Positions 1-39,830 of a DNA stretch of 39,830 bases are shown piece by piece. A model generated the notes under the pieces. It worked only from the letters and a program-made list of their open reading frames with translations, had not been told where the DNA came from and made no database searches. Both the position numbers and the translations under genes were made by a program. The first letter of the stretch is position 1, and each line of letters opens with the position of its first letter. Source of the stretch: Gammaproteobacteria bacterium (GTDB lineage Bacteria > Pseudomonadota > Gammaproteobacteria > Xanthomonadales > SZUA-36); the NCBI GenBank assembly GCA_021772935.1, contig JAJFLA010000010.1, forward strand, positions 1 through 39,830, written 5' to 3'.

Positions 1-2
1 GT

Positions 3-140
3 CTGCCTGCGGGTTTGACCGCATCGGGTCTTCCGGTGGGTATGGAAATCGATGGGCCGGAGCAGACGGATCGCCACCTGCTTGGCGTGGCCAAGACACT
101 GGAGAGCATCATTGCTTTCCAGGGCAGGCCGCCGCACTAA
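3..140 (+). CDS. Amidase family protein, C-terminal fragment
   Basis: The window opens inside a gene. Frame 3 reads 45 residues to a TAA at 138-140. The fragment contains PAGLTASGLPVGMEI, which matches the C-terminal end of amidase-signature (AS) enzymes such as GatA-like and acylamidase proteins, where a (P)AG.(T).(G)LPVG.(Q/E) stretch is typical. The catalytic Ser-Ser-Lys part lies outside the window, so the substrate cannot be told. AS amidases hydrolyse amides to acid plus ammonia, which would fit beside a penicillin acylase, but that link is inference. No terminator hairpin is visible after the stop. Confidence 0.7.
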   Translation: MPAGLTASGLPVGMEIDGPEQTDRHLLGVAKTLESIIAFQGRPPH

Positions 141-418
141 ATCACTCTACGCGGAAGCGACCGGGTTCCAACTGTCCTCTTTTGTGTGGACATCGGGGTC
201 GTTATCAATTCATTAGTATTACAAACTCAAGAAATTATACTTTTATATTGTATCGCTTTACTGTAAACCAATAATTTATGTGTCCATTGCCAACGCTCTG
301 ACGACTTTTAAAAAAATAAAACTTCTCCGGCAGTTGTAAAGCGAAATAGTTTAGGTATAAAGTAATATTACAGTGGTCTTGTCTAGTCATGAACGATCTA
401 CTTTTGAGGACATTATTA
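141..418. other. AT-rich intergenic region upstream of the first TonB receptor
   Basis: The 278 bp between the amidase stop and the receptor start are clearly more AT-rich than the flanking genes and show no convincing coding sequence. They hold one candidate promoter (listed separately) and no recognisable repeat. A short antisense reading frame crosses the region into the receptor gene; it has no family features and is judged spurious. Confidence 0.5.
334..361 (+). promoter_or_regulatory. Candidate sigma-70 promoter for the TonB receptor
   Basis: A TTGTAA box (334-339) is followed, after 16 bp, by TATAAA (356-361). This is close to the TTGACA/TATAAT consensus. It would give a 5' leader of about 50 nt before the chosen ATG at 419. 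The assignment is by sequence resemblance only. Confidence 0.4.
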
Positions 419-2677
419 ATGAGCACAAAAAATAGAGTTTTGAAATGGGGTCTGGGTCTTCTAATGGGTAGTGCCATCGTAGGTACAGCAATTGCCCAGG
501 AACTTGAAGAGGTTATTGTTACCGCCCAACACAGAGAACAGAATATTCAGGATGTGCCAATAGCGATTACGGCACTTGGTTCGGCTCAACTGGAAGCCGC
601 TGGAATTTTTGATGGAACAACCATTGCGCTGAATGTCCCCGGCATGGCTTATGCAGAGTTTGCACCAGGTCAGGTACTCATTTCGATTCGCGGTATCACT
701 TCCGCGGATGATGGTGCCGGACTTGATAATTCGGTCGCGCTGTTTCTCGACGGTGTCTATATCGGGCGACAGGCGGGCATCAATTTTGATATGTTTGACT
801 TGGAGCGCGTCGAAGTACTGAAAGGCCCTCAGGGCACTTTGTTTGGGCGTAATGCGATCGCCGGTGCCATAAACGTCGTGACTTCAAAACCGGCAGATGA
901 GTTTGGTGCAAAAGTTGCGTTGACGGTAGGTAACGAAGGTATCCTGAGGTACCAGGGTCTTGTTACTGGCCCACTAAGCGAAAACCTGGCCGGCAAGCTG
1001 GTGTTTAATCATCGCGAACATGATGGCTTCGTCCGCAATACGCTTTTGAATAAAGATGTTCAGGATGAGGATTATTCATCTGTGAGGGGGCAGTTGCAGC
1101 TGAGCCTGGATACATCAAAATGGCTGTTATCCGCAGATTACATGGATGACGATAGAGATGCCATGGGGCGTGCACCCATTGCAAACGGAAATTTCGATTA
1201 TGTTGGGACAGCTATTGCTCTGGGTGCTGGTCAGCCCGGAACGAACGCATCGCCAATCGATGGGTTCTCAAGGCGTGAAAGTTCAGGCATCAGCTTACAG
1301 GGCGACATAGAGTTCGATAAAGGTGTCCTGACGACTATCACGGGTTTGCGCGACACCGAATCCAACTTTAATATGGAATCGATCGGTGCACCTGCCGGCG
1401 GTGGCTTTGATTTGGCTGCCGGGGTTTATGGTGTCGATGTCAATGACGCTATTGACGAAGCAATCGATACCGTCTCCCAGGAATTACGTTGGAGCTCTGA
1501 TACTGGCGGAAACTTCGATTACGTGGCTGGTTTGTATTACTTCACGGAAGATACAGATCGTGTAGAAGAATTCAAACTCGATAGAAATACGGTAGCGACC
1601 GGGCAAGTCACGGTCGGTAACGAATACACTCGTACTCAGAATGAGACCACAAGTTATGCAGCTTATGGACAGGCCAATTGGCACCTGAATGATCGTTGGA
1701 CACTGACAGGTGGTGGGCGTTTTACGAAGGATGAACGTGATTATATCGCCACTGCTGTCAACTGTGGCCTGAGCGAAGAGGTAAAGGCAGCCGCTGGATT
1801 CCCTAACTTCGCGCCTTGTGGGGGTGTGGGTTCGAGCTTGAGAATTATCGCAGAGGTGTTTGAGTTACCCGCCTCAGATTCCTGGACAGACTTTTCACCG
1901 ATGCTATCAGCGCAATTCCGGGCGAATGATGACCTGACATATTTTGCTACAATATCAACGGGTTATAAATCGGGTGGATTCGCCGGGTCACAGGGCGTTG
2001 CATCCGCTGCGACCAACCCGGTTAATCCCGAAGATGTAGTCAATTATGAACTGGGGTTCAAAGGTGATTTCGCAAACAAAACTCTGCGCATTAATGCCTC
2101 AGTTTTCTTTATGGATTACACGGATCTGCAGGTTGTTCGGTTTGGCCCCGTTCCCGGTTCAGCTTTTGGCACCTTCCAGACGACCAATGTTGGCAGTGCG
2201 GACATTTTCGGTGTGGAAGTTGATTATCTTTGGAGGGCAACCGAAAACTTCTCAATTTCCGGATACTACGCTTACCTCGATACAGAAATTGATGGGCTGA
2301 CGCTAAATACAGCAACCGGTCCCCAGGATTTTTCCGGGTTGCCTTTACGTCAGTCACCGAAGAACTCCTATAGTGTGGTTCTGGATTATAGTATGGCAAC
2401 CGGTTCCGGCGAGGTTGATTTTAGGGCTCAATACGCCTTTGTTGATGATCAGTTCAATGATTATCCAACGCTCACCGAGACGATCATCGAACAAGCCAAG
2501 TTGCTTGACGCGAGTGTTACCTGGACATCCTCAGAGGGCAGGTACCAACTGGTCTTGTGGGGTAAGAACCTGACCGATGAGCGCTATATTACTCATTCCT
2601 ATCGAATCGGTCCCGGCTCGATTGGTGTCTGGAGTGATCCGATCACATTTGGTATCTCTGCGACCATGGTATATTAG
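419..2677 (+). CDS. TonB-dependent outer-membrane receptor
   Basis: Outer-membrane beta-barrel for active uptake of a large or scarce ligand, powered by TonB-ExbBD. The chosen ATG (419) has GAGG 9 bases upstream; an in-frame ATG 30 bases earlier (389) has no good ribosome site. The product starts with a signal peptide (hydrophobic GLGLLMGSAIVGTAIAQ), then the TonB-box/plug opening EEVIVTAQHREQNIQDVPIAI. The plug has the RGI motif (SIRGITSADDG) and the LKGPQGTLFGRNA motif. The C-terminus ends in an aromatic residue after alternating strands (ISATMVY), as expected for a barrel. About 750 residues is normal. The plug type is common among proteobacterial receptors of unknown substrate. Its position upstream of an acylase and a CoA-ligase operon suggests an organic ligand rather than a siderophore, but this is inference. 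Confidence 0.93.
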   Translation: MSTKNRVLKWGLGLLMGSAIVGTAIAQELEEVIVTAQHREQNIQDVPIAITALGSAQLEAAGIFDGTTIALNVPGMAYAEFAPGQVLISIRGITSADDGAGLDNSVALFLDGVYIGRQAGINFDMFDLERVEVLKGPQGTLFGRNAIAGAINVVTSKPADEFGAKVALTVGNEGILRYQGLVTGPLSENLAGKLVFNHREHDGFVRNTLLNKDVQDEDYSSVRGQLQLSLDTSKWLLSADYMDDDRDAMGRAPIANGNFDYVGTAIALGAGQPGTNASPIDGFSRRESSGISLQGDIEFDKGVLTTITGLRDTESNFNMESIGAPAGGGFDLAAGVYGVDVNDAIDEAIDTVSQELRWSSDTGGNFDYVAGLYYFTEDTDRVEEFKLDRNTVATGQVTVGNEYTRTQNETTSYAAYGQANWHLNDRWTLTGGGRFTKDERDYIATAVNCGLSEEVKAAAGFPNFAPCGGVGSSLRIIAEVFELPASDSWTDFSPMLSAQFRANDDLTYFATISTGYKSGGFAGSQGVASAATNPVNPEDVVNYELGFKGDFANKTLRINASVFFMDYTDLQVVRFGPVPGSAFGTFQTTNVGSADIFGVEVDYLWRATENFSISGYYAYLDTEIDGLTLNTATGPQDFSGLPLRQSPKNSYSVVLDYSMATGSGEVDFRAQYAFVDDQFNDYPTLTETIIEQAKLLDASVTWTSSEGRYQLVLWGKNLTDERYITHSYRIGPGSIGVWSDPITFGISATMVY

Positions 2678-2776
2678 AATGTGATGGCAGAAATTAGCGT
2701 CATCGCGATAGTTCTGGTGAACACTGACCTTATGTTTCAAGGTTGACCGTACACCGGGTTATGAGCAATACATAAG

Positions 2777-2803
2777 AAGGGCGCCAATGTGCGCCCTTTT
2801 TTT
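2777..2803 (+). terminator. Rho-independent terminator after the TonB receptor
   Basis: An 8-bp perfect stem AAGGGCGC / GCGCCCTT with a 6-nt loop is followed by a run of seven T. It lies about 100 bp after the receptor stop. It overlaps an upstream in-frame ATG of the next reading frame, which is one reason to place the acylase start at 2814 instead. Confidence 0.85.
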
Positions 2804-2813
2804 GAGGTGCGGT

Positions 2814-5174
2814 ATGCATAAATTATTCGTCGCCATGTTGGCAATGTTGCTATCGGCCTGTGTGGTTGATCCACCGAGGAATCTGTCACAGGTTCACGTT
2901 GTCAGAGACAATTTTGGTGTCCCTCATATATATGCCAATGATATTTATGGGCTGTATTTTGGGTATGGCTATTCTGTTGCCCAGGACCGCTTGTTCCAGA
3001 TGGAAATGACCCGCCGCAGCACACAGGGTACGGTTGCCGAAGTGCTGGGTACGCAGTACCTGGACTACGATAAGGAAGCCCGTAAGATATTTGAACCCGC
3101 CTCTATTCACCGGCAAATGGGGGCACTTACTGAAAAGGACAGGGATATTTTTGTCGGTTTTGCCGCCGGTATGAATGCCTGGCTTGAAGCAGTTCGTGCC
3201 AGGCCCGGTAAACGGATGCCAAAACAGTTTATCGACAACGGCTTTGAACCCGGTGAATGGTCAGCGTATGACGTTGCAATGATTTTTATCGGCACCATGG
3301 CGAACCGCTATGGTGATTTCAACACGGAACTGGATAATCTTAAGATATACCAGTCGCTTGTCGCCCAGCACGGCGAGGACCAGGCCAGGCAACTATTCGA
3401 TCTGCTGAATCCCCGTTTCACAGATAATGCACCGACGACCATTGCCCGCGCAGACTGGTCGGCGCCGGTACCGGATAATCTTGCTGTGATACCTCAGGCA
3501 CGGGCTGCCACGGTCAATCATGTAGCGAATCAGCTGGCGTTTTCGGCACCGGCAAGCACCGGCTTCAGTAATGTGTATGTGCTTGGCAAAGACAAGGTGG
3601 AGGGCGCTAGCTCCATCCTTGTTAATGGACCGCAGTTTGGCTGGTTCAACCCGGCTTATGTGTACTCTGTCGGTATGCATGGAGCCGGCATTGATGCCGT
3701 TGGCAATACACCTTTTGCTTATCCGATGATTATGTTTGGTCATAATCAATCGATTACCTGGGGTAGCACCTGGGCCGGTGGTGACATTGTTGACATCTAT
3801 GCCGAGCAGCTTAATCCAGAGAATTCAAAGCAGTATTTTTATCGGGGTGAATACCGGGATTTTCAGCATCGTGTTGAAGTCATCCATATTCGTGGTGCCG
3901 AATCCATTGAGCTGGATGTATATCGATCCGTCCATGGCCCCATCCTGCAAGACGATGTTAAAAACGGTGTTGCTTATGCAAAACACAGGGCCTGGGATGG
4001 TGGTGAACTTGATACCTTGTTGGCGTGGGTCGCAGCCACACGGGCAGATGACTTTGAAACGTGGAAAGTTGAGGCTGCGAAGTCGGCGATTAACGTCAAT
4101 ATGTATTTTGCGGATGTCCACGGGAATATTGGTTACTTCTTTGGTGGACAATATCCACAAAGGGCTGCCGGTCATGATAATCGTTTTCCGGTAACCGGGG
4201 ATGGCAGCATGGACTGGGGTGGCCGTATGCCGGTTGAACTGGCAAACCCGCATGTAAAAAACCCACAGTCCGACTTTGTAGCCAACTGGAACAACAAACC
4301 GGGACAGGGTGTCATGAATCCGGATTTCTTTTTTTACAGTTGGTCGGAGGCCGACCGAATCGATATCTTGCATGATGCGCTTGTCGGTCGCGACACATTT
4401 ACGGATAACGAAGCCTGGGCTCTGTTAACGAAGAGCTCCTATGCTGATGTTCACGCAGCCTATTTGTTACCAATGATTAATAGCGCCGTGCTGGAACACA
4501 AAGATGAAGCCTTGCGTGAGCTGAATGGGATACTGCAAAACTGGAACCGGCAATCGCTGGATAAAAACAATGACGGATACTACGACGGCGCTGCGACCGC
4601 AATTTTCCGCACTTTTACAGGTGTGTTGCTCAAAAACGTGCTTGCTGATGATCTTGGAGAAGTTTTTGGGCTGTTTTCGAGTGTTGGTTATCCGACTGTG
4701 GATAAACCAAGCAGTGCCGGTACCAACATCCAGGCTGGTATGAAAGCGGTGATCGAATCGCTCTCCGGCAGGGGCGACTACGATCTTCTCAACGGTATGC
4801 CGGTGTCTGCCGTGATCATTCAGGCACTTTACCAAACAATTGATCAGTTGGTGGCGGAGCAGGGCAATGCAATAACAGCCTATCGCCTGCCGGTGGCGAC
4901 AAGACCATTTTCCAACAAGAACTTTCTCGGTATCCCCCAGGCAGGCAGTGATGAACTCAAGGTCGCGGCTATCGAACAAAACCGTGGTACGGAAAACAAC
5001 ATGATTGTCATGAAGGAAAATTCGATTGAGGGCTGGGAGGTAACACCGCCGGGACAAAATGGATTTATCGGACCTGACGGTGAAAGGGGCCCGCACTATG
5101 ATGACCAATTCGATATGTACCAGGATTTTGGCAGGAAACGCATGTGGTTTTTATGCCGAGGATGTCCAGGCTAA
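2814..5174 (+). CDS. Penicillin G acylase homologue (Ntn hydrolase), 3' end frameshifted
   Basis: Hydrolyses side-chain amides; the E. coli enzyme prefers phenylacetyl amides and releases phenylacetate. From the ATG at 2814 (GAGG upstream) the product begins with a lipoprotein signal, MLLSAC, suggesting a membrane-anchored periplasmic enzyme. The precursor has an alpha chain, a spacer, then the autoprocessing site GF/SNVYVLG at about residue 252. The new N-terminal Ser is followed at the right spacing by NGPQF (beta-Gln23 equivalent), a GST(W)AGGD loop and ANWNN (beta-Asn241 equivalent). The beta-69 position is Trp rather than the Ala of E. coli; this residue serves through its backbone. The reading frame stops early at 5172-5174. 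Removing one T from the T5 run at 5148-5152 restores about 17 further residues (WFYAEDVQANK...) resembling the E. coli C-terminus and ending at 5217. The break is either a real frameshift or a homopolymer error. Confidence 0.9.
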   Translation: MHKLFVAMLAMLLSACVVDPPRNLSQVHVVRDNFGVPHIYANDIYGLYFGYGYSVAQDRLFQMEMTRRSTQGTVAEVLGTQYLDYDKEARKIFEPASIHRQMGALTEKDRDIFVGFAAGMNAWLEAVRARPGKRMPKQFIDNGFEPGEWSAYDVAMIFIGTMANRYGDFNTELDNLKIYQSLVAQHGEDQARQLFDLLNPRFTDNAPTTIARADWSAPVPDNLAVIPQARAATVNHVANQLAFSAPASTGFSNVYVLGKDKVEGASSILVNGPQFGWFNPAYVYSVGMHGAGIDAVGNTPFAYPMIMFGHNQSITWGSTWAGGDIVDIYAEQLNPENSKQYFYRGEYRDFQHRVEVIHIRGAESIELDVYRSVHGPILQDDVKNGVAYAKHRAWDGGELDTLLAWVAATRADDFETWKVEAAKSAINVNMYFADVHGNIGYFFGGQYPQRAAGHDNRFPVTGDGSMDWGGRMPVELANPHVKNPQSDFVANWNNKPGQGVMNPDFFFYSWSEADRIDILHDALVGRDTFTDNEAWALLTKSSYADVHAAYLLPMINSAVLEHKDEALRELNGILQNWNRQSLDKNNDGYYDGAATAIFRTFTGVLLKNVLADDLGEVFGLFSSVGYPTVDKPSSAGTNIQAGMKAVIESLSGRGDYDLLNGMPVSAVIIQALYQTIDQLVAEQGNAITAYRLPVATRPFSNKNFLGIPQAGSDELKVAAIEQNRGTENNMIVMKENSIEGWEVTPPGQNGFIGPDGERGPHYDDQFDMYQDFGRKRMWFLCRGCPG

Positions 5175-5216
5175 CAAAGTTTCAGAGGAGATTATTAGCT
5201 ATGTGCGGAAGCAGTG

Positions 5217-5687
5217 ATGGATATCATGTTGGATAGTGAGGATTCTCTTGCCCGAATACGGGCGCGTTGTGAAAAAGAACCTTACCCTAAATTGTTGGGG
5301 ATTGAAGTACTTGAAATAAATCCCGGTTACGCCAGGGTATCAATGCAATTTACACCTGAAATGCAGAATATCTTCGGCATGCTGCATGGTGGCGCAGTAT
5401 TTTCGCTTCTGGATGAAGCCTTCCAGCTTGCCTGTAATGCCCGTGGTGAAGTCGCGGTGGCCCAGCAGGTCAGTGTCTATTTTCTAGCGGCAGCAAAACC
5501 CGGTGCAAATCTGATCGCAGAGGCGAAAGAGGTGAACGCGACGCGTAAAACCGCGCTTTATGAAGTCCTGGTTTTCGAGTTGGAAGCCGATGGTCAGTCC
5601 GGTCGCAGGCTGGCCACGGCACAGGCCATGGCCTACCGAAAGGGTGGTGAGTTGCCGTTTAATGAGAATGGTGAACTGAATCTATAG
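5217..5687 (+). CDS. PaaI-type hotdog acyl-CoA thioesterase
   Basis: Hydrolyses acyl- or aryl-CoA esters, probably to free trapped CoA. About 156 residues, the usual size of the PaaI/YdiI hotdog family. The signature HGGAVFSLLDEAF (His-Gly-Gly and catalytic Asp/Glu on the hot-dog helix) is at about residues 60-72, followed by VSVYFLAAAKPG. The ATG at 5217 overlaps the TGA (5215-5217) that would end the acylase in its restored frame, suggesting translational coupling. A GTG at 5214 and an ATG at 5226 are alternative starts. PaaI relatives act on phenylacetyl-CoA intermediates, which fits a neighbour that releases phenylacetate, but the substrate is not shown. Confidence 0.85.
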   Translation: MDIMLDSEDSLARIRARCEKEPYPKLLGIEVLEINPGYARVSMQFTPEMQNIFGMLHGGAVFSLLDEAFQLACNARGEVAVAQQVSVYFLAAAKPGANLIAEAKEVNATRKTALYEVLVFELEADGQSGRRLATAQAMAYRKGGELPFNENGELNL

Positions 5688-5794
5688 TGGGTCTGGCCTG
5701 ATCGCCACCATATTCTGCTGGCCAGGTTTGCGTCATGTTTTAAACCATGCAATAAAGATGGTGCCCTGCGGATAGGGAATGTTCGTTTACGCTC

Positions 5795-5800
5795 TATAAT
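5795..5800 (+). promoter_or_regulatory. Possible -10 element before the SDR operon
   Basis: A perfect TATAAT lies 27 bp before the SDR start, in the 139-bp gap after the thioesterase. No good -35 box is present at 16-18 bp, so the promoter would need an activator or is not real. An AAGGA ribosome site follows at 5816-5820. Confidence 0.3.
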
Positions 5801-5826
5801 GGCGGTATTAAATACAAGGAAAAACC

Positions 5827-6582
5827 ATGGCAGGAGTCGAAGGCAGGGTTGCGTTGGTAACAGGTGCTGGCCGCGGGATCGGGCGTGAAACCGCGAAACT
5901 GCTGACATCAAGAGGTGCCCGGGTGATGTGTGTTGCCCGTAGTGAAAAAGAGTTGGCCAAAACCGGCATGGAATACACCGCGGCCGACCTGGGAACGGTT
6001 GAGGGCTGCAGATTGGTGGTTTCGGAGACTGAGCAACGGCTTGGGCCCATCGACATTTTTATTTGCAATCACGGCATTGGTTCTGCCCATGAGCGTGTAA
6101 TTTGGGAGCAGGATAGACGAACCTGGGAAGAGACCATGCGGATCAACCTGGATGGCCCGTTTCACTTGTCGCAATTGGTGGTGAGGGGGATGGTAGAGCG
6201 CGGCTATGGGCGTGTGGTGTATACCAGTTCTACGGCTGCTCAAACTGCTGAACACGCCGGGTGTGCGTATAACAGCTCCAAAAGTGGTCTCTTGGGTTTG
6301 ATGCGCTCGGTATCCCAGGATGGTGGTGGATTTGGTGTGACTTCAAATGCTGTTTTACCGGGTTGGGTGCGTACCGAGATGGCCGAACGTTCGGCCAGGT
6401 CAGAGGCCGAACAGCGCCGTATCACGGCTGAAGAAGTATGGCAGGAGCGTGCTGCCCTGTATCCGCCAGGCAGGGTTGCTACACCGCTTGAGGTGGCCGA
6501 GATGATCGCCTTTCTGGCCTCAGAGGAATCGAGTGGTGTCAGTGGGCAATCGATTACAGTTGCGCTCGGTGGTAGCTTGTAG
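5827..6582 (+). CDS. Short-chain dehydrogenase/reductase (SDR)
   Basis: NAD(P)-dependent oxidoreductase of the classical SDR family, 251 residues. It shows the cofactor motif TGAGRGIG (about residues 13-20), the NHG turn (variant of NNAG), the catalytic Ser in YTSSTA, the Tyr-Lys pair in YNSSK and the PGWVRTEM loop. The C-terminal SGVSGQSITVALGGSL is typical of FabG-like members. An AAGGA ribosome site lies 6 bp before the ATG. The gene is followed after 25 bp by an acyl-CoA ligase, so the substrate may be a hydroxyacyl- or alicyclic compound in the same pathway. The exact reaction cannot be told from sequence. Confidence 0.88.
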   Translation: MAGVEGRVALVTGAGRGIGRETAKLLTSRGARVMCVARSEKELAKTGMEYTAADLGTVEGCRLVVSETEQRLGPIDIFICNHGIGSAHERVIWEQDRRTWEETMRINLDGPFHLSQLVVRGMVERGYGRVVYTSSTAAQTAEHAGCAYNSSKSGLLGLMRSVSQDGGGFGVTSNAVLPGWVRTEMAERSARSEAEQRRITAEEVWQERAALYPPGRVATPLEVAEMIAFLASEESSGVSGQSITVALGGSL

Positions 6583-6607
6583 GTCTGGGTAAGGACATAT
6601 CACCGCA

Positions 6608-8149
6608 ATGAAACAGGACACCTGGATCGACCACTTCTCGAAGCTAACTGCCAACAAGCCTGCCATTATTTTTGGTGGTCGTGAGCAAAGTTATGCGCAA
6701 CTTGCCGATGGAATCGCCAGGCTTGCCATGGTCTTGAAACAGCAATTCGGGATTAAGAAAGGTGACCGGATTGCCTGGCTCGGTAACAACAGCCCGAAGA
6801 TTATCGAAGCCTTGTTTGCATGTGCTAAAACAGGTGCCATCCTGGTACCACTTAACTGGCGCTTGGCTGTGCCGGAACTGGTGCAGATCCTGGCCGATGC
6901 AGAGGTATCTCTGCTCATTGTCGGTGATGACCAGGTGGAGACGGCTGTTGCTATTGCTACTCAGCTGAAAAACTGCCCGCTGGTCCATGCATACGGGCTT
7001 CCACAAGCTGACACACAATCCGGTTCATGGCCGGTTTTACAGACATTGCAGGACCAGCTCAAAGATATGCTTCCCATACATACCGACCGACCCGAAAACC
7101 CGGTTTTAATCCTTTATACCTCTGGAACAAGCGGCAAACCCAAAGGTGTCGTGTTAACCCAGGATGCGCTCATGTGGAGTGCCCGGAACAGCGTTCTTAT
7201 GCACGGTATGACTGCATCCGACCATATCCTGATGGTTCTGCCAATGTTTCATGCGGGCGGAATTAACATACAGACACTGCCAGCTCTTTCAGTGGGCGCG
7301 ACTATCAGCTTACACGAGGTATTTGAACCCGGTCGGGTGTTGGCTCAAATCACAAGTGGCCGACCGACACTCACGGCTCTGGTGCCGACGCAGATCAGTG
7401 CATTGACCACACACCCGGACTGGAACAAGACGGACGTCAATCAGCTACGTAGCGTCACTACCGGATCCACGCTTGTTCCGGATTTCTGTGTTGAAGCCTG
7501 GGCTCAGCGCGGTGTAACCGCGTTACAGGTTTATGGTACGACTGAAACTTGTGCGGTTGCTATCCACCAGACCTGTGAGAATGTTGAATCGACTTCGGGT
7601 TCTATGGGCAGACCTGCAGCGCATTGTAAGATCCGTGTGGTCGATGATGATGGTGTGGAGATTCCGGTTGGTGAGCACGGTGAAATCCTGATCAAGGGGC
7701 CTGGCGTTTTCAAGGAGTACTGGCGTGACCCGGCAGCCACTGAGCAGGCCTTGACCGATGGCTGGTTCCACAGTAGTGATATCGGTTTTCAACGTGCTGA
7801 CGGCACCTATGTGATCTCAGACCGGAAAGCTGATCTCATCATCTCTGGTGGGGAAAACATATACCCTGCGGAGTTGGAGGCGATCCTGAATGGGCACCCT
7901 GAAATCATTGAAGCAGCGGTGATTGCACAGGCAGATGAACGATGGGGTGAAGTACCTGTTGCTTTGGTTGTAACCACTGCTGACAGTGGCCTGGACAAGG
8001 AAGGCGTGAAAGCCTTGTTCAATGACAGGCTGGCCCGTTTCAAGCACCCGCGGCAGGTCCAACTTGTCGCACAATTGCCACGTAATGCCATGGGTAAAAT
8101 TGAAAAATTTAAATTGCGTAGGTGGTTTGTAACTGAGCAGGAGTTCTGA
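6608..8149 (+). CDS. AMP-forming acyl-CoA synthetase (ligase)
   Basis: Activates a carboxylic acid to its CoA thioester with ATP. 513 residues, normal for the ANL superfamily. Motifs in order: P-loop YTSGTSGKPKG (about 168-178), MFHAGG, YGTTET (A5), GWFHSSDIG (A7), ISGGENIYPAELE (A8 hinge) and PRNAMGKIEK with the catalytic Lys (A10). The overall look is that of medium/long-chain or MenE/FadD3-like ligases rather than a clear benzoate-CoA ligase, but substrate class cannot be fixed by eye. Its stop TGA is followed directly by the ATG of the next gene, so the two are probably translationally coupled. It may supply an aromatic or alicyclic CoA ester to the pathway downstream; this is inference. 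Confidence 0.9.
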   Translation: MKQDTWIDHFSKLTANKPAIIFGGREQSYAQLADGIARLAMVLKQQFGIKKGDRIAWLGNNSPKIIEALFACAKTGAILVPLNWRLAVPELVQILADAEVSLLIVGDDQVETAVAIATQLKNCPLVHAYGLPQADTQSGSWPVLQTLQDQLKDMLPIHTDRPENPVLILYTSGTSGKPKGVVLTQDALMWSARNSVLMHGMTASDHILMVLPMFHAGGINIQTLPALSVGATISLHEVFEPGRVLAQITSGRPTLTALVPTQISALTTHPDWNKTDVNQLRSVTTGSTLVPDFCVEAWAQRGVTALQVYGTTETCAVAIHQTCENVESTSGSMGRPAAHCKIRVVDDDGVEIPVGEHGEILIKGPGVFKEYWRDPAATEQALTDGWFHSSDIGFQRADGTYVISDRKADLIISGGENIYPAELEAILNGHPEIIEAAVIAQADERWGEVPVALVVTTADSGLDKEGVKALFNDRLARFKHPRQVQLVAQLPRNAMGKIEKFKLRRWFVTEQEF

Positions 8150-9142
8150 ATGCGTAAACCGGAAAAAAACAAATTTCACCCCGACCCCGAACAACTGTCA
8201 TTGATGCCTGATCAATCCGGTAATGATATCAACGGCCTCGGCGAGACCGGGTTTCGCCGTCCTACCAGAATTTACTGGCACAACCCCAATGAAATTCCAC
8301 ATGGTGGAATTCAAAAATGGATGGTGGAGCGCTTCAACCGAGTCCCGGATTTCAAAACAGTCTACGCCGAAGGCGACCGAGGACCGCAGACACTCAACCC
8401 GGTTGCTGGCAGCGTGGCAACCGACAGCCCGCAAAACTGGTCAGCCAGGGTTAAGAACTTTGCACTCGGACACGAGGCAGATCTGGTCGGTATTGCAAAA
8501 ATGGATCCGAAATGGTCCTACGATGATTGTGGTGGCGACACCGAGCCGTGGATTATTGTTCTGGGTGTTGAAATGGATCACGCAAGACTCGCAAAAGCAC
8601 CTTCCTCGGACACCGATACGGCCTCCGCGCATGAAGTCTCGGTTCAGTACAACCGTGGTGCCCGCGCTGCTGCTCAACTTGCCAATTGGGTACGTGGCCA
8701 AGGGTATCATTCAGTGTCACATGCAGGCCCCTGGGCCGGTCCTTTGACACTGACCCCGGCTGCATTGGCCTGTGGTTTTGGGGAGTTGGGTAAACATGGC
8801 AATATCATCAACCGGCAATATGGTTCATCTTTTCGCTTATCGGCGGTGGTGACAGACCTGCCATTGCTTGCCGATACTGCAGATGAGTTTGGTGCAGATG
8901 GTTTTTGTACACGCTGTCAGGTATGCATTAACGGTTGTCCAGTGGATGCCATATCGGATCAGAAACAGTTAGTGCGGGGTATTGAAAAGTGGTATGTCGA
9001 TTTTGACAAGTGCATTCCATACTTTAATGAAACTCATGGTTGCGGTGTCTGTATAGCGGTGTGTCCCTGGAGTCGTCCTGGTGCAGCCGCGCGTCTGGCC
9101 GAGAAAATGTTGCATCGACGAAAGCGGCTTAAAAGCACTTAA
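8150..9142 (+). CDS. QueG/reductive-dehalogenase-like double [4Fe-4S] protein
   Basis: A 330-residue iron-sulfur protein. The C-terminal third has CTRCQVCINGCPVDA (Cys 253, 256, 259, 263) and a second set, Cys288 plus CGVCIAVCPW (298, 301, 305), enough for two [4Fe-4S] clusters. Just before it is the stretch GFGELGKHGNII...YGSSFRLSAVVTDLPL (about 209-238), which closely resembles the corrinoid-binding core of epoxyqueuosine reductase and reductive dehalogenases. There is no Tat signal, so it is probably cytoplasmic. It is shorter than typical QueG and respiratory RdhA. It starts on the base after the CoA-ligase stop, so it belongs to that operon rather than to queuosine synthesis. A cobalamin-dependent reductive step on an aromatic-type substrate is possible but unproven. 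Confidence 0.75.
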   Translation: MRKPEKNKFHPDPEQLSLMPDQSGNDINGLGETGFRRPTRIYWHNPNEIPHGGIQKWMVERFNRVPDFKTVYAEGDRGPQTLNPVAGSVATDSPQNWSARVKNFALGHEADLVGIAKMDPKWSYDDCGGDTEPWIIVLGVEMDHARLAKAPSSDTDTASAHEVSVQYNRGARAAAQLANWVRGQGYHSVSHAGPWAGPLTLTPAALACGFGELGKHGNIINRQYGSSFRLSAVVTDLPLLADTADEFGADGFCTRCQVCINGCPVDAISDQKQLVRGIEKWYVDFDKCIPYFNETHGCGVCIAVCPWSRPGAAARLAEKMLHRRKRLKST

Positions 9143-9173
9143 GCATGCAAAGACATATGCGGTAATAGGCGGG

Positions 9174-10817
9174 CTAACGAATTTGCCTGTGCCAGTTGCT
9201 GACCAGTTGCTCCACATCAATTTCGTCACCACCCTTGGACCATTTTTCCCCAAAGTCGACATCTCTCGAATTGGGTGGCGGATTGGGCAGGTTCATGTGA
9301 AAACGCACCGGCATGGGCACGGCGGCCCCCATGGCTACCACCTCTCCACGGCCCAGTGAAGTGAGCGCAGAAAAAGTACCGCGCGCCGTATCTGGCACCA
9401 TTGCGCGTAAATACTCCTGATCATCGGGATTAGAAATACGCATGCATAAGAAGGTGCCACACTGTGCCAGTACGGTTTCAGAAACCTCGTGGGGTCGCTG
9501 GCTCACTATACACAGGCCAACGCCGTATTTGCGCCCGGCTTTGGAGATATGCTCCATGGTGCGACGGGCTTCCTTGTAACGTGTATGACTCTCGCGAGGG
9601 ATGTATTCTTGTGCCTCTTCGCAGACCAACCAGATAGGGAACTCCAGGCATTTTGGGTTCCAGAAGTTGAATTCAAAGGCCAGACGGCCAATCAATGCTG
9701 TAACCATAGGTGCGACATCATAGGGTACTGCGCTCAGATTTAGCACCGTTACATTGGCCTTCGGGTTGCCCAGACCGACAAAGTCGCGCATCAGGTCCAC
9801 CAGGGTTGCGGTGGAGGTGCGTAGCTTTGGTTTGAGCATGAAATCATAACGAGCGTCATTCATCAGGCTGTGCATTCGCACCAGAAGCTGGTCAAACTTA
9901 CCGTACAGTGGGCCCTTGGTACGGCCAAAATCCATGGTTTCCTGGTTGGCATGAATAAATTTTTCACACAGATCATCGAGTGAGAAATAGACGGGTGAAT
10001 CAACCGTAATATGACCCAGTTCATTGCTTTTGTTGGATTCGATCCTCAACTCGTTCAGCGTCGCACGTAAAAATGCAAGCTGTACCGAAGCATTTTCATC
10101 GTCAGGGCTTATAAATACTTCGGCCAGGTCCGCGTAGGTCAATAACCAGTAGGGCATTTCCAGTTCGAGCGCGTCCAGGCAGCGGACCTTGTTTTTTGGA
10201 AAAGGTGAAGTCACCAAAGCGTCGAGTCGTTTGTCGCCATATTCACCATGCAAATCCATGATGATAATGTGTGCGTTGGGCATATAGCGTAGCGCGGACT
10301 GGATCAGGCTGGTCACGGTCCAGGATTTGCCGGAACCGGTCTGGCCAAGGATTGCAGCATGACGACCGAAAAAATTGGAAGCATCGAGGTAGACATCAAT
10401 TGATTCAAAAGAACTCAGTTTGCCAACCTTGTAGTACACCTCACTATGATCGGAGAATATTCTTTCAAGGTTCCAGTTGGAAACGACGTGAAGTTTCGCG
10501 CCGACTGTTGGGAAATGTTTAATGCCACGATCGAAGTTCCCACTGCTATTGAATTCACCGAGTGGTGTGAGACGAACTTTATGCACCTCCTGATCATGTG
10601 AGGTGGTTTCTGTCCACATGCTTTCGACCATGCACAGGATTTTGGTATCTGACTGCTTGACGATTAAATATGACCCAACCTGACCAATACGAATCTTGTC
10701 CATACCGATCATTCTGTCGGCAGAAAGGCCTTCGATATCTGATTTTAATTTAGCTATAAAATATTCGGCAGTAACTTCGATCAGGTGTCCAAGTTCGCTG
10801 CTTTTTTCATGTTTCAT
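9174..10817 (-). CDS. HerA-like hexameric ATPase (DUF87), no nuclease partner
   Basis: DNA-translocating ATPase of the HerA/FtsK group. The ATG at 10817 has AGGAG 9 bases upstream and is preferred over a GTG 36 bases further out. About 547 residues. The N-terminal part is a HAS-barrel-like beta domain, then Walker A GQTGSGKS (about 158-165), the IIIMDLHGEYGD strand, Walker B IWLVCEEAQEYIP, and the late RPHEVSETVLAQC sensor region. In archaea HerA works with NurA in end resection, and in bacteria related proteins pair with effectors in phage defence. No nuclease, SIR2 or DUF4297-like partner is adjacent: the neighbours are an aminotransferase and a convergent iron-sulfur gene. It therefore looks like an orphan HerA of unknown role. 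Confidence 0.85.
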   Translation of the reverse strand: MKHEKSSELGHLIEVTAEYFIAKLKSDIEGLSADRMIGMDKIRIGQVGSYLIVKQSDTKILCMVESMWTETTSHDQEVHKVRLTPLGEFNSSGNFDRGIKHFPTVGAKLHVVSNWNLERIFSDHSEVYYKVGKLSSFESIDVYLDASNFFGRHAAILGQTGSGKSWTVTSLIQSALRYMPNAHIIIMDLHGEYGDKRLDALVTSPFPKNKVRCLDALELEMPYWLLTYADLAEVFISPDDENASVQLAFLRATLNELRIESNKSNELGHITVDSPVYFSLDDLCEKFIHANQETMDFGRTKGPLYGKFDQLLVRMHSLMNDARYDFMLKPKLRTSTATLVDLMRDFVGLGNPKANVTVLNLSAVPYDVAPMVTALIGRLAFEFNFWNPKCLEFPIWLVCEEAQEYIPRESHTRYKEARRTMEHISKAGRKYGVGLCIVSQRPHEVSETVLAQCGTFLCMRISNPDDQEYLRAMVPDTARGTFSALTSLGRGEVVAMGAAVPMPVRFHMNLPNPPPNSRDVDFGEKWSKGGDEIDVEQLVSNWHRQIR

Positions 10818-10982
10818 AGGGGCAGTCTCCTGCAAGAGAAGTCCAATACCCACGGACCGGTCTCCTGGGTGCTTTGTTATTCTGGTTATGTATCAAATAA
10901 CGACCATAACAAGGATTCAAGATAAAAGGGTACGCATAAGCAGGGTATAGCGCAAGCTGGCCGGGACTGCATTATGCGCTCT

Positions 10983-11054
10983 GGGGTCAGACTCAAATGC
11001 ACTTGGGCTTGTGTAATTGATTGATTGCTGTTTGTTGCATTTGAATCTGACCCC
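10983..11054. repeat. Palindromic repeat, subfamily A, copy 1
   Basis: 72 bp bounded by GGGGTCAGACTCAAATGC and GCATTTGAATCTGACCCC, an 18-bp inverted repeat with one mismatch. The centre contains TTGATTGCTGTTTGTT, shared with copies at 11072 and 12389. It lies between the HerA gene and the aminotransferase, 17 bp from copy 2. It could fold as a long hairpin in RNA from either strand. Confidence 0.9.
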
Positions 11055-11071
11055 TGAACGGGGACGGAGCT

Positions 11072-11142
11072 GGGGTCAGACTCAAATGCGCTTGGCTTGG
11101 TGTGGTTTATTGACTGCTGTTTGTTGCATTTGAATCTGACCC
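11072..11142. repeat. Palindromic repeat, subfamily A, copy 2 (overlaps aminotransferase 3' end)
   Basis: 71 bp with the same arms and a centre like copy 1 (CTTGGCTTGGTGTGG... and TGACTGCTGTTTGTT). Its right arm enters the aminotransferase gene on the minus strand and encodes the last 11 residues, including GSDSN; the stop codon TAA (11107-11109) lies in the repeat centre. Confidence 0.9.
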
Positions 11143-12297
11143 GCCCTCTGGCGACTGCAGGCTGATCAGTCTTTGTGCGACTTCACGCAACGTATCCTTG
11201 TGCTTGGCGAAACAGAAACGAATGACGTGCTGATCCGGTGGCTGTTTGTAAAACACCGAGATCGGGATCGCAGCCACCTTGTATTCCCGCGTCAGCCGGG
11301 CGGCGAATTTTGTGTCAATTTCATCACTGATCGCGCTGTAATCAGCGAGTTGGAAGTAGGTTCCGCCAGAAGGGATCAGGCTGAACTGTGATGAGGCCAT
11401 CAGTGCACAGAACAGGTCCCGTTTTTCCTGATAAAAATTGCCCAACTCATAGTGGTGTTGTGGGCAATCATGCAGGAAATCCGCGAGGGCGTATTGCATC
11501 GGTGTATTGGTACTGAAGTTGATGAATTGGTGTATGCGCAGAAATTCTTCCATCATAGGCACCGGTGCAATGCAATAACCGACTCGCCAGCCTGTTGCAT
11601 GATAGGTTTTGCCGAAGGATGAAATTACAAAGGATCTCGCCGCCAGGTCCGGGTAACGCAACAAGCTCAGGTGTTGCTTGGTATCGAAAACAATGTGTTC
11701 ATACACCTCGTCGGAGAGCAAATGAATGTCCCGGCCTGCAATCACCTCGCGTAATTGTTGAATGTCATTGTCACTCCATACGGTTCCAGTCGGGTTATGG
11801 GGGTTGTTAAGTATAAGCAAACGGGTACGCTCGTTGATGCTATCACGCACCTGTTGCCAGTCTATGCTGAAGTCGGGGTAGTGCAGGGCAATATGTTTTG
11901 TCACGCCACCGTTGAGTGTGACACTGGGCTCGTAGGTATCGTAGGCCGGGTCAAACACAATGACCTCATCCCCGGCATGAACGACCGTAGTGATCGCACA
12001 GAATATCGCCTCGGTCGCACCGGGTGTAACGGCCACCTCGTTATCCGGGTTTATCTTACATCCATAAAGATCCAGCACCTTAGTGGCAATCTGTTCACGT
12101 AATTGAGGAACGCCAGCCAGTGGTGCATATTGGTTATGTCCGTGACCCATGTGATAAGCAACCCGTTCACGTAAAGCCGGTGGTCCATCGAAATCAGGAA
12201 ACCCCTGTGACAGGTTGATGGCGCCATGGTCCTGAGCCATCTGGGACATGACTGAGAATATGGTGGTGCCCTTACCGGGTAGTTTGTTACGTAGCAT
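11107..12297 (-). CDS. Pyridoxal-phosphate aminotransferase, methionine/YbdL type
   Basis: Class I/II aminotransferase, about 396 residues from the ATG at 12297; a TTG at 12336 would add 13 residues. It closely follows the YbdL pattern: GTTIFSVMSQMA, INLSQGFPDFDGP, NQYAPLAGVPQLRE, NNPHNPTGTVW, SDEVYEHIVFD, and the PLP lysine in SSFGKTYHATGWRVGY. The conserved Arg in HVIRFCFAK binds the substrate carboxylate. YbdL-like enzymes transaminate methionine and aromatic amino acids with 2-oxoacids. The normal protein should end near LREVAQRLISLQ; the extra tail SPEGGSDSNATNSSQ is largely translated from a palindromic repeat that supplies the stop. Its link to benzoyl-CoA metabolism is not evident. 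Confidence 0.9.
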   Translation of the reverse strand: MLRNKLPGKGTTIFSVMSQMAQDHGAINLSQGFPDFDGPPALRERVAYHMGHGHNQYAPLAGVPQLREQIATKVLDLYGCKINPDNEVAVTPGATEAIFCAITTVVHAGDEVIVFDPAYDTYEPSVTLNGGVTKHIALHYPDFSIDWQQVRDSINERTRLLILNNPHNPTGTVWSDNDIQQLREVIAGRDIHLLSDEVYEHIVFDTKQHLSLLRYPDLAARSFVISSFGKTYHATGWRVGYCIAPVPMMEEFLRIHQFINFSTNTPMQYALADFLHDCPQHHYELGNFYQEKRDLFCALMASSQFSLIPSGGTYFQLADYSAISDEIDTKFAARLTREYKVAAIPISVFYKQPPDQHVIRFCFAKHKDTLREVAQRLISLQSPEGGSDSNATNSSQ

Positions 12298-12350
12298 GTC
12301 TGTTTTACCGCTGAAATCAGATTCTAATGCGGTCAATTCTAGAGTGGGTT

Positions 12351-12368
12351 GGGGTCAGACTCAAATGC
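12351..12368. repeat. Isolated left arm of the palindromic repeat
   Basis: GGGGTCAGACTCAAATGC is present alone, with no matching right arm before the next full copy begins at 12389. This suggests a truncated or nested insertion next to copy 3. Confidence 0.8.
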
Positions 12369-12388
12369 GCGAGTGCACCAAAAAATTC

Positions 12389-12460
12389 GGGGTCAGACTC
12401 AAATGCACTTGGCTTGGTCTGGTTCATTGATTGCTGTTTGTTGCATTTGAATCTGGCCCC
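12389..12460. repeat. Palindromic repeat, subfamily A, copy 3
   Basis: 72 bp with arms GGGGTCAGACTCAAATGC and GCATTTGAATCTGGCCCC (one A to G change in the right arm) and the subfamily A centre (ACTTGGCTTGGTCTGG, TTGATTGCTGTTTGTT). It fills the gap between the aminotransferase start and the end of the hcrB-like gene, so transcripts from hcr into the aminotransferase would carry this hairpin. Confidence 0.9.
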
Positions 12461-12489
12461 TGAGCGGGTGTGTGACCCCCCGTTGTTGA

Positions 12490-13515
12490 TCAACCACGTG
12501 CCTGGTGGGCAATACGTTTCCGCAGTTCCCGGACATCATCGCCACGTAGTTCACGCAGAGCGTGATTCACAAAAGACGGCACCATTTTCTTCCTCCAGAT
12601 GGGTGTGAGGTCCGTGTTGCCACGTGGTTTGGCAAGTTTAGCCATAATATGCCCGGTTTCTTCGATGACGTCATCGTCCAGTTTTTTACCAACCAGAAAT
12701 TCTGTTGCCTCTGTTGATAACAAGGGCAGGGAAGAAACCGCACCCAGTACAATTCGTGCGTCCTCAATCGTTCCACCGCCATCGGTTTGTACGGCAGCAG
12801 CGACAGATAAAATGGGGAAATCAAAGGAGCCGCGTCTGCGCAGCTTCCAATAGGTACTGCGCCAGCCAACCAGGGGTTCAAGGATGACCTCAGTAAGCAC
12901 TTCGTTAGAGTGACGTTGCAGGTAGTTGGCACCATCATCCTGGTATAGGTCTTTCATTTCGACGATGCGCTCAGCATCGGCCGATACCAGACGCACCCTG
13001 GCACCGAGGGATATTAGCGCCGGTGCGGTATCGGTTGACGAGACAGCGCGGCAGGTTTTGCTGGTTGTGGCTACCCAGCAGGTATCACCATCCTTTTTAA
13101 GGCAGTTATTGATTGCTTTGCGCCAGTCTTCGTTCTGGTTGTAGTAACTGCAACGGGTGTCCAGACAAATGTTGCCACCGATGGTAGCGGTGTTCCTGAG
13201 CAACGGTGTTGCCACCACCCCAGCGGCCTGCCACAGACCTGTGTGGCTATCGCGGATCGAGTCGTTTTCCAACAGTGAGCCCAGTGTTAAGCCGGCACCC
13301 AATGTCAGACCTGAACTATTAGAAACATCATGTAATGATTTGATATTACTTAAAGAAATTAGTATTTCCGGTGTCTGTTGTCCACGCTTCATGTTGGCTA
13401 GCAAATCTGTCCCGCCCGCGACCAACATGGCACACGGTCCTTCTTCTTTAAGAATTTTTGCGGCCTCGGAAACCGATGTCGGTGCGATATAACGGAAAGG
13501 GGGTAGTCTCATCAT
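12490..13515 (-). CDS. hcrB: 4-Hydroxybenzoyl-CoA reductase beta (FAD) subunit
   Basis: FAD-binding subunit of a xanthine-dehydrogenase-family enzyme, 341 residues. FAD motifs are AGGTDLL (33-39) and TIGGNICL (111-118). Directly after comes an insert with Cys122, Cys138, Cys146 and Cys155 (spacing C-x15-C-x7-C-x8-C). This is the arrangement known for Thauera HcrB, where it binds the extra [4Fe-4S] cluster that lets electrons flow from ferredoxin to reduce the phenol ring substituent. Ordinary CO dehydrogenase or xanthine dehydrogenase FAD subunits lack it. The ATG overlaps the TGA of the preceding subunit gene, so the two are coupled. PaoB-type aldehyde oxidoreductase subunits also carry a [4Fe-4S] cluster, but the benzoyl-CoA context favours Hcr. 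Confidence 0.88.
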   Translation of the reverse strand: MMRLPPFRYIAPTSVSEAAKILKEEGPCAMLVAGGTDLLANMKRGQQTPEILISLSNIKSLHDVSNSSGLTLGAGLTLGSLLENDSIRDSHTGLWQAAGVVATPLLRNTATIGGNICLDTRCSYYNQNEDWRKAINNCLKKDGDTCWVATTSKTCRAVSSTDTAPALISLGARVRLVSADAERIVEMKDLYQDDGANYLQRHSNEVLTEVILEPLVGWRSTYWKLRRRGSFDFPILSVAAAVQTDGGGTIEDARIVLGAVSSLPLLSTEATEFLVGKKLDDDVIEETGHIMAKLAKPRGNTDLTPIWRKKMVPSFVNHALRELRGDDVRELRKRIAHQARG

Positions 13516-16010
13516 GTTTGTTCAGAGGCTCCTTTGACTTTATCCATAGTGTGCATCTTTGCAGCACGTTTACGCTCGGGTCTGTTGCTGGCTTTGCCAT
13601 CACCACCTTCCCAGGGTGGCAACACAAACATTGCTTGCGGCCACTCAATATTCGGGAATGCTTTTGGTCCCACGCGTGCATCATGCCCTGCAGCCTGCAT
13701 CTCAAGTGCTTTCAGTACCTTCACCGGTGTGATGGGTACCTCGTCTACACGCACACCAACGGCATCAAAAATTGCATTGGCGATGGCCGGCATAATGGGT
13801 AGTAATGGTCCCTGGCCGACCTCCTTGGCGCCGAAGGGGCCGTTAGGATCGGGGTTTTCGATGATATCTACGCATACTTCTGGCATATCGTGCATCGTCA
13901 ACGTTTTGTACTCGAGCATCGAGGGGTTGTCGTGTACCAATGCATCGGAAAGTTTTGGCGGCAGGCGACGTGAGCCGCTTTCTTCCATCAATGCCTCTCC
14001 GACTCCCATGTAGACACCGCCAATTACCTGTCCTTCTACCTGTACCGGGTTAAGTGACCGACCGATATCGTGTGCAATATAGATTCGAGTAACTTCGACA
14101 ACACCGCTTGCTTCGTCGACTTCAACTTCGGCCACTGCCGCGGTATAGGAGTAGGTGGGAGAAGGTCCCACACCACCGCCCGGAAAACGCGCGGCACTTT
14201 TGGGTGGCGCATAAGAACCAGTTGTGGCCATGGTTCCATGTTTTTCCTCGGCACAGATGACAGCTTGCTGGAAAGTCATGTTGCGATTGGGGTCCTCTAC
14301 ATCGAAAACCAGACGTTCAGCAAAGCCGATATGGTCAACCGCTATCTCCAGCTTTTCAGCCACGGCGCTGGCGATCAAATCACGTGCTCGTTCTGCAGCC
14401 TCGATGGCCGCATTACCCATCATCAGAGTGACACGACTGGAGTAGGAGCCGAGATCAACAGGTGTCAGGTCGGTATCGCCGGTGACACATTTGACATCAA
14501 TGGTCTCGATACCAAGGACTTCTGTGACCAAGCTGACGAGTACATCATCAGAGCCCTGGCCGACATCTGTTGCGCCACAATAAACGGTGACTGCACCACT
14601 GCGGTCGAGCTTGATCTGAACGCCGGAATGCGGCATTTTATTCCAGTAAATCGCGGTTCCAGCGCCACTCATATAGGCGCCGCAGGCCAGACCTACACCA
14701 CGGCCCCTGGGCAGTTTTTTATGTTTGTCCTTCCAGCCTGATCTGCTCACTACGCGGTCAATACATTCTGCTAATCCTATGGTGCCAACTTTGAGGAAAT
14801 TGCAGGTCAGTGAGTTGGCTGGTGCGATCATTCCCAGTCTTAGTTTAGCCGGGTCTATCTGCAGTTTTTCGGCGATCTTGTCCAGTTGGACCTCTTGGCC
14901 GAAACGTGGCTGCGGGGTGCCATGGCCCCGTTTGGGGCCACTGGGTGGTTTGTTGGTGAACACCCGGCAGGCTTCCCAGCTATAACGTGGTAATTGATAG
15001 GTTACCGGTTGTAACGCTGTAGTGTAGAAAGTACTTGCAATGCCATAGGAACCGTAGGCGCCGCCATCGAGTAAAGTTTGCAGGTGCATCCCTGTCAGCT
15101 TGCCGTCATTGTTTACACCGGTACGGAATTTCATCGTGACCTGGTGACGACCACGATGGCAATAAAACACTTCTTGCCGTGTCAGGCATATTTTTACCGG
15201 TCGGCCCAGCAGCATGGAGGCCTTGGTAACCACGATTTCATGGTTAAATGGGTCGGTTTTACCACCGAAGCCACCACCGTTAGGACAAGCAATCACACGA
15301 ATATGTGCAGCAGGCATCTCCAGCGCCTTGGCCAGAGCGCGATGCACGTAATGGGGACACTGGGTGCTCGACCACAGCGTAACCCTGCCATCAGGGTCGG
15401 TGGCCGCCACCGATGCATGCTGTTCCATCGCCATGTGGGTATTGCCTTCATACAAGAAAGTATCTTCAAAAACATGATCGGCTTGGGCCAGTGCTTCATC
15501 GACGTCACCGAAAGAATAAGCCAGTCGACGATGAATATTGTGTTCTTCAGCATAATTCTGTAACGGTGCCTCGGTGGCCTGAAGTGCTTCGGCTACTGTC
15601 GCAATGGTAGGCAGGGGCTGGTAGCTAACATCAATCAAGGATAGAGCTTCGCAGGCTGTTTGTTCATCGCATGCAATCACAGCGGCGACCGGGTCACCCA
15701 CAAAGCGAACTTTATCGCGGCACAAAGGGCGCTCATCCTGGCTGACAGGCAGAATCCCATACTCAACCGGGAAATCCTCACCGGTTAGCACCAGCTGTAC
15801 ACCGGGGTGAGCACTGGCGCGTGAAACATCAACTGTTTCGATTAGGGCGTGTGGCAATGACGAGCGTAATAGCTTGCAATGCAGCATACGCGGTAAGCTG
15901 ATGTCATCGGCAAAAAGCGTTTGACCGGTAACCTTTGACAAGGCGTCGATACGCACTCGGGGCTTACCGATGATCCTGAATGTATCGCTGGAATACTCGC
16001 GATGGCTCAC
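13512..16010 (-). CDS. hcrA: 4-Hydroxybenzoyl-CoA reductase alpha (molybdopterin) subunit
   Basis: Molybdenum-cofactor subunit of the same enzyme, 832 residues. Key features are the N-terminal RIDALSKVTGQTLFADDI domain, the molybdopterin contact GGGFGGK, GATDVGQGSDDV, VEGQVIGGVYMGVGEAL, and FGAKEVGQGP with the Glu expected at the active site. In Thauera the subunit dehydroxylates 4-hydroxybenzoyl-CoA to benzoyl-CoA. It begins with GTG overlapping the TGA of the [2Fe-2S] gene and ends overlapping the hcrB start. It is longer than the roughly 770-residue Thauera subunit because of a basic C-terminal tail of about 50-60 residues after VKVLKALEMQ. Exact substrate is inferred from the FAD subunit and the neighbourhood. 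Confidence 0.85.
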   Translation of the reverse strand: MSHREYSSDTFRIIGKPRVRIDALSKVTGQTLFADDISLPRMLHCKLLRSSLPHALIETVDVSRASAHPGVQLVLTGEDFPVEYGILPVSQDERPLCRDKVRFVGDPVAAVIACDEQTACEALSLIDVSYQPLPTIATVAEALQATEAPLQNYAEEHNIHRRLAYSFGDVDEALAQADHVFEDTFLYEGNTHMAMEQHASVAATDPDGRVTLWSSTQCPHYVHRALAKALEMPAAHIRVIACPNGGGFGGKTDPFNHEIVVTKASMLLGRPVKICLTRQEVFYCHRGRHQVTMKFRTGVNNDGKLTGMHLQTLLDGGAYGSYGIASTFYTTALQPVTYQLPRYSWEACRVFTNKPPSGPKRGHGTPQPRFGQEVQLDKIAEKLQIDPAKLRLGMIAPANSLTCNFLKVGTIGLAECIDRVVSRSGWKDKHKKLPRGRGVGLACGAYMSGAGTAIYWNKMPHSGVQIKLDRSGAVTVYCGATDVGQGSDDVLVSLVTEVLGIETIDVKCVTGDTDLTPVDLGSYSSRVTLMMGNAAIEAAERARDLIASAVAEKLEIAVDHIGFAERLVFDVEDPNRNMTFQQAVICAEEKHGTMATTGSYAPPKSAARFPGGGVGPSPTYSYTAAVAEVEVDEASGVVEVTRIYIAHDIGRSLNPVQVEGQVIGGVYMGVGEALMEESGSRRLPPKLSDALVHDNPSMLEYKTLTMHDMPEVCVDIIENPDPNGPFGAKEVGQGPLLPIMPAIANAIFDAVGVRVDEVPITPVKVLKALEMQAAGHDARVGPKAFPNIEWPQAMFVLPPWEGGDGKASNRPERKRAAKMHTMDKVKGASEQT

Positions 16011-16519
16011 GATTTAACCCCAGCGGCACTATTTTCTGTCTCTTCAATGGTGATGGCGGCTTCTTCGACCGATTCAATGACTTGTTGGTAACCGGTGCAG
16101 CGACACAGATTTCCCGATAATGCTTCGCGGATTTGTGCTCGTGTTGGTCTGGCTTCATTCTCAAGCAGCGCCTTGGCTGTCATTAGCATACCCGGTGTGC
16201 AGTAACCGCACTGCAAACCACCATGTTGTGCAAATGCCAATTGCAGTGGATGTAGCTGGTCTTTATCGGCCAGACCTTCAATGGTTTCGATTTGAGCGTC
16301 TTCGCACTCAAGTGCCAATAACAAACATGACAGGACTGGTTTACCGTCTTTAAGTACTGTGCAGGCACCACATTCGCCCAATTCACAGCCGTGTTTTGTG
16401 CCGGTCAGGGTCAGGTCTTCACGTAGTACTTCGAGCAGTGTTTTGGAAGATTCAACTAATACGTGCATATCTTCGTTGTTAACATTGAGATGCAGCTGGA
16501 CTTTTTTTGACCCACTCAT
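16007..16519 (-). CDS. hcrC: 4-Hydroxybenzoyl-CoA reductase gamma ([2Fe-2S]) subunit
   Basis: Small iron-sulfur subunit, 170 residues. The plant-type [2Fe-2S] cluster is bound by Cys45, 50, 53 and 65 (GCELGECGACTV). The second cluster is bound by Cys104, 107, 139 and 141 (CGYCTPGM and CRCTG). This two-cluster fold is standard for molybdenum hydroxylases and passes electrons between the FAD or [4Fe-4S] subunit and the Mo centre. It is the first gene of the hcrC-hcrA-hcrB operon on the minus strand, and its stop overlaps the GTG of hcrA. A perfect 17-bp hairpin of the repeat family lies just upstream. Confidence 0.9.
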   Translation of the reverse strand: MSGSKKVQLHLNVNNEDMHVLVESSKTLLEVLREDLTLTGTKHGCELGECGACTVLKDGKPVLSCLLLALECEDAQIETIEGLADKDQLHPLQLAFAQHGGLQCGYCTPGMLMTAKALLENEARPTRAQIREALSGNLCRCTGYQQVIESVEEAAITIEETENSAAGVKS

Positions 16520-16544
16520 GGCTGATGCTACCTATAGAATGTCA

Positions 16545-16582
16545 GGGGTCAGATTCAAATGTAGATACATTTGAATCTGACC
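16545..16582. repeat. Minimal hairpin form of the palindromic repeat
   Basis: The two repeat arms are joined almost directly: a perfect 17-bp stem, GGTCAGATTCAAATGTA and its complement, around a GA spacer. Unlike the 71-bp copies it has lost the whole centre. It sits upstream of hcrC and downstream of the thioesterase, so it could act as a hairpin in transcripts between them. Confidence 0.9.
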
Positions 16583-16638
16583 TTGTTCAGTGTGAGCCCG
16601 GTCATTTTGACTGGTGTGGGTGTTTATCCTACAGAGCA

Positions 16639-17049
16639 TTACAGGATGTTCTCCAATAGTGTGCGCATATCATCTGGCAGCGCCAGCACGCTGTTACTGT
16701 CCAAGTCCATGAAGACTTTTGTAATATGTGCAGAGAAACACAGCTCGGCGTCTTTTTTACGTCGAATTTCATATTTGAAAGTGACGGATGAGCGGCCAAT
16801 CTTCTCAATGGCCAGTTTTACCAATACGATATCGCCATAACGCAACGGTGCCATAAACTCCGAATTGATGGCCACGGTCGGAAAGCCCCGACGCAGGTCA
16901 TTAATCAAACTGGGGTAGGAGACACTGGAGGCATCGTCAAAGAAATCTTCAAATGCTTTGTGACACAAATGGAAGAACTGGGGATAATAAACGATGCCTG
17001 CACCGTCAACGTCATCAAAGCGTATTTTCAGGATACTTGTGAATGCCAT
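16639..17049 (-). CDS. 4-Hydroxybenzoyl-CoA thioesterase-family (YbgC/FcbC-like) protein
   Basis: Hotdog-fold thioesterase, 136 residues. The signature FDDVDGAGIVYYPQFF (about 11-26) carries the catalytic Asp of the YbgC/4-hydroxybenzoyl-CoA thioesterase group, followed by PLRYGDIVLVKL and SVTFKYEI. It probably hydrolyses an aromatic acyl-CoA, releasing CoA when intermediates pile up. It is flanked on both sides by palindromic repeats, standing alone between the hcr and bcr operons. It belongs to a different hotdog family from the PaaI-type gene at 5.2 kb. Confidence 0.82.
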   Translation of the reverse strand: MAFTSILKIRFDDVDGAGIVYYPQFFHLCHKAFEDFFDDASSVSYPSLINDLRRGFPTVAINSEFMAPLRYGDIVLVKLAIEKIGRSSVTFKYEIRRKKDAELCFSAHITKVFMDLDSNSVLALPDDMRTLLENIL

Positions 17050-17079
17050 CGTAGTTTTATCCGGGTCAAGTGTCAGGCA

Positions 17080-17150
17080 GGGGTCAGATTCAAATGCGTC
17101 ATACAGACTTCAGTAATCATACAGCGTCATGCGCATTTGAGTCTGACCCC
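17080..17150. repeat. Palindromic repeat, subfamily B, copy 1
   Basis: 71 bp with arms GGGGTCAGATTCAAATGC and GCATTTGAGTCTGACCCC. The centre holds TTCAGTAATCATACAGCGTC, related to the next copy at 17176 but unlike subfamily A. It lies upstream of the thioesterase gene. Confidence 0.9.
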
Positions 17151-17175
17151 GGTCTGCGGTGTTCGGTCCTTGTAA

Positions 17176-17246
17176 GGGGTTAGATTCGAATGCACCACAC
17201 AATTTTCAGTAATTATACGGCGTTAGGTGCATTTGAGTCTGACCCC
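17176..17246. repeat. Palindromic repeat, subfamily B, copy 2
   Basis: 71 bp, 25 bp from copy 1. Left arm GGGGTTAGATTCGAATGC carries two changes; right arm GCATTTGAGTCTGACCCC is intact. The centre TTCAGTAATTATACGGCGTTA matches copy 1 at most bases. It lies just after the GNAT gene stop and may stabilise or end the bcr operon transcript. Confidence 0.9.
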
Positions 17247-17265
17247 GGTCAGGAGTTGCCGGTTT

Positions 17266-18186
17266 TTAAGCCAACGCACAGGACAGGGCGAGACGCTGTG
17301 ACGGTTCAAAACCACAACTCTCAAGAAACCCCAACAGGCCAAAATTATTCCACTCAACTTCGGACCGGACTGACTCCACCTGCAAAGTAGCCAGGTTACC
17401 TTGCAATTGAGCGAGCAGGGCGTGTCCAACATGTTGCGATCGAAAAGCCTTTGTTACACCGAGCGTGTCAATCACAGCTTCTGAGGCCGTGCGACCGAAT
17501 TCACCAAAATCCACCCGTGCCATCATGAAACCAACAACCATACCATCAATTTCTGCGATCAGTGACAGTCTTACGCCGGATTCAAACAATACTTCCTGAA
17601 ATTTACGCTGAAAAAAATCATGTCGGGTATGTCCGGTGATTTTTGCGTCAATGCGCACCACATGGTCGATATCCTCAGGGGCTAGCGAACGCACCAATAT
17701 CTTGTCGTGTGATAGATCATCGAGTTCCGTACGGGTTGGGTCAGTATAATCGGGTGTGCTACGTTCGAGGATCAAGTTGTTAGCTAGTTTGAACCCGGTT
17801 GCAGAGAAAAAATCGAGCAGGCCAGGTTGGTCCCAACCGGCCTGGGTGTGTAGTTCTTTGCCGCCACGATCGCGAATCATGGTCATCAGTTGCGACATCA
17901 GTTCGTGTCCCACGCCATGGCCCTGGCTTTCAGGTTTGACCGACATCGCATCCAGTACCGCAATCAATTCGTCACTGCCAAATTCACCTTTCAGCATGTG
18001 ACAACAGACAAAACCAACCATTTCTCCGGCCTCGGTGGCCCCTATCGAAATAAATGCCAGTGGGTGATTTTGCTGCGCTTCGAAACGCTTGATAAAAAAA
18101 CCACGCCGTTGGTTACCGTTGGTAGCGGTGTCCAGCGCGACCACCGTGTCGAGGGATTCGGTTCCGATTGAGTCTATATCAGTCAT
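17266..18186 (-). CDS. Tandem-domain GNAT acetyltransferase
   Basis: 306 residues with two GNAT-like halves. The first has the acetyl-CoA motif VKPESQGHGVGHEL (about 78-91); the second has VTKAFRSQHVGHALL, a weaker Q-x-x-G-x-A version. It is the last gene of the bcr operon: its ATG overlaps the ferredoxin stop by 8 bases. A GNAT gene (badL) also occurs with the benzoyl-CoA genes of Rhodopseudomonas palustris, where it acetylates aminobenzoates. Whether this protein is equivalent is not known. It could instead modify a pathway enzyme. Confidence 0.8.
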   Translation of the reverse strand: MTDIDSIGTESLDTVVALDTATNGNQRRGFFIKRFEAQQNHPLAFISIGATEAGEMVGFVCCHMLKGEFGSDELIAVLDAMSVKPESQGHGVGHELMSQLMTMIRDRGGKELHTQAGWDQPGLLDFFSATGFKLANNLILERSTPDYTDPTRTELDDLSHDKILVRSLAPEDIDHVVRIDAKITGHTRHDFFQRKFQEVLFESGVRLSLIAEIDGMVVGFMMARVDFGEFGRTASEAVIDTLGVTKAFRSQHVGHALLAQLQGNLATLQVESVRSEVEWNNFGLLGFLESCGFEPSQRLALSCALA

Positions 18187-18424
18187 GTAACATCTCGTAT
18201 TTCATTTGCAATTCTTCTTTGCTTTCCTGGAAATCCGGGTTGGCTACGATGCAGTCGTCAACCGGACAGACCAATTCGCATTGTGGTTCTTCATGTTCAC
18301 CAACACATTCGGTACAGCGCAATGCATCAATCACATAAGGATCGCCTTCTTCAATGGCTTCGTTGGGGCATTCAAGAACACATGCATCACACACTTCGCA
18401 GTTGTCTTTAATTAGTAGTGCCAT
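18179..18424 (-). CDS. fdx: 2[4Fe-4S] ferredoxin, electron donor to benzoyl-CoA reductase
   Basis: Small soluble ferredoxin of 81 residues. Cluster ligands are Cys9, 12, 15 and 19 (CEVCDACVLECP) and Cys37, 40, 49 and 53. The second set has an 8-residue loop between its second and third cysteine, as in Chromatium-type low-potential ferredoxins and the Thauera benzoyl-CoA reductase ferredoxin. It has an AGGAG ribosome site. The place directly after bcrD, with the same orientation, supports a role in carrying electrons from KorAB to BcrAD. An extra cysteine is present at position 58. Confidence 0.92.
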   Translation of the reverse strand: MALLIKDNCEVCDACVLECPNEAIEEGDPYVIDALRCTECVGEHEEPQCELVCPVDDCIVANPDFQESKEELQMKYEMLHD

Positions 18425-18445
18425 TTTTGTTTCTCCTGTAGGACT

Positions 18446-19288
18446 TTAAGATGCTTTTGCCAAGGCTTCCATTCGCTGGAGCTTTTCATACCTGAACGCA
18501 CCCCATAATGCGGCACCGATGGCACCGGCATAGATGGAATCCGGGTGGCTCCGGGCCTCCACTTTTATTTTCTGACTAAGTAGGGATTCGTTCAATGCTG
18601 CCATCAGACCGTCATCGAGTGCCAGTCCACCGGTTGCCAGGGCCACGCCTTCTTTGACCTTGATCACACGCAACAGTTTTGCCAGTCGTCCAGCCATGGA
18701 AAGATGAATCCCCTTGAGAATGTTGGAGGCTGAAATACCGCGTGAAACCATGTTAATGACATCGGTTTCTGCCAGCACTGCGCAGATACTGGAAACTACT
18801 TCGGGGTCATCGGCCTGTTTTGACAGGCTTCCAATCTCATCCTGGGCAATTCCGAGGTAACGTGAAATGTTCTCCAGAAATTGACCTGAACCTGATGCAC
18901 ATTGGCTGGTCATGCGATAGTCGAGCACTTTCCCGTGATCATCCATTCTAACCGCGCGGCCATGCAGCGCACCGATGTCAAGAACCGAGCGAGCCTCAGG
19001 TTCCAGGTAGATGGCACCCCGGGCATGGGTGGTCATCGAATAAAAATGACCGGTGCGAAACGGAATGGTTTCGCCGTCACCAGTGGTTGCGACATACTGA
19101 ACATCATCGCGGCTCAGACCGGCTTGTTGCAATACCGAGTCATAACCTTTTTCAGCCAGTTCAAACGGGTCACGCTGTCGAATCCGGTCAGCACGTCGTG
19201 CCAGCCACTCGATATTGTCATCTTCAACTCTGAACAGGGCAAATTTAATTGTGCCGGTTCCAAGATCAACTCCAGCTGTGATTGTCAT
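18446..19288 (-). CDS. bcrD: Benzoyl-CoA reductase subunit D (ATPase/activator module)
   Basis: One of the two ATP-hydrolysing, [4Fe-4S]-bridging subunits of class I benzoyl-CoA reductase (BadF/BadG/BcrA/BcrD family, ASKHA fold). From the ATG at 19288 it has 280 residues, close to the roughly 282 of Thauera BcrD. Motifs: VDLGTGTIKF (phosphate 1), VLDIGALHGRAV, the cluster cysteine in TSQCASGSGQF, and ALATGGLALDDG (adenosine). The ATG lies one base after the bcrA TGA, with GGAGG inside the end of bcrA as its ribosome site. An upstream start at 19336 is therefore not needed. Confidence 0.93.
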   Translation of the reverse strand: MTITAGVDLGTGTIKFALFRVEDDNIEWLARRADRIRQRDPFELAEKGYDSVLQQAGLSRDDVQYVATTGDGETIPFRTGHFYSMTTHARGAIYLEPEARSVLDIGALHGRAVRMDDHGKVLDYRMTSQCASGSGQFLENISRYLGIAQDEIGSLSKQADDPEVVSSICAVLAETDVINMVSRGISASNILKGIHLSMAGRLAKLLRVIKVKEGVALATGGLALDDGLMAALNESLLSQKIKVEARSHPDSIYAGAIGAALWGAFRYEKLQRMEALAKAS

Positions 19289-19289
19289 C

Positions 19290-20603
19290 TCAAGCCTCCA
19301 CGGCACGGCGTGCAAACTCTGCAGCACCCAGTGCACCTGTATAAATTGAATCGGGATCGATGTTAATGGTTACATCGCCGTAGTTTTCTTTGATTAACTG
19401 TCTTAGTTCCCTTACGGCAGCCTCGTTTTTGGCGACGCCACCGGTGAAGGTGAATTCGCTGGTTACACCACCGGAACGGGAGATAATGGAAATGGCCCTT
19501 AATACAATAGCGCGATGTAGACCGGCCAGAATATCGGAACGTTTCTCGCCCATCGCCAGCCGGTCACGCAGCTCTGCACCGGCAAATACGGTGCAGGTTG
19601 AATTGATACGCACCGCCTTGGTGGACTCCATTGCGATCGGGCCCAATTCGTGCAGACCGATATTCATTTCGTCTGCAATATAACCCAGGTAACGACCACA
19701 ACCGGCAGCACAACGATCATTCATCTGGAAATTGACCACGATACCCTGATCATCGATCTGGATGCCCTTGGTGTCCTGGCCGCCAATATCCAGTACGGTA
19801 CGGGTATTGGGATACATCAGGTGTGCACCGAGCCCATGGCACAAGATCTCAGAGCGGATGTGTTCTTTCGGGAAAGGCAGACGCACACGACCATAACCGG
19901 TACCAACAACATAAGTCTCTTCAAGCTCGATTTCGAGATTTTCTTTGACCAGGTCGCGGATCAATTGTGATTCAACCGGCAGATTGTCCTGCTCGTCCAT
20001 GACACGTTCCAGTGCCCGTGCAAATGTGGACACCAGATCCTCAGCCGGTGGTCGGTTCTCTGTTTCGATAATGGACTTGTCATAAATATTGATTAATACA
20101 TCGAATGGCAGCTTGGCTTCCTCCGCAACTTCTTCTGACACATTCATATAAACTGAGCCCGCCAGATCGCGAAAAAAATCGGATTTCCTTTCCACGCCCG
20201 AGGCAAACAGTTTGGACAACTGGGTTTTCATGCGTTCGAAAGTCTCATTCAGTGCAGTTGCCAACTGATCACTAATCTCGGCGTGACGTAAATCTGCTGC
20301 GTTGTGAAGACAAGTCTCCTTCAGGTCCTCGAGCATATTGAGGAAAAGCTCAAGACGAAAGTTACGCTCCAGTGCTGCCAACAGATCATCGACCATGTCA
20401 TGCATGGCTGGCACAGCGCTGAGTGCACGGTGGCAAAGCTCCAGACGCGCACTGACCACAGCCTCCAGTTTTGAGACCTGGCTAGCGGTATCATAATTTG
20501 AGCGCGAGTTGGTGATTCCACGACCCAGAATTTCGCCGTCCGAATCCATCATGACCGCTTTGGTGGTGGTTGATCCGAGATCAATTCCAATAAAACATTT
20601 CAT
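19290..20603 (-). CDS. bcrA: Benzoyl-CoA reductase subunit A (ATPase/activator module)
   Basis: The larger ATPase subunit, 437 residues (Thauera BcrA is about 438). It starts [11 protein letters not shown] (5-15), then has a long insert of about 200 residues before the second half of the fold, as expected for BcrA but not BcrD. It continues [11 protein letters not shown] (270-280), [12 protein letters not shown] with the cluster cysteine at 298, and [10 protein letters not shown]. With BcrD it couples hydrolysis of two ATP to low-potential electron transfer from ferredoxin into BcrBC. GAGGA precedes the ATG. Confidence 0.95.
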
Positions 20604-20628
20604 TTTTTGTTCCTCATTTTATTGGGCC

Positions 20629-21924
20629 TCATGCGGCCGAGCGTACGCCCTGACGTTTTTGTTCGATCATCTGGAAGTAGCTCTCCAGCCGGTTCTTGAC
20701 GTTGGCCGCCGAGAAATAACGTGGATCCACCAGGTCGGTTTCGATAAATGCACCGGGTTTGCCAGTTCGTTTCTCGACTTCCTGCATCATTAACAACTGG
20801 CCAGCAGAGAAGCTGTTGCAGCTTTTGATCGAGTTGATCAACAAGCCGTCTGCCTGGTATTCATTGACGTATTTCTCCAGCATGTCGACACGCTGGGACA
20901 GGTTGCGGTTGGTGTAGCAGCCCAGACAGTAATCCGCCAGAGTTTCAATCGGGTTGGTAGGATCATGGCGGAAGCCGAGATCATAAACACCACCCACCTT
21001 GGTGTAGGTGCTGGCAACCACCACGGCGCCGTCTTCATAAAACATTTTCCAGAACTCACGGAAATTGGTCCAGTTAGGCGGACCTTCGACGACCAGTCGA
21101 TAACGCTCATCTTTCATATCGCCTTCAGGTGTGATCGGGCCTTTGCCTTCGGCGATGCGTTGTTCAATTTCTTTGCGCAGCAACTGGTAATAATCAACCG
21201 CTTTATCAGTACCGCGAAACGCGGTGAAAATAGGACCGATATAGTACACGCCACCGAAATAGGCATCGATGGGGGAAGGTTTGTTTTTGGCGCTTTCCAG
21301 CACCCAGACAAAATCATCTTCAGCCTTGGCTGAGTTGGTCAGGTTTTCACGTAGGCGATCGATATCGAATTTGACACCGCTGACTCTCTCCAGTGCAGGA
21401 ATCACGACTTCCTTGATTTGTTTGACCACGTAATCGCGCATGTTTTGCGTGATGATACCGTCGCCCTCATAGGGGACATGCAGCATGGCGGTTTCACATC
21501 CATACTCATGACGCAGCAATTCAAACCATTTCATGAAGGTGAAACAACCGGTGTAAGACAGCAGTAACAGGTCCGGTGATGGCATGGGTTTGCCATTCGG
21601 TGCAATATTACCCCTGGACATTGAGCCAATATCCGCTTTTACATAGGTGCAGACATCTTCGGAGTGACCATGTTTTTCCGCCTGCATGACCATCGCGCCA
21701 CTTTTCTTGCGCATACCATTGTTGATGGCATTGATTTCAGGCAGGTTATTGAGCATGTCAAAACACATCACCAGTTCATTAAGGTTGCCTGGCACAAAAG
21801 TCGACGAGATTTTCTTGCCGGTTTCCTGTGTATTGGTCAATTCATCGTAGTTGTCCGCAATCATTGATTTCTGCAGCAGCATTGACGAGTCTTTAATTAC
21901 TTCTGTTTGGTTAGGTATGGCCAT
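20629..21924 (-). CDS. bcrB: Benzoyl-CoA reductase subunit B
   Basis: One of the two catalytic subunits (HgdB/BcrBC family) that bind benzoyl-CoA and carry the active-site iron-sulfur cluster. 431 residues. Conserved cysteines appear in SYTGCFTFMKW, DYCLGCYTNRN and SIKSCNSFSAGQ, in the family pattern. The product is cyclohexa-1,5-diene-1-carbonyl-CoA. It has AAGGTGA before the ATG and is 23 bp after bcrC, so it belongs to the same transcript. Confidence 0.94.
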   Translation of the reverse strand: MAIPNQTEVIKDSSMLLQKSMIADNYDELTNTQETGKKISSTFVPGNLNELVMCFDMLNNLPEINAINNGMRKKSGAMVMQAEKHGHSEDVCTYVKADIGSMSRGNIAPNGKPMPSPDLLLLSYTGCFTFMKWFELLRHEYGCETAMLHVPYEGDGIITQNMRDYVVKQIKEVVIPALERVSGVKFDIDRLRENLTNSAKAEDDFVWVLESAKNKPSPIDAYFGGVYYIGPIFTAFRGTDKAVDYYQLLRKEIEQRIAEGKGPITPEGDMKDERYRLVVEGPPNWTNFREFWKMFYEDGAVVVASTYTKVGGVYDLGFRHDPTNPIETLADYCLGCYTNRNLSQRVDMLEKYVNEYQADGLLINSIKSCNSFSAGQLLMMQEVEKRTGKPGAFIETDLVDPRYFSAANVKNRLESYFQMIEQKRQGVRSAA

Positions 21925-21947
21925 ATTAAATCACCTTGTTAGTAGCA

Positions 21948-23108
21948 CTAGCTCCAGAGTTTGATTGAGTCAGCAAAAGTACCGGCCTGTTCACGGATGG
22001 GTTGCATCTGGCCGGAGTTTTCTGCGTATTTGAATGAAATATGGGGCACGCTGTGTTCATCCATGCGGTCCTGCAGCATCGGGCGTTCCAGCAATGCCGG
22101 GTCACAGAAGCTCGGCGCGGTGAAAATCACGCCTTCGGCACCGGTCTTTTTCACGGTTGAAAGCAGGTACTGGCCCACATCTTCGGCCCGGTCACAATAC
22201 TTGGCGGCCGAGTCCGCAGAAAAATGCAGAAAGGCATCGGACAGGTTGGTGAGCGGATCACCTTGTAGCGTGACATCCTCCAGCAACCATCGGTTGATCA
22301 GCATATAGTCGTCATCGACGATGTAACAACCGGCCATCTCGATCGAACGGATCAGGTTTAATGGTGGTTGTTCGCAGAATGCACCATTGATCACAATCCG
22401 GCAGTTGTCACGGACCGGCCGCTCTTCAACAACGGCGGCTTCGAGATAATCAGTTAAGACCTGATTGTGTTCCTCTACGGGCAGAACCATACCGGCACGC
22501 ATGAGCAGGTAAACCTCAACCGAAGGTGCCTTTGAGGGTTGTTTTGCCCGGAAATCATAAACCGCATTGATCAGGCGACGATTCTCATTGTAAATCGCAG
22601 TCGATGCGCGCAAGGCTTCATCGGTAATGGTGGTGCCACCCAGTTTCTCAAGACCTGATTTGAGCTCTCTGAGTTCTTCGGTGTAATACTCACCGCCGAT
22701 GCTGTCCTGGTAGTTTTGTGGTACATCGAAGTAACGCACGTAAGTGCCTGGGAACATCAATTGCCACATGCCTGAAAGGTTACGTATTACGTCACAGATG
22801 CTTGGAAACAGCATACCGTCGACGAAATCCAGTTTTTTGGTCAGACCCAGCTCAATGGTTGAGCGTGGTATACGGCAAATATAACTCTGGTAATAAGCGT
22901 CACCATGAATGACTTCCATCTGGTCACCGCCACCTAAAATTCCGAGCGGCAGCATACCGGCTGCGTGGATAATTTCCCGGGGTACGTAAACCGGCATATA
23001 GCCGATGACTTTGCGTTTGGGGTCCGCATTCTTCCACTCACGTGCGCTGGTAAAATCCAGATCATCGTAAAGGCTTTTACAGCGGGCGATAATTTCAGCG
23101 GTAGACAT
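21948..23108 (-). CDS. bcrC: Benzoyl-CoA reductase subunit C
   Basis: The second catalytic subunit, 386 residues, the size known for Thauera BcrC. Features include IGYMPVYVPREIIHAAGMLP, SYICRIPRS, LFPSICDVIRN, INGAFCEQPPLN and FCDPALLERPML, giving the cysteines of the HgdB/BcrBC fold. Its ATG overlaps the dch stop (TAATG), with GGGAGA as ribosome site inside dch. The gene order dch-bcrC-bcrB-bcrA-bcrD matches the Thauera-type cluster. Confidence 0.94.
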   Translation of the reverse strand: MSTAEIIARCKSLYDDLDFTSAREWKNADPKRKVIGYMPVYVPREIIHAAGMLPLGILGGGDQMEVIHGDAYYQSYICRIPRSTIELGLTKKLDFVDGMLFPSICDVIRNLSGMWQLMFPGTYVRYFDVPQNYQDSIGGEYYTEELRELKSGLEKLGGTTITDEALRASTAIYNENRRLINAVYDFRAKQPSKAPSVEVYLLMRAGMVLPVEEHNQVLTDYLEAAVVEERPVRDNCRIVINGAFCEQPPLNLIRSIEMAGCYIVDDDYMLINRWLLEDVTLQGDPLTNLSDAFLHFSADSAAKYCDRAEDVGQYLLSTVKKTGAEGVIFTAPSFCDPALLERPMLQDRMDEHSVPHISFKYAENSGQMQPIREQAGTFADSIKLWS

Positions 23109-23878
23109 TAATGGTTCTCCCAGTTTGCACTACGTTTTTCCACGAATGCCGTCAATCCTTCCAGGGCGTCATGGGTTTTCATCAATTGCTCGATATAGAG
23201 CTTTTCTACTAATTCTATTTTCAGTTTGATCCGGTCCAGGTTTTGCAAACGTGCAGCCTGTACAGCGTATCGTAATGAGCTTGCACTCAGCTTGGCCAGA
23301 TGCTGGTCAAACCATTCAAGTGCAGATTGTTCCGGGTTTTCGCTCACGTTTTGAACCAGACCCATGCGAAAAGCCTCTTGGGCCGCGATACTACGGCCCG
23401 AAAACAACAGGTCTTCAGCATTGGCCTGACCGATACGTTCCGGTAACAGGCAGGATGCTGCTGGTGCAAAAACAGCCAGCTTGATTTCTGGTTGACCAAA
23501 TTTTGCATCCTTGCCTGCAAATACCTGGCTGGCACCACAGACCACTTCCAGACCGCCACCAAGACACTGTCCCTGAACGGCAACCATGATTGGCAATGGG
23601 TATTCCAGCATTTGTATAATCAGGCGGTGCAGGCTGCTGAGCATGTCGGCACATTCTTCGGGCAGGTGTTCCTCAACGCTTGCACCGAAGCTGAAATGTG
23701 GACCTTCTGCATCCAATAACACACAAGAGATGTCGGGGTTGAGTGCGTGTTCAGACAAGGCGTTGTGTAAGGCTGAGATCATGGTGGCATCGACCAGATT
23801 GGCCTTGGGTTTTGCCAACCGTAGTCTCAGCAGACTGCCATCACGATCAAGCCAGACTTTAAGCGGAGAATCCGTCAC
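23108..23878 (-). CDS. dch: Cyclohexa-1,5-diene-1-carbonyl-CoA hydratase
   Basis: Crotonase-fold enzyme that adds water to the product of benzoyl-CoA reductase, giving 6-hydroxycyclohex-1-ene-1-carbonyl-CoA. 256 residues (Thauera Dch about 258). It has the oxyanion-hole regions HFSFGASVEEHLPE (about 61-74) and QGQCLGGGLEVVCGA. The FSFGASVEEH stretch is typical of Dch rather than ordinary enoyl-CoA hydratases. It lies 16 bp after oah and overlaps bcrC. Confidence 0.92.
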   Translation of the reverse strand: MTDSPLKVWLDRDGSLLRLRLAKPKANLVDATMISALHNALSEHALNPDISCVLLDAEGPHFSFGASVEEHLPEECADMLSSLHRLIIQMLEYPLPIMVAVQGQCLGGGLEVVCGASQVFAGKDAKFGQPEIKLAVFAPAASCLLPERIGQANAEDLLFSGRSIAAQEAFRMGLVQNVSENPEQSALEWFDQHLAKLSASSLRYAVQAARLQNLDRIKLKIELVEKLYIEQLMKTHDALEGLTAFVEKRSANWENH

Positions 23879-23894
23879 GTTTAGCCCTCCCGGC

Positions 23895-25028
23895 TCATTG
23901 CTTTTTGCCGGGCATCAGGCTATCGGTAACATCCCGAGTCCAGGGTGTGCCCTTGGCAAGTGCCTGGCGTAGTTCAACAAAGTCAATTTCGCGACCGCTT
24001 TCCCGTGTACCTTCATTAAAGGCACGAAACCCGGCGCGGGCCTCGGTCATCATATTCAATGCCAGCCAGGCACGAGAGTCTTCATGGTTACGGTTCCAGG
24101 CTTCCAGTTTGGGTTTGCGTAATTCTTCAAGGCTCTTGGTCATGCAGTCGGGGAAGGTCAGCAGTAACTTGGCACACATCGCGTCAACCGCCTCGTCCAG
24201 CAGTTTGAGGTCAACCTGTCCTTGCTTGAAAATGGTCTTACCAGCGCCAAAAGCCGCACCGGTTTTGAACTCGCCGTGCACGATGCGTCCGTATTCATCG
24301 AGGAACTGGTCGGTAATAACCATGGGATTGGCGACGAACTCGTCATTGATTTTCAGAGCGGGTACGAGACCTGAAGCAATGCCAAGGCGGTAGGCTTTGT
24401 GAGCAGAAAAAGGCTCACACAAGGTGCCGGATACCATCGCTTGTTCGGCACCGACCATTAATGGCAGAAAATCTGTAGCACCACCGATGGCCGCGGAACC
24501 GTGTTTGGGGCCCGCCTGGCCGAAATTGGCCAGATCGTGGGCAATGGTGAAGTCACAAGCCATACCGATTTCCTGCCCACCACCGATGCGCATGCCGTTA
24601 ACCCGGCAAATCACGGGCTTGTCACAGGTCAGTATGCTCGAGACCATGTCGTTGAATAAACGCATGTACTGCCGGTATTCCTGCGGGTTGCCGGCGTAAT
24701 ACTCGGCATATTCCTTGGTGTTACCACCGGTACAAAACGCACGGTCACCGACACCGGTGAAGACGACGCAGGCAACATCACGTGCGTTTGATGCGGCCCT
24801 AAAAGCCAGGATGACACTTTTGACCATATTGGTGGTGTAGGAGTTGAATTGGCTTGGGTTGTTGAGTGTGATCCAGGCATTGAACAGCCCTGGCACCTCA
24901 TTGCCATCCGGTGTCTTAGCAGGCTTCTTTTCAAACAACACGCCTGCATCCATGGGTGCTTCGGTGAGGTTGTGATCGACCAGTGTTTCCGGGATTGTTT
25001 GAGCCGAAATTTCAGCGGTAGTGGCCAT
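23895..25028 (-). CDS. oah: 6-Oxocyclohex-1-ene-1-carbonyl-CoA hydrolase (ring-cleaving)
   Basis: Crotonase-family ring hydrolase that adds water and opens the ring to 3-hydroxypimelyl-CoA. 377 residues, matching Thauera and Azoarcus Oah (about 377) and much longer than a standard hydratase. Visible motifs: ITLNNPSQFNSYTTNMVK, GVGDRAFCTGGNTKEYAEYYAG, RVNGMRIGGGQEIGMACDFT and GQAGPKHGSAAIGGATDFLP. It is the first gene of the minus-strand bcr operon, with AGGAAA ahead of the ATG, and faces korA across a 137-bp divergent promoter region. Confidence 0.93.
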   Translation of the reverse strand: MATTAEISAQTIPETLVDHNLTEAPMDAGVLFEKKPAKTPDGNEVPGLFNAWITLNNPSQFNSYTTNMVKSVILAFRAASNARDVACVVFTGVGDRAFCTGGNTKEYAEYYAGNPQEYRQYMRLFNDMVSSILTCDKPVICRVNGMRIGGGQEIGMACDFTIAHDLANFGQAGPKHGSAAIGGATDFLPLMVGAEQAMVSGTLCEPFSAHKAYRLGIASGLVPALKINDEFVANPMVITDQFLDEYGRIVHGEFKTGAAFGAGKTIFKQGQVDLKLLDEAVDAMCAKLLLTFPDCMTKSLEELRKPKLEAWNRNHEDSRAWLALNMMTEARAGFRAFNEGTRESGREIDFVELRQALAKGTPWTRDVTDSLMPGKKQ

Positions 25029-25165
25029 TTTTTACGTTTCCTGCGTTGTATTTAAGTGAACAAAGAAGGTTAGCTGGATGTACTATACTGCGCTTTATGA
25101 TAAAAAACTAGTGATTTATATCTTATAAGTGGTAATATAATGCATATTCAGGGAGAGGTGCTGAA
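25029..25165. promoter_or_regulatory. Divergent promoter region between oah-bcr and korAB-had operons
   Basis: This 137-bp AT-rich gap must hold the promoters of both operons. A TATACT at 25084-25089 could be a + strand -10, and the reverse strand has TATAGT in the same place, but neither has a clear -35 box, as in activator- or repressor-controlled promoters. One TGCA (in ATGCATAT, about 25141-25146) recalls the TGCA core reported for BzdR operators; a single occurrence is weak. No FNR-like TTGAT-N4-ATCAA site was found. GGGAGAGG is the korA ribosome site. Confidence 0.6.
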
Positions 25166-26890
25166 ATGAGTCGACGGAATTTATCTATCGCACTAACCGG
25201 CAGTGGCGGATCAGGTGTCATGACCACCGGCAATATGTTGCTGGAAGCGGCTGCAGAGGCTGGTTGGTATGGCTTTATGGGTCGTTCCGCCGGACCCCAG
25301 ATCAGGGGTGGGGAGGCCGCTGCACTGATCCGCGTATCGAGTCAGCCGATCGAATCGCCTGACGACAATTTTGATCTGGTGTTGGCCATAGATCCAGGCA
25401 GTATGGGCCGGTTTGTTGCTGAAATACCGTTGCGCACAGACAGTCTCATCATCAGCGATTCAGAAGGTGGACGCAGAAGCAGCTCTCTTCCCGACACACC
25501 TGCTCAATTGCTTGACCTGCCAATGAAGAAGCTGGCAAAAACCGTAAAAGGCGGTCGCCCGAATATGATTGCCCTGGGCGCCATCGCGAAAGTGATCGGG
25601 CTGGCCGAGGCTTCAATATATTCAATACTTGAGAACATGCTGAAATCGAAAGGACCGGATGCACTTAAAGCCAGTTGGGCCTGTGTGCAGGCTGGTTTTG
25701 CCGCCGCACAAGACTTGCCTACTTTGAAGGGGCCACCCATTACTACCGGATCAAGCCGGGAACGCTGGAGTTTTACCGGTAACGAGGCTGCTGGGCTCGG
25801 TGCAGTAAGGGGTGGTATTCGTTTTGTTGCTGCCTATCCCATCACACCGGCCACGGAAGTGCTGGAGTGGCTGGCGGGTTCATTGCCAAAAGTGGGCGGG
25901 GTGTTGGTGCAAGCCGAGGACGAACTCGCTTCAATCAACCAGATTATTGGTGCTTCGTTTGGTGGCAAGCCTGCATTGACTGCAACCTCAGGCCCTGGTC
26001 TTGCTTTAATGACGGAATCAATCGGACTAGCCGTATGTTCGGAAGTGCCGGTCGTTGTATTAGATGTAATGCGTTGTGGCCCATCTACCGGGATCGCAAC
26101 CAAGAGTGAGCAATCGGATCTTAGTATTGCTCTAAATGGTTTGCACGGTGATGCCCCCCACCTGGTACTTGCGCCGACGTCAGTCACGGATTGTGTGTTG
26201 ACGACCCAGTGGGCGGTGCATCTTGCTGAAACATTACAGACTGCCGCCATCGTCTTATCAGACCAGTCACTGGGTCAGACGCGAGCTATCGTGAATCGAC
26301 CAGCGGATATCGCTTTTATGGCAAAACGCCTGGTGCCAGAACAGTTTGATGAGGTTTACAACCGTTATGCCGTTGGGGTGACCGGTGTCTCACCGATGTC
26401 GGTGCCTGGGCAGGCCGGTGGTCAATACACCGCCGATGGATTGGAGCACACCGTGGCGGGCGCACCATCGAGTCTACCTGGTGATCACCTTGCCCAACTT
26501 GAGAAACGTGAGCGCAAGATTACGGCATTCGAATACGGGCAACACTGGGCAGAGCTGGAGGGTAGGGGGTCTACAGCGGTTATTACCTGGGGCTCAACCA
26601 CGGGACCGGTCAGGGAAGCACTAATGCGTTTGCGTGAGACGGGTGAACATGTGCGCCTGATTGCCATGCGTCTGTTGGCGCCTGAAAGACCCGAAGAAAT
26701 GGCCGCGGCACTTGACGGTGTTGAACAACTCCTGGTGGTGGAGCAGAGTCACTCAAAACAGTTTTATCGCTATCTCCGGGCAGCCTATGACTTACCTGCC
26801 GACACCCGGGTTTTTAATCGCCCCGGACCGCTACCGTTTCGCCCTTACGAGATTATTGAGCAGTTGGCTGAATGGAGTGCACAATCATGA
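25166..26890 (+). CDS. korA: 2-Oxoglutarate:ferredoxin oxidoreductase, fused gamma-alpha subunit
   Basis: 574 residues. The N-terminal 190 or so residues are the gamma domain (LTGSGGSGVMTTGNMLLEAAAEAG, RSAGPQIRGGEAA). The rest is the alpha domain (GNEAAGLGAVRGGIRFVAAYPITPATE, TATSGPGLALM, WGSTTGPVREAL). In Thauera and Azoarcus, KorAB oxidises 2-oxoglutarate to succinyl-CoA and reduces the ferredoxin used by benzoyl-CoA reductase, closing the electron cycle with the TCA cycle. The fused gamma-alpha layout agrees with that enzyme. The stop overlaps the start of korB (ATGA). Other 2-oxoacids are possible substrates by sequence alone. Confidence 0.88.
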   Translation: MSRRNLSIALTGSGGSGVMTTGNMLLEAAAEAGWYGFMGRSAGPQIRGGEAAALIRVSSQPIESPDDNFDLVLAIDPGSMGRFVAEIPLRTDSLIISDSEGGRRSSSLPDTPAQLLDLPMKKLAKTVKGGRPNMIALGAIAKVIGLAEASIYSILENMLKSKGPDALKASWACVQAGFAAAQDLPTLKGPPITTGSSRERWSFTGNEAAGLGAVRGGIRFVAAYPITPATEVLEWLAGSLPKVGGVLVQAEDELASINQIIGASFGGKPALTATSGPGLALMTESIGLAVCSEVPVVVLDVMRCGPSTGIATKSEQSDLSIALNGLHGDAPHLVLAPTSVTDCVLTTQWAVHLAETLQTAAIVLSDQSLGQTRAIVNRPADIAFMAKRLVPEQFDEVYNRYAVGVTGVSPMSVPGQAGGQYTADGLEHTVAGAPSSLPGDHLAQLEKRERKITAFEYGQHWAELEGRGSTAVITWGSTTGPVREALMRLRETGEHVRLIAMRLLAPERPEEMAAALDGVEQLLVVEQSHSKQFYRYLRAAYDLPADTRVFNRPGPLPFRPYEIIEQLAEWSAQS

Positions 26891-27726
26891 CGGCCCCTAG
26901 TGCATGTGCGCTGATACAACCCAAGGAATATAAATCCGGGGTGAAACCGGTCTGGTGTCCGGGTTGTGGTGATTTTGGTGTGCTTGGCTCTATTACCAAG
27001 GCGCTTTCCGGTTTGCAGATTCGGCCTGAAAATGCCGCCATCATTTCCGGCATCGGTTGTTCTTCGAGAATGCCGACCTACCTGAGTACCTATGGCTTCC
27101 ATGGTGTGCACGGTCGTGCCCTGGCGCTGGCCACCGGGCTCAAGGTGGCTCGCCCGGATCTGACCGTGATTGCAACCGGCGGCGATGGCGACGGATTCTC
27201 CATTGGTGGCAACCATTTTATGCATACTTGTCGACGCAATCCCGACATGACCTATATCGTGATGGATAACCAGGTCTATGGCATGACCAAAGGTCAGGCG
27301 TCGCCGACGACCGAACCGAATTGGGAAAAAGGCAAGCTCACCCCGGGTGGAACGGGTATCAATCCATTCCAGCCATTGGTGATTGCGCTGGCATCCGGCG
27401 CCAACTTTATCGCGCGCTGTTCCAGTGCCGATTCAAATGGTACCGCCAGAGTTATTATGGAAGCGATCAGGCATCCTGGTTTCTCCTTGGTGCAGATACT
27501 CAGCCCCTGTGTGACCTTTCGACCGGAACAACGTGAGTGGAAAAATATGCTGATACCTGCGCCTGTTGTTGCAACCTCTGACCCGGCCCAGGCGGCACGT
27601 CGCTTGTTGACGGATGAAGGACTTTTTACCGGGATACTTTATGTGGGCAATCGGCCCGCTTACCAGCCAACACTTGAAGCGAGTATCGATGATGTTGCCA
27701 AGCTAGATGAGGAGTTCCAGTTATGA
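26887..27726 (+). CDS. korB: 2-Oxoglutarate:ferredoxin oxidoreductase, beta (TPP) subunit
   Basis: 279 residues from the ATG at 26887 that overlaps the korA TGA. It has the cysteine motif VWCPGCGDFGVL, another Cys in GIGCSSRMP, and the thiamine pyrophosphate site GDGDGFSIGGNHFMHTCRRN. These are standard for beta subunits of 2-oxoacid:ferredoxin oxidoreductases. With korA it makes the reduced ferredoxin for BcrCBAD. An alternative start 15 bases upstream is less likely. Its stop overlaps the next gene (ATGA), so korA, korB and the ferritin-like gene are coupled. Confidence 0.9.
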   Translation: MTAPSACALIQPKEYKSGVKPVWCPGCGDFGVLGSITKALSGLQIRPENAAIISGIGCSSRMPTYLSTYGFHGVHGRALALATGLKVARPDLTVIATGGDGDGFSIGGNHFMHTCRRNPDMTYIVMDNQVYGMTKGQASPTTEPNWEKGKLTPGGTGINPFQPLVIALASGANFIARCSSADSNGTARVIMEAIRHPGFSLVQILSPCVTFRPEQREWKNMLIPAPVVATSDPAQAARRLLTDEGLFTGILYVGNRPAYQPTLEASIDDVAKLDEEFQL

Positions 27727-28259
27727 GTGACAGTATTAACAATCCAGCGCGTACTATTGGCAGCACCGAGGAGTTGCTGGCCTATTCGCTTGCACTTGAA
27801 ACAGAAGCAGTTGAGCGTTTTAACGATCTTGCAGACCAGATGGAAACGCACCACAACTATGAGGTTGCTGATTTATTCCGAAAACTTGCAAAAATTGAGG
27901 GTTTACATATAGAAAATGTCAACCAGGCTGCCACGGGTAAACAATTACCCAGTCTGTTGGCCTGGGAATTTGAGTGGGATGATGGTGAGTCTCCGGAAGG
28001 CGGAGCGATGCAGGACGCACATTACCTGATGCAGCCCTGGCATGCGATTGAACTGGCGATGCAGGGAGAAAAACGTGCGGTCGCTTTTTTTCGTCATGTG
28101 GCCGAAACCACGAGTGACGACAAGGTGCTGAAAATGGCACTGGAGCTCGTCGAAGAGGAGGAAGAACACGTGGCGTTGTTGCAGCAATGGCAAGAACGCT
28201 TCCCCAAACCGGACGACGGCTGGGATGAAGATCTCGATCCACCCGCCATGTTGGAGTAA
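27723..28259 (+). CDS. Ferritin-like (rubrerythrin-type) diiron protein
   Basis: 178 residues forming a four-helix bundle with likely diiron ligands: Glu26 or 28 (LETEAVERF), Glu59 and His62 (IEGLH), Glu110 (AIELA), and Glu in EEEEEH with His149. There is no C-terminal rubredoxin Cys4 site, so it is an erythrin-like short form. It sits between korB and had with a 4-base overlap and a 5-base gap, so it is part of the catabolic operon. Removing peroxide or oxygen to protect the oxygen-sensitive reductase and ferredoxin is a reasonable role, inferred only. The acidic C-terminus DDGWDEDLD is notable. Confidence 0.8.
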
Positions 28260-28264
28260 AAACA

Positions 28265-29332
28265 ATGAGTTATAAGATTAAGCGTTGGGAGATGAGATCG
28301 GCTGGTGAGCCGTTGACAGAAACCGAGATCAGCCTGGATAGCCCAGGTGAGGGTCAGGTCCTGGTAGAGGTAGCGGGTTGTGGTGTTTGCCATACCGACC
28401 TGGGCTTTTATTATGATGGCGTACGTACCCGGCATCCATTGCCGTTGACCCTGGGTCATGAAATCTCCGGCCGTGTTATTGCCACCGGTGTGGGTGCCGA
28501 GTCGTGGCAGGACAAAGCAGTGATCATTCCCGCGGTCATGCCTTGTGGTGAGTGCGATGTGTGTCAGCGCGGACTGGGCAATATCTGTAGTAAGCAACTG
28601 ATGCCGGGCAACGACATGCACGGTGGTTTCGCCAGTCACATCGAGGTTCCTGCACACGGACTTTGTCCGGTTGATGAGCAGCGTTTGTCAGCGGTTGGTC
28701 TTAACCTGGCCGATGTTTCGGTGCTGGCAGACGCCGTCACGACACCTTACCAGTCTGCGGCGCAACTTGATATTCAGCCCGGTGATCTGGCCATCGTGGT
28801 CGGTGTCGGCGGTGTCGGCGGTTACGCAGTACAGATTGCCAGTGCAATGGGTGCAAAAGTTGTGGCGATTGATGTGGTGCAGGATAAACTTGAAAGTCTT
28901 GTTGATTATGGTGCTGACCTGATCCTGAACACACGGGATATCAGCGGTCGGGAATTAAAAAAAGCGGTGAAAACGTTTGCCAAAGAAAACGGCTTACGCC
29001 AGACAGAATGGAAGATACTTGAATGCTCTGGTACCGGAGCCGGGCAAAAAACTGCCTATGGTCTGCTGACATTCGGTGCCAGATTGGCAGTTGTCGGTTT
29101 TACCATGGACAAAGTAGAAGTTCGATTATCCAATTTGATGGCATTTCATGCCCAGGCAGTCGGAAACTGGGGCTGTCTGCCCGAGTTTTACCCACCAGCG
29201 CTGGAGTTGGTGTTGGATGGAAAAATTTCTATGAAACCATTTATCCGCCAGTTCCCTCTGGCGCAAATCAACGACGTGTTCACGGCATCGCACGCGCATG
29301 AGATAGATCAGCGGCCGGTGTTGGTGCCCTAA
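28265..29332 (+). CDS. had: 6-Hydroxycyclohex-1-ene-1-carbonyl-CoA dehydrogenase
   Basis: Zinc-type medium-chain dehydrogenase, 355 residues (Thauera Had is about 368). Catalytic zinc residues are in [11 protein letters not shown] and LGHEISG; the structural-zinc cysteines are in [15 protein letters not shown]. The Rossmann motif is [12 protein letters not shown]. It oxidises the Dch product with NAD to 6-oxocyclohex-1-ene-1-carbonyl-CoA, the substrate of Oah. It has GGAG before the ATG and follows the ferritin-like gene by 5 bp. A degenerate palindromic repeat begins 4 bp after its stop. Confidence 0.92.
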
Positions 29333-29335
29333 CAA

Positions 29336-29405
29336 GGATCGGATTCAAATGCGGCACACAGTTATCAAGTATCATACGGCGCCAAGCGAATTGGAGTCCG
29401 ACCCC
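29336..29405. repeat. Palindromic repeat, subfamily B, degenerate copy 3
   Basis: 70 bp with worn arms (GGATCGGATTCAAATGC and GCGAATTGGAGTCCGACCCC) and a recognisable subfamily B centre (CACACAGTTATCAAGTATCATACGGCG). It fills nearly the whole 85-bp gap between had and the regulator gene, leaving little room for a separate promoter. Confidence 0.8.
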
Positions 29406-29417
29406 GATTAGGTCAAC

Positions 29418-30341
29418 ATGACAAAAACTGAAACAGACACCGTTGAAGAATTGCTGCAAGAGCTTGGCTGCAAAGTCAGGGCACTTCGCGCAGGTCGTGG
29501 CATGACACGTAAAATGCTTGCGGCAGATTCAGCTGTTTCAGAGCGTTACCTTGCACAATTGGAGCAGGGTAAGGGCAATATATCGATTGGTTTATTGCAA
29601 CGCGTAGCGAAAGCCTTGCGCGCTGATCTTGGTGAGTTGCTGCGTAGTGGTAATGAGGTTACCGCGGAGCAGGTTCTGATCAATGAACTGATTCAGCGTC
29701 TGGATAGCGACGATCAGCATCGTGCCCTGCAATTGTTATATCAAAATTTCTCCGCCCGCCAGGATTGCAGTCGAATCGCATTGGTTGGCATGCGGGGTGC
29801 AGGTAAAACCAGCCTCGGCAGCCGCCTGGCACAACACCTTGATGTACCCTTTGTGCAACTGGTGACGGAAATCGAGACACTGGGTGGTATGCCGGTTGCA
29901 GAAATTCTGTCCCTGTCGGGGCAGGATGGCTATCGTCGTCTGGAAGAGAAAGCCTTATTCGATGTGTTGGCACGCCTGGACGAATGCATTATTGAAACCG
30001 GCGGCAGTATCGTTTCCGAAACTGGCTTGTTCAACGTGCTGCTGACCACCTGTCACGTCGTCTGGATCAAGACCTCACCTGAAGAACATATGCAAAGGGT
30101 CATCGATCAAGGTGATCTGAGACCAATGGACAGCAACGTTGATGCGATGGCTGATCTGCGTCGCATCCTTGATGCCCGCGAACCTTTTTATGCCCAGTCA
30201 CATGCCACTATAGACACCTCGGGCAGCAGGTTGGAAGAGAGTTATAGGCAACTGGTCGCCAGTGTTCAGGGGAATGATCAGGGGTCAGATTCAAATACGG
30301 CCAACAGCAACCAGCAACCAGACAGTGCCAAACGCATTTGA
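29418..30341 (+). CDS. BzdR/BoxR-type transcriptional regulator (XRE HTH + shikimate-kinase-like domain)
   Basis: 307 residues with an XRE-type helix-turn-helix (about 18-75, MTRKMLAADSAVSERYLAQLEQGKGN). A linker leads to a shikimate-kinase-like domain with P-loop GMRGAGKTS (124-132). This two-domain build is specific to BzdR and BoxR, which repress benzoate genes and respond to benzoyl-CoA bound by the kinase-like domain. Linked to an anaerobic bcr set, it is more likely BzdR-like. It has an AGG ribosome site 5 bases before the ATG. The last 19 residues (from GSDSN at 289) and the stop codon come from a palindromic repeat. The natural end was probably near VASVQG. Confidence 0.88.
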   Translation: MTKTETDTVEELLQELGCKVRALRAGRGMTRKMLAADSAVSERYLAQLEQGKGNISIGLLQRVAKALRADLGELLRSGNEVTAEQVLINELIQRLDSDDQHRALQLLYQNFSARQDCSRIALVGMRGAGKTSLGSRLAQHLDVPFVQLVTEIETLGGMPVAEILSLSGQDGYRRLEEKALFDVLARLDECIIETGGSIVSETGLFNVLLTTCHVVWIKTSPEEHMQRVIDQGDLRPMDSNVDAMADLRRILDAREPFYAQSHATIDTSGSRLEESYRQLVASVQGNDQGSDSNTANSNQQPDSAKRI

Positions 30342-30351
30342 GTCTGACCCC
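30281..30351. repeat. Palindromic repeat, subfamily B-like, copy 4 (overlaps regulator 3' end)
   Basis: 71 bp with arms GGGGTCAGATTCAAATAC and GCATTTGAGTCTGACCCC. Its left arm and centre are read in frame by the regulator gene, and the TGA stop (30339-30341) is part of the right arm (CATTTGAGTC). The centre (GCCAACAGCAACCAGCAACC) differs from the other B copies. Confidence 0.9.
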
Positions 30352-30448
30352 GGTCCGGTGCGGAGACTCAGAGCACATGTTTTCTGGACTTACCGTAGTT
30401 GCGCAGGGTATCTTTTTTTGCTCGGGCCACTAAAGCTGGAAGTAACCT

Positions 30449-31891
30449 ATGAAAATGATTTGGAATAAGCTAATAAGAAAGCACTTGAGTGCTTTGATAC
30501 TGGCTACCACAATGATAAGCCTGTTCGCTACACCACTGGCTGCAACCACTATAGGCATTGACGACCTGTCTACTGACGAGCAGTTATCCGAAGACATTCT
30601 GCGTGAATTGGTGGGGTTTGAAAGCACTGTCGAGCGTCCGGGAGAGATCAGCAAGGCGCTGCAAGCCATGGCGAAGCGTTTGTCTGAGGCCGGTTTTCCA
30701 GACGAAGATATCCAACTGGTCGAACCAGCTGACGACCGTTACGGAATGGTGGTTCGTTACCGTGGAATCGCCACAAAACGACCACTACTGCTGCTCGCGC
30801 ACATTGACGTTGTTACCGCCACACCGGACGCTTGGGCTTTCCCGCCCTTCAGTCTTGGGAAAAAGGATAACTACTATGTCGGCCGGGGCACGGAAGACAA
30901 CAAGGCTGGTGTTACTCAAATCATTAGTAATTTTATCCGCCTGAGACAAGAGGGCTGGGTACCCAACCGTGATTTAGTTGCGGCTATTTCCGGTGATGAA
31001 GAAACGACGGGTATCGTGGCGAAGTGGTTCGCCAATGAAGGGCGGAATCTGATTGATGCTGAATACGCCATCAATTCGGATGCTGGCGGCGGTGAATATG
31101 ACGAAGCAGGTCAGCGTAAGGCTTTCTGGATACAGACCAGTGAGAAGCTCTACCAGACCTATGAATTGACTGCCACCAATGAGGGCGGCCACAGCTCGCT
31201 TCCGCGACCGGACAATGCGATTCAGAATCTGGCTGTTGCCATTACGCGATTAGCAAAGCACCAATTTCCGGTGATCCTGAACGACAGTACCAGAATGCAG
31301 TTGCGGCGTTCAGCTTCATTGTATCCCGACAAGATTGCGCGCGATATGTTGACGCTGGCAGAGGATGAAAACGACCATGCCGCCGCGCAACGATTGTCGA
31401 GTGCCGAGCCTGCTTTTAACGCAATGCTGCACACCACTTGCACCCCCACCATGCTCAGTGGTGGTCATGCAGAGAACGCGTTGCCACGTGACGCCAGCGT
31501 AACAATTAACTGTCGAATTTTACCTGGCACGAAAGCGATTGAAATTGAACAGGTTATTTCCCGTTTGAGCAATGATCTGGATATTGGCATTAATATCATT
31601 TATCAGGGATTGGCCAGCGGACCTTCTGATTTACCGGCTGCTTTTCTTGAGGGCATCGAATCGCTGGTTGAGGAACGCTGGGGAGATGTTGCCGTGATTC
31701 CAAAAATGTCCACGGGTGCTACTGATGGTTTGTTTTACCGTAATGCCGGAATACCTGTTTATGGTGTTGGTACGCTCTTTAGTAAGCCCAGTGATTGGCG
31801 TGCCCATGGGCTTGATGAAAGAATTGGCATTCGTGACTTCCACGAATCCGTGGCGTTCTGGTACCAATTACTCAAAACCATGGCGCATTGA
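30449..31891 (+). CDS. Exported M20-family zinc peptidase
   Basis: 480 residues with an N-terminal signal peptide (SALILATTMISLFATPLAA), so periplasmic. M20 metal and catalytic motifs: LLAHIDVVTA (His and Asp), GRGTEDNKAG (bridging Asp), SGDEETTG (catalytic Glu plus ligand), NSDAGG, and a late His in RAHGLDERIGI. The middle dimerisation domain carries NEGGHSSLPRPDNAI. The family cleaves dipeptides, N-acyl amino acids or carbamoyl compounds. With the exported amidohydrolase 66 bp downstream in the same direction, it looks like part of a peptide-scavenging unit. Confidence 0.9.
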   Translation: MKMIWNKLIRKHLSALILATTMISLFATPLAATTIGIDDLSTDEQLSEDILRELVGFESTVERPGEISKALQAMAKRLSEAGFPDEDIQLVEPADDRYGMVVRYRGIATKRPLLLLAHIDVVTATPDAWAFPPFSLGKKDNYYVGRGTEDNKAGVTQIISNFIRLRQEGWVPNRDLVAAISGDEETTGIVAKWFANEGRNLIDAEYAINSDAGGGEYDEAGQRKAFWIQTSEKLYQTYELTATNEGGHSSLPRPDNAIQNLAVAITRLAKHQFPVILNDSTRMQLRRSASLYPDKIARDMLTLAEDENDHAAAQRLSSAEPAFNAMLHTTCTPTMLSGGHAENALPRDASVTINCRILPGTKAIEIEQVISRLSNDLDIGINIIYQGLASGPSDLPAAFLEGIESLVEERWGDVAVIPKMSTGATDGLFYRNAGIPVYGVGTLFSKPSDWRAHGLDERIGIRDFHESVAFWYQLLKTMAH

Positions 31892-31957
31892 ATATGGTCA
31901 GGGCTTGGCAGATTGGCTTATCATGTTCCGTCTAACGCAAGCTAGCAGGTAATTTAC

Positions 31958-33250
31958 ATGCCAATATTCAATCAATTATCTTTAAAAGTATCAGCAGTTC
32001 TCGTGGTTTCTTTGTTGTCAGTTGGCACATCCGGTGCGGATGATCTGTTATACGTGCGAGCAGGTACATTGATTGATGTTCAAACGGACCAGCTACGCCG
32101 TGACCAGGTCATCACCATTCGAGGCGAACGTATTGAGCGCGTTGATGATGCCAAGGACATCAATATTGAACCCAATGCGAGGCTGATTGACCTCGGAGAC
32201 GCATATGTCATGCCGGGCTTGATTGAGTTGCACACCCATCTGACCGGTGATCATCGATATCATGGTTATGAAGGGTTGCAGTTTTCGGTGCCAAGGGAAA
32301 CCCTGTTTGGCGTCACCAATGCGCTGAAAACTTTGAATGCTGGATTCACGACGGTACGAAATGTAGGGGCAGCGGGCTATTCGGATGTTGCTTTACGTGA
32401 CGCGATCAACGCCGGTGAGATCGATGGACCGCGCTTGCGTGTATCGGGACCGGCTCTCGGTATGACTGGCGGTCATTGTGACAATAACCTGTTACCGGTC
32501 GAGTATGGTGTTCGTGCAGGTGGTATAGCAGACGGACCCTGGGCAATTCGTGCCAAAGTGCGTGAAATCGTTAAGTACGGAGCCGATTTGATCAAGTTTT
32601 GTGCCACCGGTGGCGTGTTATCAAAAGGTGACAGCGTTGGTGGTCAGCAATACACCTTTGAAGAAATGAAAGCACTTGTTGATGAAGCACACATGCATGA
32701 ACGTAAAGTTGCGGCGCATGCTCATGGTGCTGAGGGCATCAAAACTGCAATCAGGGCAGGTGTCGATTCCATCGAACATGCCAGTCTGATCGATGACGAG
32801 GGCATCAAGCTTGCCCGAAAAAACGGAACTTACCTGGTGATGGATATTTACAACGATACTTTTATTCTGGAGCACGGCGCATCAGTAGGTATGCTGCCGG
32901 AGTCGTTGGAAAAAGAACGCATGATTGGTCAACTGCAACGAGACAATCATAAAAAGGCATTTGAGGCGGGTGTCAAAATGGCCTTTGGCAGCGATGGTGC
33001 AGTTTACCCGCACGGTGATAATGGCAAGCAGTTTTTTTATATGGTCAAATATGGCATGACACCAATGCAGGCTCTGCAGGCGGCGACCATTCATGCCGCA
33101 GACTTGCTCGGTTGGTCCAATGATGTAGGTACAATAACCCCTGGTTTTTATGCCGATATTGTTGCGGTTAAACGGAATCCACTGGACGATATTACTGTGA
33201 TGGAGAACGTCAGTTTTGTCATGAAAGGGGGCAAGGTCTACAAGCAATAA
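31958..33250 (+). CDS. Exported amidohydrolase (imidazolonepropionase/prolidase-like)
   Basis: 430 residues with a signal peptide (VSAVLVVSLLSVGTSGAD). Binuclear-metal amidohydrolase features: MPGLIELHTHL (first two His), the carbamylated Lys in LIKFCATGGV, AAHAHG, DSIEHAS and FGSDGAVYPHGDNG (catalytic Asp). This subfamily includes secreted Xaa-Pro and Xaa-Arg dipeptidases and other cyclic-amide hydrolases of marine bacteria; the exact substrate is unknown. The gene is followed 8 bp later by a palindromic repeat. Confidence 0.88.
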   Translation: MPIFNQLSLKVSAVLVVSLLSVGTSGADDLLYVRAGTLIDVQTDQLRRDQVITIRGERIERVDDAKDINIEPNARLIDLGDAYVMPGLIELHTHLTGDHRYHGYEGLQFSVPRETLFGVTNALKTLNAGFTTVRNVGAAGYSDVALRDAINAGEIDGPRLRVSGPALGMTGGHCDNNLLPVEYGVRAGGIADGPWAIRAKVREIVKYGADLIKFCATGGVLSKGDSVGGQQYTFEEMKALVDEAHMHERKVAAHAHGAEGIKTAIRAGVDSIEHASLIDDEGIKLARKNGTYLVMDIYNDTFILEHGASVGMLPESLEKERMIGQLQRDNHKKAFEAGVKMAFGSDGAVYPHGDNGKQFFYMVKYGMTPMQALQAATIHAADLLGWSNDVGTITPGFYADIVAVKRNPLDDITVMENVSFVMKGGKVYKQ

Positions 33251-33258
33251 ATCAGTCA

Positions 33259-33329
33259 GGGGTCAGATTCAAATGCGGCATGCAGTAGCTGGAAATCACA
33301 CAGCATCAAACGCATTTGAGTCCGACCCC
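33259..33329. repeat. Palindromic repeat, subfamily B-like, copy 5
   Basis: 71 bp with arms GGGGTCAGATTCAAATGC and GCATTTGAGTCCGACCCC. It lies between the convergent amidohydrolase and TPR-sulfotransferase genes, 3 bp from the stop codon of the latter, and could serve both as a terminator-like hairpin. This is the last copy seen in the window. Confidence 0.9.
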
Positions 33330-33332
33330 GGA

Positions 33333-35348
33333 TCAAATGTCTATGGAGTAGCGTTGTCGGATTTCTGGTCCCAAAGCTTCTTTGAGTGGATCGAGGTGCG
33401 CTTCAAAATTACGCCATTGCTCCAGACCGTCTTTGTAGATTGGTTTGCGGACCTGCTCTGAGCTGGGTGTTCGTACAGCCCGGTCAGTTTCGTAAAATCG
33501 CAGGCATTGTTCTTCAAAATCGAGTCGGCAGTAGTCCAGCAGTATACGGATTTGTGTGTCCGTGTCGGCTACCATTTCCTCGTATTGCACACGGTGTACC
33601 CGACCGGGCAAGACCTCATCCCAGTGGTCCATCAACTTGATGTAGTCCCGATAGTACTTGCCGATATCTTCGAGTCCGTAGGTAAAGGTCTGGCCGTTGG
33701 CAAAAAGCTGTTTGAACCCCGAAAAACAACCGCCGAGGGGATGGCGTCGTGCGTCAATGATCTTGCTGTTTGGCAGTATCAGATGAATCAATCCGATGTG
33801 GCGGAAATTATTAGGCATCTTGTCGATAAAAATTGGTGTATCGCTGCGTTGAATGCGAGTGGTCTCCAGGTAACGCTCACCCAGTTCACGGAATTGCTCC
33901 GTTGTCATTTCAGCAAGGTGCTCGGGGTACTTGCCCGATGGGTTTTCGCGGGATTTGCCTGCAAGTTTTCGGGAAATAGCGATGATATCCTGCAGCTCCG
34001 AAGTTCCCTCAACCTGTGAGTGACTTGCGAGTATTTGTTCGAGTAATGTTGAACCGGCGCGTGGCAGACCCACAATAAATATTGGATCCGGCGCCTGACA
34101 ACCCCAACCCTTGCGTTGTTCAAAAAAAGCTTTGTTCAGCGTTCTGACCTGTCGTAACGACTCCAGGACATTTATTTTTTGATTATGCTGGTGTTCAATC
34201 CGGCGGATGGCATTGCCGCGCTGGTAAAACTTGAAGGACTCGTCATATTCAGCGTGATCTTCCAGTGCTTTGCCAAGGGCAAAAGCCAAATGTGATTGAT
34301 CGTCAGCATCCCCGCCTTCGGCAGTGACTTGATTGCGCATGTTTTTGATATCATCATCGCCGAAACGAAAGGTTTTCAGATTGGCCAGGCTCCAGTAGGC
34401 TTCACCTACTTCCGGGCTTAGACGGATGCATTGTCTGTAGGCGTCGATGGATTCATCCAGTCTTCCCACTGTTTTCAAAGTGTGACCATAACTCATCTGG
34501 GCGCGAGCCTGATTGGGATAGTTTTTCAGCACTTTTTCATAAATCTCAAGCGCTTGTTGGTGGTCACCGATCCGAACCAGAATAGAGGCTTTGAGGGTAA
34601 GGAAATTTGGATTATTAGGTTCATGGCTCAATAATAATTCAGCCTCGTGTAATGCAGCTTCCGGTTTCTGTCCACGCACCAGAACTCTCGCGTAGCTATG
34701 TCTTGCTGCATGAAAGTCAGGTGCCAGCTCCAGGCATCGCTGCAGAAGATTGCTGGCGTCTTTGACCTGTCCGAGTTCAATGCCGATATCGGCGAGAACC
34801 CGGATAGCGGATACATCAACCGGGTATTTTTTAAGCAGTTCGCGCACAAGACGTTCCGCCTTGCCCAGCTTGCCATCGCGCATCAGCCTGACGGCTTCGA
34901 CAAGCTCCGGATGACGGGTTGAAAGTTCAAAATGTCGTTCAAAAGCGTGCTGGCTACCCTTCTTGTCGCCTGCCACTTCCAATTGATGGCCGAGGCTTTG
35001 CCAGGAAGCGGCATGTTTCGGGGATATCGTGACGGCTTTGCGGAGTGTGCTGATCGCTTCATCACCGCGACCTACTGCGCCAAGGCAGAGTCCAATTTCA
35101 TGTAGAAAGTCAGGAGAATCGCTGTGTTCGGCAAACAGTGGCGTCAATACATCGAGCCCTTTTTGTGGCATTTTTTGTAGGCGATAAGCAGAGGCCAGTA
35201 TCCGTTTTGCCTTGGCTGTATCGGGATACACCTGCAAAATCTCATGCGCCTGCTTTTCCGCGAGCTGTGGATCGTGAGCGAGCAGACCTATCGCATTCCT
35301 GAGTGCGGATTGCAGGTCACCGCTGTCGCTTTTAGAGGACATGGGCAT
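33333..35348 (-). CDS. TPR-repeat sulfotransferase
   Basis: About 671 residues from the ATG at 35348; starts at 35342 and 35366 are also possible. The N-terminal half (roughly residues 30-330) is a run of tetratricopeptide repeats. The C-terminal third is a PAPS-dependent sulfotransferase: the phosphosulfate loop IVGLPRAGSTLLEQ, the RHPLGGCFSGFKQLF 3'-phosphate-binding region, and IDKMPNNFRHIGLI. No signal peptide is evident, so it is likely cytoplasmic. TPR-sulfotransferases resemble tyrosylprotein sulfotransferases and are common beside TonB receptors in marine proteobacteria. The acceptor is unknown. It is divergent from the receptor at 35.6 kb. Confidence 0.88.
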   Translation of the reverse strand: MPMSSKSDSGDLQSALRNAIGLLAHDPQLAEKQAHEILQVYPDTAKAKRILASAYRLQKMPQKGLDVLTPLFAEHSDSPDFLHEIGLCLGAVGRGDEAISTLRKAVTISPKHAASWQSLGHQLEVAGDKKGSQHAFERHFELSTRHPELVEAVRLMRDGKLGKAERLVRELLKKYPVDVSAIRVLADIGIELGQVKDASNLLQRCLELAPDFHAARHSYARVLVRGQKPEAALHEAELLLSHEPNNPNFLTLKASILVRIGDHQQALEIYEKVLKNYPNQARAQMSYGHTLKTVGRLDESIDAYRQCIRLSPEVGEAYWSLANLKTFRFGDDDIKNMRNQVTAEGGDADDQSHLAFALGKALEDHAEYDESFKFYQRGNAIRRIEHQHNQKINVLESLRQVRTLNKAFFEQRKGWGCQAPDPIFIVGLPRAGSTLLEQILASHSQVEGTSELQDIIAISRKLAGKSRENPSGKYPEHLAEMTTEQFRELGERYLETTRIQRSDTPIFIDKMPNNFRHIGLIHLILPNSKIIDARRHPLGGCFSGFKQLFANGQTFTYGLEDIGKYYRDYIKLMDHWDEVLPGRVHRVQYEEMVADTDTQIRILLDYCRLDFEEQCLRFYETDRAVRTPSSEQVRKPIYKDGLEQWRNFEAHLDPLKEALGPEIRQRYSIDI

Positions 35349-35595
35349 GATTGTTATTATCCACAATTATTGGTTGAATAGGTGTATTTTCAGATGATGT
35401 TTCATGCGTTGTCATGTCACTCATTACTTGGCTTAATTGAGTATTCATAAGTCATGGGAGTTTTTGTTAAGAAACTGTTAGTATACCGTTAGCTAACATA
35501 TTTAAATAACAAGAAAACAAAACAACATAATTAGAAAAACAATACGGGCTTGAGCCTGAGGGAAAATAATCAGAAATCCAAAGCAGGAGATCCAG

Positions 35596-38031
35596 ATGAG
35601 AAAGTTCGACCGAAATCAATTGACCAAATCAATTTCAATGGCCTTGGTGGGCTCTGCCGTCGCCGCTACAGTGGTGATGCCAGTACAGGCCCAGGAGGAT
35701 GGTTCAGCAGTACTCGAAGAGGTTCTTGTCACGGCACAAAAACGTGAACAGAATCTTCAGGACGTCGCTGTTTCAGTTCAGGTACTGGGTAACGAGCAAC
35801 TGGAAAATCTGGGTGTCCGGTCATTTGAAGATTTTATTAACTTCCTGCCGACAGTTTCTTACGCAACTGGTGGTGCAACCGGCGGCCCTGGCTTTGGCCA
35901 GGTATACATGCGCGGTATTGCCAGTGGTGGTGACGGCAATCACTCCGCTTCCATGCCCAGTGTCGGTTATTATCTGGACGAGCAACCAGTGACCACGATC
36001 AACCAGGTCCTGGACATTCACATGTACGACATCGCCCGTGTTGAAACCTTGTCCGGTCCGCAAGGCACCCTGTATGGACAGGGCAGTCAGTCGGGCACCA
36101 TCCGCATCATCACCAATAAGCCTGAGATGGGTGTATCCAAAGGTGGCTTTGACCTGGAGGCCAACTCGATCAAGAGTGGCGATGTTGGTTATAACCTGAA
36201 CGGTTTTTGGAATTTTCCACTGGGTGACCGCGCAGCGATCAGACTGGTTGCCTGGCACAAAGACGTGGGTGGCTATATTGATCAAGTTCCAACCACCATG
36301 CATTTTCCTGGTCCACAGGCTCACACAATTGATAATTCTGCTTTTGTCAGGGAGGATGCCAACACGCTGGAAACCACAGGTTTGCGCGCGTTGCTGAAAA
36401 TTGACCTGAACGATAATTGGTCAGTGACACCGGGGATCGTGGCCCAGAAATCGGATAACGAGGGCTATTGGGAGCACAACCCAGACTTCTTTGGTGATCT
36501 GGAAACCGGCAGGCTTTGGCCTGCCAGTGGCGAAGATGATTGGTATCAGGCTTCGTTAACGCTGAATGGCAATGTCGCAGATGTCGATGTCGTTTATGCA
36601 GGCGCCTATCTGGATCGGCAACAGAACTACGAATACGACTACAGTGATTATACCGAGTATTGGGCCTACTATCTTACCAACCCTGAATACTATGACGCGC
36701 CAGGTTACTGTGTTTATTACAACGACGCTGGCGAGTGCGCGATTGGAACGCAATACGTAGATGCGCAAAATGATTTTACGCGCCAGAGTCATGAGCTGCG
36801 CTTCCAGTCTTCTGCGGACAAACGTGTGCGTTGGTTGGGTGGGCTGTTCTATCAAAAACAGGAGCATAAGTTCAACTTACAGTGGATTGTGCCTGATTCG
36901 GCTACTGCGACCTCGGTGGTCCAGGGTGGTCACACGGTTTGGCAGACGTATCAGGTTCGTGAAGATCAGGACCGGGCTCTTTTTGGGGAAGTGGCTTTTG
37001 ATTTCAATGAGAAAGTAACCGCTACAGTTGGCGCCAGATACTTCGAGTACGAGAATTCCCTGTACGGTTTTAATGGTTTTCTCCGGCATTGTACCGGGCA
37101 ATTTATTGATGGTAAATTTGTCGAAATCCCGGCAGCCGAAGGTGGTGTACCTCAGTTTCCCTGTTTCGATACACGAGTTCTCGATGATGTAGCCGAAGGC
37201 GATGACGTAGCCTTCAAAGGCAATCTCGAATACCGCCTTGATGATGACAAAATGTTCTATATCACATGGTCCGAAGGCTTCCGGGCTGGTGGCGTAAACC
37301 GTGCGCGTGTTGAAGATATCCCTAAATACGATCCTGACTTTGTCACTAACTACGAATTTGGCTGGAAGATGAGCCTGGCTGGTGGCGCAATTCGATTTAA
37401 CGGTGCTGTTTATGTCATTGATTGGGATAATTTCCAGTTTGGCTTCCTGGACTTCACTGTTTCCAACCTGACCATTGTACAGAATGTTGGTAACTCCCAG
37501 ACCAAGGGTGTGGAATGGGATCTGGGCTGGGCCATGAATGAGAACAACACGCTGACATTTGCCGGCTCTTACAACAAGGCTGAGTTACAAACCAATTTCT
37601 GGCGTACGAAGGATCTCGAAGAAGCAGGTGAACCAGCAAATGCGCCGGCAGGCACACCCATGCCTTATGTGCCGAAGATACAATTGAGCGGCATCTGGCG
37701 GAGTAATTTTAAGGTTGCTTCAATGCCTGGCTTTTTCCAGACTGCGGTAGCCTACACTGGAAAACGCTGGAACGATCTGGACACGCTTAATGTTCCCGCC
37801 CGACGACAAATGGCTGCTTATACCCTGGTGAACCTCTCTGCGGGTATCGAGCAAGACAACTGGACGCTCAGTCTTTATGTCAACAACCTGTTCGATAAGC
37901 GAGCAGAGATTGATTTTGCTGACCCGGGCTATGGTGGATTGCCAAATCTCCAACGGCCACCGGGACATGTCTGGACTACCCAGACCACTCGACCACGGTC
38001 GATTGGTATTCGATTCGGTCAGAGGTTCTGA
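35596..38031 (+). CDS. TonB-dependent outer-membrane receptor (second)
   Basis: 811 residues with a signal peptide (SMALVGSAVAATVVMPVQAQ), then the plug start EEVLVTAQKREQNLQDVAVS. It continues with YMRGIASGGDGNHS, VETLSGPQGTLYGQGSQSGTIRI, and a C-terminal strand ending in RFGQRF with the terminal Phe needed for barrel assembly. The ribosome site is AGGAGA. It is only moderately similar to the first receptor. The flanking peptidases suggest an oligopeptide ligand, which is inference. Confidence 0.94.
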   Translation: MRKFDRNQLTKSISMALVGSAVAATVVMPVQAQEDGSAVLEEVLVTAQKREQNLQDVAVSVQVLGNEQLENLGVRSFEDFINFLPTVSYATGGATGGPGFGQVYMRGIASGGDGNHSASMPSVGYYLDEQPVTTINQVLDIHMYDIARVETLSGPQGTLYGQGSQSGTIRIITNKPEMGVSKGGFDLEANSIKSGDVGYNLNGFWNFPLGDRAAIRLVAWHKDVGGYIDQVPTTMHFPGPQAHTIDNSAFVREDANTLETTGLRALLKIDLNDNWSVTPGIVAQKSDNEGYWEHNPDFFGDLETGRLWPASGEDDWYQASLTLNGNVADVDVVYAGAYLDRQQNYEYDYSDYTEYWAYYLTNPEYYDAPGYCVYYNDAGECAIGTQYVDAQNDFTRQSHELRFQSSADKRVRWLGGLFYQKQEHKFNLQWIVPDSATATSVVQGGHTVWQTYQVREDQDRALFGEVAFDFNEKVTATVGARYFEYENSLYGFNGFLRHCTGQFIDGKFVEIPAAEGGVPQFPCFDTRVLDDVAEGDDVAFKGNLEYRLDDDKMFYITWSEGFRAGGVNRARVEDIPKYDPDFVTNYEFGWKMSLAGGAIRFNGAVYVIDWDNFQFGFLDFTVSNLTIVQNVGNSQTKGVEWDLGWAMNENNTLTFAGSYNKAELQTNFWRTKDLEEAGEPANAPAGTPMPYVPKIQLSGIWRSNFKVASMPGFFQTAVAYTGKRWNDLDTLNVPARRQMAAYTLVNLSAGIEQDNWTLSLYVNNLFDKRAEIDFADPGYGGLPNLQRPPGHVWTTQTTRPRSIGIRFGQRF

Positions 38032-38046
38032 TCCCATCATGGAAGA

Positions 38047-38079
38047 CCGCGACTGGCTTCAGCCAGTCGCGGTTTTTTT
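38047..38079 (+). terminator. Rho-independent terminator of the second TonB receptor
   Basis: A perfect 12-bp stem CCGCGACTGGCT / AGCCAGTCGCGG around TC (in practice a small CTTCAG-type loop) is followed by seven T. It lies 16 bp after the receptor stop and points in the same direction. Confidence 0.95.
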
Positions 38080-38127
38080 ATATGGGGTATACGTCAACGG
38101 AGCTGTTTGATTGAAACTGACCCGGAA

Positions 38128-39579
38128 TTATTGATAGGACTCGAATAACGCGACCATAAAGTCCCAAACCTTACCGATGGATTCGATCTCGATCTTCTCG
38201 TCAGGCGAATGGGGGTTTTTGATCGTAGGGCCAAATGAGATCATATCCATACCATCATATTTGGCGCCGATGATGCCGCACTCTAATCCAGCGTGAATGG
38301 CTTCAACCACAGGTTTTTTGCCAAAGCGGTTTTCGTATACTTCTAGACAACGGGCGAGCAATTTGGAATCCATGTTGGGTTGCCAGGACGTATAACCACC
38401 ACTGGTCTCGCCTGTGGCGCCCGCCAGACGGGCCACCGACATCACGCGGTCACATAACTGCGCCAAACTGTTCATGTCGGAACTACGCTGGTTTGACAGG
38501 ATAACCAGCTTGTCATTTTCCACCTTGATCGTGGCCAGGTTGTTGGAGGTTTCCACTAGCCCGGTGATGTCACTGGACATTTCCACCACACCGTGGGGGT
38601 AGGCGAAAACCGTATCGATTGCACGCCGTGTGGTCTCTGCGCTTGCGGCCTTGTGATCACCACTCTCGCTTACCAGGCTTAGCCTCAGGCTGGGGTCTGT
38701 TTTTCGATATTTGTGTCTCAGCTTGTTGTGTAACTGAGCGATGATGCTGTGTGCTATCTCCAAATCGGCTGACGGCATAAGAAGAACGGCCTCAGCATCC
38801 CGGGGGATGGCGTTGCGTGCTGAGCCACCGTTGACCGCGGAAATACGTACATCGATTTGTTGGCAAAGCCGGTGTATGCCGTCAAAAATCACCTTTATTG
38901 CGTTGGCGCGCTGCTCAACGATATCGATTCCGGAGTGACCGCCGGACATACCACCCGCCATCAGTTTGAAAGCACTGTGATCAGACAGGCTCTCATTTGC
39001 AGAAAAAGGTAGCGACAAGCGTGCATCTTCACCACCGGAGCAACCGACCGTGAAGACACCTTCATCTTCGGAGTCGATATTCAGCAGTTGTTTATCCTTA
39101 ATGAAACCAGGCTGAAGTGATGTAGCCCCCGTCAGACCGGTTTCTTCATCGGTGGTGAAGAGCAACTCCAAAGGTGGATGGCCGATTAAGTCGTCTGTAG
39201 CTGCCACCATTGCCATGGCGATCGCGATACCGTTGTCAGCGCCGAGCGTAGTCTGGTTGGCGGTGAGCCAGCCGTCGTCGGTGTAGATGAGTTCAATGGG
39301 GTCATGGTCGAAATCGTGCTCAAAGCCCTTCGCCTTTTCGCAAACCATATCCATATGGCCTTGTAGGACCAGGGTTTGCGAGTTTTCGTAACCGCTCGAT
39401 GGAGGTACCTTGATGAGAACGTTCAGTGCCTCATCAGTTTTTGCTTCCAGACCATTTTCAATCGCCCAGTTCATAAGCCATGCAACGATCTTTTGTTCTT
39501 TTTTGGACGGGCGCGGAATTTGGCTTATTTGTTCAAACGCGCTTAGGATTTTTCGAGTATATGCGTGGTCCGTATTCAC
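38128..39579 (-). CDS. pepD: Aminoacyl-histidine dipeptidase (M20C)
   Basis: Cytoplasmic zinc dipeptidase of the PepD family, 483 residues, typical length. Motifs: QGHMDMVCEK (His and Asp ligands), TTLGADNGIAIAMAM (bridging Asp), TTDEETGLTGA (catalytic Glu), NIDSEDEG and VGCSGGEDA, plus GMSGGHSGIDI. It starts with GTG, preceded by GGGAG at a good distance. PepD splits Xaa-His and a range of other dipeptides, fitting the last step of a peptide-uptake route formed with the neighbouring receptor and exported hydrolases. It converges with the receptor, the terminator lying between them. Confidence 0.92.
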   Translation of the reverse strand: MNTDHAYTRKILSAFEQISQIPRPSKKEQKIVAWLMNWAIENGLEAKTDEALNVLIKVPPSSGYENSQTLVLQGHMDMVCEKAKGFEHDFDHDPIELIYTDDGWLTANQTTLGADNGIAIAMAMVAATDDLIGHPPLELLFTTDEETGLTGATSLQPGFIKDKQLLNIDSEDEGVFTVGCSGGEDARLSLPFSANESLSDHSAFKLMAGGMSGGHSGIDIVEQRANAIKVIFDGIHRLCQQIDVRISAVNGGSARNAIPRDAEAVLLMPSADLEIAHSIIAQLHNKLRHKYRKTDPSLRLSLVSESGDHKAASAETTRRAIDTVFAYPHGVVEMSSDITGLVETSNNLATIKVENDKLVILSNQRSSDMNSLAQLCDRVMSVARLAGATGETSGGYTSWQPNMDSKLLARCLEVYENRFGKKPVVEAIHAGLECGIIGAKYDGMDMISFGPTIKNPHSPDEKIEIESIGKVWDFMVALFESYQ

Positions 39580-39830
39580 CCTTGACTCCCTTTAGTTAGA
39601 TGTATTATGACTGATCAACCCCGTCCGGTATTTTACTTGAGCCTTTGGCGGCGGGCAATGCTGGGGAGGCTTAGGAGTTATATAGGGTCACCCATTAGCC
39701 GTCTCCGGTCAACTGGCACAAAGCAACCCTGATGCCAGCCATCATTTTATACTACTGGTAGTGATCTGATTGCGCACCTGGATTTTCAGTCATTGTGCTG
39801 CTTCGGACGGAAGCGCATCAGTCACCCATC
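39580..39830. other. Window end, upstream of pepD, no clear gene
   Basis: The last 251 bp contain the pepD 5' region and no reading frame with family features. A 41-codon frame starting at 39607 lacks a ribosome site and any similarity I can recognise. No repeat arm or terminator hairpin is seen here. Confidence 0.5.

Follow-up and report, generated by a model that had tools for sequence, protein, structure and literature searches.

Introduction

Subclass 2.1 is the largest subclass of class 2 (REP-type) transposases in the survey of Quentin et al. (2018, PMC6006769), with 493 members in its Table 1 and an HUH consensus of NHVH or NH[YF]H; going by the survey's text on this subclass, which corresponds to RAYT group 1 (group names as given there), no REP-like sequences were found alongside. 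These enzymes have no agreed job. In TIRtrons, a RAYT-related Y1 transposase gene (TIRYT) is flanked by GGGGWSAS inverted repeats, and the description of these elements includes species in which the repeats form moderately abundant families, as dimers or clusters (Di Nocera et al., 2013, PMC3733652). REPINs, as outlined by Bertels and Rainey (2011, PMC3116915), are extragenic, RAYT-linked units of two inverted conserved ends with a short spacer, forming one hairpin. The IS200/IS605 transposases belong to the same superfamily (Pfam Y1_Tnp), and the chemistry considered below follows the survey's outline of it (PMC6006769).

The present window is the whole analysed stretch of 39,830 nucleotides, contig JAJFLA010000010.1 (C56) of assembly GCA_021772935.1 (G000), from a Gammaproteobacteria bacterium (Xanthomonadales, SZUA-36). 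The palindromic repeats dispersed in it are read here, with a probability of roughly 0.8 judged from sequence comparison, as REPIN-like non-autonomous mobile elements of the TIRtron kind, most likely moved by a Y1 transposase encoded on contig C35. The kind itself is known; what is new is a TIRtron-type population linked to a subclass that the survey, in its passages on subclass 2.1, reports without REPs (PMC6006769). Such a linked, polar population makes the question of the substrate of these enzymes directly testable.

Results and Discussion

Repeat Elements in the Window

The arm was matched 19 times in the window (up to three mismatches) against 0.06 matches expected, and none of 100 shuffles reached 19; the dispersed palindromic family described in an earlier note on this DNA is thus real. 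The arms resolve into eight full doublets, one lone arm and one mini-hairpin. The note had given a length of about 71 bp and a start at 29336 for one element; the full doublets are present, with lengths of 71–72 bp and that start at 29335.

Three polar doublets of 72 bp lie on the minus strand. The element at 10983–11054 (84.7 bits) has its T-arm at the high-coordinate end and is followed head-to-tail, after a gap of 17 nt, by the element at 11072–11143, which overlaps the 3′ end of an aminotransferase ORF (11107–12336; tail GGSDSNATNSSQ up to the stop). The third is located at 12389–12460, and a lone C-arm on the same strand (12351–12368) is found 20 nt past its C-arm end. Lone arms made up 21 of the 167 arms with at most one mismatch in the stretches scanned. 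In the mini-hairpin (16545–16584, no strand assigned), a 2-nt loop separates two T-type arms, which form a perfect inverted repeat of 17 bp; the earlier note had listed both this hairpin and the lone arm, and both were found again.

On the plus strand, full polar doublets of 71 bp are present at 17080–17150 (86.3 bits) and 17176–17246, arranged head-to-tail with a gap of 25 nt, and a more decayed full doublet of 71 bp occupies a short intergenic spacer at 29335–29405. The full doublet at 30281–30351 overlaps the 3′ end of ORF 29418–30341, a protein with HTH and shikimate-kinase domains, and encodes its tail (GSDSNTANSNQQPDSAKRI up to the stop); the copy of this protein in the congener G006 has the C-terminal end SALSWPAI. 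Such repeats are seen here to rewrite a host protein's C-terminus. The last full doublet (33259–33329) lies between two convergent ORFs. A search of the window with Rfam at the gathering threshold gave no match to a known RNA family, and a search for plasmid relatives of positions 1–25000 gave none.

Copy Number, Polarity and Folding of the Doublets

At least 78 full doublets, this being the number of copies listed with decayed ones included, are distributed over 21 contigs of the genome, so that the family is not confined to the window. Among the doublets listed, 60 of 78 are 71–72 bp long, and a T-type arm is joined to a C-type arm in 77. An earlier scan that demanded T in the first arm only found G in the partner arm in 50 of 50 cases. 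Since the model that assigns orientation was derived from T-first copies (41 of the 50 G000 copies of that scan and 13 copies of relatives), "T first" holds by construction; what the data show is a difference between the two arms. The arm starts with GGGGTCAG, and each 71–72 bp unit has the left end GGGGTCAGATTCAAATGC and the right end GCATTTGAGTCTGACCCC. All 16 close pairs among the doublets listed are head-to-tail, and in 11 of the 16 at least 30 centre bases match in an ungapped comparison; the near-identity of centres within such tandems suggests that some of the copies were made by host duplication.

The earlier note had proposed exchangeable centres in two groups, A and B. This model was rejected as an effect of orientation. 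With the T-arm placed first in both, the centres scored 4.97 (shuffled mean −2.88, sd 0.67; 0 of 1000 reached this value) as against −9.6 in the orientation printed in the window. The two groups represent a single family with one centre, read on opposite strands.

Hairpin folding of three elements, that at 17080 included, gave z values of −5.0 to −9.5 on both strands, and in each case none of 200 shuffles was as stable. The arms of the 17080 element, the one element examined in this way, gave no fold singly on either strand. GTAG within 6 nt of the foot on either strand was found in 0 of the 78 doublets listed, and GTGG within the same distance in one.

Genomic Siting and Empty Sites

With ORFs from a crude caller, 76 of the 78 listed doublets lie outside ORF bodies, and for 55 of these 76 the nearest gene end is a 3′ end. 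The T-arm faces the nearest 3′ end in 31 cases and the C-arm in 24; such near equality does not suggest a strand-specific role in RNA. No preference with respect to transcription was observed at the 43 codirectional sites (24 same, 19 opposite). The flanking dinucleotides of the doublets listed are CA on the left in 42 of 78, GG on the right in 38 of 78, and the two occur together in 21 of 78. The counts suggest a CA/GG context at insertion sites, which may belong to the element or to the target; the comparison of the 17080 site with congeners fits CA and GG being part of the empty site.

Empty sites, which the earlier note had named as a check, were seen in congeners. The site of the 29335–29405 element is empty in G003, G005 and G006, the intergenic gap being 14 nt in the own genome minus the element versus 18 nt in G006. 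The pair at 17080–17246 is absent from both G005 and G006, where the spacing between blocks is 3 and 21 bp versus 211 and 229 bp here. An element corresponding to 33259–33329 was sought in G003 and G007, and one corresponding to 10983–11143 in G002, G004 and G008; none was found. G006, which harbors its own population, has no arm at any of six orthologous intervals (29335, 17080 and C37:83272, 85222, 86216 and 93538); its second match to the 17080 neighbourhood (C130) has 897 bp between the blocks, also without an arm. For six C37 elements aligned to congeners, the interval size fits absence for several and base-level junctions are unreliable; the C37:93538 interval is as long as or longer than the own one in some relatives (418 bp in G007, 355 bp in G004). 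At about 74% identity, the congeners allow junctions to be placed to within a few bases at best. Seven of the eight same-genus relatives used besides G006 have 0 or 1 arm, so that absence in these is to be expected.

A Y1 Transposase Gene Flanked by the Elements

The genome has three Y1_Tnp matches (E ≤ 0.001), two on C35 and one on C27. With none on C56, the statement that the window holds no transposase stands as regards Y1 genes. A RAYT gene at positions 71435–72079 of C35 (215 aa) has whole doublets with GGGGTCAG arms on both sides, as the earlier note's search for a Y1 gene flanked by the same arms had envisaged. Its protein matches Pfam Y1_Tnp and NCBIfam REP_Tyr_transpos (85.3 bits, cut-off 80), and the nearest solved chain is that of E. 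coli TnpAREP (4er8, E 7e-6). The C-terminal HTH domain that goes with subclass 2.1, sought with Pfam at E values up to 1 in this protein and four relatives, gave no match. The assembly contains one copy of the gene (the next most similar Y1 protein, that of C27, is 41% identical). This differs from IS200/IS605, with multiple near-identical gene copies, and the gene is not the repeated unit. The C27 gene is flanked by one outward pair, GGGGTCAGAGTCAAGTGC, and the genes of several relatives likewise by an outward pair of their own arm.

The C35 protein shares YIELNP and an NH-hydrophobic-H motif with subclass 2.1 as the survey describes it (PMC6006769), its NHIH being a small departure from the consensus; among the 19 tree rows other than C35 and its G006 counterpart, 18 have NHVH and one has NHFH (three of 24 loci, L041, L049 and L054, yielded no protein under the motif rule and are absent from the tree). 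By the same source, the median length in the subclass is 238 aa versus 215 aa here, and GGGG-type flanking repeats occur in both.

The abundance of the elements was compared with the enzyme across 61 genomes. The three highest arm counts were 172 (G000), 54 (G006) and 19 (G026). The best RAYT identity to C35 is 100% in G000, 77% in G006 and at most 51% in the other rows listed; its only close relative sits in the only other of the 61 genomes with a large population. The C35 gene and its 5′ element are alignable between these two genomes, and the arm abundant in both is the arm beside the C35-type gene. G026 has its 19 arms, yet its best RAYT is 42% identical (genome 85% complete); G014 has one exact family member and a best RAYT of 47%. 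The C35 enzyme is called cognate on the grounds of linkage and co-distribution.

Comparison With Known Systems and Alternative Explanations

As in the TIRtrons of Di Nocera et al., a Y1 RAYT-like gene with GGGGWSAS-type flanks (here GGGGTCAG) is accompanied by repeats unrelated to GTAG REPs. Set against the text description of TIRtrons (PMC3733652), the family here is distinguished by a polar doublet of 71–72 bp with a weakly conserved centre and at least 78 copies, by close head-to-tail pairs and by whole doublets flanking the gene. With REPINs as outlined in PMC3116915 it has in common the inverted doublet with a short spacer forming one hairpin, the extragenic siting and a single-copy RAYT in trans, and a 71-bp spacing also occurs among REPINs (GI doublets); it differs in having no GTAG-type REP at its ends, a constant difference between the ends and another RAYT subclass. 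The earlier suggestion of REP/BIME-like elements with a RAYT elsewhere therefore holds for the RAYT on C35 and fails for canonical REP/BIME, and a better fit is the branch of RAYT-linked repeats that has GGGGWSAS terminal repeats (TIRtron/TIRYT). Extragenic inverted doublets and a RAYT flanked by them would also be found with classical GTAG-type elements of the canonical REP-linked RAYT subclass, an explanation that we consider highly improbable: this candidate was rejected on the lack of GTAG near the foot in the 78 doublets listed (GTGG in one), the failure of the 17080 arms to fold singly and clusters made of head-to-tail doublets, and the NHIH and YIELNP motifs are those that the survey's account gives for subclass 2.1.

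Two further explanations were weighed. The elements could be internal-deletion MITEs of an autonomous TIRtron, mobilised by TIRYTs of the GGGGTCAG type in general, the C27 enzyme among them, in line with the outward pairs around the C27 gene and the genes of relatives, and with the first nine bases common to the C27 and family arms. This is unlikely, as the C27 arm has other bases at inner positions and was found only around C27 among the 21 sequences scanned, and the abundant arm of G000 and G006 is that of the C35-type gene. Slightly less probable still are host-domesticated 3′ UTR hairpins (terminators or mRNA stability elements) that spread by ordinary duplication and recombination and lie beside the RAYT by chance. 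The extragenic siting near gene 3′ ends, the shared centres in 11 of 16 close pairs and the strong hairpins on either strand of the three elements folded would suit such a role; against it, unit ends and length are fixed at unrelated sites, empty sites occur in congeners, abundance tracks one RAYT lineage, and both arms face 3′ ends about equally.

For mobile elements moved by the C35 enzyme, the preferred reading, the two ends of a unit would fold into one long hairpin once the DNA is single-stranded. The HUH/tyrosine (Y1) transposase would recognise the ends of the hairpin while the DNA is in this state, as at replication forks, and by cleavage excise or copy the unit. Rejoining would take place at a new intergenic position, with no evident duplication of the target. 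Tandem duplication, or directional reinsertion beside an existing copy, may give rise to head-to-tail neighbours.

Distribution of Doublets and Enzymes Across the Order

The large linked population described here stands in contrast to the REP-free subclass 2.1 of the survey's account (PMC6006769), and many further enzyme/arm sets within one order add to the testability of the substrate question. Doublets with GGGGTCAG ends occur in 106 of 398 genomes of the order (nested arms being counted twice at some places) and are associated with TIRYT-type genes, by matching done by eye and with kinship ignored; no TIRYT (E 1e-25) was found in 5 of 32 genomes with at least five doublets and in 14 of 48 with at least three. 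The odds appear about even that subclass 2.1/group 1 (TIRYT) enzymes commonly sustain polar GGGGTCAG-ended doublets whose inner arm is lineage-specific and enzyme-matched, the difference between the ends marking the processed strand. A RAYT search by back-translation in a genome-contig collection confirmed nothing; a second scan, based on a DNA pattern, yielded 19 stretches belonging to three named MAGs.

The arm of the own gene was compared with the repeats for nine of twelve genomes, the other three being G048, G049 and G058. No such repeat was found beside the gene in G011 and G014, and the comparison gave no clear match in G019 and G051. Some places match the own-gene arm in G021, G028 and G032; in G030 it is identical in two of six, the other four differing at 2 of 18 bases. 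In G040, the arm of the own gene is present at eight of the nine places listed, out of 34.

Structure and Polarity of the Element

The palindromic arm repeats that the earlier note had reported for the window were recovered as 19 matches (≤3 mismatches) against 0.06 expected; the window contains eight full doublets, i.e., hairpin units with a T-arm at one end and a C-arm at the other, together with one lone C-arm and one mini-hairpin. An arm search of the whole source genome (G000, GCA_021772935.1; ≤2 mismatches) gave 95 forward and 100 reverse matches and none for the reversed control pattern. A covariance model yielded 143 strand-matches in this genome and 61 in G006 (the only congener that has an element population of its own), and the matches listed for the source genome represent at least 78 distinct places. 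The consensus, built from 54 aligned copies (41 of the source genome and 13 of three relatives), consists of GGGGTCAGATTCAAATGC, a centre of 35–36 nt with a weak block near TCAATAATCACAC, and GCATTTGAGTCTGACCCC. Among the matches listed, 60 of the 78 source-genome copies are 71–72 bp long.

Position 10 and its partner were T/G in 75 of the 78 copies, C/A in two and G/G in one, so that 77 elements carry one T-type and one C-type arm. A T.G wobble on one strand and an A.C mismatch on the other are therefore possible, and both were visible in six folds; the arms of the element at 17080 do not fold when taken singly. The all-pairs centre score (2956 pairs) was higher for the same polarity (1.3) than for opposite polarity (-6.3), and the two centre groups, A and B, distinguished in the earlier note merge once orientation is turned. 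In stretches picked around elements, 167 arms were found (≤1 mismatch), 146 inside full elements and 21 lone (nine T-type and 12 C-type).

All 16 close pairs (<150 nt) among the 78 elements are arranged head-to-tail (binomial p 3e-5 under independent orientation), with a gap of 17–29 nt in 13 of them. Ungapped comparison of their centres showed at least 30 matching bases in 11 pairs and fewer in five. We infer that local duplication explains the near-identical pairs, and the remaining ones could have arisen by directional insertion.

Genomic Siting and Empty Sites

As judged with a crude ORF caller, 76 of the 78 elements lie outside ORF bodies, and for 55 of these the nearest gene end is a 3′ end, faced by the T-arm in 31 cases and the C-arm in 24. 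Elements enter two ORFs of the window, one at 29418-30341 with helix-turn-helix and shikimate-kinase domains (tail ...GSDSNTANSNQQPDSAKRI, then stop) and an aminotransferase ORF at 11107-12336 (tail ...GGSDSNATNSSQ, then stop). The T-arm reads G-S-D-S-N in one frame; the GSDSN C-terminal tails of both ORFs are coded by the mobile element, which also supplies their stop codons. The comparison with a relative covered ORF 29418-30341, whose G006 counterpart ends in ...SALSWPAI.

Congeners (about 74% identity to the source genome in aligned blocks) showed element-free orthologous intervals at several loci, as expected for the mobile element proposed earlier. At 29335-29405, the gene-to-gene distance without the element is 14 nt in the source genome versus 18 nt in G006, and the site is also element-free in G003 and G005. 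For the pair at 17080-17246, the inter-block distance is 211 bp versus 3 bp in G005, and 229 bp versus 21 bp in G006. No element was found at 33259-33329 in G003 and G007, or at 10983-11143 in G002, G004 and G008. Absence from same-genus genomes other than G006 is expected because they hold zero or one arm genome-wide; in G006, the arm was absent from all six intervals examined (29335, 17080, C37:83272, 85222, 86216 and 93538).

The Associated Transposase

Three Y1_Tnp matches were present in the source genome. One, a Y1/RAYT ORF of 215 aa at C35:71435-72079, bears out the idea of a transposase encoded elsewhere and flanked by the same arms: two doublets lie on each side, all four in one orientation, and lone C-arms are also present. 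The C35 protein scored above the NCBIfam REP_Tyr_transpos cut-off, and E. coli TnpAREP (4er8) was the sole solved chain matching it (E up to 1). The C27 protein fell below the cut-off (63.9 of 80); its gene sits in an ordinary compact TIRtron with one outward GGGGTCAGAGTCAAGTGC pair (C27:2987-3854, on a 6.6-kb contig).

Any arm (≤1 mismatch) was found in nine of 61 genomes, with 172 in the source genome, 54 in G006, 19 in G026 and one or two in six others. RAYT identity to the C35 protein is 100% in the source genome, 77% in G006 and at most 51% in the others among the matches listed. The C35 gene and its 5′ element align with G006 at 72% over 701 bp. The G006 contig ends inside the gene, and thus only one flank is comparable; on that side, blastn found nothing further in common outside elements. 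In a tree of 21 proteins, the C35 and G006 proteins form a long, fully supported branch. The G006 tyrosine motif is YIEFNP; the other 19 proteins have NHVH or NHFH, and YIELNP in all except one (YIEMNP).

RAYT-like genes with GGGGWSAS terminal repeats were described by Di Nocera (2013); some of these repeats belong to families of moderate abundance that include dimers and clusters (PMC3733652). Most such transposases were assigned to subclass 2.1, found in 14.9% of the strains surveyed, and for this subclass the survey reports that neither automatic nor manual search turned up REP-like sequences (Quentin, 2018; PMC6006769). REPINs were defined by Bertels and Rainey (2011), including the 71-bp doublet spacing and excision reads (PMC3116915), and RAYTs have been described as vertically inherited and present in single copy, with host machinery probably responsible for amplifying REPINs locally (PMC8049555). 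In its workings this family resembles a REPIN, but on the tested features it belongs with the TIRtrons rather than with canonical REP/BIME elements.

Doublets Across the Order

A scan of 398 genomes from the order found the generic GGGGTCAG doublet pattern in 106 (reversed control, two), with the highest counts in the source genome (57) and G040 (34). Genes related to that of C27 (E 1e-25) occur in 146 of the 398: in 27/32 genomes with at least five doublets versus 119/366 others (Fisher p 1e-8), and in 34/48 with at least three versus 112/350 (p 3e-7), p values that are uncorrected for kinship. Doublet arms clearly matched the repeat next to the gene of the same genome in G040 (equal at eight of nine doublets listed) and G030 (two of six identical, four near), matched partially in G021, G028 and G032, and did not match in G019 and G051.

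Exact elements were found in the MAGs SZUA-36 (G006), C1.bin.42 (G026) and Dive100_bin2.37 (G014). The last, of another genus, has one exact member (L062, 6646-6716) and no close RAYT (best 47%); the member may reflect transfer or be a relict. In SZUA-36 (loci L063-L079, QIKV01), many C-arms are GGGGTCGGACTCAAATG, a second recurrent end-to-end difference, and the centres appear more uniform, which suggests a younger expansion. Y1 genes of other families in G054 (L037) and G057 (L049) have, by position, a GGGGTCAG doublet on each side, as at C35, with a different inner arm; the L049 doublets are short. An unrelated second palindromic repeat with AACCCGCATATCGTGCCAATAC arms lies at C37:86280-86570 of the source genome (L174, 5580-5870), where 5694-5857 matches congener DNA at many places with 73–87% identity, chiefly in G009 and G003.
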